DNA of 64,000 nt from Flavobacterium ginsengisoli (lineage in GTDB: Bacteria; Bacteroidota; Bacteroidia; Flavobacteriales; Flavobacteriaceae). A program made the position numbers and the translations under genes. Location of the stretch: positions 3,295,001 to 3,359,000 of the forward strand of contig NZ_CP121110.1 of assembly GCF_029625315.1 (NCBI RefSeq), given 5' to 3'. Shown here in pieces: positions 1 through 64,000 of this stretch (the first letter of the stretch is position 1; every line of letters starts with the position of its first letter). The notes beneath the pieces are model-generated. The model was not told the DNA's origin. It made no database searches and saw nothing but the letters and a program-made list of their open reading frames with translations.

Positions 1-810
1 GATCGTTTTATGACTGCTGGTGATGTTACTACAAATGCTGATGATTTTAATCAGACTTCTTTTTCACCAAAATTTGGTTTAGTTTATCAGCCAATTATTG
101 ACAAAGTTTCGATTTTTGCCAACTATATGGATGGTTTTACTAATACAGCTCCAACAACTGATACTGGTTTAAATGGTGCAGTTATTCCAAGAACTTTCAA
201 ACCAGAACATGCTAATCAATTTGAAATCGGAACTAAATTAAATGTTCTTAAAGATAAAGTTTACGCAACATTTAGCTATTATGATATCAAAGTAACAGAT
301 CAGGTTTATACTGTTTATGGTTCTACAGGTGGAGTACCAACTCAAACTTCTTTCCAAGATGGAGAACAAAGAAACAAAGGTTTTGAAGCAGAAATCGTTG
401 CAAATCCAGTTGCTGGTTTAAACATTGTTGCTGGTTACAGTTATGTAGACGCTGTATTAAATGCTGGAGATCCTTCGTTCGTAGGAAACAGACCTGAGAG
501 TTCAGGACCAAGAAACACAGCAAACTTTTGGGCAAGCTACAAATTCCCTCAAGGAGATTTACAAGGATTTGGTTTAGGTTTTGGTGGAAACTATGCTGAC
601 AAAAACCTAATTATGAACAGAAATGTTGTAGGTCAGTTTACAATTCCTTCTTACACTGTTTTAAATTCTTCTATTTTCTACGGAACAGAGAAATTTACAT
701 TGACATTAAAATTAGACAATATTGCTAATGTTGATACTTACGATGGTTGGTCAACAATTCACCCAAAAAACATGAGAAGCGTATCTGCGAACTTCGCGTA
801 CAGATTCTAA
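1..810 (+). CDS. TonB-dependent siderophore receptor, C-terminal part (5' end outside window)
   Basis: The frame is open from base 1, so this is the last 269 residues of a longer protein. It shows the alternating aromatic and glycine-rich strands of an outer-membrane beta-barrel, with typical TonB-receptor landmarks: 'FSPKFGLVYQP', 'FKPEHANQFEIGTK', 'RNKGFEAEIVANP', and a final strand ending in Tyr-Arg-Phe, the usual C-terminal aromatic. The family imports chelated iron using TonB energy; the 'KPEHANQFEIG' and 'NKGFE' blocks are typical of ferri-siderophore receptors. The four genes downstream (two small membrane proteins and two PepSY proteins) are the kind that accompany siderophore receptors and support an iron role. 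The exact ligand cannot be told, and the plug domain and any signal peptide lie outside the window. Confidence 0.88.
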   Translation, partial: DRFMTAGDVTTNADDFNQTSFSPKFGLVYQPIIDKVSIFANYMDGFTNTAPTTDTGLNGAVIPRTFKPEHANQFEIGTKLNVLKDKVYATFSYYDIKVTDQVYTVYGSTGGVPTQTSFQDGEQRNKGFEAEIVANPVAGLNIVAGYSYVDAVLNAGDPSFVGNRPESSGPRNTANFWASYKFPQGDLQGFGLGFGGNYADKNLIMNRNVVGQFTIPSYTVLNSSIFYGTEKFTLTLKLDNIANVDTYDGWSTIHPKNMRSVSANFAYRF

Positions 811-824
811 TAAAAAATAATGAA

Positions 825-860
825 AACACCTTTCTCTTCTTATAGGAAAGGTGTTTTTTT
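825..860 (+). terminator. Rho-independent terminator after the TonB receptor
   Basis: Ten-base arms (aacacctttc and gaaaggtgtt) are separated by an 11-base loop and followed by a run of T. It lies 14 bases after the receptor stop codon and 14 bases before the next start, so the small downstream genes may be expressed at a lower level than the receptor. Confidence 0.8.
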
Positions 861-874
861 AAATTTTAAAGATT

Positions 875-1207
875 ATGATTACAACTGCCAGTCTTATCGT
901 TTTTTTAGCTTTTTACACGTTGTATTACACTTCAAAAAGAGCTGTTTTGTCTTATGATTTAGGTTTTGAAAAATGGATGCAGAAAAATCCGAAGCCAACT
1001 AAAATCATCGGCTTAATGCTTTTGCTTTCTGCGTATGCAATGTGGCTTTTTACGCAATCACTAGGCTGTGGCACTTTGATGTTTTTTATTCAGCTCATGA
1101 CCGTAGGAAGTTTAATCATTATCCTTACACCACTAAAAAAAATAAACAGTAAGTTACTTTTGGCGCTACTGGTTTTTATTGCACTAACAGAATTCTATTA
1201 CCAGTAA
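875..1207 (+). CDS. Small membrane protein, DUF3325-like (iron-uptake associated)
   Basis: This 110-residue protein has hydrophobic segments at about residues 1-18, 44-62, 66-84 and 91-107 and no enzymatic motif, so it should sit in the inner membrane. Length, topology and position resemble the DUF3325 family, which is found beside siderophore receptors and PepSY membrane proteins. The next gene starts 13 bases after its stop, and all four genes from here to 4254 read the same way, so an operon is likely. Its role is unknown; help in ferri-siderophore handling at the inner membrane is inferred only from neighbours. The family assignment is from pattern recognition, not a search. Confidence 0.68.
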   Translation: MITTASLIVFLAFYTLYYTSKRAVLSYDLGFEKWMQKNPKPTKIIGLMLLLSAYAMWLFTQSLGCGTLMFFIQLMTVGSLIIILTPLKKINSKLLLALLVFIALTEFYYQ

Positions 1208-1220
1208 TCATTATCAAATT

Positions 1221-1520
1221 ATGCCAGCAAATTCAAAATATCTAAATCCCTCTTTTTGGCCACGTTTTTCCAAAATTACTGCCGCAATTTTAGGAGGATA
1301 CTTTGTTTCTGTCACTTTTCATTTGGCTCTAGCTTCTTGGTTTAACCGCGCCAATGTTTTAATGACAATGGCTTTTACTGGTTTTATTTTATGGGTTGCC
1401 TTAATGATCATTGCTTTTTTAGCCAAAAGCGGTTGGAAAATATGGGGAATTTACATCTTGCTTTCTTTACTTTTTTGTCTTTTTATTTATTTGGGTCAAA
1501 CCTATAATACGGCACAATAA
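1221..1520 (+). CDS. Small membrane protein, DUF3649-like (iron-uptake associated)
   Basis: This 99-residue protein has three hydrophobic segments, at about residues 16-38, 46-66 and 72-92. The segment 'ITAAILGGYFVSVTFHLAL' with a later Trp-rich stretch resembles DUF3649 proteins, which often lie between a DUF3325 protein and a PepSY protein in iron-uptake operons of other bacteria. Its stop is only five bases before the next start. It has no recognisable catalytic residues; function unknown. Confidence 0.65.
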   Translation: MPANSKYLNPSFWPRFSKITAAILGGYFVSVTFHLALASWFNRANVLMTMAFTGFILWVALMIIAFLAKSGWKIWGIYILLSLLFCLFIYLGQTYNTAQ

Positions 1521-1525
1521 TATAT

Positions 1526-3076
1526 ATGAATAACCGTCATTACAATATCTATTTTCATACACATACTGTCAGCGGAATCGTTATCAGTGTAATTCTTTTT
1601 GTAATTTTCTTCGCTGGATCTTTTTCTTTTTTTAGAGATGAAATCATCAATTGGGAAAGAAGTGAATCTACAGCAATCACAAGAGAAATTCAATTGGATT
1701 ACAATGACGCCCTGCAGCATTTAGATAAAAAATATGTTTTGCACGGAAGAAATATCACTATTTCTAAACCTTCAATAGAAAATCGAGTTGCTGTTTATAT
1801 GGAAGGAACCAAAGACACATTGGCTCCCAAAAAACAACAAGCAGGAGAATTTTTCTATTTAGACAATAAAAATTACAAATCTTATACTTACGAAGAATCT
1901 TATTCTCTTGGTGAACTTTTATACCGTCTGCACTTCTTGGCGCAAATTCCTTATCCTACGGGGTATTATTTAGCCGGATTCACCGCTCTGTTTTTTTTAT
2001 TCGCAATCGTGACAGGAGTTTTATTGCATTGGAATAAAATCGTTTCTAACTTTTATATCTTCCGTCCAAAAGAAAAATTAAAAACACTTTGGACAGATGC
2101 ACACACAGCATTAGGAATGATTGGACTTCCGTTTCAATTTGTATATGCCGTTACAGGTGCTTTTTTCATGATTAAACTTTTAATAGTAGCGCCAGCTGTA
2201 GCCGCTTTATACAATGGTGATCAGGATAAATTATATAAAGAATTAGAATATACAGATGCCGATTATAAATTTGAAAATAAAAAGTTAGCCAATCCATTTA
2301 ATATTGATGAGCTAGTTGCCAAAACCAAAAAGAACTGGAAAGATTTTGAAATTACTCGTGTTTTTATCCAGAATTATGGAGATGCCAACATGCACGTTTT
2401 GGTCGAAGGAGAACTTTTAAGCAATAAGAAATTTACGGGAATTGGGAAAGTAGTTTATAGAATTGCCGATGGAAAAGAAATTGCTAAAAAAGATCCAATT
2501 GCCCAAACTAATTACCTAGATGTTGTAAAAAATGTTTTGTACCGAATTCATTTTGGCGATTATGGCGGATATGCTTTAAAAATCGTAAGTTTCCTTTTAG
2601 GAATTATAACCTGTTTTGTTATTATTTCTGGAGTAATGATTTGGCTTGTTGCGCGACAAAAAAACAATATGCCGGAAAAGAAAAGACGTTTTAACAATGC
2701 GGTTGTTCGTATCTATCTGGCAATCTGCTTAAGCATGTATCCAATTACGGCATTAGCTTTTATTGGAAGTAAGATTTTCTATCCTTTAAGCCAATCTAAT
2801 TTGTATGCTCTTTATTTTGGAGGTTGGCTATTGCTTGCCATTTTCTTTATCATCAAAAAGAATGATGCTTTTACGAATAAATTCTGTTTGGTTTCAGGAA
2901 GTATTTTAGGATTCTTAATTCCAATTACAAACGGAATTGTTTCTGGAAATTGGTTTTGGACTTCATTTATAGAAAACAAATTTCAGATTTTCTTTATCGA
3001 CGTTTTTTGGATTTTCTTAGTCGCAATTACATTATATACAGCTTATCATTTAAAACCCAAAAAAGCAGTTTCTTAA
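1526..3076 (+). CDS. PepSY-associated membrane protein, probable ferri-siderophore reductase
   Basis: A 516-residue inner-membrane protein of the PepSY_TM family. The N-terminal helix begins right after 'YFHTHTVSGIV', and further helices are seen at about 147-168, 195-225, 345-375 and four near the C-terminus (about 395-515). Histidines at helix edges ('FHTHT', 'LHFLAQ', 'DAHTALG', 'YRIHFGDYGG') fit heme binding, as proposed for family members such as FoxB and PiuB that pass electrons through the inner membrane to reduce ferric siderophores. It begins five bases after the upstream gene and comes before a second, shorter PepSY protein. The family call is strong; the reductase role is inferred from family and context. 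Confidence 0.82.
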   Translation: MNNRHYNIYFHTHTVSGIVISVILFVIFFAGSFSFFRDEIINWERSESTAITREIQLDYNDALQHLDKKYVLHGRNITISKPSIENRVAVYMEGTKDTLAPKKQQAGEFFYLDNKNYKSYTYEESYSLGELLYRLHFLAQIPYPTGYYLAGFTALFFLFAIVTGVLLHWNKIVSNFYIFRPKEKLKTLWTDAHTALGMIGLPFQFVYAVTGAFFMIKLLIVAPAVAALYNGDQDKLYKELEYTDADYKFENKKLANPFNIDELVAKTKKNWKDFEITRVFIQNYGDANMHVLVEGELLSNKKFTGIGKVVYRIADGKEIAKKDPIAQTNYLDVVKNVLYRIHFGDYGGYALKIVSFLLGIITCFVIISGVMIWLVARQKNNMPEKKRRFNNAVVRIYLAICLSMYPITALAFIGSKIFYPLSQSNLYALYFGGWLLLAIFFIIKKNDAFTNKFCLVSGSILGFLIPITNGIVSGNWFWTSFIENKFQIFFIDVFWIFLVAITLYTAYHLKPKKAVS

Positions 3077-3140
3077 AAATTAGCTCAATTTATTTGTCCT
3101 CTATTGATTTTGCGTATAATTTTACGTTTTTAATCAAAAT

Positions 3141-4254
3141 ATGGGATTCAAAACCAAAATACGTTTTATACACAAATGGCTCGGATTAATTTCTGGGCTT
3201 ATTGTTTTTGTAGTTTGTATAACGGGCTGTATTTTTTGTTTTCATGATGAAATAAAAGACATTACAAGAAAAGATTGGCGTTTGGTAGAACCTCAAAACA
3301 AACCTTTTCTATTACCATCTGAATTGCGAGCAAAAAGCAAAAGAAATTGCTCCTGCGAATAAAGCCAGTATGGTTGCTTATTACGGAAAAAACAGATCGG
3401 CAATTGTTTATACCTATTCAGATACAGAAAATTTATATCTCTATTTCAATCCCTACACAGGTAAATATTTAAAAACAGAAAATCCAAAAACCGATTTCTT
3501 TATTATAGTAGAGTACATTCATTTGTATCTGCTCCTGCCCGATTATATCGGAAAACATATTATTGGTGTTTCAACCATCATTTTTATTTTATTGCTTATT
3601 TCAGGAATTATACAATGGTGGCCAAAACGAAGAAGCGACATCAAAAGAAGTTTTACTGTAAAATGGTCCGCAAAATGGCGTCGCGTAAATTATGACTGGC
3701 ACAATACTTCTGGTTTTTACATTTCGTTAATTGCTTTAATTCTAGCCATAACTGGACTTACTTTTACATACGAATGGGTTGGCGACGGAATTTATAAATC
3801 TTTCAATTTCGGTGGAGACAAAGCAGCCGAGACAAAAACGCCTACAATTGATACAACCACTTTCAAATCAAATTCGGCCACAGCAATTGACAAAGCTTTT
3901 ATTCAAACCTTAAAATTACAGCCAAAAGCAGAAATGTTCTTTGTAATGATTCCGCAACAAAAAGGTGACATTGTGAGTACAGGCGCATATCCGCACACAT
4001 TGCGTTACGACCAGCAGAGCAATTATTATTTTCATCCGTCAAGCGGAAAACTTATTCAAAGTCAGACATTCGATAAAAAGAGTTTAGGATTGCAAGTTGT
4101 CGAAATGAATTACGGAATACATACAGGACAAGTTTTAAATCTTCCAGGAAAAATTATCGCTTTTATAGTAAGTCTAATTGCCGCAGCGCTTCCCGTCAGC
4201 GGATTTGTAATTTGGTTTGGAAGAAAAAAGAAATCTAAAAAAGTAAAGCCATAA
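3141..4254 (+). CDS. Second PepSY membrane protein (frame broken by +1 insertion)
   Basis: Once one extra base is removed at 3326-3331 (GCGAGC, expected GCAGC) this reads as a 370-residue PepSY_TM protein. It has an N-terminal helix with 'RFIHKWLGLISGLIVFV', a periplasmic PepSY stretch around 'YLYFNPYTGKYLKT', a helix preceded by 'EYIHLYLLLPDYIGKHI', 'DWHNTSGFYISLI', and a last helix after 'NYGIHTGQVLNLPGK'. The repeated His in these motifs suits heme ligation. As written, translation would stop at 3362. The repaired junction reads Ser-Glu-Leu-Gln-Gln-Lys-Ala-Lys, which is natural, so an error is much more likely than a real break. It probably works with the preceding gene in siderophore reduction. 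Confidence 0.8.
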
Positions 4255-4258
4255 AAAA

Positions 4259-4281
4259 ACCGCTTATTTAAAGCGGTCTTT
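4259..4281. terminator. Terminator between convergent PepSY and MORN genes
   Basis: The seven-base arms accgctt and aagcggt lie just after the PepSY stop and are followed by a short pyrimidine-rich tract. It may serve both convergent genes. Confidence 0.6.
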
Positions 4282-4307
4282 CTATAATTGGTACTGAAAT
4301 TATATGA

Positions 4308-4655
4308 TTAATTTCTGTTTGCTAAAGCATTTTTCTGTAAATTTTTAACCGAACTTACTTTGTTGTCAACATAAGCAACTTCTTTCAAGCTGTCTTCATT
4401 AAAGTAAATCCATTTTCCAGTTTTAACTCCGTCTGCGTATTCTCCAACGGTTTTTTTGTTTCCATTTTCGTCATAAGATACCCAAACACCGTCTAATTTA
4501 CCATCTTTAAAAAAGCCTTCTTGTCGCACTTTACCATTTTCATAGTAATAGGTTGCTTTTACCTTGTTCCCAGCAGCTTCTAATTCAGGCTTTCCTTCTT
4601 GTGCAACTACAATTCCAGAGAACAATATTGCGACTAAAATTACACTCTTTTTCAT
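4308..4655 (-). CDS. Secreted MORN-repeat (YwqK-like) protein
   Basis: A 115-residue protein with a signal peptide ('MKKSVILVAILFSGIVVAQ') followed by repeats of the Tyr-x-Asn-Gly-Lys type: 'YYYENGKVRQEGFFKDGKLD', 'YDENGNKKTVGEYADGVKTG' and 'YFNEDSLKEV'. These are MORN-like repeats of the kind found in proteins automatically named 'toxin-antitoxin YwqK family antitoxin' in Bacteroidota; there is no evidence of a toxin here. It is single-gene length, on the opposite strand to its left neighbour, and probably transcribed alone. It is likely periplasmic or outer-membrane associated, with unknown function. Confidence 0.75.
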   Translation of the reverse strand: MKKSVILVAILFSGIVVAQEGKPELEAAGNKVKATYYYENGKVRQEGFFKDGKLDGVWVSYDENGNKKTVGEYADGVKTGKWIYFNEDSLKEVAYVDNKVSSVKNLQKNALANRN

Positions 4656-4783
4656 ATCTTTAGGTCTTTAATGTTAAGAAATCTTTATCAAATATAGTTA
4701 ATTGTTTACATTAAAAAAACTTTTGCTTAACAATTTGGTAACATTGATTAAAAACTTAACATTGGAAAAATTTATAAAATAAA

Positions 4784-4810
4784 AAAACCAGCGCTCAAGC
4801 ACTGGTTTTA
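4784..4810 (-). terminator. Terminator downstream of the thioredoxin-like gene
   Basis: Arms aaaaccag and ctggtttt flank a ten-base loop, with A/T runs on both sides. Read on the minus strand it lies about 57 bases after the stop of the thioredoxin-like gene. Confidence 0.6.
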
Positions 4811-4866
4811 CTGGTATTTTAGAACTATTTAAATTTTACGATAACGTTGTAAATTTCGTAAATAAA

Positions 4867-5859
4867 TTAGTTCAATAATGCTGTAAGCTGTTTATCTAGT
4901 TCTGGATCTGAAGGTCTTTCTGCATCATATTTTAGAATATTACCACTTGGATCTACCAGAATAAATCTTGGAACTCCAGTTATATTATAATTAACAATAA
5001 ACTCAGATTCCCAATCCTTATCTGCTAAAAGCTGTGTACCGCCAAGACTTTTATCAGCAATAAATTTTCTCCATTTGTCACTGTCTTTCAGTTTATCAAT
5101 AGAAATACTTACAAATTCAATATTTTTTCCATGATACTTTTCTTCAAGTTTTTTTAAATAGGGAATCTCAGCTCTGCAAGGCGCGCACCAAACTGCCCAA
5201 ACGTCTATAAAAACGTATTTTCCTTTAAAATCAGAAAGCTTGGTTTTCCCTCCTTTATAATTTTCATAATCAAACCCTGGAGAAACTTTCCCCGTAAATT
5301 TGTTTGCTTTTGAAACTCTTTCATACTGTCGAGCGACTAATTCATGGTAACTTTCAAAACTGCGTTTTAAAGTTGTTTTAAAATCTGCCGAAAAATCACT
5401 CTTCTCTATTTTTTCTGTATCCGATTTCAATTTGTCATCAAGCAAAGCAGTAAACTCGTTCGGTTCTTTTGTAAAAGCATCTTTTGTAAAGTTTTCGTTT
5501 CTTATAGCTTGCTGTGCTAAAAAGTTGCTTTCTTCTACTCCTTTACCTTTATATACAATCGTTTTATAAAATTCCTGAGCATTCAGCGTTAAATTGATCT
5601 CAGAATTTGGTTTCAAATATAGATTAGAAGATTCCTTGCCATCATAAAACACATAAAATCCTTGAGGAGCATCAAAAGAAGAAACAAAAACTCCTTTTTT
5701 ATCAATCGGAATTACTTTCTCAAAATCTCTTCCTTTAATTACTAAAGTGTCGCTATTTCTATTATCTATTTTAGCTGTGAACTTAATAGAATTTCCACTT
5801 TGAGCGGCAATATTCAAAGCATTAAAAATTACTAAACCTGCAACAAAAAGTTTTTTCAT
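4867..5859 (-). CDS. TlpA-like thioredoxin-fold protein with DUF4369-like N-domain
   Basis: The start at 5859 is preferred over an upstream in-frame ATG at 5928 because it begins directly with a signal peptide ('MKKLFVAGLVIFNALNIAAQ'). The 330-residue product then has an N-terminal beta-rich domain (about 22-115) resembling DUF4369, a charged helical linker, and a thioredoxin/AhpC-TSA domain from about residue 190 with the active site 'VWCAPCRAEIPYL'. A cis-Pro follows in 'ITGVPRFILVDPSG'. Such proteins are periplasmic thiol-disulfide oxidoreductases in Bacteroidota. The substrate is unknown. It appears monocistronic and diverges from aspS. Confidence 0.85.
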   Translation of the reverse strand: MKKLFVAGLVIFNALNIAAQSGNSIKFTAKIDNRNSDTLVIKGRDFEKVIPIDKKGVFVSSFDAPQGFYVFYDGKESSNLYLKPNSEINLTLNAQEFYKTIVYKGKGVEESNFLAQQAIRNENFTKDAFTKEPNEFTALLDDKLKSDTEKIEKSDFSADFKTTLKRSFESYHELVARQYERVSKANKFTGKVSPGFDYENYKGGKTKLSDFKGKYVFIDVWAVWCAPCRAEIPYLKKLEEKYHGKNIEFVSISIDKLKDSDKWRKFIADKSLGGTQLLADKDWESEFIVNYNITGVPRFILVDPSGNILKYDAERPSDPELDKQLTALLN

Positions 5860-6015
5860 AGGTATTTCAATTAGTTTTAGATACTCAAAACTAAATAAAT
5901 TAAACCTTTCCAATTTGAGAATTAACAAAATATTTAAAATTATTCTGCATCAACTTTCCACTTTACTATATTATCTTGAATTTTGTATTTACTTTTGCAG
6001 TCTAAAATTTTGATT

Positions 6016-7767
6016 ATGTATAGAAGTCATAATTGTGGCGAATTAAACGCTTCAAATATTAATACCGTAGTTACACTTGCGGGCTGGGTTCAAAAATCAC
6101 GTGATAAAGGATTTATGAATTGGGTCGATTTACGCGACCGTTACGGAATTACGCAACTTATTTTCGACGAAAGTCGTACTGATAAAACCGTTTTTGAATT
6201 GGCTAAAACTCTAGGAAGAGAATTTGTAATTCAAGTAAAAGGAACTGTAATTGAGCGTGAAGCTAAAAACAAAAACATTCCAACGGGTGAAATCGAAATT
6301 TTAGTTTCAGAATTAACGATTTTAAATACTGCACTTACTCCTCCTTTCACAATCGAAGATGAAACAGATGGTGGAGAAGATATCAGAATGAAGTACCGTT
6401 ACTTGGATATTAGAAGAAATCCAGTAAAAAACAGTTTATTATTCCGTCACAAAGTGGCAATGGAAGTTCGTAAATATTTATCTGATTTAGATTTCTGCGA
6501 AGTTGAAACTCCTTATTTAATTAAATCGACTCCTGAAGGAGCAAGAGATTTCGTTGTACCAAGCCGTATGAACGAAGGTCAGTTTTATGCATTACCGCAA
6601 TCTCCTCAAACTTTTAAACAGCTTTTGATGGTTGGAGGTATGGATAAATATTTCCAAATCGTGAAATGTTTCCGTGATGAAGATTTACGCGCCGACCGTC
6701 AGCCTGAGTTTACTCAAATTGACTGCGAAATGGCATTTGTAGAGCAAGAAGACATTTTGAATATTTTCGAAGGATTGACAAGACACTTGCTTAAAGAAAT
6801 TAAAGGTATTGAAGTAGACAAATTCCCAAGAATTACTTACGACTACGCCATGAAAACATACGGAAACGACAAACCGGACATTCGTTTCGGAATGAAGTTT
6901 GGAGAACTAAACGAATTTGCACAACATAAAGAATTCCCTGTATTCAATGCAGCAGAATTAGTTGTCGGAATCGCTGTTCCTGGTGCTGGAAATTATACTC
7001 GTAAAGAAATCGACGGATTAATTGACTGGGTTAAACGTCCACAAGTTGGTGCATCTGGAATGGTTTATGTAAAATGTAATGAAGATGGAACATACAAATC
7101 ATCTGTAGATAAATTCTACGATCAAGACGATTTAGCAAACTGGGCAAAAGCTACAGAAGCAAATCCTGGCGATATGATTTTTGTTCTTTCTGGACCTGCA
7201 AACAAAACACGTGCTCAACTTTCTGCATTGCGTATGGAATTAGCAACTCGTTTAGGATTACGTAATCCTGAAGAATTTGCTCCATTATGGGTTGTAGATT
7301 TCCCATTATTAGAACTAGACGAAGAAAGCGGTCGTTACCATGCAATGCACCATCCATTTACTTCTCCGAAACCAGAAGACATGGCTTTACTGGAAACAGA
7401 ACCAGGAAAAGTTCGCGCAAATGCATACGATATGGTTTTAAACGGAAACGAAATTGGAGGTGGATCTATTCGTATTCACGATAAAGCGACACAACAATTA
7501 ATGTTTAAATATTTAGGATTTACCGAAGAAGAAGCAAAAGCGCAATTCGGATTCTTAATGGACGCTTTCCAATTTGGAGCACCACCTCACGGAGGACTTG
7601 CTTTTGGTCTTGATAGACTTGTAGCAATTCTTGGAGGTCAGGAAACAATTAGAGATTTCATCGCTTTCCCTAAGAACAATTCAGGACGCGATGTTATGAT
7701 CGATGCACCTGCTGCAATTGATGATGCACAATTGAAAGAACTTCGTATTAAAGTAGATATAGCTTAA
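6016..7767 (+). CDS. aspS: Aspartate--tRNA ligase
   Basis: The product is a 583-residue class II aminoacyl-tRNA synthetase that charges tRNA-Asp. It has the anticodon-binding OB fold at about 1-110 ('[20 protein letters not shown]'), motif 2 '[18 protein letters not shown]' at about 218-235, the bacterial GAD insertion domain around 290-420, and motif 3 '[13 protein letters not shown]' near the end. The length is typical for bacterial AspRS. The start at 6016 is chosen because the family begins '[11 protein letters not shown]'; an upstream in-frame ATG at 5983 adds an unlikely 11-residue extension. A TACTTTTG box (5990-5997) lies 18 bases before this start and may be the -7 promoter element. 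Confidence 0.97.
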
Positions 7768-7795
7768 TTTGAAGTAATTTATTCATAAAAAAACA

Positions 7796-7826
7796 AAAAG
7801 CCGCTGAAATTTCAGTGGCTTTTTTA
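7796..7826 (+). terminator. Rho-independent terminator after aspS
   Basis: The arms aaaaagcc-ctgaaa and tttcag-ggcttttt pair almost perfectly around a tiny loop and are followed by T-rich sequence, about 30 bases after the aspS stop. Confidence 0.85.
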
Positions 7827-8075
7827 ATTTAATCAAATATTAAGAAAAATCTTAAATCATTATTTTTTCGAATTATCATATTCTTACAAACGTAATGTTT
7901 TCTTATTCTTACAATTAATGATTCGCAAATTATGGTATTTTATAAACAAATTGACGCAATAAACCACGTAAAAACACTGTAAATCAATAATTTTTACAAA
8001 AAATTAACACGTAGATGTCTTTTGTATGATATTATATACTACATTTGTTTATTATAAATTATTATTACATTACAA
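7827..8075 (+). other. Intergenic region upstream of the cold-shock gene
   Basis: About 250 bases with no credible coding frame, very AT-rich. The last 60 bases carry the cold-shock gene promoter candidate. The rest shows no structure that I can support. Some cold-shock genes have long regulatory leaders, but if the promoter call is right the leader here is only about 20 bases. Confidence 0.45.
8022..8047 (+). promoter_or_regulatory. Candidate promoter of the cold-shock gene (TTG / TACATTTG)
   Basis: TACATTTG at 8040-8047 matches the Bacteroidota -7 element TAnnTTTG. TTG at 8022-8024 could be the -33 element, but the 15-base spacing is slightly short. The start codon is 28 bases downstream. 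Confidence 0.5.
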
Positions 8076-8270
8076 ATGCGTACAGGTACAGTAAAATTTT
8101 TCAATGAATCTAAAGGTTATGGATTCATTACAGACGAAGAAACAGGAAAAGACATCTTCGTTCACGCTTCAGGAATTAACGCGGAAGAATTACGCGAAGG
8201 TGACCGTGTAAGCTATGAAGAAGAAGAAGGAAGAAAAGGGAAAGTTGTCGCTAAAGTAGCAGTAATCTAA
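8076..8270 (+). CDS. Cold-shock domain protein (CspA family)
   Basis: A 64-residue single OB-fold protein carrying both RNA-binding motifs of the family: RNP1-like 'KGYGFIT' at about 14-20 and RNP2-like 'DIFVHAS' at about 26-32. The start 'MRTGTVKFFNESKGYGFI' is canonical. These proteins bind single-stranded RNA or DNA and act as RNA chaperones. The C-terminal half is unusually acidic then basic ('YEEEEGRKGKVVAKV'), as in other Flavobacterium homologues. It stands alone between two terminators. Confidence 0.95.
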   Translation: MRTGTVKFFNESKGYGFITDEETGKDIFVHASGINAEELREGDRVSYEEEEGRKGKVVAKVAVI

Positions 8271-8316
8271 GAAAAATATAGCAATTTATTTTTTTTGCCT
8301 CTGAATGGTCTCAGAA

Positions 8317-8347
8317 GACGTCCCGAAGTATCGGGACGTTTTTTTTA
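8317..8347 (+). terminator. Rho-independent terminator after the cold-shock gene
   Basis: Nine-base arms acgtcccga and tcgggacgt (8318-8326, 8331-8339) with a four-base loop, followed by at least seven T. A strong intrinsic terminator. Confidence 0.9.
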
Positions 8348-8448
8348 CCCATTTCTTAAAAAAATATTAAAATAACGCAATGTTATTTATAATGAATAAA
8401 AATTAGACGTAAACGCGGTTTACTACCCTACTTAAATCCTTTTTTAGC

Positions 8449-8479
8449 TTGTGTTTTACAGAGTTCCAAGTTATCTTTG
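8449..8479 (+). promoter_or_regulatory. Promoter of the nuoA-N operon
   Basis: TTG at 8449-8451 and TATCTTTG at 8472-8479 are 20 bases apart, an excellent match to the Bacteroidota consensus TTG-N17-23-TAnnTTTG. nuoA starts 34 bases downstream and no other promoter candidate of this quality was seen inside the operon. Confidence 0.75.
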
Positions 8480-8512
8480 TGGCTCATTTTTTAAGTATAA
8501 AACACGAAGTTT

Positions 8513-8878
8513 ATGCAATCTGATCAATACAGTTACATTCCTATTTTAATGCAGTTTATTCTAGCTGTTGGTTTTGTGGTAGGAACAATCATTATTTCTG
8601 GAAAATTAGGACCAAGAAGAACCTCTGAAGTTAAAGATAAAAACTTCGAATGCGGTATCGAATCTGTTGGTAACGCCCGTATTCCATTCTCTGTAAAATA
8701 CTTCTTAGTTGCCATTTTGTTCGTATTATTCGACGTAGAGGTTATTTTCCTATATCCTTGGGCGGTAAACTTCAAAGACTTAGGAATTGAAGGAATGTTA
8801 AAAATGTTAGTTTTCATGTCTTTGCTTTTAGTTGGTTTCTTCTATATCATCAAAAAGAAAGCATTAGAGTGGGAATAA
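8513..8878 (+). CDS. nuoA: NADH-quinone oxidoreductase subunit A
   Basis: A 121-residue membrane subunit of complex I. There are three hydrophobic helices, at about 8-30, 62-82 and 92-112. The conserved loop 'KDKNFECGIESVGNARIPFSVKYF' (in part, 'YECGxxxxGxARxPFxxxY') lies between helices 1 and 2, followed by the acidic 'FDVEVIFLYPWA'. The loop sits near the quinone-binding site at the junction with the peripheral arm. It is the first gene of a full nuoA-N operon. Confidence 0.96.
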   Translation: MQSDQYSYIPILMQFILAVGFVVGTIIISGKLGPRRTSEVKDKNFECGIESVGNARIPFSVKYFLVAILFVLFDVEVIFLYPWAVNFKDLGIEGMLKMLVFMSLLLVGFFYIIKKKALEWE

Positions 8879-8879
8879 T

Positions 8880-9025
8880 GATTTTAGATTTTAGATCTGA
8901 AATTTTAGATTTATCTACTATTGAGATTTAAAATTTGAATTCGAATTTAAAGTACTGATTTAAAAAATTGATTTTACCTTTTACGATTTCAAAAAATCTA
9001 AAATCTAAAATCAGAAATCTAAAAT
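8880..9025. repeat. Imperfect inverted repeat in the nuoA-nuoB spacer
   Basis: The 150-base spacer begins with repeated 'attttagattttagat' units (8880-8912) and ends with their reverse complement 'atctaaaatctaaaat' (8992-9025), so the nuoB leader could fold into a long AU-rich hairpin. The right arm reaches to a few bases before the nuoB start codon. No coding potential. Confidence 0.6.
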
Positions 9026-9028
9026 AAA

Positions 9029-9577
9029 ATGAGCGATTCAAAAGTAAATATGGTTGCGCCGCCAGAAGGAGTTACTGGTGAAGGTTTCTTCGCCACAAAA
9101 CTTAGTGATGTTGTTGGTTTAGCAAGAGCTAACTCATTATGGCCGCTTCCTTTCGCGACTTCATGCTGTGGTATCGAATTCATGGCAACAATGGCATCTC
9201 ACTATGACTTAGCTCGATTTGGTTCTGAGCGTGTGAGTTTCTCGCCAAGACAAGCCGATATGTTATTAGTAATGGGAACTATTTCTAAAAAAATGGCTCC
9301 TATTTTGAGACAAGTATACGAGCAAATGTCAGAACCTCGCTGGGTAATTGCTGTTGGAGCATGCGCTTCTTCAGGAGGAGTTTTTGATACTTACTCTGTT
9401 CTTCAAGGAATTGACAAAGTAATTCCGGTTGACGTTTATGTACCAGGATGCCCGCCAAGACCAGAACAAATTGTTGATGGAGTTATGAGACTTCAGGACT
9501 TGGTTAAAAGCGAATCTGTGAGACGAAGAAGCTCACCAGAATACCAAGAATTATTAGCTTCATATAATATCTCATAA
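9029..9577 (+). CDS. nuoB: NADH-quinone oxidoreductase subunit B
   Basis: A 182-residue peripheral-arm subunit that carries cluster N2, the last iron-sulfur cluster before quinone. The four ligands are visible: the tandem Cys in 'ATSCCGIEFMA', Cys in 'GACASSGGVFD', and Cys in 'VPGCPPRPEQI'. The length is typical. It follows nuoA after an AT-rich spacer and is one base from nuoC. Confidence 0.97.
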   Translation: MSDSKVNMVAPPEGVTGEGFFATKLSDVVGLARANSLWPLPFATSCCGIEFMATMASHYDLARFGSERVSFSPRQADMLLVMGTISKKMAPILRQVYEQMSEPRWVIAVGACASSGGVFDTYSVLQGIDKVIPVDVYVPGCPPRPEQIVDGVMRLQDLVKSESVRRRSSPEYQELLASYNIS

Positions 9578-9578
9578 G

Positions 9579-10100
9579 ATGGCCTTAGAAAATACCCAAA
9601 TTCAAGACAAACTTGTAGAAACATTTAGTAACGATGTTTTTAACTTTCAACAAGAAAGAGATATTTTTTCTTTAGAAGCTTCAGCTGATAAAATTACACC
9701 GTTGATTCTTTTCCTTAAAAACGATCCAGAATTACGTTTTCATTTCTTAACAGATTTGTGCGGCATTCATTATCCAGATAACGAAACAGAACGCCAGTTT
9801 GCCGTTGTTTATCATTTACACAACTGGTACGAAAACAAAAGATTAAAAATCAAAGTTTTCTTAAACGGCGAAAAACCAGAAATTAAAACAGTTTCAAATA
9901 TTTTCTTGTCTTCTAACTGGATGGAAAGAGAAACTTTCGATTTCTACGGGATTGACTTTATTGGACATCCTCAGTTGAAACGTATTTTAAATATGGACGA
10001 AATGCAGTCTCATCCAATGAGAAAAGAATTCCCAATGGAAGACAGCGGAAGAACAGATAAGGATGACCGATTCTTCGGAAGAACAACATCAAATTGCTAA
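9579..10100 (+). CDS. nuoC: NADH-quinone oxidoreductase subunit C
   Basis: A 173-residue subunit of the 30-kDa complex I family, containing the signature 'ERETFDFYGIDFIGHPQLKR' followed by 'HPMRKEFPMED'. It interacts with NuoD and NuoB in the connecting module. NuoC and NuoD are separate genes here, unlike the fused NuoCD of enterobacteria. The start lies one base after the nuoB stop. Confidence 0.96.
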   Translation: MALENTQIQDKLVETFSNDVFNFQQERDIFSLEASADKITPLILFLKNDPELRFHFLTDLCGIHYPDNETERQFAVVYHLHNWYENKRLKIKVFLNGEKPEIKTVSNIFLSSNWMERETFDFYGIDFIGHPQLKRILNMDEMQSHPMRKEFPMEDSGRTDKDDRFFGRTTSNC

Positions 10101-10121
10101 AAAATAATTCAACATTATAAA

Positions 10122-11360
10122 ATGTCAGAACTATTATTACCACCAGAGCATCGTTATGCTAAAATAATTAAGGAGAGACTAAACGACGACGGAAGTGAAC
10201 TTTCTGTACTAAATTTAGGTCCGACTCACCCTGCAACACACGGTATTTTCCAAAATATCTTATTGATGGATGGTGAAAAAATTCTTGAGGCTGAGCCAAC
10301 TATTGGTTACATCCATAGAGCATTCGAAAAAATTGCCGAAAATCGTCCTTTTTATCAAATTACACCTCTTACAGACCGTATGAACTATTGTTCCTCTCCT
10401 ATTAATAATATGGGGTGGTGGATGACAGTAGAAAAACTATTAGGTATTGAAGTTCCAAAAAGAGCACAATATTTAAGAGTTATCGTTATGGAGTTGGCTC
10501 GTATTACGGATCACATTATCTGTAACGGAATTTTAGGGGTTGATACTGGTGCGTATACTGGTTTCTTATACGTTTTTCAATTTAGAGAAAAAATCTACGA
10601 AATCTACGAAGAAATTTGTGGAGCTCGTTTGACTACAAATATGGGAAGAATCGGTGGTTTTGAAAGAGACTGGTCTCCAGAAGTTTTCAAAAAACTAGAT
10701 AAATTCCTTGAAGAATTCCCTCCAGTTTGGCAGGAATTCCAAAACTTATTCGAGAGAAATAGAATTTTCCTTGACAGAACTGTTAACGTAGGTGGAATTA
10801 CTGCTGAAAAAGCAATGGCTTACGGATTTACAGGTCCAAACTTACGTGCTGCTGGAGTTGATTACGACGTACGTGTAGCACAACCTTATTCATCTTACGA
10901 AGATTTCGATTTTATTGTTCCTGTTGGAAAATCAGGAGATACTTATGATCGTTTCTGTGTTCGTAACGCTGAAGTTTGGGAAAGTTTAAGCATTATTCGT
11001 CAGGCTTTAGAAAAAATGCCTCCAGGAAACGAATATCATGCTGAAGTTCCAGATTACTACCTTCCTCCAAAAGAAGATGTTTACACTTCTATGGAATCTT
11101 TAATTTATCACTTTAAGATCGTAATGGGAGAAGTTCCTGTACCAGTTGCAGAAATCTATCACCCTGTAGAAGGAGGAAATGGAGAACTTGGTTTTTATTT
11201 AGTAACAGACGGAAGTAGAACTCCATATAGATTACATTTCAGAAGACCTTGCTTTATTTATTATCAAGCATTCCCAGAAATGATTAAAGGTGCCATGCTT
11301 TCTGATGCAATTATCATTCTTTCAAGTTTGAACGTAATTGCAGGAGAATTAGACGCCTAA
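10122..11360 (+). CDS. nuoD: NADH-quinone oxidoreductase subunit D
   Basis: A 412-residue 49-kDa-type subunit, related to the large subunit of NiFe hydrogenases but without the metal ligands. Visible landmarks are 'LNLGPTHPATHG' near the N-terminus, 'GYIHRAFEKIAE', 'DRMNYCSSPINNMGW' and 'RPCFIYYQAFPEMIKG'. With NuoB it forms the quinone-binding cavity. The family's conserved His and Tyr lie in the first two motifs. It starts 21 bases after the nuoC stop. Confidence 0.97.
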   Translation: MSELLLPPEHRYAKIIKERLNDDGSELSVLNLGPTHPATHGIFQNILLMDGEKILEAEPTIGYIHRAFEKIAENRPFYQITPLTDRMNYCSSPINNMGWWMTVEKLLGIEVPKRAQYLRVIVMELARITDHIICNGILGVDTGAYTGFLYVFQFREKIYEIYEEICGARLTTNMGRIGGFERDWSPEVFKKLDKFLEEFPPVWQEFQNLFERNRIFLDRTVNVGGITAEKAMAYGFTGPNLRAAGVDYDVRVAQPYSSYEDFDFIVPVGKSGDTYDRFCVRNAEVWESLSIIRQALEKMPPGNEYHAEVPDYYLPPKEDVYTSMESLIYHFKIVMGEVPVPVAEIYHPVEGGNGELGFYLVTDGSRTPYRLHFRRPCFIYYQAFPEMIKGAMLSDAIIILSSLNVIAGELDA

Positions 11361-11416
11361 ACAATTTAGATTAAAAAAATTGTGCCTTTGCGCCCTTGCG
11401 GCAAAACAAGAATAAA

Positions 11417-11947
11417 ATGGAAAGAAAACATTACAAACAAGAAATAAATATGACTGAAGCATTGATCGCTCGTATCAATGAATTAATTAGTCATTATCCT
11501 GAGGGCAAACAAAAATCAGCTTTATTGCCTGTTTTGCACGAAGTTCAGGATGCACATAACAACTGGCTTAGTATTGAATTGCAAGACAAAGTTGCTGAGA
11601 TTCTTCAGATCAAACCAATCGAAGTTTATGAAGTTGTAACTTTCTATACGATGTTCAACCAAAAGCCAATTGGTAAGTACATGTTTGAGTTCTGCCAAAC
11701 TTCATGTTGTTGTTTAAGAGGTGCCGAAGATTTGATGGATTATACTTCTGAAAAACTAGGCATTAAAATGGGAGAAACAACTCCAGACGGAATGTTTACC
11801 ATTGCTGGTGTAGAATGTTTAGGTGCTTGCGGATATGCTCCGATGATGCAATTAGGTGATTTCTACAAAGAAAAACTGACAGAAGAGAAAATCGATCAGA
11901 TCATTGCTGATTGTAGAGATGATAAAATAATATTACACGATAAATAA
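11417..11947 (+). CDS. nuoE: NADH-quinone oxidoreductase subunit E
   Basis: A 176-residue 24-kDa-type subunit with one [2Fe-2S] cluster (N1a). The ligands are Cys-x4-Cys in 'FCQTSCCCLRG' and Cys-x3-Cys in 'VECLGACGYAPMM'. The triple Cys in the first motif is unusual: one of the two extra Cys may not be a ligand. The start at 11417 ('MERKHYKQEIN') is chosen over a TTG at 11396; an internal ATG at 11450 is also possible. It works with NuoF in NADH oxidation. The 56-base spacer before it carries a Flavobacterium-type 'tgtgcctttgcgcccttgcggc' element. Confidence 0.94.
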   Translation: MERKHYKQEINMTEALIARINELISHYPEGKQKSALLPVLHEVQDAHNNWLSIELQDKVAEILQIKPIEVYEVVTFYTMFNQKPIGKYMFEFCQTSCCCLRGAEDLMDYTSEKLGIKMGETTPDGMFTIAGVECLGACGYAPMMQLGDFYKEKLTEEKIDQIIADCRDDKIILHDK

Positions 11948-11948
11948 G

Positions 11949-13320
11949 ATGTCACAAAAAATATTATTAGATAAAATCAATATTCCTGGAATTAAAACCT
12001 ACGAAGTTTATCGCCAAAATGGTGGTTACGCTTCTGTAGAAAAAGCTTTAAAAACCCTTACCCCAGACGAAGTTACTGAAGAAGTAAAAAAATCAGGATT
12101 ACGTGGTCGTGGTGGTGCAGGTTTCCCTGCTGGAATGAAATGGAGCTTTATCGATAAAAAATCAGGAAGACCAAGACACTTAGTTTGTAACGCCGACGAA
12201 TCTGAACCTGGAACATTCAAAGATAGATTTTTGATGGAATACATTCCTCACTTATTGATCGAAGGAATGATTACTTCTAGCTATGCTTTGGGCGCTAACC
12301 TATCTTATATCTACATCCGTGGAGAATATATGTGGGTTTTCAAAATTTTAGAAAGAGCAATCGCCGAAGCAAAAGCTGCCGGATGGTTAGGAAAAAATAT
12401 ATTAGGTACAGGTTATGATCTTGAACTTCACGTACACTGTGGAGCTGGAGCGTATATCTGTGGAGAAGAAACAGCATTAATCGAATCATTGGAAGGTAAA
12501 AGAGGAAACCCTCGTATTAAACCACCTTTCCCAGCGGTTTCTGGTCTTTGGGCAAATCCAACTGTGGTAAACAATGTTGAAACAATTGCGACTGTGCCTT
12601 GGATTGTAAACAATTCTGGTGATGATTATGCTAAAATTGGAATTGGACGCTCTACTGGAACTAAATTAATTTCTGCTTCAGGACACATTAAAAATCCTGG
12701 TGTTTACGAAATTGAATTAGGTTTAAGTGTTGACGAATTCATGAATTCTGATGAATATTTAGGAGGAATGTCTTCAAGCCGTCCTTTAAAAGCATTTGTA
12801 CCAGGAGGTTCTTCTGTGCCAATTTTACCAGCTGAATTGATTTTCAAAACAGCAAATGGCGAAGATCGTTTAATGACTTACGAATCTTTAAGTGATGGTG
12901 GTTTTGCTACTGGATCGATGTTAGGTTCTGGAGGATTTATTGTTTACAACGACACTGCTTGTGTAGTAAGAAACACTTGGAACTTTGCTCGTTTTTACCA
13001 CCATGAATCTTGCGGACAATGTACTCCTTGCCGTGAAGGAACAGGATGGTTAGAAAAAATCTTATGGAGAATCGAAAACGGTCAAGGCCGTGAAGAAGAT
13101 ATCGAATTATTATGGAGCATTCAAAGTAAAATTGAAGGAAACACAATTTGTCCACTTGGTGACGCCGCTTCTTGGCCAGTAGCTGCAGACAATTCGTCAC
13201 TTTAGAGATGAGTTCGAATATCACGTTCGTTTCCCAGAAAAAATTAAAAATAGAGATCACTTTGTTGCCGAGCCTTTCTCACAAGTTAAGCATTTAGTAG
13301 GCGGTAAAGTAATCGTATAA
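11949..13320 (+). CDS. nuoF: NADH-quinone oxidoreductase subunit F (frame broken by +1 insertion)
   Basis: This is the NADH- and FMN-binding subunit, 456 residues once one base is removed at 13185-13190 (GCAGAC, expected GCAGC). The NADH site 'GLRGRGGAGFPAGMKW' is at about 50-65, an FMN-site stretch 'GAGAYICGEETALIESLEG' at about 165-183, and the N3 cluster motif 'CGQCTPCREG' at about 357-366 with the fourth Cys in 'NTICPLGDAASWPV'. As written, the frame stops at 13205, just after the fourth cluster ligand. The repaired tail 'IRHFRDEFEYHV' and stop at 13320 match the family end. It is essential for complex I, so a true loss is unlikely. Confidence 0.92.
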
Positions 13321-13412
13321 AAATATATAGAGAAAGTTATAAAGTTAAAAATATTAAAAAGGACAGCAACTCTTTTAAATATTCCGACTTTCAACATTCA
13401 AATCAATAAGAG

Positions 13413-14441
13413 ATGAAAGTAACCATAGACGGTCAAAGTATAGACGTAGAACCAGGAACAACGATCCTGCAGGCTGCACGTATGATTGGTGGAGATTTAG
13501 TTCCGCCAGCCATGTGCTATTACTCAAAATTAAAAGGCAGCGGCGGTAAATGTCGTTGTTGTTTAGTTGAAGTTTCTAAAGGTAGTGAAGCTGACCCACG
13601 ACCAATGCCAAAATTAATGGCATCTTGTGTAACAGGATGTATGGATGGTATGGAAGTAAACAGTAAATCGTCTGCAAGAGTAACTGAGGCTCGTAAATCT
13701 GTAACAGAATTTTTATTAATCAATCACCCATTAGACTGTCCAATTTGTGATCAAGCTGGAGAATGTGATTTACAAAATTTAAGTTTCGAGCACGGAAATC
13801 CAAAATCACGTTATATTGAAGAGAAAAGAACATTTGAACCAGAAGATATTGGTCCAAATATTCAACTTCATATGAACCGTTGTATTTTATGCCAAAGATG
13901 TGTACAAGTTGCAGATCAATTGACAGACAACAGAGTTCATGGAGTATTAGATCGCGGTGACCACGCTAATATTTCTACTGGAATTTCTAAAGCAATTGAC
14001 AATGAGTTCTCTGGAAACATGATTGACGTTTGTCCGGTTGGAGCTTTAACAGATAAAACTTTCCGCTTTAAATCAAGAGTTTGGTTTAACAAACCTTATA
14101 ACGCGCACAGAGAATGTACTACTCCAGGATGTTGCGGTAAAACTACAGTTTGGATGTTTGGTGGAGAAATTCAACGTGTAACTGGTCGTAAAGACGAGTA
14201 CCATGAAGTTGAAGAATTCATCTGCAACAGCTGTCGTTTTGATCACAAAGATGTAAATGACTGGGTTATTGAAGGTCCGAGAGAATTTGAAAAAGATTCT
14301 GTTATCAACCAAAATAACTACACTCAAAAATTAGAGAAAGTTACAATCGATACAGAAAAGAATATCCTTTTAGGTAGAGATATTGACCGTAAAAAGATTA
14401 GTATGGTCGCAATTCCATTAACTGATAAAGATCAAAAATAG
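13413..14441 (+). CDS. nuoG: Short NuoG-like iron-sulfur subunit of complex I
   Basis: A 342-residue protein with the N-terminal half of NuoG. It has a [2Fe-2S] ferredoxin domain (Cys in 'AMCYYSKLKGSGGKCRCC', then 'MASCVTG'), the His-Cys3 [4Fe-4S] motif 'NHPLDCPICDQAGECD' at about 104-119, and a ferredoxin-type [4Fe-4S] motif 'NRCILCQRCVQVAD' with a distal 'DVCPVG'. After that come only the start of the molybdopterin-oxidoreductase-like domain and extra Cys ('ECTTPGCCGK', 'FICNSCRF'). Canonical NuoG is about 700-900 residues, so the large C-terminal domain is missing. The frame is intact and nuoH starts six bases later, so this is a natural short form. Confidence 0.9.
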   Translation: MKVTIDGQSIDVEPGTTILQAARMIGGDLVPPAMCYYSKLKGSGGKCRCCLVEVSKGSEADPRPMPKLMASCVTGCMDGMEVNSKSSARVTEARKSVTEFLLINHPLDCPICDQAGECDLQNLSFEHGNPKSRYIEEKRTFEPEDIGPNIQLHMNRCILCQRCVQVADQLTDNRVHGVLDRGDHANISTGISKAIDNEFSGNMIDVCPVGALTDKTFRFKSRVWFNKPYNAHRECTTPGCCGKTTVWMFGGEIQRVTGRKDEYHEVEEFICNSCRFDHKDVNDWVIEGPREFEKDSVINQNNYTQKLEKVTIDTEKNILLGRDIDRKKISMVAIPLTDKDQK

Positions 14442-14447
14442 TAAGAA

Positions 14448-15500
14448 ATGGAAAGTGCATTTATTATAGAAAAAAGTGTTGTAATTGTTGTCGTTTTTGC
14501 GGTAACAATGATTATGGCGATGTATTCTACTTGGGCAGAACGTAAAGTTGTCGCTTTCTTGCAAGATCGTGTTGGACCAAACCGTGCTGGATGGGGAGGT
14601 TTATTACAACCGCTTGCAGATGGTATGAAATTATTCTCTAAAGAAGAGTTTTTCCCAAACACACCAAATAGATTTTTATTCGTAGTTGGACCTGCGATTG
14701 CAATGAGTACTGCTTTGATGACTAGTGCTGTAATTCCGTGGGGAGATCGTTTACACCTTTTTGGAAGAGACATTATTCTTCAAGCTACAGATGTTAATAT
14801 CGCATTATTGTACATTTTTGGAGTTCTTTCTGTTGGAGTTTACGGTATCATGATCGGTGGATGGGCTTCTAACAATAAGTTCTCTTTGATGGGAGCTATT
14901 CGTGCTGCTTCTCAAATGGTTTCTTACGAGGTTGCAATGGGATTATCAATAATCGCTTTATTGATGATGACTGGAACAATGAGTTTAAAAGAAATCTCAT
15001 TACAACAGCAAGGAATGAACTGGAATGTTTTCTATCAGCCATTATCATTCTTAATTTTCTTAATCTGTTCATTTGCTGAAACAAACAGAACTCCTTTCGA
15101 TTTAGCAGAATGTGAAAACGAATTAATTGGAGGTTACCACACAGAATATTCATCTATGAAAATGGGATTCTATTTATTTGCTGAATATGCAAGTATGTTT
15201 ATCTCTTCTACTATTATTTCTGTATTATTCTTTGGTGGATACAACTACCCAGGAATGCAATGGATGGTAGAAAATGTAGGTGTAAATGTGGCTAACTTAT
15301 TAGGTATTGCGGCATTATTTGTAAAAATATGTTTTTTCATATTCTTTTACATGTGGGTACGTTGGACGATTCCAAGATTTAGATATGACCAATTAATGCA
15401 CTTAGGATGGAGAATTTTAATTCCGCTTTCAATCATTAATATCATGATTACGGGTGTTGTTATTTTAAGACACGAAATCTTAGTCGCTTTAGGATTCTAA
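14448..15500 (+). CDS. nuoH: NADH-quinone oxidoreductase subunit H
   Basis: A 350-residue membrane subunit that links the quinone site to the proton-pumping arm. About eight helices are visible. Family landmarks include 'YSTWAERKVVAFLQDRVGPN' (residues 25-44), 'GPAIAMSTALM', 'SFAETNRTPFDLAECENELI' (about 205-224, the acidic loop near quinone), and 'WVRWTIPRFRYDQLM'. Length and gene order are typical. Confidence 0.97.
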   Translation: MESAFIIEKSVVIVVVFAVTMIMAMYSTWAERKVVAFLQDRVGPNRAGWGGLLQPLADGMKLFSKEEFFPNTPNRFLFVVGPAIAMSTALMTSAVIPWGDRLHLFGRDIILQATDVNIALLYIFGVLSVGVYGIMIGGWASNNKFSLMGAIRAASQMVSYEVAMGLSIIALLMMTGTMSLKEISLQQQGMNWNVFYQPLSFLIFLICSFAETNRTPFDLAECENELIGGYHTEYSSMKMGFYLFAEYASMFISSTIISVLFFGGYNYPGMQWMVENVGVNVANLLGIAALFVKICFFIFFYMWVRWTIPRFRYDQLMHLGWRILIPLSIINIMITGVVILRHEILVALGF

Positions 15501-15588
15501 GAACCGAAGTTAGCTTCAAATAAAAAACAAAATAGATTTTAAATTTGATTCGATATCAAATTATAAATCATAAACTATAATAGTAAAA

Positions 15589-16135
15589 ATGTCAATAGAA
15601 ACTATATCATTATCGGGTAGAAAAAAGGTGGTGTCAAATAAGGACATGTCTTTTGTTGAACGATTGTATCTTGTGGCGATTGTAAAAGGTTTAATTATTA
15701 CTGTAAAACACCTTTTTAGAAAGAAAGTTACCATTCATTACCCAGAGCAGGTTCGTGAAATGAGTCCAGTTTATCGTGGTCAGCATATGTTGAAACGTGA
15801 TGAGCAAGGCCGTGAAAACTGTACTGCTTGCGGATTATGTGCTTTATCATGTCCAGCAGAAGCTATAACAATGAAAGCTCGCTGAACGCAAGCCTGATGA
15901 AAAACACTTATACAGAGAAGAAAAATATGCTGAAATCTATGAGATCAACATGCTTCGTTGCATTTTCTGTGGTTTATGTGAAGAAGCTTGTCCAAAAGAT
16001 GCTATTTACTTAACAGAATCTAAAGTATTGGTTCCTGCTAGCTACAATAGAGAGGATTTCATATTCGGGAAAGATAAATTAGTAATGCCTTTAGAAATGG
16101 CTATGAAAAACGCTCAACTTAAAAACGCTAACTAA
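15589..16135 (+). CDS. nuoI: NADH-quinone oxidoreductase subunit I (frame broken by +1 insertion)
   Basis: A 181-residue subunit with two ferredoxin-type [4Fe-4S] clusters (N6a and N6b): 'CTACGLCALSCPAEAI' at about 80-95 and 'CIFCGLCEEACPKDAI' at about 122-137. One extra base at 15877-15882 (GCTCGC, expected GCTGC) separates the two cluster motifs and would stop translation at 15885. The repaired join reads Met-Lys-Ala-Ala-Glu-Arg-Lys-Pro. It hands electrons from NuoG to NuoB. The stop codon abuts the nuoJ start. Confidence 0.93.
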
Positions 16136-16675
16136 ATGATACATATTCCTGATTTTGCACACGCGACAACTATTCAAGTTATCTTTTGCTTTTTAGCGTT
16201 TATTACCGTTATTACTGCTTTCTTGACTATTTTCAGCAGAAACCCGATTCATAGTGCCATCTATTTGGTAATTTGTTTCTTCTCTATTGCTGGTCATTAT
16301 TTACTATTAAATTCTCAGTTCTTAGCTGTTGTACATATAATAGTCTACTCCGGAGCTATTATGATCTTGTTCCTGTTTACCATTATGTTGATGAACCTGA
16401 ACGAACAGCGAGAAGTTCACCGACCTAGAATTACACGTTTAGGTGCTATTGTTTCTTTCTGTTTAATATTGATTGTTTTAATTACAATTTTTATCAACTC
16501 GAAACCAATTGTTGGTGAATACGATTCTACTGGAGAAGATTTCCAATCGATTAAAGTTTTAGGTAAAATATTATTGAACGAATATATGGTTCCGTTCGAA
16601 TTTGCTTCAATCTTACTTTTGGTTGCTATGATTGGAACAGTTCTATTGTCTAAAAAAGAAAAATTAAATAAATAA
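16136..16675 (+). CDS. nuoJ: NADH-quinone oxidoreductase subunit J
   Basis: A 179-residue membrane subunit with five hydrophobic helices. The N-terminal pattern '[21 protein letters not shown]', the second block '[20 protein letters not shown]' (the pi-bulge helix region of the family) and the final helix '[18 protein letters not shown]' are characteristic. It contributes to the proton path between the quinone module and NuoK. Its stop overlaps the nuoK start by one base. Confidence 0.95.
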
Positions 16676-16995
16676 TGGGTAATATATTAAATCAAATAGG
16701 TATTGAAAACTACATCTTTTTGAGTGTTGTACTTTTCTGTATTGGAATTTTTGGTGTATTGTACAGACGAAATGCTATTATCGTTTTCATGTCTATCGAA
16801 ATTATGTTGAATGCGGTAAACCTTTTATTTGTTGCTTTTTCAACTTATCATCAAGATGCACAAGGACAAGTTTTTGTGTTCTTCTCGATGGCGGTTGCTG
16901 CAGCCGAAGTTGCGGTAGGATTGGCCATTTTAGTTTCTATCTTTAGAAATATCGGATCAATCAGTATCGATAATTTAAAAAATTTAAAAGGATAA
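16675..16995 (+). CDS. nuoK: NADH-quinone oxidoreductase subunit K
   Basis: A 106-residue membrane subunit related to MrpC of Na+/H+ antiporters. It has three helices and the conserved membrane glutamates in '[18 protein letters not shown]' (about 41-58) and '[20 protein letters not shown]' (about 73-92), both part of the proton channel. The ATG shares its first base with the nuoJ stop. GCTGC and GCAGC at 16897-16904 in this gene are intact, unlike those in several neighbours. Confidence 0.96.
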
Positions 16996-17001
16996 TCAGA
17001 A

Positions 17002-18887
17002 ATGGATACCAATTTAGCTTTAATTTTAGTTTTAACTCCTTTACTAGGATTTCTAGTAAATGTCTTTTTTGGAAAAAGCTTAGGCAAAACAGTTTCTGGT
17101 GCAATCGGAACTATTGCTGTAGCAATTTCTTTTGTAGTTTCTCTTTTACTTTTTAATCAAATAACTTCAACTGGAAAAGGAATTGAAGTTACTTTATTTG
17201 ATTGGATTCAAATTAGCAACTTAAAAATCAATCTTGGATTTTTATTAGATCAATTATCTGTTCTTTGGTTACTTTTCGTAACTGGAATCGGATCTTTGAT
17301 TCACTTATACTCTATCAGTTACATGCACGATGATGAGAATATGCACAAGTTTTTTGCTTATTTAAATCTATTCGTTTTCTTCATGATTACACTTGTAATT
17401 GGAAGTAACTTATTAGTTCTTTTCATCGGATGGGAAGGTGTTGGACTTTGTTCTTACCTATTAATTGGATTTTGGCATAAAAACCAAGATTACAATGATG
17501 TCGCGAAAAAAGCTTTCATCATGAACAGAATTGGAGATTTAGGTTTATTAATCGGAATGTTCATCATTGGATCGATGTTCTCAACATTAGATTATGCAAC
17601 TTTAAAAACTGCAATTGCTGGAGCTTCAAACTTAAATTTACCATTACTTTCTTTAGCAGACTTTATGTTTGTTTATTGGAGCTTGCGGTAAATCTGCTCA
17701 AATTCCGTTATATACTTGGTTACCTGATGCGATGGCTGGACCAACTCCAGTTTCTGCTTTAATCCACGCAGACTACAATGGTAACTGCTGGTATCTTTAT
17801 GGTAACAAGATTAAACTTTGTTTTTGACCTTGCAACAGATGTTCAATCTGTAATTGCGATTATTGGAGCTATCACTTCATTAGTTGCGCCTACAATCGGA
17901 TTGGTTCAAAACGATATCAAAAAAGTATTAGCTTACTCTACAGTTTCTCAATTAGGTTTAATGTTTTTAGCATTAGGATTTGGAGCTTATGAAGTAGCGG
18001 TTTTCCACGTAATCACTCACGCTTTCTTTAAAGCTTGTTTATTCTTAGGTTCTGGATCTGTAATTCACGGATTACACGGAGAACAAGATATGCGTAACAT
18101 GGGAGGTTTGCGTAAAGCAATGCCAATCACTTTCTGGACAATGTTGATTTCTTCATTAGCAATTTCAGGAGTTCCATTCTTCTCTGGATTCTTCTCTAAA
18201 GACGAAATTTTATTGACTGCATTCCACCACAGTATTCCATTATACGTTGTTGGATCTGTTGCTTCAATCATGACGGCTTTTTATATGTTCCGTTTAATGT
18301 TCTTGACTTTCTTCAAAGAATTTAGAGGAACAGAAGAGCAAAAACACCATTTACACGAAAGCGGTTCATTAATTACTATTCCGCTTATCATCTTAGCTAT
18401 TTTAGCGACTTTTGGTGGATTGATTAGTTTACCTGGAAACAGCTGGTTGAATGGTTACCTTGCTCCTCTTTTCACAAAAGTAGCTGGCGAAGAACATCAT
18501 TTAGGCACAACTGAATACACTTTAATGGGTGTTGCAGTTTTAGGCGGACTATTAGGAATTTTAATTGCTTACGTAAAATACTTTAAACAAGATAATGTTC
18601 CAGAATCTGATGAAAACATTACTGGTTTAAGCAAAGTGTTATACAACAAATACTATGTAGACGAAGTTTACGACGCTGTATTTGTAGCACCAGTAAATAG
18701 TTTATCTAAATTCTTTAGAGATTATATCGAGACAGGATTGTCTGCTCTTGTTTTTGGATTAGGTAAAATAGCAAACGAAATTGCTTTCCAAGGAAAAAAA
18801 TTACAAACCGGAAGTATAGGATTATATCTATTTGTATTTGTTTTAGGACTTTGTGCAATTGTTTCCTATATATTTTTAGCTCAATAA
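17002..18887 (+). CDS. nuoL: NADH-quinone oxidoreductase subunit L (two +1 insertions)
   Basis: This is the large antiporter-like subunit, 627 residues after removing one base at 17656-17661 and one at 17768-17773 (both GCAGAC, expected GCAGC). Landmarks include '[17 protein letters not shown]' at about 141-157, and then across the two errors '[19 protein letters not shown]' and '[17 protein letters not shown]'. '[15 protein letters not shown]' follows at about 305. A long C-terminal amphipathic helix region with a final membrane anchor ('[18 protein letters not shown]') is present. It forms a distal proton channel. As written, it would stop at 17691. Confidence 0.93.
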
Positions 18888-18897
18888 TATTATTACT

Positions 18898-20338
18898 ATG
18901 AACGTTTCTACTATATTAATTATACTTTTAATTGGTGCATTTGCCACTTACTTTTCTGGTGACAAACTAGCTTCAAAAGTTGCTTTACTTTTCAGTTTAG
19001 CCGCTTTAGGATGTTCAATTGTATTATTGAATAATTATAATGCAGGTGAAAATATCAGCGTAATCAACAGCTGGATTAATCAACCAAAAATTTCATTCGC
19101 TTTAAACGGTGATGGACTTGGACTTGCAATGGTTTTATTGACCGTAGCTTTAACTCCGATAATCATATTTTCTTCTTTCGGAAATGAATATAAAAATGCA
19201 AAAGGCTTCTATGCTCTAATCTTGTTTATGGCTTTTGCTATGACTGGAACTTTCTTAGTCGCTGATGGTCTTTTATATTATATTTTCTGGGAGTTAGCAC
19301 TTATTCCAATCTACTTTATTGCTTTGATCTGGGGTAATGGTGATGCTGAAGAGCGCAGAAAAGCGGTGGTTAAATTCTTTATTTACACTCTTGCTGGTTC
19401 GTTATTCATGTTAACTGCTTTTATTTATTTATACCAAAAAGCAGGTTCTTTCTTAATCGAAGATTTATATAAAGTAAACTTGTCTGCTTGCGAGCAATTC
19501 TGGATTTTCTTGGCTTTCTTCTTAGCTTATGCTATCAAAATTCCAATTATTCCTTTCCACACTTGGCAGGCAAATGTGTACCAAAAAGCACCAACTGTTG
19601 GAACAATGCTTTTATCTGGTATCATGCTAAAAATGGGATTGTACAGCGTACTTCGTTGGCAATTGCCACTTGCACCAATCGCTCGCTAAAGAATACATGT
19701 ATATCTTTATTGGTTTAGGAATTGCAGGTGTAATCTACGGTTCAATCGTTGCATTGAGACAAAAAGATTTAAAGAAATTATTAGCTTATTCTTCTCTTGC
19801 TCACGTTGGTTTAATCGCGGCAGGATCTTACACTTTAACTCTAGATGGTTTTAGAGGTGCAGTTATGCAAATGATCGCTCACGGTTTTGTTGTAGTTGGA
19901 TTATTCTTCGCTGCTGAAGTAATTTTCAGAAGATACGAAACTAGAGAAATTGAAGAAATGGGTGGTATTCGTACTCAGTCTCCAAAATTCACATCAATGT
20001 TTTTAATCTTAGTATTAGCTTCTGTTGCATTACCAAGTACATTTAACTTTGTTGGAGAGTTTACAGTATTATACAGTTTATCTCAAATTAATATCTGGTT
20101 TGCTATTCTTGGTGGAACTACTATTATTTTAGGAGCTTACTATATGTTAAGAATGTTCCAGCATGTAATGTTAGGAGAAACAAATGCAAAAACTTTTGCT
20201 GATGTTACACTTAACGAAGGAGTTTCATTTGTTGTAATCATTGCGGTTTTATTGTTTTTCGGATTCTATCCAAAACCAATTACAGATTTGATTACACCAA
20301 GCTTGGAAACCATTTTACAAGTTATCAATAAGAACTAA
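18898..20338 (+). CDS. nuoM: NADH-quinone oxidoreductase subunit M (frame broken by +1 insertion)
   Basis: An antiporter-like proton-pumping subunit, 479 residues after removing one base at 19681-19686 (GCTCGC, expected GCTGC). The key motif 'YYIFWELALIPIYFIALIWG' with its essential Glu is at about 131-150. The Lys-bearing 'LAYAIKIPIIPFHTWQANVY' is at about 210-229, and 'KDLKKLLAYSSLAHVGLI' follows the error at about 292. The repaired junction reads Pro-Ile-Ala-Ala-Lys-Glu-Tyr-Met. Without repair the reading stops at 19689. Confidence 0.93.
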
Positions 20339-20405
20339 TATTTTAAACAAAAAAATAAATTAGGATTACACTTAAAAATTGGAATCCTAAATCAAAAAGA
20401 TAAAA

Positions 20406-21797
20406 ATGAATACATTAATAGCTATAACAGGATTGGGTATTTTCTGCCTATTGTTTGAAATTCTTAATTTAAGAAAGGCCATTGTTCCTATTACCATTTT
20501 GGGTTTAATAGGTGTTTTGGCTCTTAATTACTGTGAATTTGGAACAGAACAAAGTTATTACAACAATATGATAGCAGTGAGCAAGTTTTCTACAGCTTTT
20601 TCATCATTGTTTATCGTTTTGACTATATTCCTTGTAGCATTAAGTCATAATTTTTACCACAATCACCCAACGAAAATTTCAGATTATGTGGCAATTAAAG
20701 TTTTCTTACTAGCTGGTGCTGTAGCAATGGTTTCTTTTGGAAACTTAGCAATGTTCTTTTTAGGAATTGAAATCTTATCTATTGCTTTATATGTACTTGC
20801 TGCAAGCGATCGTTTAAATATCAAAAGCAATGAGGCTGGTATGAAATATTTCTTAATGGGTTCTTTCGCTTCAGGAATTATCTTATTCGGAATCTGTTTG
20901 ATTTACGGTGCAATGGGAAGTTTTGACATTAGTGACATTCACGAAAGTGCCCTTTCTGCAGAGTTACCAATATGGTTTCCAATTGGAATGATTTTAATGG
21001 TTGTTGGAATGTTATTTAAAGTAGTCGCAGTTCCTTTCCACTTCTGGGCTCCAGACGTTTACGAAGGTTCTCCTGCTTTAACTACAGCTTTAATGAGTAC
21101 TTTAGCAAAAGTAGTCGCAATTGCAACTCTATTCAAGTTGGTTTCTGGTATGAACTTAATTCCTTCATTAGACAACCAAGACCTTCTACATACATTTGAA
21201 GTTATCGTAGTTATTATTTCTATTGCGTCTATGTCTGTTGGTAATATTATGGCATTAAGACAAGTAAACGTAAAACGTATGCTTGCTTTCTCTGGAATCT
21301 CTCACGCAGGTTTCATGTTAATGACATTATTAACTGTTTCAGCTTCTGCTGGAGTTTTATTATACTACACTGCTGCTTATGCATTAGCTGGTATAGCTGC
21401 TTTTAGTGTAATTTTATATGTTTGTAGAGATCATGACAATGAAGATATTACAAATTTCCACGGTTTAGGAAAAACAAATCCGCTATTGGCTGCAGTTCTT
21501 ACAGCTTCATTATTATCAATGGCCGGAATTCCTATTTTCTCTGGATTTTTTGCTAAGTTATTTTTATTCAACCAAACTATTCAAGCAGGATACATTGGTT
21601 TAGTAATTGTTGCTGTAATTAATTCTATCATAAGTGTTGGATACTATTTCAAACTAATCATAGCAATGTATTCTAAAGAACCAAATCAAGAAAGAACAGG
21701 AAGACCATTCCTTATTTATGCTACAGCTGTGGTGTCAATTGTTTTAAATATTGCTTTAGGTTTATTTCCATCATTAGTTTTAGACTTATTGAAATAA
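20406..21797 (+). CDS. nuoN: NADH-quinone oxidoreductase subunit N
   Basis: The third antiporter-like subunit and last gene of the operon, 463 residues. It shows 'FLGIEILSIALYVLAASDRL' at about 119-138 (channel Glu), 'FKVVAVPFHFWAPDVYEGSP' at about 204-223 and 'RQVNVKRMLAFSGISHAGFM' at about 284-303. About 14 helices are visible. It is preceded by a 67-base spacer with a small hairpin (ttaggatt with aatcctaa) and followed by a strong terminator. Confidence 0.96.
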   Translation: MNTLIAITGLGIFCLLFEILNLRKAIVPITILGLIGVLALNYCEFGTEQSYYNNMIAVSKFSTAFSSLFIVLTIFLVALSHNFYHNHPTKISDYVAIKVFLLAGAVAMVSFGNLAMFFLGIEILSIALYVLAASDRLNIKSNEAGMKYFLMGSFASGIILFGICLIYGAMGSFDISDIHESALSAELPIWFPIGMILMVVGMLFKVVAVPFHFWAPDVYEGSPALTTALMSTLAKVVAIATLFKLVSGMNLIPSLDNQDLLHTFEVIVVIISIASMSVGNIMALRQVNVKRMLAFSGISHAGFMLMTLLTVSASAGVLLYYTAAYALAGIAAFSVILYVCRDHDNEDITNFHGLGKTNPLLAAVLTASLLSMAGIPIFSGFFAKLFLFNQTIQAGYIGLVIVAVINSIISVGYYFKLIIAMYSKEPNQERTGRPFLIYATAVVSIVLNIALGLFPSLVLDLLK

Positions 21798-21820
21798 AAT
21801 TATTTCTTTAAAAAATACTC

Positions 21821-21857
21821 AAAAATCCATTAAATCAGTTTTAATGGATTTTTTTAT
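21821..21857 (+). terminator. Rho-independent terminator ending the nuo operon
   Basis: Arms aaaaatccattaa and ttaatggattttt with a short loop and a T tract, about 25 bases after the nuoN stop. Confidence 0.85.
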
Positions 21858-21905
21858 GCCTTAAATTAAGAACAGAAATTCATGTTAAAAATTTCTTCTA
21901 GACAA

Positions 21906-21934
21906 TTGCACTTCAAAAAATCTCCATATATTTG
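21906..21934 (+). promoter_or_regulatory. Promoter of the BI-1/YccA gene
   Basis: TTG at 21906-21908 and TATATTTG at 21927-21934 are 18 bases apart, matching the Bacteroidota consensus. The start codon is 24 bases downstream of the -7 box. Confidence 0.7.
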
Positions 21935-21957
21935 AGTTCAATTAAATGTATTAAATT

Positions 21958-22729
21958 ATGAACTTTAATTCAAAAAATCCATTTTTAAACAGTAAGCGTT
22001 TTTCGTCTAATGCTGAACCAAGAACAGAAGTACACCACGCTCAGATTATTGATTACAATCAAGAAATGACGGTGTCTGGAACAATCAACAAAACAGCAAT
22101 CCTATTCCTAATCTTATGCGGAGCTGCTATGGTGACATGGTGGATGACTTTTAACGGAATAAACCCAATGCTTCCAACAATTGGAGGTGCAATTGTTGGT
22201 TTCATTTTAGTATTAGTTTCTTCATTCAAACCACAATTATCTCCTTACCTAGCTCCAGGATATGCATTATTTGAAGGATTATTCATAGGAGGTATTTCTG
22301 CAATATTTGAATTAAAATTTCCTGGAATCGTAATCAATGCAGTTGGCGCAACTCTTGTTACTTTCTTGGTTTGTTTAGGTTTATATAAATTTAGAATCGT
22401 AAAAGTTACAGAACAATTCAAATCTGTTGTTGTTGTCGCAACATTGGCTATTGCTACTTATTATTTAATTTCTTGGGTTGTATCAATGTTTACAAGCTGG
22501 ACACCTGTTCATTACGGAAATTCTATGATGAGTATTGGTATTAGTGTTTTTGTTATCATCATAGTCTGCTCTTAACCTTTTCTTAGATTTTGATTTAATT
22601 GAAAAAGGCGCAAGAGAAAAAATGCCAAAATTTATGGAATGGTATGGAGCAATGGGATTGATGATTACATTAGTTTGGTTGTATATTGAATTCTTAAGAC
22701 TTTTATCAAAACTTTCTAGCAAAGACTAA
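21958..22729 (+). CDS. Bax inhibitor-1/YccA family membrane protein (frame broken by +1 insertion)
   Basis: A 256-residue protein with seven hydrophobic helices after an N-terminal cytosolic stretch, once one base is removed at 22564-22569 (GTCTGC, expected GCTGC). The helix 'YALFEGLFIGGISAIFELKF' at about 102-121 matches the family's 'YALxEGxxLGxIS' motif, and the repaired end contains 'ALNLFLDFDLIEKGAR' and 'MEWYGAMGLMITLVWLY', the typical BI-1 C-terminal block. Family members are proposed pH-sensitive calcium leak channels or regulators of membrane proteolysis; the bacterial role is not settled. It is a single gene with its own promoter and terminator. Confidence 0.88.
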
Positions 22730-22751
22730 ATAAGTCTCTTTTAAATAATCT

Positions 22752-22790
22752 AAAGCCTTTTTGAGTAAAATCAGAAAGGCTTTTTTTTAT
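22752..22790 (+). terminator. Rho-independent terminator after the BI-1/YccA gene
   Basis: Arms aaagccttt and aaaggcttt around a 14-base loop, then eight T. It lies 22 bases after the repaired stop codon and supports that stop. Confidence 0.8.
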
Positions 22791-22998
22791 ACTTATAGAT
22801 TGCTTTTTCGCAAAATTAGGTTTAAAACTTCTAAGAATAATCTGTTATTCAAAACCAAAAAATAATTTATTTCTTACAAAAATAAAAATGTAATTTATTG
22901 TAATTAAAAAAAATTATAAATCTTCTATATTCTACCCGTTTAAAGATAGAAATAATCAAAAGCTAGAAAAACACGGCTTTTCTCAAGAAATCAAAACA

Positions 22999-23012
22999 TG
23001 TAATAAATTACA
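22999..23012. promoter_or_regulatory. Candidate operator TGTAATAAATTACA
   Basis: A near-perfect palindrome with the same half-sites (TGTAAT and ATTACA) as the one at 23120-23133. A looser relative, TGTAATTTATTGTAAT, begins at 22889. Repetition of the element before a polysaccharide lyase gene suggests regulator binding, but such AT-rich motifs can also arise by chance. Confidence 0.4.
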
Positions 23013-23119
23013 ATTTATGCAATTTGTTGCATTTTTAACATTTAAAAAGCTAAAAAAATAAAGTATATTATTTTTTTAGCTAAAAAAAATAAAGAATTAA
23101 GAATTAATATATAATTTCG

Positions 23120-23133
23120 TGTAATCGATTACA
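23120..23133. promoter_or_regulatory. Candidate operator: perfect palindrome TGTAATCGATTACA
   Basis: A perfect 14-base palindrome with a central CG, 66 bases before the pectate lyase start codon. Central-CG palindromes are typical of LacI/GalR-family operators, but which regulator binds here is unknown and none is encoded nearby. Confidence 0.5.
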
Positions 23134-23199
23134 ATTAAACCACTTGAAGTCGAAAGTAAAACCACTTACTTATTATTAACTATCTTAAACAAAACAATT

Positions 23200-26049
23200 A
23201 TGAAAAAAAACCTACTTTTCATGACTGTCTTTCTCATGACAGTTCAATTATGGGCCCAAACTATCCAAATTAATGAAGCTTCTGGCTGGCTAGAATCGGC
23301 TTTTGTAAAATGGCAACCGGTTAGTGGCGCCCAGACTTACAATGTGTATTACACTGGTAACGGATTTACAGATCAGAAAATAGACGACCAACTTATTAGA
23401 AGTTATGGTTCTTATTTCCGTGCTGACATTCCGGGACTTAAAGCCGGAACTTACACTGTAAAAGTAAAACCTGTTGTAAATGGGACAGAAGGAACTGGAG
23501 CTACAACAGGAAATCTAACTGTAACCGCACACGACAGAAACGGATTTGCTTTTGAAGGTGGTCGTGTTCCTGGAGGATACAAAGCAGACGGAACGCCTAA
23601 AGACAATGCTGTAATTTTGTACATTACCCAAAATACGAAAAACACAATTTCAATGAATATTACTGGTGCAAGTGCTAATCCTTGTATTGGTTTACAAAAT
23701 ATTCTTTACGCTATCAAAAAAGGAAAAGACACTCGCCCATTTATTATCCGTCTAATTGGAAATATTACAGATATGACTATTATGGAAGGTGGCGATGTTG
23801 TTATTGAAAACTCCAACAATGCTTCAAGCTATGTTACAATCGAAGGTATTGGCGATGACGCTGTAGCAAACGGGTGGGGAGTTAGATTGAAATCGGCTTC
23901 AAATATAGAAGTAAACAATCTTGGATTTATGAACTGCGACAGTACTGCAGGTGATAACGTGGGAATGCAGCAAAGCAATGATCACGTTTGGGTTCATAAC
24001 TGTGATTTATTTTATGGAAATGCAGGAAGCGATGCTGACCAAATAAAAGGCGATGGAGCATTAGATAATAAATCTTCAACTTACATTACAATGTCTTACA
24101 ACCACTTTTGGGATAATGGAAAAGCAAGTCTTCTTGGTTTAAGCGAAGGAACAACTTCTGGTTTGTACGTAACTTATCACCACAACTGGTTTGACCACTC
24201 AGATTCTCGTCATCCACGCGTGCGTTATTATTCAGCACATATTTACAACAACTATTATGATGGAGTTGCTAAATATGGAGCGGGCTCAACTATGGGCTCA
24301 TCACTTTTTGTTGAAGGAAATTACTTTAGAAACAGTAAACATCCAATGCTAACTTCTCTACAAGGTTCTGACATTTGGGATGAAACCAACCAAGTAAATA
24401 ATGCAGGAACAATGGGAACATTCTCTGGCGAAGCTGGAGGAAGCATCAAAGCTTATAACAATACATTTGATGCTTCAAACGGAACAAACAACATGCGTTT
24501 TGTTGCTTACAATGATCCAAATCCGTTATACAATATCTCTGGAAAAATTAGCTCTACAACCGATTTTGATGCTTATGTAGCAAGCACAAGAAGCGAAGTT
24601 GTAAGTAGTTCTGTAAAATCTAAATCTGGTGCAAATACTTATAACAACTTTGATACAGATGCTAATTTATATGTGAAAAATTTAGTAATTGATACTCCAG
24701 CTGCAGCGAAAACAAAAACAACGCAATATGCAGGACGTGTTTCTGGAGGAGATTTAAAATGGTCGTTCAATAATGCTACAGATGATACTTCTTCTTTAGT
24801 TATTACAGCATTAAAAACAACACTTACAAATTACACAGGAACTTTAGTTGCTGTACAAGGCGAAGGAAATCCACCTGCTGGAACACAGACTTTAACTTTA
24901 ACATCTGCTTCAAACAACAATCAAACCGTTGTAAGCGGAACAGCAATTTCTTCCATCGTATTTACATGGGGCGGAGATGCAACTGATGCAGCCGTAACTG
25001 GATTGCCTGCTTCTGGATTGACTTTTGTAAAAAATACTACAGCTAAAACGATAACTATTTCGGGTACGCCAACTGCAACAGTTTCGTACTCCATTGCAAC
25101 TTCTGGAACTAGTGGTTCCCCAGCTACTGGTTCTGGAACTGTAACAGTAACTCCAGCTGGAACACAAACATTAGCTTCATCTGGCAATAACAGCCAAACT
25201 GTTTCTTCTGGAACTGCTATTGCTTTGATTGTATTTACTTGGGGCGGAAATGCTACAGATGCATCTGTAACTGGATTACCAGCTTCTGGATTGTCTTTTG
25301 TAAAAAATACAACTGCAAAAACGATAACTATTACTGGAACTCCAACTGCAAATGTTTCTTATACGGTAACCACTTCAGGAACAGCTGGAACACCAGTATC
25401 TGCATCGGGAACCATAACAGTTACTACAGGCTCGGGTGGCGGATCTGAATTACATAATTTTACTACATCTGGTAAAACAAGTACATTCTACTCTATTACA
25501 GGAAATATGAATTCAACTCCAGGTTCTGTAACTTACAATGGACTAACACTTACTGAGCGTCTAAAAATCGAATCAAGCACATCTATAACGTATACGACAA
25601 CTAGCGCGTCTACTTTAACTTTAGTATTTGATTCGAGTTTTAATGGAACTATTAAAGTAGATAATGTTTCGTATACAGCCTCAGCTGGTATTGTAACTGC
25701 TTCAATAGCTGCTGGTTCTCATACCATAACAAAAGGTTCTGTTGCTAATTTATTCTATATTAGCACTGTTTATGGCGGAACGACTCTAAAAATGGTCGCG
25801 ATCGCCGAGACAACAACCATAGAAACTTCAAAAATAATTTTATATCCCAATCCAGTTTCAAGTACTTTATATTTATCAGATTCCGAACAGAAGGTACAAA
25901 AAGTACTTATTTACAATGTTTCTGGAAATCTAGTAATTACTTCTGGAAATTCTCAAAGTATTGATACAAGCAGTTTAATTCCTGGTACTTACCTAGCCAA
26001 AATTTATACTGTCGATGGGTCATTTAACCAAACACTAATTAAAAAGTAA
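23200..26049 (+). CDS. Secreted pectate lyase (PL1-like) with T9SS sorting tail
   Basis: A 949-residue modular secreted enzyme. After a signal peptide ('MKKNLLFMTVFLMTVQLWAQ') comes a fibronectin-III-like domain (about 25-110). A right-handed beta-helix lyase domain (about 115-430) carries 'NDHVWVHNCDLFYGN', 'DQIKGDGALDNKS', 'YHHNWFDHSDSRHPRVR' and 'VEGNYFRNSKHPML', motifs of the PL1 catalytic and Ca2+ region, with the catalytic Arg expected in 'SRHPRVR'. Two repeats of about 75-80 residues ('TFVKNTTAKTITISGTPTA' and a near copy) follow at about 565-740. The end ('LYPNPVSSTLYLSD...LIKK') is a type A T9SS sorting domain. It cleaves pectate by beta-elimination outside the cell. No SusCD pair is adjacent. 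Confidence 0.92.
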   Translation: MKKNLLFMTVFLMTVQLWAQTIQINEASGWLESAFVKWQPVSGAQTYNVYYTGNGFTDQKIDDQLIRSYGSYFRADIPGLKAGTYTVKVKPVVNGTEGTGATTGNLTVTAHDRNGFAFEGGRVPGGYKADGTPKDNAVILYITQNTKNTISMNITGASANPCIGLQNILYAIKKGKDTRPFIIRLIGNITDMTIMEGGDVVIENSNNASSYVTIEGIGDDAVANGWGVRLKSASNIEVNNLGFMNCDSTAGDNVGMQQSNDHVWVHNCDLFYGNAGSDADQIKGDGALDNKSSTYITMSYNHFWDNGKASLLGLSEGTTSGLYVTYHHNWFDHSDSRHPRVRYYSAHIYNNYYDGVAKYGAGSTMGSSLFVEGNYFRNSKHPMLTSLQGSDIWDETNQVNNAGTMGTFSGEAGGSIKAYNNTFDASNGTNNMRFVAYNDPNPLYNISGKISSTTDFDAYVASTRSEVVSSSVKSKSGANTYNNFDTDANLYVKNLVIDTPAAAKTKTTQYAGRVSGGDLKWSFNNATDDTSSLVITALKTTLTNYTGTLVAVQGEGNPPAGTQTLTLTSASNNNQTVVSGTAISSIVFTWGGDATDAAVTGLPASGLTFVKNTTAKTITISGTPTATVSYSIATSGTSGSPATGSGTVTVTPAGTQTLASSGNNSQTVSSGTAIALIVFTWGGNATDASVTGLPASGLSFVKNTTAKTITITGTPTANVSYTVTTSGTAGTPVSASGTITVTTGSGGGSELHNFTTSGKTSTFYSITGNMNSTPGSVTYNGLTLTERLKIESSTSITYTTTSASTLTLVFDSSFNGTIKVDNVSYTASAGIVTASIAAGSHTITKGSVANLFYISTVYGGTTLKMVAIAETTTIETSKIILYPNPVSSTLYLSDSEQKVQKVLIYNVSGNLVITSGNSQSIDTSSLIPGTYLAKIYTVDGSFNQTLIKK
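24880..25430 (+). repeat. Tandem repeat encoding two Ig-like modules in the pectate lyase
   Basis: Two adjacent units of about 270 and 255 bases encode near-identical protein modules, sharing blocks such as 'VFTWGG(D/N)AT(D)A', 'VTGLPASGL' and 'FVKNTTAKTITI(S/T)GTPTA'. This looks like an internal duplication of a spacer module between the lyase and the sorting tail. Confidence 0.75.
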
Positions 26050-26064
26050 AAACTAACTTAACTT

Positions 26065-26098
26065 AAAAAGGCTTCCAAAATTGGAAGCCTTTTTTTCA
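26065..26098. terminator. Terminator between convergent pectate lyase and aldehyde dehydrogenase genes
   Basis: The arms aaaaaggcttccaa and ttggaagccttttt pair perfectly with a two-base loop and carry a T run on one side and an A run on the other, so it can act in both directions. Confidence 0.9.
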
Positions 26099-26109
26099 AA
26101 TATTATGAA

Positions 26110-27663
26110 CTACAAATCAAATTTAATTCCCTGCGCAAGCGGAAGATTTGTTGTATAATTGATTGTATTAGTTTGACGTCTCATGTAAATTTTCCAAGCA
26201 TCAGATCCAGACTCACGACCACCTCCTGTTTCTTTTTCACCTCCAAAAGCACCTCCAATTTCAGCACCAGAAGTTCCTATGTTTACGTTTGCGATTCCGC
26301 AATCAGAACCTGTTGCAGATAAAAATCTTTCGGCTTCACGTAAGTTATTCGTCATAATTGCAGAAGATAATCCTTGTGCAACTCCATTTTGAATTTCTAT
26401 CGCATTTTCTACTTCGCCAGAATATTTAATTAAATATAAAACTGGAGCAAAAGTTTCATGCTGTACAATTTCAAACGAATTTTTAGCTTCTGCAATTGCA
26501 GGTTTTACATAACAGCCGCTTTCATAACCTTCACCAGATAATACTCCTCCTTCTACAAGGATTTTTCCACCTTCGGCTACTACTTTATTTAATGCTGCGG
26601 CATACATTTCTACAGCATGAGTATCAATTAGTGGTCCAACATGATTCTTTTCGTCAAGCGGATTTCCGATTCTTAACTGTTTATAAGTCGCAACCAAAGC
26701 ATCTTTCACTTTATCATAAATACTTTCGTGAATAATCAGTCTTCTAGTAGAAGTACATCTTTGTCCAGCAGTTCCAACAGCGCCAAAAACAGCACCAATA
26801 ACAGTCATTTTAATATCTGCGTCTGGAGTAACAATAATTGCATTATTTCCTCCTAACTCTAACAATGATTTCCCTAACCTTCCTGCAACAGTTTGCGCTA
26901 CAATTTTCCCCATTCTAGTTGAACCTGTTGCCGAAATAAGCGGAATGCGAGTATCTGCTGTCAACAACTCTCCTATTTTATAATCTCCGTTTATTAAACA
27001 CGAAATTCCTTCTGGAAGATTGTTTTCTTTTATAACTTGAGCAATTATATTTTGGCAGGCAATACCGCAAAGAGGTGTTTTTTCAGATGGCTTCCAAACA
27101 CAGACATCACCAGAAATCCAAGCTAAAGCTGTGTTCCAAGACCAAACTGCAACTGGAAAATTAAATGCTGAAATGATTCCGACAATTCCAAGCGGATGAT
27201 ATTGTTCATACATTCTATGTCCTGGTCTTTCAGAATGCATTGTTAATCCGTGAAGTTGGCGCGATAAACCTACTGCAAAATCACAGATATCTATCATTTC
27301 CTGAACTTCACCATATCCTTCTTGCAATGATTTCCCCATTTCGTAAGAAACCAACTTACCAAGAGCCTCTTTATTTTGTCTTAATTTTTCTCCAAATTGG
27401 CGTACAATTTCACCACGTTGTGGAGCAGGAATTAATCTAAATGTTTTAAAAGCTTCTGCTGCGGTTTGAATTGCTTTTTCGTAATCTGCTGCCGTTGACA
27501 TTTTTACCGAAGCAATTAATTTTCCATCAACTGGCGAATAACTTTCCAAAATTTCTCCAGAAGAAAAATTGTTAATTCCTGTTGATGTTCCTTCATTTAT
27601 TGTCTTGATGCCCAATTTATCAAGAGCTTCCTTCATTCCAAATTGCGATGCTATTGTTGTCAT
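26110..27663 (-). CDS. NAD-dependent aldehyde dehydrogenase, ALDH7-like
   Basis: A 517-residue aldehyde dehydrogenase. The cofactor region shows 'GIISAFNFPVAVWSWNTALA' and 'WKPSEKTPL', the catalytic Glu lies in 'LLELGGNNA' and the catalytic Cys in 'GTAGQRCTSTRRL'. The sequence 'ATGSDCGIANVNIGTSGAEI' near the end is typical of ALDH7 (antiquitin), which oxidises 2-aminoadipate semialdehyde/piperideine-6-carboxylate in lysine breakdown. A different semialdehyde substrate is possible. It is probably monocistronic, converging on the pectate lyase gene. Confidence 0.88.
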   Translation of the reverse strand: MTTIASQFGMKEALDKLGIKTINEGTSTGINNFSSGEILESYSPVDGKLIASVKMSTAADYEKAIQTAAEAFKTFRLIPAPQRGEIVRQFGEKLRQNKEALGKLVSYEMGKSLQEGYGEVQEMIDICDFAVGLSRQLHGLTMHSERPGHRMYEQYHPLGIVGIISAFNFPVAVWSWNTALAWISGDVCVWKPSEKTPLCGIACQNIIAQVIKENNLPEGISCLINGDYKIGELLTADTRIPLISATGSTRMGKIVAQTVAGRLGKSLLELGGNNAIIVTPDADIKMTVIGAVFGAVGTAGQRCTSTRRLIIHESIYDKVKDALVATYKQLRIGNPLDEKNHVGPLIDTHAVEMYAAALNKVVAEGGKILVEGGVLSGEGYESGCYVKPAIAEAKNSFEIVQHETFAPVLYLIKYSGEVENAIEIQNGVAQGLSSAIMTNNLREAERFLSATGSDCGIANVNIGTSGAEIGGAFGGEKETGGGRESGSDAWKIYMRRQTNTINYTTNLPLAQGIKFDL

Positions 27664-27843
27664 TGTAACTTTTTTGGTTAAAATTGTTATATTTTTATGT
27701 AAAGATATTGTTTTAGAATTAATTTTTGATTGAAGTTAATTCATAAATGAACGTAAATTTAAGCTTATTTTATAGTATTAACAGAAACGAAACTTCAATA
27801 TTGAATTTATTTAATGAAATTTGCAGTACTTAAAATTAAAAAT

Positions 27844-28800
27844 ATGACCCATTCTTTTAGGCTTCTGCTTTGTTTTCTCTTAATTTCAACAAATATATTC
27901 TCTCAAAAAGGAAAAAGTTCTTTTTCTGTAGTTCCATTAGGCGTAATGGGTGGTATTGACGAAAAAAATCTTTCTGCTTATTTAATCGCTCCAGCCAACA
28001 CAACTGATTATATCTGCCTTGATGCTGGAACTGTAAACGCCGGAATTGAAAAAGCTATTGAGAAGAAAACTTTTAAAGTTTCTACAAGTGAAGTTTTACG
28101 AAAATACATCAAAGGATATTTAATTTCACACGCACATTTAGATCATGTTTCTGGTTTGATAATTAATTCTCCAGCCGATTCTTCGAAAACAGTTTATGCT
28201 ACAAATAAATGCATGGAAATGATGGAAAACCATTATTTCAACGATCAGACTTGGGCTAACTTTGGAGACGCAGGACCAGGATTTCCTTTAAAAAAATACC
28301 ATTTTCAGACTTTAAATTTGGGAGAAGAAACTTCTTTGACGAATACCAAAATGGCAGTTAAAGCATTTTCGTTAAGCCATGTTAATCCGTTTGAGAGTAC
28401 TGCTTTCTTAATTAAAAATGAAAATGATTACGCTTTATATTTAGGCGACACAGGACCAGATGAAGTAGAAAAAAGTAATAATCTCCGTGATTTATGGACC
28501 GCAGTTGCTCCATTGGTTAAAGCCAAACAATTGAAAGGAATTTTTATTGAAGTTTCTTTTCCAAATGAGCAACCAGATAAATTCTTGTTTGGTCATTTGA
28601 CTCCAAATTATTTAATAAAAGAACTTCATATTCTAGAGGATTTAGCTGGAAAAGGTTCTCTTGAAAACTTTAAAATTATCATCACACATTTGAAACCGCC
28701 TGCAAAGAATATTGCGAAAATTAAAGAGCAGTTAAAAGCTCAAAATGATTTAGGATTGAAAATTATTTATCCTGAGCAGGGGAAAAAGTTTGAATTGTAG
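27844..28800 (+). CDS. Secreted class II cyclic-nucleotide phosphodiesterase-like protein (MBL fold)
   Basis: The start at 27844 begins directly with a signal peptide ('MTHSFRLLLCFLLISTNIFS'); an in-frame ATG at 27814 adds ten residues. The 318-residue protein has a metallo-beta-lactamase fold with the metal motif 'SHAHLDHVSG' (about 99-108), a further His in 'SLSHVNPFESTAF', Asp in 'LYLGDTGPDEV' and His in 'LFGHLTPNYLI' and 'IITHLKPP'. The order and the 'GDTGPD' block fit class II 3',5'-cyclic-nucleotide phosphodiesterases. These hydrolyse cAMP or cGMP; export would place it in the periplasm or outside. The substrate is inferred. Confidence 0.8.
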   Translation: MTHSFRLLLCFLLISTNIFSQKGKSSFSVVPLGVMGGIDEKNLSAYLIAPANTTDYICLDAGTVNAGIEKAIEKKTFKVSTSEVLRKYIKGYLISHAHLDHVSGLIINSPADSSKTVYATNKCMEMMENHYFNDQTWANFGDAGPGFPLKKYHFQTLNLGEETSLTNTKMAVKAFSLSHVNPFESTAFLIKNENDYALYLGDTGPDEVEKSNNLRDLWTAVAPLVKAKQLKGIFIEVSFPNEQPDKFLFGHLTPNYLIKELHILEDLAGKGSLENFKIIITHLKPPAKNIAKIKEQLKAQNDLGLKIIYPEQGKKFEL

Positions 28801-28867
28801 TTTTATTTTGCCACAGATTCTAAGGATTAAAAGGATTTATTTTAATTTCTAAATACAAAACATAATT

Positions 28868-28900
28868 AAACCCGACGAGTTTTTAAAACCTGTCGGGTTT
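28868..28900. terminator. Terminator between convergent MBL and 3-hydroxyanthranilate dioxygenase genes
   Basis: Nine-base GC-rich arms aaacccgac and gtcgggttt with a 15-base loop lie between two convergent genes and are flanked by A/T tracts. Confidence 0.8.
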
Positions 28901-28916
28901 TCTATTTCTATAAATA

Positions 28917-29456
28917 TTATTTCTTAGCCGTGAATCTCGGATCAGTTTCCATAACAGTTCCGCAATTATCGCAGGTTCTTAAATCTTCTGAATTGTAGAA
29001 GTGTTCAAAATGAGGAAGGAAATCTTTTTCGATATTATGAAGTTCAAAATACACTTCGTACAGTTTATGATTGCAGTTATCGCAATGCCAAAGCAAACCA
29101 TCTGTAAAACCTTGTCCAGCACGTTTTCTTTCGATCACAAGTCCGATAGAACCTTCTGAACGAACAGGAGAATGAGGCACTTTTGCAGGATGCAGATACA
29201 TATCGCCTGCATTTAATTCCATTTCTTTACGTTGACCATCTTCCTGAATGACAACCTTGATATTTCCTTCTAACTGATAAAAAAGTTCTTCTGTTTCGTT
29301 ATAATGGTAATCTTTTCGCGCATTGGGACCTGCAACAATCATTACAATATAATCTCCAGAATCAACATATAAGTTTTTATTTCCAACAGGCGGTTTAAGT
29401 AAATGACGGTTTTCGTCAATCCATTGCGTCAGGTTAAAAGGTTTTGCTATAGCCAT
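28917..29456 (-). CDS. 3-hydroxyanthranilate 3,4-dioxygenase
   Basis: A 179-residue cupin. The Fe(II) ligands of the family are visible as His and Glu in 'DYHYNETEELFYQLEG' and His in 'MYLHPAKVPHSPVR'. The C-terminal rubredoxin-like pair of Cys motifs, 'CDNCNHKLYE' and 'CDNCGTVMETDP', is typical of the bacterial enzyme. It opens the ring of 3-hydroxyanthranilate to give 2-amino-3-carboxymuconate semialdehyde, which leads to quinolinate for NAD synthesis or to degradation. No other kynurenine-pathway gene is adjacent. A long perfect inverted repeat lies directly upstream. Confidence 0.93.
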   Translation of the reverse strand: MAIAKPFNLTQWIDENRHLLKPPVGNKNLYVDSGDYIVMIVAGPNARKDYHYNETEELFYQLEGNIKVVIQEDGQRKEMELNAGDMYLHPAKVPHSPVRSEGSIGLVIERKRAGQGFTDGLLWHCDNCNHKLYEVYFELHNIEKDFLPHFEHFYNSEDLRTCDNCGTVMETDPRFTAKK

Positions 29457-29493
29457 TTTTATTCAAAATTTATGAAAAGCTAAGGTAGTGAAA

Positions 29494-29573
29494 AGTATTC
29501 AGTCTCAGTTGCAGTTTTCAGCCAGAGTAATCAGTCTCTGCAAAACTGAAAACTGCAACTGAGACTGAATACT
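29494..29573. repeat. 28-bp perfect inverted repeat (long intergenic hairpin)
   Basis: The arms at 29494-29521 and 29546-29573 are perfect reverse complements (beginning agtattcagtctcagttgca and ending in the mirror sequence), with a 24-base loop. The right arm touches the stop codon of the upstream endonuclease gene and the left arm ends 37 bases before the dioxygenase start, both on the minus strand. There is no T run, so it is not a simple terminator. Confidence 0.9.
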
Positions 29574-30670
29574 TATTTAAATTCTTTTATCAAATAAATA
29601 TAAACCGGAAGATGATCACTAAAACCAGCTTCCGCCAAAGTGTTCCGCAACGGATAACCTTTGTATTGCCCCGAATTTTGAATAAGATAAGGTCTGCTGA
29701 AAATACCCGATTTCCAAAAATTAAAAGTTGAAAAATCCGATTTAATTAAGGATTCTGTCATGATAATTTGATCAAAAATATTCCAAGAATCACGATAAGC
29801 AATAGTTCCTAAACCTTTATTGGCAAGCTCTTCAAACGGATTAAAAACTCCAAATTCCGAAACTTCAGCTTTTATTCCTTTTGCACCTAGTCCTGATTTT
29901 ATGCTTTTGTTTGATGGTGAATCATTAAAATCTCCCATTGTTAATACTTTTGCCTGAGGATTAATCCTTTGCAAAGAATCAATAATTTTCCTGTTCAATT
30001 TTCCCGCTGCTTCCCGAAATAAACTAGTTGCCTTTTCTCCGCCTGATCTCGATGGCCAGTGATTGACAATAATATGTATTTCTTCATCCTCTAAAAATCC
30101 CGAAACCAAAAGTTGATCTCTTGTAAAAACTCGATTTTTATTTTCTTTCTTAACCTCTATTTCGTCATCTAAAATTTCTGTTTCTTCTTCTTTTTTAGGA
30201 ATTTCTTTTCTATAAATAATTAAAGGAATATTCGAATAAGAAGTTGGTCTGAAATACTTTTTCTGATAAAGTAGCGCCACATCGATACCACGCTTATCTG
30301 GAGAATCAAAATGAATGATTCCTAAATCCAACGGCTGTAATTTTGGCTCTTTTATCAAATCTTCTAAAACTGCTCTATTTTCTATTTCTGCTCCCCCAAT
30401 TAAAGTTGGCGCATTTGAATTATCTGGTGTTCCAATTTCAGATAAAACCCTCGCCAAGTTCTTTAGTTTCTGCTGGTATTTCTCTGTTGTCCAATGCTGC
30501 GCTCCATTTGGTGTCCATTCATCATCATTTGTGAATGCATCATCTACAGTATCATAAAAGTTTTCAAAATTGTAAAAAGCAACTGTATGTATTTTGTACT
30601 TTTTGGATTGGCTAAAAAGGACTGACGTTCCAAAAAGAAAAAGCAGACAAAATCTAAATTTTAAAGGCAT
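29573..30670 (-). CDS. Secreted endonuclease/exonuclease/phosphatase family protein
   Basis: A 365-residue protein with an N-terminal signal peptide ('MPLKFRFCLLFLFGTSVLFS') and the EEP fold. Metal and catalytic residues are visible as Asn and Glu in 'FYNFENFYDT', Glu in 'IGGAEIENR', Asn and His in 'IIVNHWPSRSGGE', Asp and Asn in 'TMGDFNDSPSN', and 'FSDHLPVYIYL' at the end. The family hydrolyses phosphodiester or phosphomonoester bonds in nucleic acids or phospholipids. The substrate is unknown; export suggests a role in phosphate or nucleotide scavenging. Confidence 0.88.
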   Translation of the reverse strand: MPLKFRFCLLFLFGTSVLFSQSKKYKIHTVAFYNFENFYDTVDDAFTNDDEWTPNGAQHWTTEKYQQKLKNLARVLSEIGTPDNSNAPTLIGGAEIENRAVLEDLIKEPKLQPLDLGIIHFDSPDKRGIDVALLYQKKYFRPTSYSNIPLIIYRKEIPKKEEETEILDDEIEVKKENKNRVFTRDQLLVSGFLEDEEIHIIVNHWPSRSGGEKATSLFREAAGKLNRKIIDSLQRINPQAKVLTMGDFNDSPSNKSIKSGLGAKGIKAEVSEFGVFNPFEELANKGLGTIAYRDSWNIFDQIIMTESLIKSDFSTFNFWKSGIFSRPYLIQNSGQYKGYPLRNTLAEAGFSDHLPVYIYLIKEFK

Positions 30671-30741
30671 ATATAAGATTTTAAAAAGACAAATCTAACT
30701 AAAAAATGTAAGATTTTTACTTAAATAAAATTTCAAAATAT

Positions 30742-30749
30742 TACATTTG
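30742..30749 (+). promoter_or_regulatory. Candidate -7 element TACATTTG upstream of the serine hydrolase gene
   Basis: Matches TAnnTTTG 51 bases before the start codon, but there is no TTG at the right distance upstream. Confidence 0.35.
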
Positions 30750-30799
30750 TTTCTTGTAAAAGTCTTGTACCTTGCTCAAAAAATCTGATAATTTATAAC

Positions 30800-31876
30800 A
30801 TGAAAAAAATACTGTTTTTTACTTTCTTCTTAAGCTCTTTAAATACATTTTACGGACAGAAAAACAGTTCTCGAGCAGAGGAAATTAGAAAACAATACAA
30901 AATTCCAGAACTGGCTTATGCAGTTGTTTCTTCAGATTCTATACTTGAAATTGATGCTTTAGGATTTCAACGTTACAAGTCTTCTCATAAAGCAAAAATT
31001 AATGATATATTCCGTTTAGGATCCATCACAAAAACGATCACAAGTTATATCGCGACGACTTTAGTTAAAGAAGGGAAGATAAAATGGGATACCAAATTCT
31101 TTGATTTGTATCCTGAATTAAAAGCAGAAAGTAATCCAGAAATCTATAACATAACCTTGCAAGATTTCTTGACATTTAGAGCGCCAATTCCAACTTGGTC
31201 TTATGGAAATGAAACGCCAAATCAACAAGAAATTAAGGGCAACAATCAGGAACAACGTTATGAATTTATAAGTTGGTTTTTTAAGCAAAAACAAATTGTT
31301 ACTGAGAAACAAGATTGGTATGGTTCTAATCCAAGTTTTGTTGCGGCAGGTTTGATGCTCGAAAAAGCAACTGGAAAAAGTTATGAAACTTTAGTAAAAG
31401 AATTGGGCAAAAAGCTAAACATAAACTTTGGTTTTGGACAGCCAAACGTTACTGATGTAAACCAGCCATGGGGACATGATGAGAATTTGAAGCCTGAAAA
31501 ACCATTTGTAAATTATAAATTAAATTGGCTTTCATCAGCAGGAAATATTAATGTAAACCTCCCTGATTTTTGCAAATTTACACAGATGCGACTACAAGGT
31601 TTGTTAGGGAAATCAAAAGTATTGTCTGAAGAAGAATTTAATAAAATGCATTTCGGTTTTCCAGAATTTTCTTTTGGATGGTATTCTGAAATAAATGAAA
31701 ATTCAGGTTTAAAATATTCTTTTCATTATGGAAATCCAGGAACATTTTTAACCAAAGTGTATATTTGCAAAGACATCAATAAGGCTTTTATATTATTTGC
31801 TAATGTGCAATCTGAAGAAGCTGACAAAGGCTTAATGTTGCTTTTATCTGAGCTTCAAAAACAATATGGAGGTTAA
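30800..31876 (+). CDS. Serine hydrolase of the beta-lactamase/class C family (secreted)
   Basis: A 358-residue protein with a signal peptide ('MKKILFFTFFLSSLNTFYGQ'). The class C penicillin-binding-protein fold is shown by Ser-x-x-Lys in 'LGSITKTITSYIA' (about residues 73-85) and a Tyr-x-Asn-like motif in 'WYGSNPSFVAAGLMLEKATG' (about 173). The third motif, usually His/Lys-x-Gly, is best matched by 'FHYGNPG' near 313. Such proteins act as D-Ala-D-Ala peptidases, esterases or peptidoglycan-linked enzymes in the periplasm. No antibiotic-resistance role can be claimed. It is followed closely by an LD-carboxypeptidase gene. Confidence 0.85.
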   Translation: MKKILFFTFFLSSLNTFYGQKNSSRAEEIRKQYKIPELAYAVVSSDSILEIDALGFQRYKSSHKAKINDIFRLGSITKTITSYIATTLVKEGKIKWDTKFFDLYPELKAESNPEIYNITLQDFLTFRAPIPTWSYGNETPNQQEIKGNNQEQRYEFISWFFKQKQIVTEKQDWYGSNPSFVAAGLMLEKATGKSYETLVKELGKKLNINFGFGQPNVTDVNQPWGHDENLKPEKPFVNYKLNWLSSAGNINVNLPDFCKFTQMRLQGLLGKSKVLSEEEFNKMHFGFPEFSFGWYSEINENSGLKYSFHYGNPGTFLTKVYICKDINKAFILFANVQSEEADKGLMLLLSELQKQYGG

Positions 31877-31925
31877 ATTGATAAACCTTAAAAATTAATT
31901 TTATAATTTTAAGCAAAAGAAAAAA

Positions 31926-32930
31926 ATGAATAAAAACTGCTTTCACTATATAAAGAGACACTTTGTCTTTTGTAAACTCGCATTTCTTATTTTTGCTTTA
32001 CAATCATTCAACTGTCAATCTCAACAAAACATGATAACACCGCCTTATTTACAAAAAGGAGATACTGTCGCACTTTTGGCAACAGCAAGAAAAAACATCG
32101 ACGATAACTTAAAACCAACAATAGATTTATTGCACAGCTGGGGTTTAGAAGCCGTTATCGGGTCAACAATTGGTTTAGATTATCATCAATTGGCTGGAAC
32201 AGATGAACAGAGAGTCGCCGATTTTCAGAAACAAATGGACAATCCAAATATTAAAGCCATTTGGTGCGTTCGTGGCGGATATGGCACTGTTAGAATGTTA
32301 GATTTACTAGATTTTACGAAATTTAAACAGCATCCAAAATGGGTTATTGGTTTTAGTGATGTAACGGTTCTTCATAATCATTTGAATACAATGGGTTACA
32401 AATCTATTCATGGTATTATGCCAGTAACAGTCCCTAGAGCAACTCCAGATGCTGTGAGCTCGTTAAAAGCCGCTTTATTTAACGAACCTATTTCCTACTC
32501 TATTAGTCCAAATTCGATGAATCGTTTAGGAAGTGCTACTGGAGAATTAGTTGGAGGGAATTTATCTATTTTATACAGTTTATTAGGATCTCCTTCTGCA
32601 ATTGACTGCAAGGATAAAATTTTATTTATCGAAGATTTGGATGAATATCTGTATCACATCGACCGTATGATGATGAATCTAAGACGTAACGGATGTATCG
32701 AAAATCTAAAAGGAATTATCATTGGCGGAATGACAAGCATGAAAGACAATGAAGTGCCTTGGGGTAAAAATGCTTTAGAAATTATTGATGATGTAACCAA
32801 AAAATACAATATTCCAGTAATTTTTAATTTCCCAGCTGGCCATATTAGAGACAACAGAGCTTTAATTATGGGAAATACTGTTTCTATAGAAGTTACTGCT
32901 TCTGGAAGTACGGTTACTTTTAAAAAATAA
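31926..32930 (+). CDS. LD-carboxypeptidase (peptidase S66 family)
   Basis: A 334-residue protein of the LdcA type, which removes the terminal D-Ala from tetrapeptides during murein recycling. The Ser of the Ser-Glu-His triad is in 'VIGFSDVTVLHNHL', the Glu in 'LFIEDLDEYLYHIDRM', and the His in 'NFPAGHIRDNRAL'. The N-terminus ('FCKLAFLIFALQSFNCQSQQ') is hydrophobic and ends in a Cys, so it may be a lipoprotein. A start at the later ATG (32031) would give a cytosolic enzyme. It follows a serine hydrolase gene by 49 bases, hinting at a shared cell-wall role. Confidence 0.88.
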   Translation: MNKNCFHYIKRHFVFCKLAFLIFALQSFNCQSQQNMITPPYLQKGDTVALLATARKNIDDNLKPTIDLLHSWGLEAVIGSTIGLDYHQLAGTDEQRVADFQKQMDNPNIKAIWCVRGGYGTVRMLDLLDFTKFKQHPKWVIGFSDVTVLHNHLNTMGYKSIHGIMPVTVPRATPDAVSSLKAALFNEPISYSISPNSMNRLGSATGELVGGNLSILYSLLGSPSAIDCKDKILFIEDLDEYLYHIDRMMMNLRRNGCIENLKGIIIGGMTSMKDNEVPWGKNALEIIDDVTKKYNIPVIFNFPAGHIRDNRALIMGNTVSIEVTASGSTVTFKK

Positions 32931-32985
32931 TACCGTCAAGCTCCTTATTTAAGGAAATCTAACAATACCACATAAAATCTCGCAG

Positions 32986-33031
32986 AGACGCGAAGTCGCA
33001 AAGTTTTAATATTCTTTGTGGCTTCGCGTCT
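32986..33031. repeat. Imperfect inverted repeat with 'gacgcgaag' arms
   Basis: Two 18-base arms (32986-33003 and 33014-33031) pair with a few mismatches (agacgcgaagtcgcaaag against the mirror of ctttgtggcttcgcgtct), with a ten-base AT loop. It lies between the LD-carboxypeptidase and yraN-type genes and resembles dispersed Flavobacterium intergenic elements. Confidence 0.65.
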
Positions 33032-33103
33032 TTACTTGCAAAAAACATGAAACTATTATCCACTTTTCAACAACCTGAAACTTGAAACAAAAAAACAAAT
33101 CAT

Positions 33104-33475
33104 ATGGCAGAACATAACGATTTAGGAAAATTAGGTGAAGATCTCGCAACGGATTATTTGGAAGAAAATGGATATTCAATTCTAGAACGAAACTTTGTTA
33201 TCCAAAAGGCAGAAATAGATATAATTGCACAAAAAGATAATGTTTTGGCGATTGTTGAAGTTAAAACTCGTTCGAGTTTAGATTTTGGTTCTCCGCAAGA
33301 TTTTGTGAAGCAAAAAAAGATTCAATTACTCATAAAAGCAGTAAATGCCTACATAAACGATAGGGAAAAGGATTTTCAGGAAGATTTAGAAATCCGTTTT
33401 GACATCGTTGCCATCCATAAAAATGGGGAATCATTTGCAATTGAACATCTTACTGACGCTTTTTATCACTTTTAA
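33104..33475 (+). CDS. YraN family protein (UPF0102)
   Basis: A 123-residue protein with the endonuclease-like fold signature of UPF0102: 'GEDLATDYLEENGYSILERN' at about residues 9-28, then 'AEIDIIAQKDNVLAIVEVKT' (Glu, Asp and Glu-x-Lys, residues of a PD-(D/E)XK-type site) and 'RFDIVAI'. The family is widely conserved in bacteria but its function is not established. Length is typical. Confidence 0.92.
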   Translation: MAEHNDLGKLGEDLATDYLEENGYSILERNFVIQKAEIDIIAQKDNVLAIVEVKTRSSLDFGSPQDFVKQKKIQLLIKAVNAYINDREKDFQEDLEIRFDIVAIHKNGESFAIEHLTDAFYHF

Positions 33476-33496
33476 CATAATTTTTTATTGTTATAA

Positions 33497-33527
33497 TTGT
33501 AACAATTTGTTTTTTTATTTATATTTG
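33497..33527 (+). promoter_or_regulatory. Promoter of the gene at 33595
   Basis: TTG at 33497-33499 and TATATTTG at 33520-33527, spacing 20 bases, matching the Bacteroidota consensus. The start codon is 67 bases downstream. Confidence 0.7.
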
Positions 33528-33594
33528 CAAAGAATTATAACATCGCAATGTTAAATTAACTACCAACTCAACTGTTACCAAAAAAAAAAGAATT

Positions 33595-34252
33595 ATGAAA
33601 ACTGTTTCTTCTATTGTAGAAAACTACATTAAAACAAAACCATTTTTATTAAATGCCCTGTCACTTGGAATTATCAACCTAACATCACTTTCGCGAAATA
33701 TTATGACCGAATTAGAAAGTGAGTTTGGCAAAGAAGTAAAACAAGGCGCTGTTGTAATGTCTTTAAAACGACTGACGGAAGAACTAGATTTTAAACTAAA
33801 TCACAAAATCAATAAAGTAATTAAAAACATTGGTGAAATCACGGTTCGCTCTGAACTTACAGATTACACTTTTGCAAGCATCTGAAACTGTTTTAAACAA
33901 ACAAGCAGATTTGATCTCTGATATTAATGCTTTGTCTGATATTTTTTATACCTCATCTCGTGGAGTAAACGAAACTAATATCGTTGTCAGCAGTAGTGTA
34001 AATCACTTAGTTGAGAAACATTTTATGAGAGAAAAATTAATCCAAAAATTAGATAATTTAGCTTCTATCACAGTAAAATTACCAAAAGAAAACATTGTTG
34101 TTCCTGGTATTTACTACTTCATTTTCCAACGTTTGGCTTGGGAAGGAATCATCATCAACGAGGTAATTTCAACTTCAAATGAGTTTACCATTTTAGTTGG
34201 AGAAGATCAAGTTGATGTTGCTTTTAAAGTAATTAAAGACTTAAAAAACTAA
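33595..34252 (+). CDS. Uncharacterised protein, possible HTH plus ACT-like domain (frame broken by +1 insertion)
   Basis: It reads as 218 residues after removing one base at 33874-33879 (GCAAGC, expected GCAGC). The N-terminal part ('NLTSLSRNIMTELESEF', then 'VVMSLKRL') is helical and suggests a winged-helix or DNA-binding domain. The C-terminal 70 residues ('ASITVKLPKENIVVPGIYYF', 'IINEVISTSNEFTILVGEDQ') have the beta-alpha-beta-beta pattern of an ACT-like ligand-binding domain, similar to the regulatory end of aspartate kinases. No catalytic domain is present. Similar proteins occur widely in Flavobacteriia to my knowledge, but I do not know a function. It has its own promoter and terminator. 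Confidence 0.7.
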
Positions 34253-34298
34253 TTTAGAAAATATCTAATTTAAAAATCAAATTAGAGTTTATAACACT

Positions 34299-34337
34299 AA
34301 AATCCTTTTGTCTTCTATAGATAAAAGGATTTTTCTT
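34299..34337 (+). terminator. Rho-independent terminator after the ACT-like gene
   Basis: Eleven-base arms aaaatcctttt and aaaaggatttt (34299-34309, 34323-34333) followed by T-rich sequence, 47 bases after the stop. Confidence 0.75.
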
Positions 34338-34637
34338 TTGAAATAAAATGAGATAAAAGACCAAATTTCATATTTCGTAGATAAGAATATTCTCAAAAGT
34401 CAAATTCATAATTAAAATTTATTTTGCAATAGCGTCAAAATAACACTTACTAGTGCGACTGCGACTTAACAAGAGTTTTTGTTTCTTTCTTTAAAAAACT
34501 AACAAAAAATCCGAATTAAGTTTTTTTATATATAATTTGTTGCGAATATTATTTTTATATATTTGCGATGAAGTCAGACATCAGACCTCGCATTTTGATA
34601 GTTTAATACCATTGGAATTAAATAAACGCAAATTAAA
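34338..34637. other. AT-rich region upstream of the ECF sigma gene
   Basis: About 300 bases with no credible gene. The second half holds the promoter at 34536-34565. The sequence 'aacacttactagtgcgactgcgacttaacaag' near 34445 is more GC-rich than its surroundings and has no recognised role. Confidence 0.4.
34536..34565 (+). promoter_or_regulatory. Promoter of the ECF sigma factor gene
   Basis: TTTG at 34536-34539 and TATATTTG at 34558-34565, spacing 18 bases, matching the housekeeping Bacteroidota promoter. The start codon is 72 bases downstream, so the sigma gene seems to be under housekeeping control. Confidence 0.65.
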
Positions 34638-35202
34638 TTGTTAGAAGCGGCCAACCATAGTGAAAAATTATTGGTAAGTGAACTCAAAAAAGGAAACGAA
34701 AAAGCCTTTCGCCAACTTTTTGATTTATTCCACCAAGATATTTATGGATATAGCATCAGTCTTCTAAAATCAAAAGAAGGCTGCAGAGGAAAATGTACAG
34801 GATGTTTTTTTGAAAGTCTGGCTCAATCGCGAAAGTTTGAATGTAGAACAATCTTTTAAATCCTACATTTTTACAATTGCCAGAAATCAGGCTTTTAATG
34901 TTTTGAATAAGGCTGCGAATGAAATTTTATTGAAAGAAGCCGTTTTCTACGAAAGTCAGAAATCACATGAATACGGAGATTATGCTATCCGGGAAGCCGA
35001 TTGCAAAAAACTTCGAAAACAAGCTATGAAACAGCTCCCGCCCAAACGACGGCAGATTTTTAAAATGTCGCGGAAGAAAGGAATGAGCTACGAAGAAATA
35101 AGCGAGGAACTCGGAATCTCGATAAATACAGTCCGGAACCAAATGAGTAAAGCGCTCGAATCGATGCGCGGTTTTTTTCAACTTCACGATGAAATTATCT
35201 AA
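34638..35202 (+). CDS. ECF RNA polymerase sigma factor of the starch locus (TTG start; +1 insertion)
   Basis: It reads as 187 residues after removing one base at 34779-34784 (GGCTGC, expected GCTGC). Region 2 is 'KAFRQLFDLFHQDIYGYSIS' followed by the repaired 'ENVQDVFLKVWLNRE' (core binding and -10 recognition). Region 4 is 'QLPPKRRQIFKMSRKKGMSY' and 'ISEELGISINTVRNQMSKAL', a helix-turn-helix. No ATG is available: a stop lies 13 bases upstream, so TTG at 34638 is the likely start. It belongs to the Bacteroidota ECF group controlled by FecR-like anti-sigma factors; the FecR and SusCD genes follow directly. Confidence 0.88.
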
Positions 35203-35225
35203 CCAAAACCACAAATATTGCCCTT

Positions 35226-35254
35226 AAAATCACTCTTCGGAGTGATTTTTTTTT
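35226..35254 (+). terminator. Rho-independent terminator with UUCG loop after the ECF sigma gene
   Basis: Ten-base arms aaaatcactc and gagtgatttt close a stable ttcg tetraloop, followed by a T run. It lies 24 bases after the sigma stop and implies that the downstream FecR-Sus genes have a separate promoter. Confidence 0.9.
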
Positions 35255-35260
35255 GATTAT

Positions 35261-35370
35261 TTTTTTGCCACAGATTTAAAGGATTTTCACAGATTTTTTT
35301 TTTAATCTGAAATGAGAAGAATTTCAACGTATTAAAATCCTTTTAATCTTTTTAATCTGTGGCAAAAAAA
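35261..35370. repeat. Intergenic inverted repeat of the 'gccacagatt' type
   Basis: The left arm ttttttgccacagatt (35261-35276) pairs with the right arm aatctgtggcaaaaaa (ending about 35369). Inner parts (aaaggatttt and aaaatcctttt) also pair. The same core (ttgccacagatt...aaaaggatt) appears near 28807 and again in a second element at 52313-52460, so this is a dispersed family. Confidence 0.8.
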
Positions 35371-35375
35371 AATCT

Positions 35376-35504
35376 ATTGCCTCCAGCTTTAGCTGGAGGT
35401 TTATGAGAAATTAAGATTTAGGCTTTAGCCAAAATTATCTCATTTGGCTAAAGCCATAATTTGACACTAATTTTTTTAAACCTCCAGCTAAAGCTAGAGG
35501 CAAT
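35376..35504. repeat. Nested palindromic element 'cctccagctttagctggagg'
   Basis: The outer arms 35376-35402 and 35478-35504 are 27 bases with one mismatch. Each arm contains a palindrome of its own (cctccagct-tt-agctggagg on the left). Inside is another perfect hairpin, ggctttagccaaa (35421-35433) with tttggctaaagcc (35443-35455). No open reading frame is present. The architecture resembles REP/BIME-like or MITE-like elements, sitting between the sigma and FecR genes. Confidence 0.85.
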
Positions 35505-35671
35505 TGAAATTATTTTCGAAAATTATTTCACTCTTTTCTTATTCACAAAACACTAACAATCAAACACATAAAAAACACAAAATGTTAAAATTTAAAAATT
35601 TATAACGTTTGAGTAGTACTCAATTGCATCTCAGCTGTATTATAGAAACACAGAACCTAAAAACATTCTTA
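35505..35671 (+). other. Leader region upstream of the FecR gene
   Basis: AT-rich sequence without a TAnnTTTG box. If the operon from FecR onward is transcribed by the adjacent ECF sigma factor, its unknown promoter should lie here or in the repeats before it. Confidence 0.35.
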
Positions 35672-36850
35672 ATGAATTCAAATTCTGAAATAAAAACGCT
35701 TTTAGAGAAGTTTATTTTAAATCAATGTACTGCCGAAGAAACAGAGCAAGTTGTTGCCTATTACCGCAATAACAACCTTACCGATGAATTTCCGACAGTA
35801 GAGGAAGTAAAAAATCTCTTAGGCGAAATGCCAAAAATGGATGAGCAGAAAGCCAATTTAATTTTTGACAGCATTTTATCTACAGCAAAAGACCAAGAAA
35901 CAATTATCAAATTAGAACCTCAAAAATCAAATTACAGAAAGTACATTTCTATTGTCGCTTCTGTTTTGGTTCTTCTTGGAGTTGGATTTGCTTACAAACA
36001 AGGTTTTTTTAGTAAAACTGCAGATGTCCCGTTCGATTTTAAAAGTTCTGACATTGTTCTTCAAATGGAAGATGGTAGCGTTCAGATTATTTCTGAAAAT
36101 GGAAAAGTTCAAGTTCATGACAAAAACGGAAATATTGTCGGGAATCAAAGTGGTGATAAATTGGTTTACCAAAATCAAACTAATTCTGATAAATTGGCTT
36201 ACAACACTCTTAAAATTCCGTTTGGCAAAAAATTTCGCCTACAATTATCTGACGGAACTATGGTTCATATAAACTCTGGCTCTACTTTAAAATATCCGAT
36301 AAAATTTATTGCTGGAGAAAATCGTCAAGTATATCTTGATGGAGAAGCTTTTTTTGATGTGGCAAAAGATAAAAAACACCCTTTTATTGTAAATGCTGAC
36401 AACTTAAATGTACGCGTTTTAGGAACACATTTTAATGTTTCTAATTATCCTGAAGATGCCGTTACCGATGTAGTTTTAGTTGAAGGCTCTGTTGGAATGT
36501 ATCGCTCAAACGAAGAATTTGACGCTTCTAAAAATACCATTTTAAAACCGGGTTATAAAGGAAGCTTCAACAAAGAAAATGCTTCAATCTTTACCAGACA
36601 GGTTATTACAGAAATTTATACTTCTTGGATAGATGGCGGACTTACTTTTAGAAATATGACTTTCAAAAACATTATTACTAAACTAGAAAGACGCTACAAC
36701 GTAACGATCATTAATAAAAATGAAAAACTGGCTAATGAGAAATTTAATGCCAGCTTTAAAGAAGAATCAATTGAAAATGTTATGAGTTATTTTAATGACG
36801 TTCATGGCATTAATTACACCATAAAAAACGATCAAATACTAATTAAATAA
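35672..36850 (+). CDS. FecR-family anti-sigma factor
   Basis: A 392-residue inner-membrane protein from ATG 35672; a TTG-initiated extension from 35609 is less likely. The N-terminal cytoplasmic part (about 1-85) binds the sigma factor, a single transmembrane helix ('YISIVASVLVLLGVGFAYKQ') is at about 90-110, and the periplasmic FecR domain (about 170-280) contains 'IPFGKKFRLQLSDGTMVHIN', 'YPIKFIAGENRQVYLDGEAF' and 'VLGTHFNVSNYPED'. A C-terminal DUF4974-like domain ('GGLTFRNMTFKNIITKLERR') follows. It holds the ECF sigma inactive until SusC, bound to its sugar, signals through the STN domain. Confidence 0.93.
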   Translation: MNSNSEIKTLLEKFILNQCTAEETEQVVAYYRNNNLTDEFPTVEEVKNLLGEMPKMDEQKANLIFDSILSTAKDQETIIKLEPQKSNYRKYISIVASVLVLLGVGFAYKQGFFSKTADVPFDFKSSDIVLQMEDGSVQIISENGKVQVHDKNGNIVGNQSGDKLVYQNQTNSDKLAYNTLKIPFGKKFRLQLSDGTMVHINSGSTLKYPIKFIAGENRQVYLDGEAFFDVAKDKKHPFIVNADNLNVRVLGTHFNVSNYPEDAVTDVVLVEGSVGMYRSNEEFDASKNTILKPGYKGSFNKENASIFTRQVITEIYTSWIDGGLTFRNMTFKNIITKLERRYNVTIINKNEKLANEKFNASFKEESIENVMSYFNDVHGINYTIKNDQILIK

Positions 36851-36900
36851 CCACTAAAACCAATACTATATATGATGAGATAACATTACGGGAATAAAAA

Positions 36901-36931
36901 AATCGGAAAGAGTCGCGAACAATTTCCGATT
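36901..36931 (+). promoter_or_regulatory. Hairpin between FecR and susC
   Basis: Perfect nine-base arms aatcggaaa and tttccgatt with a 13-base loop in the 130-base FecR-susC gap. There is no T run, so it may be an mRNA processing or stability structure that allows different levels of regulator and transporter. Confidence 0.55.
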
Positions 36932-36980
36932 AACTAAGTGATTGAATATAACGAATTAACTACAATCAATTAACAAAATT

Positions 36981-39900
36981 ATGAAAAAAAAATCTAAGAA
37001 TAATGGGTTTCTATACTCATTGTTCCAAAATGACCTAAAATTGAAATTAACTACACTACTTATTTTGGTCGCCATGTTTAATATCAAAGCAAGTACTTAT
37101 GCCCAAAAAACAAAAGTTACTCTTGATTTGAACAATTCAACAATCGAAAAGGTTATTGAGACCATTGAACAAAAAACGGATTTCAGATTTATTTACAAAA
37201 TGAGTGATGTCGACTTAGATCGAACGGTTTCGATTTCTGTAAAAGAACAATCGATCTATACTGTTTTGGATAAAATTTTTAAAGGAACGTTTACTGAATT
37301 TAAAATTCGTGACACGCAAATTATCCTTAAAAAGCCAGAACTAAAATCACAAAATATTGAATATGAAAAAGAAACTATTTCTGGAATTATTACTGACGAA
37401 AATGGTGCTCCACTTCCTGGTGCATCTATTTTAGAAGAAGGCACAAAAAACAGCACTGTAACTGATTATGATGGTAAATTTAAATTTATTGTCGAAAGCA
37501 GTTCTTCTGTGATTGTAATAAGTTTTGTAGGATATAAAACAAAAAAAGTTGCCGCTGGTAATGGTACTTTAAATGTTCAACTGGAACCAGATGCAACAAA
37601 TTTACAAGAAGTTGTATTGGTAGGTTACGGTACCGCAGCTCGTAAAGATGTTACGGGAGCAGTATCTTCTATCAATTCAAAAGATATGAATCAAGGAGCA
37701 ATTGTAAATCCATTACAATTGATTTCGGGAAAAGCTGCGGGTGTAAATATCAATCAAATTGGTAGTGAGCCAGGAGGTGCTCCGAGTGTGCGTATTAGAG
37801 GTATTTCTTCTCTTATTGGGGGAAACGATCCTTTAGTTGTTGTAGATGGAATTCAGGGAAACTTAGACTTATTAAGTCAGATTCCACCAACTGAAATCGA
37901 AAATATCGATATCTTAAAAGATGCATCGGCAACAGCTATTTATGGTTCTAGAGGTGCTTCTGGTGTAATTATGGTTACTACTAAAAAAAATAAAGCAGGC
38001 AAAACTACTATAGAATACATCGGAAATACTTCTATTGATTTTATCCCAAAAAAATTGGATATGCTAGATGCAAATCAATGGTGGGAAGCTGCACAAAAAG
38101 TTGGTGTTCCTGCATCTGCAAATCATGGTTCTGACACAGATTGGTATGGTCTTTTGACTAAAACTGGAGTAACTCAAAACCATACTTTGTCTTTTGGCGG
38201 TGGTGCTGATAAATTTAGTTATAGAGCCTCAATTAGTGCAATTTTGCAAGATGGGGTTGTAATTAACTCAAACAATAAAAAATACATTGCCCGTGTTCAG
38301 GCATCACAAACTGCCTTAGACGGAAAATTAAAACTGACTTATAATTTAAACAACGGAACCGATTTTACAACATCTAGTATTCAATCTATCGGACGTGTAA
38401 ATTATGTTTCTAACTTAATTACAAATGCATATTTAATGCGCCCAACTGATCCTGTTTTTAATACTGACGGAACGTATTTTACAGATCCAAACGTTTTTCA
38501 ATACTTAAATCCATACGCTGCGCAACAGGAAATTATAAATGAGTCTGAGGCTGATAATTTATTTGGAAGTTTAAAAGCTGACTTAGATTTATTTGACGGA
38601 TTAACAGCTGGATGGTTTGGAAGCTGGAGAAAAACCAATAAAACTATAGGTTTTTATGATCCTGCAAAATCTACAGATTCGCACGCAATTGATCAAAAAG
38701 GCTTTGCTAATATCACAGATAGCAGACAAAATGAAAAATTGATGGATATTAGCCTGAATTACAAAAAGACTTTTGGTCTTCACAGCCTTAATGTTTTGGC
38801 TTTGTACGAATGGCAAAAACAATTATACCAAGATAATTATTCTCAAATAAGAGGTTTTATTAACGACATAACAACTTATAATAGTCTACAGCTTGGAGAT
38901 TTCTCTAAAGTTCTTCCTGGAGATATGAAATCGTCTAAGTCAGACAGAACTTTAGTTTCTTTCTTAAATCGTATTAACTACTCTTATGCCGATCGTTATT
39001 TATTTACGGCAAGTTTAAGAAAAGATGGTGCTTCTGTTTTTGGATCTAATCAAAAATGGGGATATTTCCCTTCTGCTTCTGTAGCTTGGCAAGTAACTAA
39101 GGAGTCATTCATGGCAAACCAAACACTATTTAATGAGCTTAAATTACGTGCAGGATATGGAGTTACAGGAAATCAGCAAAATTTATTGCCGCAAGGTTCA
39201 ATTGCATTAGTCGGACTTGGAGATCCTTCAACAATTTATTTTGGAGGTCAGCAAATCACAAACTTTTTTCCAAGTCAAAATGCAAATCCTGATTTGAAAT
39301 GGGAAACAAAAAAACAAACCAACATTGGTCTTGACTTTGCTTTGTTAGAAAGTAGACTACGAGGAACTATCGATGTTTATACTTCTACAACTGATAATTT
39401 ATTATTTGATTATACAGTACCTCAGCCTCCATATCCTTACAATAAAATTAAGGCAAACGTAGGAAGTATTTTGAATAAAGGTCTTGAGGTTTCTCTTGCT
39501 TATGATGTAATTAAAAATGAAAATACAACTCTTACACTTGCAGGAAACGTTTCGCTAATAAAAAACGAAGTGCTTAATTTAAGCGGAAGCATCAATGGAG
39601 TTCCTTTAAACACAGATTATGTTGCTTGGGGAGCAAATGGCGCTAACTCTTATTTAATAAAAGGACAGCCTGTTGGAACTTACAATATTTTACATCATAC
39701 GGGTGTAGATGCTGCAGGAATTGAAACTGTTGAAGATCGTGATGGAAATGGTATAATTGATCAAGGTGACAGAAGCCCAGATAGAGTTATTAGCGGATCT
39801 GCATTACCAAAATATACTTATGCATTTAATCCAACTTTTGTTCATAAAAATTTTGATGCTTCAATGTTGTGGAGAGGTTCGGGAGGAAATAAAATCTATA

Positions 39901-40268
39901 ACCAAGTACGTGCCAACATAAGCCGTCTTGAAAATATTGGTAAATCTAACATTTTAGCAAGTGCTGTAGACGAAGGTATTTATTCTTCTCCTTATGCCTC
40001 AGATATGTATTTAGAAGATGGTTCATTCTTACGTCTAGAAAATGTTACTGCTGGATATAATTTTCGTTTCACAGATGTTAAATACATCGAATCTGTTAGA
40101 ATCTCACTTACTGGAAACAATCTTTTACTTATTACCAACTATTCTGGTATAGACCCAGAGGTAACTTTGAGTGGAAGTGGAAAACCTGAGGACAACTTTG
40201 GTGCAGATAGAGGAATTTATCCTCGTACAAGAAGTATCGCTATAGGTTTAAATGTAAAATTTAAATAG
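36981..40268 (+). CDS. susC: SusC-like TonB-dependent outer-membrane transporter with STN domain
   Basis: A 1095-residue importer of large oligosaccharides. In order: an N-terminal signal region (to about 42), an STN signalling domain (about 45-115, 'VTLDLNNSTIEKVIETIEQK'), a carboxypeptidase-D-regulatory-like domain (about 133-205, 'ISGIITDENGAPLPGASILE'), a plug with 'EVVLVGYGTAARKDVTGAVS' and 'DASATAIYGSRGASGVIMVT', and a 22-strand barrel ending 'RTRSIAIGLNVKF'. The STN domain is the part that talks to FecR, which fits its place after the sigma/FecR genes. The amylase and GH97 genes downstream suggest starch or maltodextrin as substrate. Confidence 0.95.
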   Translation: MKKKSKNNGFLYSLFQNDLKLKLTTLLILVAMFNIKASTYAQKTKVTLDLNNSTIEKVIETIEQKTDFRFIYKMSDVDLDRTVSISVKEQSIYTVLDKIFKGTFTEFKIRDTQIILKKPELKSQNIEYEKETISGIITDENGAPLPGASILEEGTKNSTVTDYDGKFKFIVESSSSVIVISFVGYKTKKVAAGNGTLNVQLEPDATNLQEVVLVGYGTAARKDVTGAVSSINSKDMNQGAIVNPLQLISGKAAGVNINQIGSEPGGAPSVRIRGISSLIGGNDPLVVVDGIQGNLDLLSQIPPTEIENIDILKDASATAIYGSRGASGVIMVTTKKNKAGKTTIEYIGNTSIDFIPKKLDMLDANQWWEAAQKVGVPASANHGSDTDWYGLLTKTGVTQNHTLSFGGGADKFSYRASISAILQDGVVINSNNKKYIARVQASQTALDGKLKLTYNLNNGTDFTTSSIQSIGRVNYVSNLITNAYLMRPTDPVFNTDGTYFTDPNVFQYLNPYAAQQEIINESEADNLFGSLKADLDLFDGLTAGWFGSWRKTNKTIGFYDPAKSTDSHAIDQKGFANITDSRQNEKLMDISLNYKKTFGLHSLNVLALYEWQKQLYQDNYSQIRGFINDITTYNSLQLGDFSKVLPGDMKSSKSDRTLVSFLNRINYSYADRYLFTASLRKDGASVFGSNQKWGYFPSASVAWQVTKESFMANQTLFNELKLRAGYGVTGNQQNLLPQGSIALVGLGDPSTIYFGGQQITNFFPSQNANPDLKWETKKQTNIGLDFALLESRLRGTIDVYTSTTDNLLFDYTVPQPPYPYNKIKANVGSILNKGLEVSLAYDVIKNENTTLTLAGNVSLIKNEVLNLSGSINGVPLNTDYVAWGANGANSYLIKGQPVGTYNILHHTGVDAAGIETVEDRDGNGIIDQGDRSPDRVISGSALPKYTYAFNPTFVHKNFDASMLWRGSGGNKIYNQVRANISRLENIGKSNILASAVDEGIYSSPYASDMYLEDGSFLRLENVTAGYNFRFTDVKYIESVRISLTGNNLLLITNYSGIDPEVTLSGSGKPEDNFGADRGIYPRTRSIAIGLNVKFK

Positions 40269-40276
40269 TAAAAGAA

Positions 40277-41771
40277 ATGAAAATCAAAAATATATTAATA
40301 CTAGGGAGTTTAACTTTCCTGTCTCTTGTTGGTTGCACCAATATTGATGAAAATGTGTACGATAAATACCCTCAGAACGATTTTTATAATTCACCCGAAG
40401 GTGCTGATGTTGCCCTTGCCAGTGTTTATGGTCAAATTGGAGGAAATTGGGATGGAAAGGGTTATGCTGGAGCTGATAACGGCTGGTACGATTTAAACTG
40501 TATGTCGGCAGATGAACAAGTTATTCCGCATAGAAATACAGGCGATTGGCAGTTAGATTTTGCTCGTGTTTACATGCATCAATGGCTTCCAACAGATTTA
40601 ATGGTAAACAATACTTGGAATTGGCTTTACAAATCTATTTTCAGTCGCCAATTTAGCTGTTTCTCAACTGGAAACCGCCAAAGCAGATGCTTCAAAGATT
40701 GCAGAAGCTAAAGTATTGCGCGCTTTTTTCTATTATTTATTAATGGACGATTACGGAAACATTCCTTTCTACACAGACAATAACACAACCGTAGATAAAA
40801 TTCCGCAAGTGAGTCGTAAAGAAGTTTATGATTTCATAGTAAAAGAATTGACCGAAAACGTAGAATTGCTTTCTGGAACAAAAGGAGGAAATTATTACGG
40901 GCGTTTCAATAAATGGGCTGCTTATACCTTATTAGCAAAAGTATACTTAAATGCAGAAGTTTATACAGGACAAGCAAAATGGGCTGAGTGTTTAGTCGCT
41001 TGTCAAAAGGTTTCTGAAGGAAACTTTAATCTTCACCCTGCATCAAACAATGCCTCAAGTCCGCTTGGAAATACGTATTATGAATTGTTTGGCGATGTGC
41101 TACCAGATGACGAAACTATCCTTTCTATATACACTACTGTAGATGTTGTGTCTAGAAATATTTTTACTGTTAGAAGTTTATACGGTCCTCACTGCCAAGC
41201 TCTTTTTGGATACAGCGGATGGAATGGTACAATTGTTCCAAAAGATTTTTATCTAAAATATACTGACAATGATATTCGTAAAAAACAATTCTTAATAGGA
41301 GAACAACCAGGTGGAACAAACTATACTCTTGATATAAGTTCATTGGATAATCCTGGAGCTGGTGCGCAAGAAGGTGTTCGTAACGTTAAATTCTACCCAG
41401 CAACCCCAAGAAACGGCGGAGGAGCATCAAACGACTTCCCTATTTACAGATATGCAGATGTTCTTTTAATGATGGCAGAATGTAATGTTCGTTTAAATAA
41501 TCCTGCCGCTGCAAAACCATCTATCGATGCTGTTAGACAACGTGCTGGTTTAGGCGCTTTGGATAATGTGCCAACTCTAACTGATATTTATAACGAAAGA
41601 GGATTAGAATTGAACTGGGAAGGTCACAGAAGACAAGATATGATTCGTTTTGGTACCTTTTTATCTGCAAAACAATTCATGGAAAGTTCAGAAGAATATA
41701 GAAAAATATATCCTATTCCAACTTCGGCTTTAAATGCTAATCCAAGTCTTAAACAAAATCCAGGTTACTAA
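40277..41771 (+). CDS. susD: SusD-like starch-binding lipoprotein (frame broken by +1 insertion)
   Basis: A 497-residue surface lipoprotein (lipobox 'SLVGC') once one base is removed around 40640-40649. SusD landmarks are 'YPQNDFYNSPEGADVALASV', 'WNWLYKSI' just before the error, 'AEAKVLRAFFYYLLMDDYGN' just after it, 'PIYRYADVLLMMAECNVRLN' at about 390 and 'YNERGLELNWEGHRRQDMIR' at about 435. It acts as the lid of SusC and delivers oligosaccharides to it. Unlike the other insertions in the window, this site (AGTCGCC, after four T) does not give GCAGC or GCTGC when repaired. As written the frame ends at 40711. Confidence 0.92.
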
Positions 41772-41774
41772 TTA

Positions 41775-41849
41775 AAAGTACTTGATATGAAATTGCCGTT
41801 CCTCAAAAATAAATTCAATAAAAGAAGTTCGGCAGTCTCATGGTACTTT
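41775..41849 (+). promoter_or_regulatory. Composite hairpin between susD and susE
   Basis: The outer arms aaagtac (41775-41781) and gtacttt (41843-41849) enclose the inner pair ttgccg/cggca. It has no clear T tract. It could slow polymerase or protect the upstream susCD message. Confidence 0.45.
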
Positions 41850-41869
41850 AAAACAAATAATAACTACAT

Positions 41870-42952
41870 ATGAAAAAATATATAAATAGATTATTTGCAC
41901 TTACAGCCTTGCTTATTGTTGGAGCTGCTTGTGAAAATGATGCCGAATTGACCTATCTAAAAGATGTTCAGTTCCCATCTGAAATAAAAATTACACCAAG
42001 TACCACTTTTGTGCTTCTGGAAGACAATGCAGATACAGATGCAATTACCATTTCTTGGGATAAAGTTACTTTTCCTATTGAAGCGCCTGTAACATATGCA
42101 GTACAATTTGATGTTCCTTCAGATATAACAGGCTCAAATGCATGGCTAAACGCAACTCGTATTGAAGTAGGACAAGATGTTTTGACTAAGACTTTTTCAG
42201 TTAGAGATTTCAATAAAATTGCAACAGATTTAGGTTTGCCTGCAGATAAAGCCAACAAACTTATTGTGCGTGTTGAAGCTCAAATGGATAGAAAAGTTTT
42301 TTCAAAAAATGTTGAATTAACCATTACTCCTTACGAAAAAGCAATTGTTTTTGGCGAAATTTACATGCCAGGTTCTTACCAAGGCGAATGGAATGTTGAA
42401 ACTGCTTCTGTTTTAACTGCTATTGAAAAAGGCGTTTACCAAGGTTATGCATCAGTTCTTCCAGGTTATGGAACAGGATTTAAAGTAAATACTGCTAGAA
42501 ACTGGGAAGAATTTTATGGTTCTAGTGGTGGCGATAACATCCAGAAAATGAATACAACAGACTTACAAATGCCTGGCGAAGGTTCTTATCAAATTAAAGT
42601 AAATCTTAATACTTTAAAATGGTCAGCAACAGCTTATGCTTGGGGAATTGTTGGAACAGCTCAAACTGGTGGATGGGATAACAGCACACCGATGAGCTAT
42701 GACCATCAGACAAAAACATGGAAAGTAACAGCAGATTTGGTTCCTGGAGCATTAAAATTCAGATTGAACAACAAATGGGATGTTAATTACGGACCAAAAG
42801 ATGCTACAACAAATACAATTAATCGTGACGATCAAGGTTCTTATACCATTACCGAAGCGGGAACTTACGACGTTACATTCACGATTGATGAAACAGATCC
42901 AAACACAAATGGCTATCCTGCAACAGCAACTTGCACTATAGTTAAAAAATAA
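41870..42952 (+). CDS. SusE/SusF-like starch-binding outer-membrane lipoprotein
   Basis: A 360-residue lipoprotein (lipobox before Cys in 'LLIVGAACEND'). The N-terminal Ig-like SusE domain (about 25-140: 'LLEDNADTDAITISWDKVTF') is followed by two related beta-sandwich units: 'IYMPGSYQGEWNVETASVLT' and 'WGIVGTAQTGGWDNSTPMSY', the latter with the 'LKFRLNNKWDVNYG' block of DUF5116/SusF starch-binding domains. The Trp- and Asn-rich loops are likely alpha-glucan sites. It keeps starch at the surface for the amylase encoded next. Confidence 0.87.
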   Translation: MKKYINRLFALTALLIVGAACENDAELTYLKDVQFPSEIKITPSTTFVLLEDNADTDAITISWDKVTFPIEAPVTYAVQFDVPSDITGSNAWLNATRIEVGQDVLTKTFSVRDFNKIATDLGLPADKANKLIVRVEAQMDRKVFSKNVELTITPYEKAIVFGEIYMPGSYQGEWNVETASVLTAIEKGVYQGYASVLPGYGTGFKVNTARNWEEFYGSSGGDNIQKMNTTDLQMPGEGSYQIKVNLNTLKWSATAYAWGIVGTAQTGGWDNSTPMSYDHQTKTWKVTADLVPGALKFRLNNKWDVNYGPKDATTNTINRDDQGSYTITEAGTYDVTFTIDETDPNTNGYPATATCTIVKK

Positions 42953-42991
42953 TCTAACATATTCATACATGATAGATTAGTTTTGAGTGAT

Positions 42992-43018
42992 ACCTGCCTT
43001 TCTGAGCAAAAGGCAGGT
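42992..43018 (+). promoter_or_regulatory. Hairpin between susE and the amylase gene
   Basis: Perfect ten-base arms acctgccttt and aaaggcaggt with a seven-base loop, extended by weaker flanking pairing (ttagtttt and aaaactaa). No terminal T run, so a partial terminator or RNA-stabilising structure rather than a full stop. Confidence 0.55.
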
Positions 43019-43065
43019 TATCTAAAAACTAAAGCTCAAATTCTATCAAATTTAATTCTAAAATT

Positions 43066-44461
43066 ATGAAGTCTAACACCAACATTTTTCTTGCTTTACT
43101 GCTTTCTTTAGCTTTTATATCGTGCAGTTCTTCTGAAGAAAATCCGAAACCAGATCCAAACACGGGAACAGAAAACGAATATCAGCAATATGGATCCCCA
43201 TTTGATAAAGTTGCGACCAATGAAGATGCCGTAATTTATCAGGTAAACGTACGTTCTTTCAGTCCAGAAGGAAACTTAAAAGGTGTTCAGAAACGACTTG
43301 GAGACATTCAGAAATTAGGTGCAAACGTCATTTATCTAATGCCTATTTATCCTGTTGGAAAAATAAAAATGGCAGGAAAATTAGGTTCTCCTTATTCAAT
43401 TAAAGACTATAAAGCCGTTAATTCTGATTATGGAAACTTAGAAGACCTTCGCGCTCTAGTTACAGAAGCACACAGCAAAAATATGGCGGTAATTTTAGAC
43501 TGGGTTGCCAATCATACTTCTTGGGATAATCAATGGATTACAGCACATCCAGACTGGTACCAGAAAGATGCCAGCGGAAACATTACTATTCCGCCAGGAA
43601 CCAACTGGCAAGATGTTGCACAATTAAATTATACTAATGCAGAAATGAAAAAAGCCATGATCGATGCCATGTCTTATTGGGTTTATAATGCCAATATTGA
43701 TGGTTTCAGATGTGACGCTGCCGATTTTGTTCCTGTAACTTTCTGGTCAGAAGCAATAACTAAAATCCGTAAAATCAAAAACCAAAGAATGATTTTAATG
43801 GCCGAAGGTTCAAGAGCCAATCATTATGATGCTGGATTCGATTATACTTTTGGTTTTGCTTATTTCGGTGCTTTAGAAAAAGTATTCTCAGAAGCGCAGC
43901 CTGCAAGTTATCTTCAAACAGAAAGTTCTAAAGAATACGGACAACTAGATGCTTCAAAAAGAATTGTGCGTTACACCACAAATCACGACGTGAATCTTTC
44001 TGACGGAACTCCACTTGAGCTTTTTGGAGGCAAAAAAGGTTCTTTAGCGAGCATTTGTAATTGCATCAAGCATGAAATCTGTTCCTATGATTTACAATGG
44101 TCAAGAAATTGGCTATAACAAACGCATTGATTATTTTGACAATGTGCCAATAGATTGGTCTACTGCAGATAATGATATGCTTTTAGAATACCAAAAAATA
44201 ATTGCATTTAGAAATTCGAGTGAAGCACTTCGAAAAGGAAAACTAACGGGCTACAGCAGTAACGATGCAAGTGTTTTTACTATGGAAACTACAACTGATA
44301 AAGTCTTAATTGTGGCGAACATTAAAAACAAATCGGTTAAATATACCGCTCCAACAGCTTTGGCCAACACCAATTGGACAGATGCATTAACTGGCAATCC
44401 AATTTCTATTGCTTCAGAAATTAATTTAGAAGCTTATCAATACCTTATTCTTAAAAAATAA
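43066..44461 (+). CDS. SusG-like lipoprotein alpha-amylase, GH13 (frame broken by +1 insertion)
   Basis: A 464-residue surface lipoprotein (Cys in 'AFISCSSSEENP') once one base is removed at 44047-44052 (GCGAGC, expected GCAGC). All GH13 regions are intact: region I 'ILDWVANHTSWDN' (about 143-155), region II 'GFRCDAADF' with the nucleophile Asp near 216, region III 'LMAEGSRAN' with the acid/base Glu near 247, and region IV 'YTTNHDVNLS' with Asp near 308. After the error, 'SVPMIYNGQEIGY' and a short C-terminal beta domain follow. It cuts starch at the cell surface into oligosaccharides for SusCD. As written, the frame stops at 44118. Confidence 0.92.
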
Positions 44462-44490
44462 CAAAAGCTTCTTATAATCCTAAGATTTGA

Positions 44491-46686
<2,196 letters not shown>

Positions 46687-46954
46687 CTTAAGATTCTAAG
46701 GCTCTGAGCCACTAAGTTTCTAAGCTTTTTGCTACGACTCGAGCGATAGCGAACAGGCGAAGCAATTACACGAATTAATACTATTTAAAAAATTAGTGCA
46801 ATTCGTGGCAAAAAAAAACTATGCTCATTTTTGAGCAAAAAAACTTACTATTTTGAAAACTATTAACCACAAATGTTTGTCGAATTTAAATACAATGCGA
46901 GTGAGAATGAATTTTAGTTAAGAAATGCCGACAAGCATGCAAAAAACTACTATT
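46687..46954. other. Spacer with dispersed repeat between GH97 and GH13 genes
   Basis: About 270 bases without a gene. It holds the 23-base repeat at 46734-46756 and the element agtgcaattcgtggcaaaaa (about 46794-46813), whose 'aattcgtg' pairs with 'cacgaatt' at about 46771. The same motifs recur around 51606-51661 and 52313-52460. An alternative in-frame ATG for the next gene is at 46925. Confidence 0.6.
46734..46756. repeat. Dispersed 23-bp repeat, copy 1 (actcgagcgatagcgaacag)
   Basis: An exact 23-base match to 51617-51639, about 4.9 kb away. Both copies are intergenic, followed by a 'gaagcaa' stretch and by 'attcgtggcaaa'. Confidence 0.85.
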
Positions 46955-49900
46955 ATGAAAATCAAAATTACCCCAAGATTATTTCATATTACCAAAGCAT
47001 TAATTTGCTTTCTATTATTATTTGCAAGTTCAGTTTATGCGCAAGATCCTCCGCAATATGGAACACCTTTTGCCGGTGTGCCAGACACGAGAGATGTCAA
47101 TATGTATCAAGTGCATATACGCCCTTTTAGTGCCAACGGAGATTTAGCCGGAGTAACCGCTAGATTAGACAATATAAAAGCATTGGGCACCAATGTTATT
47201 TATCTAATGCCTATTTTCCCACATGGCACCGATTCCCGAAGTTCGGCTTCACCTTATTGTATCAAAGATTTTAAAGCCGTTGGATCAGAATATGGATCTT
47301 TAGCCGATTTAAGAACTTTGGTTGATGGCGCCCACAGCCGCGGAATGGCAGTAATTCTAGATATTGCCATCAACGGAACTTCTTGGGACAATGTTTGGGT
47401 AGCTTCACATCCTGAATATTACAAGAGAACTGGCACAACAATTCAGCAATTAGGAAACTTCTCTGATATTGTTGCGCTTGATCTTAATAGTTCTGCTACA
47501 AGAGCAGCCATAAAAGATGCCATGCGTTACTGGATTTTTGTCGCCAATATTGACGGTTACCGTTGCGATTATGCGAATAATCCTCCTTTAGATTTTTGGT
47601 CTGAAGTGAATTCAAATCTTCGAAGCATAACTTCTCATAACTTATTGATGTTAGCTGAAGGAGATAGACAAGAAAACTTTCAGGTTGGTTTCGACATGAA
47701 TTATGGAGACAGATGGTTTCATAGCGGTTTATATGATATTGCTAATGGAGGTCCTGTTTCTCAAAGAATCCAAGATCAGACAACTTATGAATATGCTAAA
47801 GCTACTGGAAATCAGCAAATCGTTAGATATACAGGTAATCATGATACCTACACCAATGATGATGGTGTGAGAAGACCATTTGTTGTATTTAAAAATCACA
47901 ACGGAATTGTTGCCAATTTCTTGGTTTCAGCTTATATGAGAGGAGTTCCTTTTTTAATGAGCGGACAAGAAATAGATTACGAACCAAAAACCGACTGGCC
48001 TTGGACAAACTTCAAATTCAACTGGTCACAAAACCCGACTGCTGCAGCCGATTTTGCTAAAATTTTAAACTTTAGAACAACAAGTGCCGCAATCAGACGT
48101 GGTGATTTAACAACTTATGCAAATGACGATATTAGTATTTTCACTAAAACATTAGGTTCAGAAAAAGTAATCGTAATGTCGAATTTGAGAAATGCGGCTA
48201 AATCATATGTTATTCCAGCAGCTTTGGCAGGAACTTATGTTAATCCTTATAACAATAATGCTTCTGTGACTTTAACTGCAGGTGCTACACGTAATTTTGT
48301 TGCTTACGAATATTTAGTTTTAACCAATACAAATGCACCTGTTGTTGCGGTAACAGGAGTTTCTGTTAGTCCAACTACGGTAACTGTTGGTTTAGGATCA
48401 ACACAGCAATTAAATGCGACAATTGCTCCAGCAAATGCAACCAATCAAAATGTAACTTGGACATCGAGCAATACAGCTGTTGCAACTGTAAATGCTTCTG
48501 GTTTAGTTACGGCTGTTGCTGAAGGAACCACAACAATTACGGTTAAAACAGTTGACGGAAATAAAACAGCAACTTCGACTATCGCTGTTGCTGCAATTCC
48601 TGTTTCTTCTGTAGCAGTATCTCCTACCTCAGCAAGTTTGTATGCAGGAAATACGCAACAGCTTACAGCGACAATCTCGCCTGCAAATGCAACAAACAAA
48701 AATGTAACTTGGAGTTCAAGCAATACTGCAATTGCAACGGTAAATACAAGCGGACTTGTAACAGCAGTTGCTGCAGGAACTGCAACGATTACAGCAACAA
48801 CACAAGACGGAAACAAAACAGCTTCGGCTACAATTACGGTGAATCCGAATACCAATTTTACGGTTTATTTCTACAAACCATCAAATTGGGGAACTGGAAT
48901 TAAAATCTACTATTGGAATACTTTACCAACAGGAGTTTTAGCAACCGTAAACTGGCCTGGAGTAAATATGACTGACGCTGGAAACGGCTGGTACAGCTAT
49001 ACTTTTACCAATGTAACTTCGACCAATTTAATTTTCAATGACGGAACAAATCAAACAGCCGATTTAAGCAGAGATAAAAACGGATGGTACATGAACAGCG
49101 CTTGGTACGATTCTAATCCAGGAACTGGCGTTGCGGTTACAAGTGTTAGTTTAAGTCCAACGACAGCTTCATTAAATGTTGGCGGAACACAGCAATTAAC
49201 CCCAACAATTCTTCCTGCAAATGCAACTAATAAATCGGTAACCTATAGTTCAAACAATACAGCTGTCGCAACTGTAAATGCTTCTGGTTTAATTACCGCT
49301 GTAGCGAATGGAACAGCAACAATTACCGTTACAACTGTTGACGGAAACAAAACCAGCACTTGTTTGGTATCGGTTACAACAGCTTCAGGAGGAGGAAATT
49401 ACTACACGATCAAAAACAGATGGACAGGCGCTTATTTATCTGACGCAGGAACAAATACAGGTTACGGAACATCTGTTTCTGGCAACAATTACAAATGGCA
49501 AAAAATCGCAATTGATGCCACTTATTTTGTTCTTAAAAACGTAGCAACAGGAGAATTAATGAATATTGAGGGCCAGACAGGAAATGTACAATGTAACATA
49601 ACCGATACTACTTTCTGGAGCGCGCAATGGTCTAGCGATTACATTGACGGAACTTGGGTTCGTTTAAGAAACAGATGGCAAACCGGAAATATTATTCATA
49701 TCGAAAACCAAACTGGTGCTGCGCAATACGGAAATTCGCAAGACGGCTGGTACAGCGCTCAATGGCAATTGGAACCAACAACTGTAGGCACATCAAGAAT
49801 GATTTCAAACGCAGAAGAAGTTTCTGCAACAGAACCAGTAATCGGTATTTACCCAAATCCAGCTACAAACAATGTATTTAATATTTTAATGCCAGAATTA

Positions 49901-50071
49901 GCAAGTGGAGATACTGCAGAAATTTTCGTTTCTGATTTGAACGGAAGAACTCTTCTAACTGAAAGACTTTCATCTTCAGGGCAAGTAAATCATCATTTAT
50001 CTTCTGGAATTTATATTGTAAATATTATTTCTAAAGATTTTAATGTGACCAAAAAACTGATTGTTAAATAA
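46955..50071 (+). CDS. Secreted multidomain GH13 alpha-amylase with starch-binding modules and T9SS tail
   Basis: A 1038-residue protein from ATG 46955, which starts directly with a signal peptide ('LICFLLLFASSVYA'); 46925 and 46937 are other in-frame ATGs. Modules: a GH13 barrel (about 35-380), a C-terminal beta domain (to about 450), two Big2-like Ig domains (about 465-545 and 548-625, 'VTGVSVSPTTVTVGLGSTQQ'), a CBM26-like starch-binding domain (about 630-715), a third Big2 domain (about 725-805), a beta-trefoil/ricin-like domain (about 812-940) and a type A T9SS tail ('IYPNPATNN...KKLIVK'). Region II ('GYRCDYAN', Asp near 204), region III ('LAEGDRQ') and region IV ('YTGNHDTY') keep their acids, but region I reads 'DIAINGTSWDN', with Gly in place of the usual His. 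Confidence 0.9.
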   Translation: MKIKITPRLFHITKALICFLLLFASSVYAQDPPQYGTPFAGVPDTRDVNMYQVHIRPFSANGDLAGVTARLDNIKALGTNVIYLMPIFPHGTDSRSSASPYCIKDFKAVGSEYGSLADLRTLVDGAHSRGMAVILDIAINGTSWDNVWVASHPEYYKRTGTTIQQLGNFSDIVALDLNSSATRAAIKDAMRYWIFVANIDGYRCDYANNPPLDFWSEVNSNLRSITSHNLLMLAEGDRQENFQVGFDMNYGDRWFHSGLYDIANGGPVSQRIQDQTTYEYAKATGNQQIVRYTGNHDTYTNDDGVRRPFVVFKNHNGIVANFLVSAYMRGVPFLMSGQEIDYEPKTDWPWTNFKFNWSQNPTAAADFAKILNFRTTSAAIRRGDLTTYANDDISIFTKTLGSEKVIVMSNLRNAAKSYVIPAALAGTYVNPYNNNASVTLTAGATRNFVAYEYLVLTNTNAPVVAVTGVSVSPTTVTVGLGSTQQLNATIAPANATNQNVTWTSSNTAVATVNASGLVTAVAEGTTTITVKTVDGNKTATSTIAVAAIPVSSVAVSPTSASLYAGNTQQLTATISPANATNKNVTWSSSNTAIATVNTSGLVTAVAAGTATITATTQDGNKTASATITVNPNTNFTVYFYKPSNWGTGIKIYYWNTLPTGVLATVNWPGVNMTDAGNGWYSYTFTNVTSTNLIFNDGTNQTADLSRDKNGWYMNSAWYDSNPGTGVAVTSVSLSPTTASLNVGGTQQLTPTILPANATNKSVTYSSNNTAVATVNASGLITAVANGTATITVTTVDGNKTSTCLVSVTTASGGGNYYTIKNRWTGAYLSDAGTNTGYGTSVSGNNYKWQKIAIDATYFVLKNVATGELMNIEGQTGNVQCNITDTTFWSAQWSSDYIDGTWVRLRNRWQTGNIIHIENQTGAAQYGNSQDGWYSAQWQLEPTTVGTSRMISNAEEVSATEPVIGIYPNPATNNVFNILMPELASGDTAEIFVSDLNGRTLLTERLSSSGQVNHHLSSGIYIVNIISKDFNVTKKLIVK
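48340..49380 (+). repeat. Three Big2-like Ig repeats encoded in the GH13 gene
   Basis: Units at roughly 48345-48590, 48600-48845 and 49130-49375 encode the same pattern (xxVSVSPT...LNVGxTQQL...NATNxxVTWSSxNTAVATVNASGLVTAV in part). The first two are adjacent; the third follows the starch-binding module. They are likely spacers that hold binding domains away from the catalytic core. Confidence 0.8.
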
Positions 50072-50092
50072 TTCATTGTAATTTATATATTT

Positions 50093-50126
50093 AAAGGCAT
50101 ATGAAACTTCATATGCCTTTTTTAGA
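50093..50126 (+). terminator. Rho-independent terminator after the GH13 gene
   Basis: Twelve-base arms aaaggcatatga and tcatatgccttt with a four-base loop and a T tract, 22 bases after the stop. It marks the end of the core starch operon. Confidence 0.85.
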
Positions 50127-50206
50127 TAAACAATCAAAATGTGGTTTCCCGTATAGATTTCATTATATTATTTCATTTTTTTGCGGGGAAATTTAATCCC
50201 TAAATA

Positions 50207-51543
50207 ATGAAAAAAAATTACTCCTATTATCAATCCTTTTGTCTGGACTGACGATATTTACTTCTTGTTCTAGCAATGATTCTGGTGATGACACTCCAGC
50301 TGCAGCGGAGCCACTACCTATTGCAATTTCTTCCACTTCTTCTGAAATTCTTACAATTGGAGAAAACTTTGAAATTACGGGAGCCAACTTTTTAAACAAA
50401 GATTATCCAACCAAAATTTTTATTAACGGAACAGAGGTAACTGCGAAAGAAATTTCAAACACTAAAATTGTATTATCTATTCCAGATGGTTTAATAACAG
50501 GTACTAACACTTTAAGAGTGCAAATAAAAAATGTAAATAGTAGCGTTGTCAATTTTTATAGCATAACAAAGGGATGGACAAAATTAACAACACTTGGAAA
50601 TTTAGATATCCAGTCATCCAGCGTTCTTGACAATAGTAAAACTATATTTTCGTTTGTAAACAATATTACATCTGATAATGGAAGTTTTTGGGGTGCTCCC
50701 AAAAAATTAGAAGCTAAATCTACAGGTTATGAACAAGTTTATATCAATCAGTCTGGAAGTTATGGCGATTTTAGAATGATTGACGATAAAACAGGAGCTT
50801 TAACAAATACTATTGCTGGCTTTTTTACTGACAATGGTTTTGAAACACAAAAACGAATTGATGTTGATAATCATTTTAGCCCAGCAATTAATGGTCTAAA
50901 AATTGGTTATTTGGACAATAACATTTGTATTCTTACAACAGTGATTAGCGGTCAAATTTACACGGCCGATAAAGGTGCGACAATTACTAAAAGCGATCCT
51001 CCTGCTTGGGCTACCATTATTGGCAGCGGCGGAGGTGTAGGAACTAGATTGTCAATTTCAGCTTTTGGAAAATCAGTATCCGACAATAAATTTTATCAGG
51101 TTGGAGTACTTTATACTCCTAAAAATGGTGTAAACAATTTAAAAAACGTGATCCTACAATCTGAAACAGGATACAACAACTGGATTGTAAAAGATTCTGT
51201 TTCTAAACAAATCAACTCAAAAATATATCCTGCTAGTTACAAGTTTGTAAATATCAATAAAATATTTGGACTAAATAATGAAGATAAAACATTATATGCT
51301 TCTACTGATATGCTTCAAACATGGAATCCGGTAAAAACTGACGTAAAAGCTTTTTTTCTTAGAACAGAAACACAATGGTATATTCAATCTGGAGATAAAT
51401 TGTTTGTAACGAAAAACTCAGGTGCTTCCTGGGAACTAGAACTAGAGCTTCCTGCTGGTTCTGTTATAAATGATATTTCTTTTGCTAAAACTAAAATAAT
51501 TGTTTCTGGAAATAAAGGTTTACATTATTTAAAATTAGAGTAA
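50207..51543 (+). CDS. IPT/TIG-domain lipoprotein of unknown function (frame broken near the start)
   Basis: The ATG at 50207 is followed by eight A. With nine A it would read in frame into a lipoprotein signal peptide ('KLLLLSILLSGLTIFTSC') and a 445-residue protein, so one A seems to be missing at 50210-50217. Residues about 35-120 form an IPT/TIG Ig-like domain ('ILTIGENFEITGANF', 'KIFINGTEVTAKEISNTKIV'). The rest has repeated beta strands with sialidase/BNR-like phrases ('TLYASTDMLQTWNPV', 'FVTKNSGASWELELELPAGS'), suggesting a beta-propeller. It follows the starch locus after a terminator, so a link to it is possible but not shown. Confidence 0.75.
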
Positions 51544-51563
51544 CAATTTTAATTTAATTATAA

Positions 51564-51595
51564 AAATGGCGTATAAGATTTATACGCCATTTCTT
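51564..51595. terminator. Rho-independent terminator after the IPT/TIG lipoprotein gene
   Basis: Twelve-base arms aaatggcgtata and tatacgccattt with a five-base loop and T-rich downstream sequence, about 20 bases after the stop. Confidence 0.8.
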
Positions 51596-51602
51596 ATTTT
51601 AT

Positions 51603-51661
51603 TTTGCCACGACTCCACGACTCGAGCGATAGCGAACAGAAGAAGCAAATTCGTGGCAAAT
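51603..51661. repeat. Intergenic palindrome containing dispersed 23-bp repeat, copy 2
   Basis: The outer arms tttgccacga (51603-51612) and tcgtggcaaa (51651-51660) enclose acgactcgagcgatagcgaa at 51617-51639, which is identical to the copy at 46734-46756. It lies between convergent genes. Confidence 0.8.
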
Positions 51662-51667
51662 CTTCTT

Positions 51668-52221
51668 TTAAAACGAATAATTCACAGCAAACCCGAAATT
51701 ATTATTGAAGGTGATATCGTTTTTTATAACAGCAGGTTTAAACGCTAATCTTTCATCTACATTAAATTGAGATAAAGCCGCATCAACATTAGCATCTATA
51801 ATGTTTAAAACATAAAAACCAATCATAAACAGAGCCGATAAATCTCTGTTTCTCTGATAGCCTTTTTGGGCCGTAATTAATTGGCTTTCGCTTAAACCAG
51901 CCAAAAATTCCGAATCACTTTTTTTCCTTCCAATCTGTTTTTATATTCATCTCTGTACAAATTGTAGCTTTTCTGATTATCAATGTACAAATATGCACTT
52001 GTACCTATTGCTCCATAAACTAAAGGAAGTTTCCAATATTTTTTATTGTAGATCTGACCTAAACCTGGTAAAACAGCCGAATAAAATGCAGCCTTTGCAG
52101 GACGAAGCGGGTCAATGGTTTCCGATTTTAGAGAATCATTTAAAATGTTTTTATTTTTTCCCTGAGCGAAGATTGTAGTTAATCCTAAGAATAGAAAAAG
52201 GAGAATAAATTGGTTCTGCAT
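51668..52221 (-). CDS. DUF5683-family membrane protein (frame broken by -1 deletion)
   Basis: It reads as 184 residues if one A is restored on the coding strand in the run at 51919-51925. It has a signal peptide ('LLFLFLGLTTIFAQ'), then 'SAVLPGLGQIYNKKYWKLPL' (about 49-68), a pattern found in DUF5683 and in small membrane proteins that share a 'PGxGQxYxxxxxK' motif. Two further hydrophobic stretches, 'VYGAIGTSAYLYI' and 'ALFMIGFYVLNIIDANVDA', follow, with a C-terminal beta end ('FGFAVNYSF'). DUF5683 proteins are widespread in Bacteroidota, often near chromosome-partition genes; function unknown. Confidence 0.78.
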
Positions 52222-52312
52222 ATAAAGTTGTCTTTGAAAATTTGACTCAAAGAAAACTTTTTAGTTCTAAGATTTTTCTTAAATAAAAGATAAAGAAAGC
52301 TTAATTTTTTTA

Positions 52313-52460
52313 TTTGCCACCAATTTCACGAATTCACACGAATTTTTTAAAACAATTATTGCCACAGATTAAAAGGATTTAAATGATTTTTTTAATCTTC
52401 ATAATCTTTTTAATCTGTGGCAAAAAAATTGGTGTGAATTGGTGCAATTCGTGGCAAACT
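52313..52460. repeat. Nested inverted repeat ('gccaccaatt' outside, 'gccacagatt' inside)
   Basis: The outer arms (tttgccaccaatttcacgaa... and ...gtgcaattcgtggcaaa) pair imperfectly over about 30 bases. The inner arms (attgccacagattaaaagga from 52358 and its mirror ending near 52425) pair well. It has no coding frame and lies between the DUF5683 gene and the end of mfd, both on the minus strand. It is related to the elements at 35261-35370 and 46794-46813. Confidence 0.8.
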
Positions 52461-52465
52461 TTATT

Positions 52466-55400
52466 TTACTCCTCAAACAATTCCATCAACTCCAGCGCAC
52501 GTTTTATCGACTTTACATTTTCAAAAGTCAATAACAAACGTAATCCGTTTACGGTTTGTTTTTCTTTCATTTTACAAAGATTACTATGCTTTTGAACGAA
52601 ATTTAAAACATTCCTAAACTTCACCGATTGATAATAATCTGATTGCTGATCTGAGACGAAATAACCGATCATTTTGCCTTGTTTCAGAACTAATTTCTCG
52701 ATTCCAACTTTTGTCGCAATCCATTTTATTCTGATGCTGTTTAATAGAGAAACAGCTTGTTTTGGCAACGGACCAAAACGGTCAATTAGTTTTTTCTCAA
52801 ATTCTTGTAATCCAGCTTCATCTTTTATAGCACCCAATTCGTTATATAAAACCAAACGTTCCGAAACGTTATTGATATATTCATCTGGAAATAAAAGCTC
52901 AAAATCGGCATCGATTTGAATGTCTTTTACATACTCTTTGGTATCGATATCATTTTCTTCAGGATACAAATCTTTGAATTCATTTTCCTTCAATTCTTCG
53001 ATAGCTTCGTTCATGATTTTCTGGTACGTATCAAAACCAATTTCATTAATGAAACCGCTTTGTTCTCCACCTAATAAATCTCCTGCTCCACGAATCTCCA
53101 AATCTTTCATCGCAATGTTGAAACCGCTTCCTAATTCGCTGAATTGTTCCAAAGCCTGAATACGTTTTCTCGCATCTTCAGTCATCGACGAATATGGTGG
53201 ACAAATGAAATAACAAAATGCTTTTTTATTGCTTCGGCCAACACGCCCGCGCATTTGATGCAAATCTGACAATCCAAAATTATTGGCATTATTGATGAAA
53301 ATAGTGTTCGCATTTGGAACGTCCAGACCACTTTCGATAATGGTTGTTGCCACCAAAACATCGAAATCTCCGTTCATGAAACCTAACATCAGTTCTTCGA
53401 GTTTCGCTCCGTCCATTTGCCCGTGTCCGATTCCGACTCTTGCATTTGGAACCAAACGCTGAATCATTCCTGCGACTTCTTTTATATTTTCGATTCGGTT
53501 ATTGATAAAGAAAACCTGTCCGTTTCTTTGAATTTCATACGAAATCGCATCACGGATAATTTCTTCATTAAAACCAACTACATTCGTTTCAATCGGATAT
53601 CGATTTGGTGGAGGCGTTGTAATTACAGATAAATCTCGAGCTGCCATTAATGAAAACTGAAGCGTTCTCGGAATTGGCGTCGCAGTCAAAGTCAACGTAT
53701 CAACATTAGCGAGCAATAGTTTTCAGTTTATCTTTTACGTTTACTCCAAACTTTTGTTCCTCATCAACAATCAGTAAACCAAGGTCTTTAAAAACTACAT
53801 TTTTGTTAACCAATTGGTGTGTTCCAATAACAATATCTAGTTTTCCTTCGGCTAAATCTTTTAAAGTCTGCGTTTTTTGTTTTGCTGTTCTGAATCGGTT
53901 TAAGTAACCAATTGAAACTGGCATATCTTTCAAACGTTCTGAGAAAGTTCGATAATGTTGATAAGCCAGAATCGTTGTCGGAACTAAAACGGCAACTTGC
54001 TTACTATTATCAACCGCTTTAAAAGCAAGCACGAATCGCAACTTCTGTTTTTCCAAAACCAACATCACCGCAGACCAAACGATCCATTGGACGATCACTT
54101 TCCATATCGGCTTTTACTTCTGCTGTCGATTTGGTTTGATCTGGCGTATCTTCGTAAATAAATGAACTTTCTAATTCATTTTGAAGATAACTATCCGGCG
54201 CAAATTGAAAACCTTTTTCTAAACGACGTTTTGCATACAACTGAATCAAGTTGAACGCAATATGTTTTACACGGGCTTTTGTTTTCTGTTTTAAAACTTT
54301 CCAAGCGTTCGATCCTAGTTTATATATTTTCGGAGGCGTTCCGTCTTTTCCGTTGTATTTTGAAATTTTATGAAGCGAGTGAATGCTCACATACACAATA
54401 TCATTATCAGCATAAACCAATTTTATCGCTTCTTGTGTTTTGCCTTCGACTTGAATTTTCTGCAAGCCGCCGAATTTTCCAATTCCGTGATCGATATGCG
54501 TTACATAATCGCCAACCGAAAGTGCAGTTAATTCTTTAAGCGTGATATTCTGTTTTTTCGAATACCCGTTTTTGATATTGAATTTATGATAACGCTCAAA
54601 AATCTGATGATCGGTATAAGCCGTTATCTGATTTTCTTCATCAATAAAACCTTGGTATAAAGGCAATACAATGGTATGATATTGTTTTCTGATATTTTCT
54701 GAATTGGCTTCATCCAAAGATTCAAAAATATCATGAAACCGTTTTGCCTGAGTATCATTCGAACAAAACAGATAATTGACATATCCTTTAAAATGATTGT
54801 CGCTTAAATTATTCAGCAATAAATCAAATTGTTTATTGAAAGATGGCTGAGGCTGAATATGAAATTCAAATTTTTTAGTGGTTTTATAAACAGGTCTTGA
54901 AGCCAATTCTACAACCGAAAAGTCCAAAGATCTTTTTATAAATGACGCCTGATTTAAAAATAATTGTTCTGGCGTAGCATGTTTTATTTCTTTCGACAAT
55001 TTTTCAAAAGCTTCTTCTGCTCTTGCAAATTGTTTGTCTAATTGACTAAAAAGTCCTTCGGTATTTTGAATGAAAACAACTGTTTTTTCGGCAATATAAT
55101 CTAAGAAACTCTCACGGTTTTCCTGAAAAAGTTTATTTTCAACATTTGGGATAATCGTGATTTTTTTATGCGTTTCTACAGATAACTGCGTTTCAACATC
55201 AAAAGTTCTTATGCTATCTACTTCGTTTCCAAAAAACTCAATTCTGTATGGGTGATCGTTTGAAAAAGAGAATACATCGACAATTCCTCCACGAACCGAA
55301 AATTCGCCAGGTTCTGTAATAAAATCTACTCTTTTAAATTCGTATTCGAATAAAACTTCGTTGATAAAATCAATTGAAATTTTATCGTTCAGCGCCACTT

Positions 55401-55833
55401 TCAGCGTGTTTTTATCAAGTTCTCTTCTCGTAACTACTTTTTCAAAAAGTGCTTCAGGATACGTAACAATTACGGCTGGTTTTTTTCTTGAGTTAATTCG
55501 GTTTAAAACCTCAGCGCGAAGCAGAACATTGGCATTATCAGTTTCATCAATCTGGTACGGACGGCGAAATGACGCTGGATAAAACAATACATCTTGTTCT
55601 CCAATCATTTGCTCGAGATCGTTTAGGTAATAAGCCGCTTCTTCTTTGTTGTCTAAAACAATTAGAAAAGGCAATTCTGTTTTCCTGAAAACAGAACGTA
55701 TAATAAATGAAACAGCAGATCCTAATAATCCGCTGATATTCATTTTTACTTGGTTTCCTTCCAGTAAACTTGATGCAATCTGCTGTGCTTTTGGCAGATT
55801 ATCGTATGTAGTATATAAGGCGTTTTTACTCAA
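52466..55833 (-). CDS. mfd: Transcription-repair coupling factor (two +1 insertions)
   Basis: It reads as 1121 residues after removing one base at 54025-54030 (GCAAGC) and one at 53710-53715 (GCGAGC), both expected GCAGC on the plus strand. In order: the UvrB-like N-terminal modules (about 1-330), the RNA-polymerase-interacting CarD-like domain ('[20 protein letters not shown]', about 430-500), a helicase core with Walker A '[16 protein letters not shown]' (about 590), 'IVDEEQKFG' (about 680), '[16 protein letters not shown]' and the late motif '[17 protein letters not shown]', then the C-terminal TRCF domain. It removes stalled polymerase from damaged DNA and recruits UvrA. Its start overlaps the upstream lipoprotein gene by eight bases. 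Confidence 0.95.
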
Positions 55834-56437
55834 CTTTCTGTATATTATTTTGATCTATTGGCGGAGCAGAACTTGGAATTGCGCGCGTTGTGTCTAACAT
55901 TTTAAGAAAATCGGCTTCTCCTTCTTCTTTCGGAATCTTAGCTCTCTCAACAATTTTGTCCATTTGTCTTTCTAACGAAATCAGCTCTTTATTGATTTCT
56001 TGTATCAAAAACACCACTTTATCATCTGGAATGGTGCTCAAATGAATAAATAAATCCAGCATTTTAATTTTGGTAATCAAAATAGAAATACGGCTTTTAA
56101 TCTGTGGTTGATTGAATTGAGCCGGAATATTATTGTTTAAAGCCATTGCTTTCTTAGAAATCGCAGTCGATTTTTTCTGAAACGCACCAATGGTTTTTCT
56201 AGGCTTTTCTCCAATTTCTTTTATAAACTCGCGCCATTCTGTCCATGAATTCAATTGTGATTCTGAAATTTCATTAATAGGCTCGTCTAGAAAAGTCCAG
56301 CCTTTATTTATATTGTTAAAAATAGCTTCTTTCTTTTTTGCCTCTTTTGCATTTTCCGCAAGGCGTTTTTCATTTTCATTTTGGCAAGAAAACAATACAG
56401 TTGTCAAAAGCAGAAAAAGAGATATTTTGTATTTCAT
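55826..56437 (-). CDS. Uncharacterised lipoprotein upstream of mfd
   Basis: A 203-residue protein with a lipoprotein signal ('MKYKISLFLLLTTVLFSC', Cys at 18). The rest is mostly charged and helical: 'NEKRLAENAKEAKKKEAIFN' then 'EINKELISLERQMDKIVERA', suggesting a coiled-coil bundle in the periplasm. No known domain recognised. Its last eight bases overlap the mfd start, so the two are probably co-transcribed and translationally coupled, although no shared role is obvious. Confidence 0.75.
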   Translation of the reverse strand: MKYKISLFLLLTTVLFSCQNENEKRLAENAKEAKKKEAIFNNINKGWTFLDEPINEISESQLNSWTEWREFIKEIGEKPRKTIGAFQKKSTAISKKAMALNNNIPAQFNQPQIKSRISILITKIKMLDLFIHLSTIPDDKVVFLIQEINKELISLERQMDKIVERAKIPKEEGEADFLKMLDTTRAIPSSAPPIDQNNIQKVE

Positions 56438-56748
56438 TTATTAAAATGTTAGGTCGCAAAGTTACGAAGTAAATTTACAATTATGAATTCTGTTTTTATG
56501 CTAAAGATTCTATAAATCAAGGTTATTTTTTTCGTCTTTGCTGACGTTAATTAAGACGCTTTTTTCTGTTTTATCCTCTTAAAAAATGAACTTTATTTCA
56601 GAAAATAAAAAGGCACAAAGACACACCCCTGTAAAAGTGAATAATCCAACAAAAAAACTTTTAAATTATTGAATTAATAATTTATACTCTAAAAAAACGC
56701 ATTTGATTACGAAAACGTTATATTTGTCTATCTAAAAATCATGAAAAA
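56438..56748. other. Divergent intergenic region between the lipoprotein and the SDR gene
   Basis: About 310 AT-rich bases without a gene. A weak hairpin (cgtctt at 56533-56538, aagacg at 56553-56558, then ctttttt) and a TAnnTTTG box at 56719-56726 are the only signals. Nothing else is supported. Confidence 0.4.
56719..56726 (+). promoter_or_regulatory. Candidate -7 element TATATTTG upstream of the SDR gene
   Basis: Matches TAnnTTTG and lies 23 bases before the start codon. A TTG at 56703-56705 is 13 bases upstream, shorter than usual. Confidence 0.45.
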
Positions 56749-57687
56749 ATGAATCCAAAAATATTGATCATTGGCGCTTGCGGACAGATCGGAACGGAGC
56801 TGACTCAAAAGTCGCGCAAAATATACGGAACAGAAAATGTAATTGCTTCTGACATCCGAAAATTAAATACTGATGTCGTGAATTCGGGACCTTTTGAAGT
56901 GGTCAATGCTTTAGATTTTAATCAGATCGAACATTTGGTAGAAGTGCATAAAATTACCGATGTATATCTGATGGTCGCACTTTTATCGGCAACTGCGGAG
57001 AAAAATCCAGCTTTTGCTTGGGATTTGAATATGAATTCGCTTTTTCATGTTTTGAATTTAGCTAAAGCCAAAAAGATTCAGAAGATTTTCTGGCCTTCGA
57101 GTATTGCTGTTTTTGGACCAACAACTCCAAAAGAAAATACGCCTCAATATACCGTAATGGAGCCTTCTACGGTTTACGGAATCAGTAAACAAGCTGGTGA
57201 AAGATGGTGCGAATATTATCATAATATTTATGGTGTTGATGTTCGCAGTATTCGTTATCCTGGTTTAATTAGCTGGTCTACTCCTCCAGGTGGCGGAACT
57301 ACAGATTATGCAGTTGATATTTTCTATAAAGCTATTGCTGATAAAAAATACGAGTGCTTTTTGTCATCTGAAACCAAAATGCCAATGATGTACATGGATG
57401 ATGCAATTGATGCAACAATTAATATTATGAAAGCACCGGTTGAGGAAATCAAAATACATTCTTCGTACAATTTGGTCGCTATGAGTTTTACTCCAACCGA
57501 AATTGCAAGAGAAATTAAAAAACATATTCCTGAATTTGAGATTACATATAATCCAGACTTCCGCCAGAAAATTGCTGACAGCTGGCCGGCAAGCATTGAC
57601 GATTCTTCTGCAAGAGAAGACTGGGGATGGAATCATAAATTTGATTTAGAAACTATGACAAAAGATATGCTGGAACATTTGGCATAA
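56749..57687 (+). CDS. L-threonine 3-dehydrogenase of the SDR type
   Basis: A 312-residue NAD-dependent extended SDR. The nucleotide motif is 'ILIIGACGQIGTEL' (Gly-x-x-Gly-x-x-Gly, about 5-18), followed by the acidic 'ASDIRKL'. The catalytic Ser is in 'FWPSSIAVFGP' and the Tyr-x-x-x-Lys in 'STVYGISKQAGERW' (about 143-156). The phrases 'SIRYPGLISW', 'PGGGTTDYAVDIF' and 'MPMMYMDDAIDATI' are typical of short-chain threonine dehydrogenases rather than sugar epimerases. The reaction would be L-threonine to 2-amino-3-oxobutyrate. No glycine C-acetyltransferase gene is adjacent. Confidence 0.87.
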   Translation: MNPKILIIGACGQIGTELTQKSRKIYGTENVIASDIRKLNTDVVNSGPFEVVNALDFNQIEHLVEVHKITDVYLMVALLSATAEKNPAFAWDLNMNSLFHVLNLAKAKKIQKIFWPSSIAVFGPTTPKENTPQYTVMEPSTVYGISKQAGERWCEYYHNIYGVDVRSIRYPGLISWSTPPGGGTTDYAVDIFYKAIADKKYECFLSSETKMPMMYMDDAIDATINIMKAPVEEIKIHSSYNLVAMSFTPTEIAREIKKHIPEFEITYNPDFRQKIADSWPASIDDSSAREDWGWNHKFDLETMTKDMLEHLA

Positions 57688-57707
57688 TCTAAAAACGATA
57701 AGATTTT

Positions 57708-57742
57708 AAAAGCGTGTTATTTCAGAATGACACGCTTTTTTT
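57708..57742 (+). terminator. Rho-independent terminator after the SDR gene
   Basis: Ten-base arms aaaagcgtgt and acacgctttt with a 12-base loop and a T run, 20 bases after the stop. Confidence 0.85.
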
Positions 57743-57861
57743 GTGAAATTTATTATAAGAAAAAATATTCAATACATAATTTCTCTACTTTTGATAACGT
57801 TAAACATTAATCAAGTTTATTCTAAAATCATCAATCAAATCACAACAAAATCATCAATCAA

Positions 57862-59058
57862 ATGACAAATTCTTATCATCCTGTCGAGCAGAGCAAAAGA
57901 ACTGCAATTGTCGACATACTTCGGGGCTGGGCCATATTGGGCGTAGCAATTGGAAATTATTTAGATTTCCTGTACATCGGTATAGAGAAAGAAATTAAAC
58001 ATAGTACTTTCTCTGAAATTCTTCTATACATTAACCGCTATTTATTTGCGGCAAAATCTTGGACATTATTAACTCTTTTATTTGGCTTCGGATTTGCCAT
58101 TTTAATTAATAACGTGGCTTCTAAAGGAAAAAATCCTATCGCTTTTTTTGCTTGGCGAATGTTTTTGCTATTTATTTTAGCATTTATTAATTCTGCTTTT
58201 TGGCTGGGCGACATTTTAAAAGATTATGCCTTTTTAGGACTTGTATTATTGCTTTTTTATAGATGTTCTGCCAAAACTTTAGCTATTATTTCTGGTGTAA
58301 TTGTACTTACAGTTCCTTTTGTAATGGCTTATGTAAATGGTTTTAAAATTGAGCATCCTGTAATTGCATCAAATCCTGAATATCTAAAACTATATCATTC
58401 TGGAAATTGGATTGACTTTTTTAGATTTAACTTGTTAGCTTCATTTTACGAGCAAATTATTATTCCTGGTTATGCTATTACTGCCCATTATGTAATGTTG
58501 GGTTGTATGCTTTTTGGTTTCTTACTTCAAAAACTAAACTTTTTCAATCGCTTAAGAGAATTAAAAGGACTTTTAAAAAATATCTGTGTTGTTAGTTTTG
58601 CATTGGCTGTCATTATCGGAATTGCATTTAATATGATAATAATATACAAAGTAGAATTTCTAAAAATCTTCCACCCGCTTTACTGGCTGGTTTTAAGTAC
58701 GATGATTTTTATATCAACTGGAATTTGTCTTTTGTATATCAATGGCAAATTAAAAACGGTTTTCAGCTATTTTAGCGCAGGCGGAAAAATGACATTGACC
58801 AATTATATGACTCAAAATATATTGGCAGGTATTATTTTCTCTGGAATCGGATTCGGAATTGCAGATTCAATGCCGTATTGGTTTTACTTTTTCCTTGCTA
58901 TTTCTGTCTTTATAATTCAACTATTCATTAGCAAATGGTGGCTTTCAAAATACAATTATGGACCAATTGAATGGTTATGGAGATCTGCTAGTTACAGAGA
59001 ATGGGTTCCGTTTAAAAAAGCACAACCAGAGGTTGTTGCAGATATGAAAATGGTATAA
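57862..59058 (+). CDS. DUF418-domain membrane protein (YeiB-like)
   Basis: A 398-residue protein with about ten hydrophobic helices. The N-terminus 'RTAIVDILRGWAILGVAIGN' matches the 'R...DxLRGxAxxGI' start of the DUF1624/DUF418 acyltransferase-like family, and the C-terminal DUF418 block is seen in 'FSAGGKMTLTNYMTQNILAG' and 'WWLSKYNYGPIEWLWRSASY'. Members are thought to act as membrane acyltransferases or transporters, but the function is not established. It has its own terminator. TACTTTTG at 57786-57793 may be a -7 box, but no -33 element is visible. Confidence 0.88.
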   Translation: MTNSYHPVEQSKRTAIVDILRGWAILGVAIGNYLDFLYIGIEKEIKHSTFSEILLYINRYLFAAKSWTLLTLLFGFGFAILINNVASKGKNPIAFFAWRMFLLFILAFINSAFWLGDILKDYAFLGLVLLLFYRCSAKTLAIISGVIVLTVPFVMAYVNGFKIEHPVIASNPEYLKLYHSGNWIDFFRFNLLASFYEQIIIPGYAITAHYVMLGCMLFGFLLQKLNFFNRLRELKGLLKNICVVSFALAVIIGIAFNMIIIYKVEFLKIFHPLYWLVLSTMIFISTGICLLYINGKLKTVFSYFSAGGKMTLTNYMTQNILAGIIFSGIGFGIADSMPYWFYFFLAISVFIIQLFISKWWLSKYNYGPIEWLWRSASYREWVPFKKAQPEVVADMKMV

Positions 59059-59093
59059 AAACTAGAAAACTGGAATAAACTTGATTATAAAAG

Positions 59094-59128
59094 AAAAGCC
59101 CTTAAATTTAGTTTTAAGGGCTTTTTTT
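59094..59128. terminator. Terminator between convergent DUF418 and M1 peptidase genes
   Basis: Arms aaaagcccttaaa and tttaagggctttt with a six-base loop and a T run on the plus strand; A-rich on the other side, so it can work for both genes. Confidence 0.85.
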
Positions 59129-59145
59129 ATATCTAAAAGAGAGAT

Positions 59146-61025
59146 TTACTTCACTTCAAAAACGTTATTTGTTTGTTTTACATCAGCCATTAATCCGCTT
59201 GGATCGATCGTGATTTTTTTGATTGACGTCTTGTTCTTCTCAATTGTAAAACTATAGTTTTGTTGTGCCCAAGCCCAGTCTTCTAATACTGTTCTTTTTT
59301 CGTTCGGGTTTGGATTTGGTTTGATGAAGTTCATCATTCTTAACGGAATATAGAATGTCTCAGATGTTCCGTCTGTATAATCAACTTTTAAATCGATAGG
59401 CATTGGCATTCTTCCAATTCTTTCTAAAGAAATTGTTGTTTTTCCTGCATTATCTACCACGTCTTTAATTCCGTAATCAATAGTATTTGTAGTTTGTGTC
59501 CAATCAACTAAATACCAATCTAACTCAGCTCCAGAAACTCTTTCTGCTGTTCTTTTGATATCGTTTGGAGTTGGGTGTTTGAATTTAAAATCGTTGAAAT
59601 ATCTTTTAAAGTTGCATCAACATTCTCTTTTCCGATTACATATTCTAATTGAGAAAGGAAAAGGCTTCCTTTAACATAAGAAGAAATACTGTACGGACGG
59701 TTTTCATCATAACGATCTCCGTGAGTAGTTTGTGGCTGTTCTTTTCCAGAATTTACTAAACTGTAATACGCTTTATAATTCCCTACAAAAGGGTTTGCCT
59801 CTTTTTTATCTCCTTTTAATTCATTCAAAGCACTATCTTCTATGTACGTTGTAAAACCTTCATCCATCCAAGGATGTTTTGATTCGTTTGAAGCTAAAAT
59901 ATGCTGGAACCAAGAGTGTCCTAATTCGTGCGTTGCAGTTCCTAAAATTCCTTCAAGAGTTCCGTTTCCTAGCATTAAAGTACACATTGCGTACTCCATT
60001 CCGCCGTCTCCGCCTTGAATAAATGAGTATTGTTTGTATGGATATGCTCCAACTCTTTGGTTGTAATATTCCATTACTTTAACCATTAAAGGCTCTAGCT
60101 GTTTCCAGTTTGCAGTTGTTTTTTCGTTGTTTTTGTAAAAGAAATGCAAATCTACACCGTTTGGTCCTTTTACAATATCATGGTTGTATTCTTTATCTGC
60201 AGCCCAAGTAAAATCGTGAACATTTGGCGCGATAAAATGCCAAGTAAGTGTTTTTGCTTTTTTAGGATATGTAACAGTTACACCTTCATCTTGGTAACCA
60301 TGTCCGATAGAATTTTTGTCTTGTAAATATCCAGAGCCTCCAATTGTGTAGTCTTTATCGATTGTAATTTTTACATCAAAATTACCCCAAACTCCATGAA
60401 ATTCTCTTGCGATATACGGATCTGCATGCCATCCTTCGAAATCAAATTCGGCTAGTTTTGGATACCATTGTGACATAGAAAGTTCTACTCCTTCAGAATT
60501 GTTTCTTCCAGAACGGCGAATTTGAACTGGAACTTGTCCATCAAAATCTAATGTAAAAGTTGTTTTAGAATTTGGCAAAATTGGTTTAGCCAAAGTTACT
60601 TCTAAGATTGTTCCAGAAACTCTAGTTTGAGCTACAGCACCATCTTGTTTAAAGTTTGTAATTTTTAGATAACCTGTTTCGTTTGGTTTTAAAGTTTCAA
60701 TACGGCTTTGTTTTATTTCTTTTCCGTCGGCTCCTTTAACTTTGTTTACCATTCTTCCGTCTGGATCTTTAATAAAATGAAGACGTGCATCCATTTCGCT
60801 TCCTGGCTGAAAGGCATTTGGATATAAATGATAGAATACTTTTTTCAACGTATCAGGAGAATTATTGGTATATACCAATTCTTGTTTTCCTTTGTACTGA
60901 TAGTTTTTTACATCCATCGAAACCTCCATTTTATAGTCAGCGTGCTGCCGCCAATATGGAGCGCTTTGTGCAAAAGCCGAGTTAAAGCCTAAGCTTAGGA
61001 AAGAAAGTAAAATAATTTTTCGCAT
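59146..61025 (-). CDS. M1-family metalloaminopeptidase, secreted (frame broken by -1 deletion)
   Basis: It reads as 626 residues from ATG 61025, which starts with a signal peptide ('MRKIILLSFLSLGFNSAFAQ'), if one T is restored at 59604-59607 (plus strand). The exopeptidase motif 'QGGDGGMEYAMCTL' and the zinc motif 'ATHELGHSWFQHIL' with the downstream Glu in 'WMDEGFTTYIED' are present. After the error the sequence 'FKHPTPNDIKRTAERVSGAE' and 'LDWYLVDWTQTTNTIDYGI' follows the family. It removes N-terminal residues from peptides in the periplasm or outside. As written, translation would end at 59520. Confidence 0.9.
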
Positions 61026-61089
61026 GTTTATATGTAATAGAAAATGGAAGAGCGTTAGCCCTTCCATTGGATTAATCGTTTATTATAGT

Positions 61090-62724
61090 TTATTTTTTAG
61101 ACATCTTTTCTGCCATTAATAAAGCATTGTAAGCATTTACCATCTTTGCTGTTTTTGATGATTCTATAGAAGAAACGGCTGGTGTTTTTTCGTTAGGATT
61201 TTCGCTTTTCCCTAAAACAACCATTGAAGGAAGGGCAACTCCAGAGTCCATTAAAATCTTTTTAACTTGAGCCGCTTTTAATTTCGGATAGTAAGAACGA
61301 ATTAACGCCGCAACACCTGCTGCATTTGGAGATGCCATTGATGTTCCTTGTAAGTATTTGTATTTATTGTTTGGAACTGTTGCATAAATTTCTTCACCTG
61401 GAGCAAAAACGTCTACGTTTATTTTTCCGAAGTTTGAAAATGAAGCTACAACATTTTCTCCGTATGATTTATTAATCGCTCCAATTGTAATTAAATTACT
61501 TGCAAATTCTTTTACATTGTCTTTAGAGTCGTTTGGATAATTGATGTTTTTTATTTCGTCAATATTATAACCATCGTTACCTGCAGCATGAACAATTAAA
61601 ACGTCTTTCTTTTCTGCATATTTAATAGCATCATAAACCCATTCTTTGTGTGGAGAGAAGCTTTTTCCGAAACTTCCGTTAATTACTTTTGCTCCGTTAT
61701 CTACTGCGTAACGAATGGCTAAAGCAATATCTTTATCGTACTCATCTCCGTCTGGCACGGCTCTAACAGTCAAAATTTCAACGTTATTTGCTACTCCGTC
61801 TCCTCCTAAATTATTTCCTCTAATTTGAGCAATAATTCCGCAACGTGAGTTCCGTGAAGTGCTTTTTCTTTGTCTGGACCAAAAACAACATTATTTCCAT
61901 AATGGTTGTTTTTAATATCTTCTGGATTATCTCCTACGATTTTTCTTCCGTCGTAATCTTTGTTTAAATTGTATTTTAACTGATCTTCAACTTGCTCGCT
62001 GTATTCAGTCAATTCAGATTCTGGATCAAAAGTTGGTCCCGCATTAGTAAAAATCTGAGTCATAATTGCTTTACTTCTTGCCACTTTTGGATCTGTTGAA
62101 GTAATTGCGCTTAAATCTTCGAGTTTATAATCTGATTTATTAAGCTCTTTTTTAATTGTATTATGAACATCAAGTAAAAAATCTGCTTGCTGTTTGTCTT
62201 GAAGAGCCTCTTCATACTTTTTAGTATATTCTGCTAAAGCGAGCTTTGTATTCTGGAGAACCATCATCGGCTTTTTTTACGATGCGAGTCAATTCTAGAT
62301 TTTCGTGAACAGCATCTCCAAGAAAATTCCATCCATGAACATCATCGATAAATCCGTTTTTATCATCATCGATTCCGTTTCCTGGAATTTCTTTTTTATT
62401 AGTCCAAATCATTCCTTGTAAGTCTTCGTGCTCGATATCTACACCAGAGTCTACGATTCCTACAATTACTTTCTGCCCTTTTTTACCTTGTAATAGTTCG
62501 GCATAAGCTCTATCAACGCTCATTCCTGGAATTGAGTCTTTTATCAAATCAAGATGGCTCCATCTTTTTAATTCGTTTTCGCTAAGAGGAGCTTTTTTTA
62601 CAACTGTTGTAGGTGCTGTAATAAACTCTTTTGAAGTAGAAACCTGCGCTTGAACTGTAGCGCTACATCCTGCTAAAACAAGTAGTGCAAAAGCAGATAA
62701 TTTAAGAGGTTTTATATGACTCAT
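61090..62724 (-). CDS. S8 subtilisin-like serine protease, lipoprotein or secreted (two indels)
   Basis: It reads as 544 residues after removing one base at 62239-62244 (GCGAGC, expected GCAGC) and restoring one near 61838-61840. The N-terminus 'FALLVLAGCSATVQA' is a signal with a possible lipobox Cys. The catalytic triad is clear: Asp in 'GIVDSGVDIEHEDL' (about 92), His in 'LHGTHVAG', Ser in 'LQGTSMASPNAAG'. Between Asp and His there is an insert of about 150 residues, mostly helical and charged ('YTKKYEEALQDKQQADFLLD'), longer than in typical subtilisins. It lies 65 bases downstream of its M1 peptidase neighbour's start, and both are on the minus strand: perhaps one operon for peptide use. 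Confidence 0.88.
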
Positions 62725-63026
62725 GTATCTATATTATAAGTAAAGTTAAAAGATGGGTCTAAATTATGCTTTTTTGTTACAAAAAACTAACTGTTAACAA
62801 TGTGTTATGAAATTTTGACGAAAATTACTCAAAACTATACGATTTGCAAACATTTACGAATCAAACCATTAGAAATAGGGGTTTGATAAACTAAAAATAT
62901 ATTTTTTGCATGTATTTGTTGTTGAATGATGAAAAAATCAACAAAAAATATATTGCTTACGGCTTCCCGTAAAGATTATTCCTTTAATTATCTTATAATT
63001 GCGCGACTGAATTCTAAATTTTTTCT
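62725..63026. other. Divergent intergenic region between the subtilase and the LRR gene
   Basis: About 300 AT-rich bases without a gene. Two similar stretches (aaaatatattttttgca near 62898 and aacaaaaaatatattgc near 62940) could pair, but I see no clear promoter box or operator. Confidence 0.4.
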
Positions 63027-64000
63027 ATGAAAGCAAAACTACTCTTATTGCTGTTTCTGGCAACTTTTTCTACTTACGCACAAACCAATCTAGTTTCCAA
63101 CGGAGGACTAGAATCTTGGGGATCTGGCCCTTCAATCATAGGCTGGACCATAGCAAACAATGTTACTCGCAATTTGACCAGTTATAACGGATCATTTAGT
63201 GCAGAATTGTCTTATGTAAGTGCTTCCCCTAAAATTACGACACAAGTTCCGTTACAGGCAGGCGTTACGTATAAGATTAAGTTCAAATACAAGTATGTAG
63301 ATAATAATTATGATGGGACCCATCCTATTGCATTAAATATCTCACAAAACGGAAGTTCTAGTACTTTATCTACAAGTACTTTTGCGACTAATAATTCGTG
63401 GACCGAAAAGGAAGCAACTTTTACTCCAGATGCTAATCTTTCTTACGATTTATCTATTTCTACTTTTAGTTTTGATAGTGCTCCTTTTTCTGTTTTAATA
63501 GACCATGTTCAGGTATATGTAGAAGGAACAGAACAATACACGAAAATCCCTGATGTGAATTTTGAAAATAAATTGATCGCTTTAGGTATTGATTCTGGAG
63601 TTGCTGATGGGAAAGTACTAACTAATGATATCAATTCGATAACAATATTAGATGTTTCAAGTTCTGATATTACTGATTTAACAGGTATTGAAGATTTTAC
63701 CTCTTTAACTCAATTATATACTATGTCAAATAAATTGACATCATTAGATGTATCTAACAATTTAGAATTAACGACATTGAGATGTGATTCAAATGGTACT
63801 ATAACAAGTTTGAATATTTCTAAAAACACTAAACTTATAAATTTGTTTTGCGGCAACAACCAAATTACAAGTTTAAACCTTTCTAATCTTACAAACTTAA
63901 TAGATCTATACTGCTATGAAAATCAATTAAGCAGTCTAGATCTTTCTACAAATACAAATTTACAATATCTGTATGCAAACAGAAACCTTCTGACATCATT
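63027..64000 (+). CDS. Secreted leucine-rich-repeat protein, N-terminal part (3' end outside window)
   Basis: The frame is open from ATG 63027 to the window end (324 codons). It begins with a signal peptide ('LLLLLFLATFSTYAQ'). Residues about 20-170 form a beta-sandwich like a carbohydrate-binding or 'carbohydrate-binding module-like' N-domain ('LVSNGGLESWGSGPSIIGWT', 'VQVYVEG'). From about residue 175 there is 'YTKIPDVNFENKLIALGID', the usual opening of Flavobacteriia LRR surface proteins, followed by about 21-residue repeats ('LTSLDVSNNLELTTLRCDSN', 'LINLFCGNNQITSLNLSN', 'LYCYENQLSSLDLSTNTN'). Such proteins usually end with a T9SS tail, not visible here. Probably a surface adhesin or binding protein. 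Confidence 0.8.
   Translation, partial: MKAKLLLLLFLATFSTYAQTNLVSNGGLESWGSGPSIIGWTIANNVTRNLTSYNGSFSAELSYVSASPKITTQVPLQAGVTYKIKFKYKYVDNNYDGTHPIALNISQNGSSSTLSTSTFATNNSWTEKEATFTPDANLSYDLSISTFSFDSAPFSVLIDHVQVYVEGTEQYTKIPDVNFENKLIALGIDSGVADGKVLTNDINSITILDVSSSDITDLTGIEDFTSLTQLYTMSNKLTSLDVSNNLELTTLRCDSNGTITSLNISKNTKLINLFCGNNQITSLNLSNLTNLIDLYCYENQLSSLDLSTNTNLQYLYANRNLLTS

Follow-up and report, generated by a model that had tools for sequence, protein, structure and literature searches.

The thirteen single-base frameshifts scattered over this part of the Flavobacterium ginsengisoli chromosome are present in the assembly and almost certainly absent from the living bacterium. By far the most probable reading (about 94%) is that they are not mutations but uncorrected, modification-mediated consensus errors, produced at methylated GCNGC pentamers in native single-molecule reads, probably Oxford Nanopore. 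The artefact is of a known kind, and this genome provides a fresh instance of it.

The assembly consists of one contig of 5.41 Mb, and the window discussed here is a stretch of 64,000 nucleotides from it, which was compared with three close Flavobacterium relatives (G006, G015, and G008). Alignment blind to the motif recovered all thirteen frameshifts named in the original prediction as isolated 1-nt insertions inside open reading frames (ORFs) of the relatives, each carrying one extra base against at least two of the three (Table 1). Ten are specific to this genome against all three relatives and three against two of them, G006 being unaligned at 34779 and 44047 and G008 unflagged at 62239. 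Every hexamer that had been listed is present at its place, with one coordinate, 53710, off by one. All sites but 34779 share, on one strand or the other, the recurrent forms GCGAGC, GCAAGC, or GCAGAC. Just after the sites at 17656 and 17768, the piece of the window from 17778 to 18887 gave a match to NuoL. The thirteen do not exhaust the list. Two more insertions, at 8504 (judged against three relatives) and at 40644 (against two), are specific to this genome and lie where GCNGC is missing from every relative; the deletions at 51923, 59608, and 61840 are likewise specific to it, against all three. Even so, the claim that such targeting exceeds chance is borne out: the probability of at least 13 of 15 insertions falling in GCWGC is about 6e-27 by position alone. 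That removal of one base always restores GCAGC or GCTGC, on the other hand, cannot be inferred, since all three relatives have GCGGC at 17768 and one or two of them have GCSGC elsewhere. Besides the insertions, 15 further GCNGC sites of the window, common to at least two relatives, read GCGAC here with the frame unchanged.

Table 1. Insertion sites and frame-neutral misreads in the window (window coordinates), and the candidate methyltransferase (genome coordinates)
Feature	Position	Strand	Form	Remarks
+1 site	3326..3331		GCGAGC	Specific against three relatives; GCNGC here in 0 relatives
+1 site	13185..13190		GCAGAC	End of NuoF gene
+1 site	15877..15882		GCTCGC	Within 181-aa ORF of G006
+1 site	17656..17661		GCAGAC	Within 627-aa ORF of G006, first of its two sites
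+1 site	17768..17773		GCAGAC	Second in the 627-aa ORF; GCGGC in 3/3 relatives
+1 site	19681..19686		GCTCGC	Within NuoM
+1 site	22564..22569		GTCTGC	Within 256-aa ORF of G006
+1 site	33874..33879		GCAAGC	Within 218-aa ORF of G006
+1 site	34779..34784		GGCTGC	GCTGC intact, extra base possibly outside it; placement ambiguous; no recurrent form; specific against G015 and G008
+1 site	44047..44052		GCGAGC	Specific against G015 and G008; GCNGC in G008 only
+1 site	53709..53714		GCGAGC	Mfd gene (1121-aa ORF in G006)
+1 site	54025..54030		GCAAGC	Second in the Mfd ORF (1121 aa, G006)
+1 site	62239..62244		GCGAGC	544-aa ORF of G006; specific against G006 and G015
Misread	4630..4634		GCGAC	GCNGC in at least two relatives
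Misread	8247..8251		GTCGC	GCNGC in at least two relatives
Misread	14550..14554		GTCGC	Comparison with relatives
Misread	17500..17504		GTCGC	Comparison with relatives
Misread	19258..19262		GTCGC	Comparison with relatives
Misread	21024..21028		GTCGC	Comparison with relatives
Misread	22435..22439		GTCGC	Comparison with relatives
Misread	26687..26691		GTCGC	Comparison with relatives
Misread	32214..32218		GTCGC	Comparison with relatives
Misread	35954..35958		GTCGC	Comparison with relatives
Misread	36912..36916		GTCGC	Comparison with relatives
Misread	40995..40999		GTCGC	Comparison with relatives
Misread	46270..46274		GTCGC	Comparison with relatives
Misread	56974..56978		GTCGC	Comparison with relatives
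Misread	57475..57479		GTCGC	Comparison with relatives
Orphan C5-methyltransferase (PF00145), intact	G000:C1:4007468-4008451 (outside window)	minus		Convergent with vsr gene

Clear evidence for the motif came from 424 kb of this genome aligned to its nearest relative, after removal of alignments shorter than 300 bases, pieces overlapping better ones, and pentamers near alignment ends. An extra base was found at 75 of 862 GCNGC sites and at 1521 of 420987 other pentamer positions, an odds ratio of 26 (P about 5e-75, a value limited by the fact that overlapping pentamers are not independent). Frameshifts are thus far commoner at the motif than elsewhere, as had been anticipated for GCWGC (52/641), though GCWGC proved too narrow a definition: GCSGC is hit about as often (23/221), so the motif is GCNGC, and GCWGC was rejected as its complete form. 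With G015 as the reference, the +1 counts were 25/364 and 14/144. Comparison of G015 with G006, which served as the control, yielded +1 at 0 of 490 GCNGC sites and, when the roles of query and reference were exchanged, at 1 of 511. Misreads as GCGAC were commoner still, at about 1.4 per insertion; they affect 104 of the 862 sites, against 3/490 in the control (P about 1e-17) and 1/511 in the swapped control. G006 and G015 share 296 GCNGC sites, of which this genome has 165 intact, 39 as GCGAC, and 33 with an extra base, the remainder being 56 other changes and 3 gaps.

Whether a given site errs was predicted to depend on additional context, and this is indeed the case. The error fraction rises with the number of A/T residues among the four flanking bases, from 0/5 (none) through 2/66, 23/142, and 76/222 to 78/141 (all four), with a trend P of about 5e-19; of the 862 sites, 286 that showed some other change or a gap are left out of these context tables. 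The form of the error follows the flank as well: the next base is A after 46 of 50 GCRAGC and T after 15 of 19 GCAGAC. It is this dependence of frequency and form on the flanking bases that leaves about two thirds of the sites correctly read.

The errors are spread over the genome. The heptamer GCRAGCA occurs 1321 times, as opposed to 318-595 times in five relatives, and GCGAGC occurs 688 times against 397 for its reversed control, a ratio that in the five relatives is 0.7-1.02. A second, smaller region about 2 Mb away has +1 at 8 and GCGAC at 9 of its 72 GCNGC sites, the insertions falling at 8/51 GCWGC and 0/21 GCSGC. Four unaligned genome samples had no GCGAC excess to speak of (33, 56, 28, and 17, against 36, 85, 26, and 17 for the reversed string); for this string the alignment-based count alone is informative. 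There is no sign that the insertions have been purged from genes, with 74 of 75 inside ORFs of the relative, which make up about 89% of the aligned bases. Genes carrying an extra base include those for MreC, SucB, NuoF, NuoL, NuoM, MetF, a MetH N-terminal protein, and AhcY, and gene completeness is 95.5 here compared with 100, 99, and 99 for G006, G015, and G008. On the other side, three GCNGC sites examined in 16S rRNA are intact in every one of the five full copies, although the copies polish each other and two of these sites have a G or C as an immediate neighbour. Some indels specific to this genome lie elsewhere than at the motif, homopolymer contractions among them, and deletions in A6/T6 are in excess, at 72/2305 against 20/1356. 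Deletions at CCGG (6/250 against 0/133) are only suggestive, with a Fisher P of 0.10 and a Poisson P of 0.002 against the genome's own base rate.

The original prediction also called for a cytosine methyltransferase in the strain, and an intact one of the PF00145 family was found, though the suggested likeness to BbvI or ApeKI is unsupported. There are two PF00145 methylases in the genome. One adjoins an HpaII-family endonuclease, a neighbour from which CCGG is the expected target, and on that ground it was rejected as a source of the errors at GCNGC; a PDB search with the HpaII-like enzyme gave nothing useful. The other (Table 1) shares 51-53% identity with methylases from two plasmids in which the methylase gene lies immediately next to one for RE_Bsp6I, and has a well conserved stretch at the expected target-recognition region, a position judged from the alignment. 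M.LlaDII is a C5-methyltransferase specific for GCNGC, and on these likenesses the enzyme is probably of the Bsp6I/LlaDII type and the strain's DNA probably methylated at GCNGC. Four neighbourhoods of plasmid homologues were examined among 25 listed, and a Bsp6I-family endonuclease was present in two; the remaining two, which include that of the best-scoring homologue, have upstream a gene that lacks any Pfam match or encodes a base-excision protein. The chromosomal gene differs from the Bsp6I/LlaDII arrangement in that a convergent vsr gene takes the place of an adjacent endonuclease. The six neighbouring ORFs scanned encode Vsr, a glyoxalase-fold protein, a lumazine-binding protein, PdxA, and two products without a match; as no cognate Bsp6I-family endonuclease is among them, the methyltransferase is an orphan. 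The same enzyme is found in the control relatives G006 and G015, at 95% and 89% identity.

The reading first proposed, that a modified motif gives rise to a systematic error in the consensus, is well supported by events that are bound to a motif, spread over the genome, dependent on flanking bases, all but absent between two relatives with the same methyltransferase, and found together in housekeeping genes. The platform and the signal-level cause are best reconstructed as follows. The orphan C5-cytosine methyltransferase would methylate GCNGC, and the assembly would derive from native-DNA single-molecule reads, probably Oxford Nanopore, without effective short-read correction, called by a basecaller whose training did not cover 5mC in such surroundings. 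Modification would shift the signal at the pentamer, which would then be rendered sometimes with one extra base, mostly as GCGAGC or GCAAGC before A and GCAGAC before T, and more frequently as GCGAC, with its length unchanged.

Might the insertions instead be real? A site-specific process could add one base at methylated GCNGC, for instance through slippage provoked by the methyltransferase or by Vsr, and both the precise specificity of motif and form and the vsr gene adjoining a fitting methyltransferase speak for it. Yet G006 and G015 carry the same methyltransferase and differ by almost no such insertions, the extra bases persist in genes, and the roughly 950 frameshifts extrapolated would fall simultaneously on several subunits of complex I, on MreC, and on SucB. 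The same motif also becomes GCGAC, which would seem to lie beyond a single slippage. We consider such a process highly improbable, and equally so its broader version, a true hotspot in a hypermutated culture, where in AT-rich context the orphan methyltransferase or Vsr provokes both the +1 insertions and changes of NG to GA. The indels off the motif and the homopolymer contractions would suit a further view, on which the frameshifts are ordinary random errors or the outcome of pseudogene decay and the motif merely caught the eye, but this has a negligible probability and is refuted by the motif-blind count. There, 44 1-nt insertions in genes were specific to this genome against both relatives; 35 lay at a relative's GCNGC, and six more, judged by eye, bear the same form. 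These lists draw on mechanical ORFs of at least 80 or at least 100 aa in the relatives and leave out any gap that had a second one within 15-20 columns.

A consensus error at GCNGC with some other origin (m4C, an unknown mark, PacBio CLR reads, or a polishing-model artefact free of methylation) is unlikely. In the portion of PMC9465063 drawn on here, a Mycoplasma agalactiae GCNGC methylase named Bsp6IM was scored as m4C where m5C was predicted, so the chemical mark could differ here too, and GCWGC is given as m4C for some Chloroflexi in the relevant part of PMC6329791. Against this, a search of the genome for PF01555, an N4/N6-type family, found no member, and the fitting enzyme is of the C5 class. 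An artefact free of methylation would be expected to produce GCNGC errors in any genome sequenced alike.

Methylated GCNGC with errors from an untrained basecaller fits what has been described in other bacteria. In Listeria monocytogenes ST87, according to the passages used from PMC10687267, systematic nanopore consensus errors occur at GCAGC/GCTGC and also at GCSGC, just as GCNGC pentamers are affected here; they were attributed to a modification on which the basecaller was untrained, and whole-genome amplification improved genome quality. The Listeria errors are described as mismatches, in a host with an mza system and with M.BatI as the enzyme pointed to, while those here are insertions and GCGAC misreads with an orphan of Bsp6I/LlaDII likeness. 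Since those passages describe mismatches and a tool that ignores indels, the published signature does not as such include the +1 form. Searches of the open-licence literature found no +1 errors at GCNGC in print, and the listings and abstracts they returned showed no direct report of Flavobacterium nanopore frameshifts or GCAGC indel errors. M.BatI, a prophage-borne Bacillus enzyme, is given in the section consulted of PMC8936443 as recognising GCDGC, with full methylation of GCWGC and of one strand of GCSGC, which by description yields the same set of affected pentamers as here. The Dcm case, as summarised in PMC6591954, is of the same kind, with about 70% of consensus errors falling in a 5mC motif that the training data lacked and homopolymers coming next, though motif, enzyme, and taxon differ. 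The target GCNGC is itself given, in the pertinent text of each source, for Bsp6I (PMC9799307), Bsp6IM (PMC9465063), and, as probable, a streptococcal orphan (PMC9176272).

The finding adds a new taxon, a new type of enzyme, and a new class of error to what is known of this nanopore artefact. Extrapolated to the whole of this genome, it amounts to about 950 false frameshifts and about 1,300 false GCGAC strings. The frameshifts, though visible, are the smaller part of the errors. By the genetic code, a change of GCNGC to GCGAC nearly always brings in false amino acids, and because the proteins still look intact, a gene-completeness check misses these misreads. Read in reverse, the error pattern reveals the methylation motif from the assembly alone and points to the enzyme.

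Alignment of 144 kb of the genome (the window with 40 kb on either side) to the three nearest Flavobacterium relatives, and a list of every isolated indel within the relatives' ORFs compiled blind to motif, bore out the thirteen single-base insertions (+1) that the original prediction had placed in the window. Ten are insertions in the studied genome relative to all three relatives and three relative to two of them. Twelve have one of three recurrent forms, GCGAGC, GCAAGC or GCAGAC on one strand, the exception being 34779; at 3326 the motif is absent in every one of the three relatives. The window has 96 places at which two or more relatives read GCNGC; in the studied genome 47 of these are intact, 15 read GCGAC, 10 have a +1 and 24 are otherwise changed. 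Two own-specific insertions in the window, at 8504 and 40644, lie outside any relative's GCNGC and do not match the GCNGC pattern. Own-specific single-base deletions relative to the three relatives occur at 51923, 59608 and 61840, the first two sitting in runs of T, as happens when long reads contract homopolymers.

The relatives used, G006, G015 and G008, are the nearest among the 40 genomes searched; across a 3 kb piece their DNA is 93%, 92% and 86% identical to that of the studied genome. Estimated completeness is 95.5 for the studied genome versus 100, 99 and 99, respectively. The NuoF protein of the window is a 97-99% match to those of Flavobacterium cupreum, daemonense, denitrificans and hydatis.

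The comparison was extended to 544 kb of the studied genome, with 423,665 bases aligning to G006 at 87.8% identity. Insertions were found inside 52 of 641 GCWGC sites, the motif originally proposed, and also inside 23 of 221 GCSGC sites, so that GCWGC is part of the motif and GCNGC the whole of it. The rate in all other pentamers is 0.36% (1521/420987); when all pentamers are ranked by +1, GCCGC/GCGGC come first and GCAGC/GCTGC second. Control comparison of G015 with G006 gave 0/361 GCWGC and 0/129 GCSGC, and with the two swapped 1/378 and 0/133; with G015 as the reference, the studied genome again shows insertions at 25/364 and 14/144. Over the 219,925 bases aligned to both G006 and G015, 44 insertions and 15 deletions of one nucleotide in genes are specific to the studied genome, and 35 of the former but 1 of the latter fall at a relative's GCNGC. 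Judged by eye, six of the remaining nine insertions bear the same form.

A further class of error was invisible to the first reading because it leaves the reading frame unbroken. In the studied genome, 104 of 862 GCNGC sites read GCGAC (or its complement) instead, versus 3/490 in the control and 1/511 with the control reversed, and these misreads are more numerous than the insertions. Where G006 and G015 both have GCNGC (296 sites), 165 sites of the studied genome are intact, 39 read GCGAC, 33 carry a +1, 56 have other changes and 3 are gaps.

The suggestion that extra context matters was well founded. Of the 862 sites, 286 showing other changes or gaps were set aside. In the remaining 576, each either intact or erroneous, the error fraction with zero to four A/T among the four flanking bases is 0/5, 2/66, 23/142, 76/222 and 78/141 (trend, z 8.9). 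An A directly follows GCGAGC/GCAAGC in 46 of 50 cases, and a T directly follows GCAGAC in 15 of 19. A decoder whose signal model is fixed would be expected to behave in this way.

The pattern extends beyond this region. GCRAGCA occurs 1321 times in the studied genome, and 595, 553, 512, 593 and 318 times in the relatives G006, G015, G008, G004 and G005 (genomes of 4.2-5.7 Mb). GCGAGC is found 688 times versus 397 for its reversed control, a ratio that is 0.7-1.02 in five relatives; the excess of GCAGAC is weaker (1515 versus 1201). A second region, some 2 Mb distant, was compared over 47,784 aligned bases: 8/51 GCWGC and 0/21 GCSGC sites carry a +1, and 6/51 and 3/21 read GCGAC. Simple scaling would extrapolate to about 950 insertions and about 1,300 GCGAC misreads in the genome.

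Coordinates on the single contig (C1, NZ_CP121110.1) of the 5.41 Mb studied genome (G000)
Feature	Location	Strand	Content
The window	G000:C1:3295001-3359000		
Orphan C5-methyltransferase, 328 aa, intact	G000:C1:4007468-4008451	minus	PF00145
HpaII-type restriction-modification pair	G000:C1:3188408-3189580 and downstream		PF00145 methylase, then PF09561 endonuclease
Cluster within 20 kb, one GCNGC +1 per gene	G000:C1:2964594-2983252		metF, N-terminal metH, cysH, O-succinylhomoserine sulfhydrylase-like gene

Were the insertions real mutations in the living strain, many genes would have been lost together. Of the 75 +1 sites in the 544 kb, 74 fall within ORFs of G006, affecting 67 of 440; since ORFs make up about 89% of the aligned bases, genes are not spared. 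Twenty of the 67 were named through the copies that are intact in the relative. Matches at E<=1e-70 were obtained for 16 of these, including MreC, SucB, NuoF, NuoM, MetF, the N-terminal MetH protein, CysH, adenosylhomocysteinase and HMG-CoA reductase; Mfd and NuoL in the window also carry a +1. That all these genes are broken at once is not believable in a living aerobe. Moreover, G006 and G015 have the same candidate methyltransferase gene, yet almost no such insertions separate them; real mutation is very unlikely.

Consensus error at a modified motif, the reading first proposed, is the one supported, with the motif widened and the frame-neutral misreads as its larger part. Single-base deletions in A6/T6 occur at twice the control rate (72/2305 versus 20/1356, P 0.002), and CCGG has a weak excess of them (6/250 versus 0/133 in the control); both traces are compatible with long-read data, though they are no proof of nanopore sequencing. 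In low-quality ONT genomes of Listeria ST87, errors are reported to centre on GCAGC/GCTGC, GCSGC included, the genomes improve after amplification, and M.BatI is named as the known enzyme for the error motif (PMC10687267); another source gives its specificity as GCDGC (PMC8936443). For a Klebsiella genome, about 70% of consensus errors are placed in Dcm motifs with the then-current ONT basecallers (PMC6591954). With these precedents the kind of artefact is already known; among the papers listed, our literature searches turned up neither the +1 forms nor an instance in Flavobacterium.

A fitting cytosine methyltransferase, as anticipated, is indeed present. The genome encodes two PF00145 C5-methylases and has no match to PF01555. 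One of the two is followed by an HpaII-family endonuclease, and its expected target is therefore CCGG; its best match in the three nearest relatives is at most 51%. The other, an orphan, is kept in G006, G015 and G008 (95%, 89% and 83% identity). A vsr mismatch-endonuclease gene is convergent with it, and five further ORFs nearby turned up no endonuclease. LlaDII, an enzyme of similar type, targets GCNGC. Two plasmid homologues of the orphan (51-53% identity; Lactococcus cremoris and Streptococcus thermophilus) lie directly downstream of RE_Bsp6I genes; of four plasmid neighbourhoods inspected, the two others, the top match's among them, did not show RE_Bsp6I. A stretch of the variable part, the expected target-recognition region, is well conserved between the orphan and the RE_Bsp6I-adjacent homologues, and the HpaII-type enzyme is only 37% identical in the same comparison. 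Bsp6I-type enzymes are given a GCNGC target in two sources (PMC9465063, PMC9799307). Homology thus makes GCNGC specificity of the orphan enzyme probable in this strain, and this specificity would predict the observed motif, GCSGC included. The Bsp6I/LlaDII-like orphan is the likely source of the errors, consensus error through predicted GCNGC methylation in the strain is supported, and the orphan methyltransferase and Vsr may form a methylation-repair pair.
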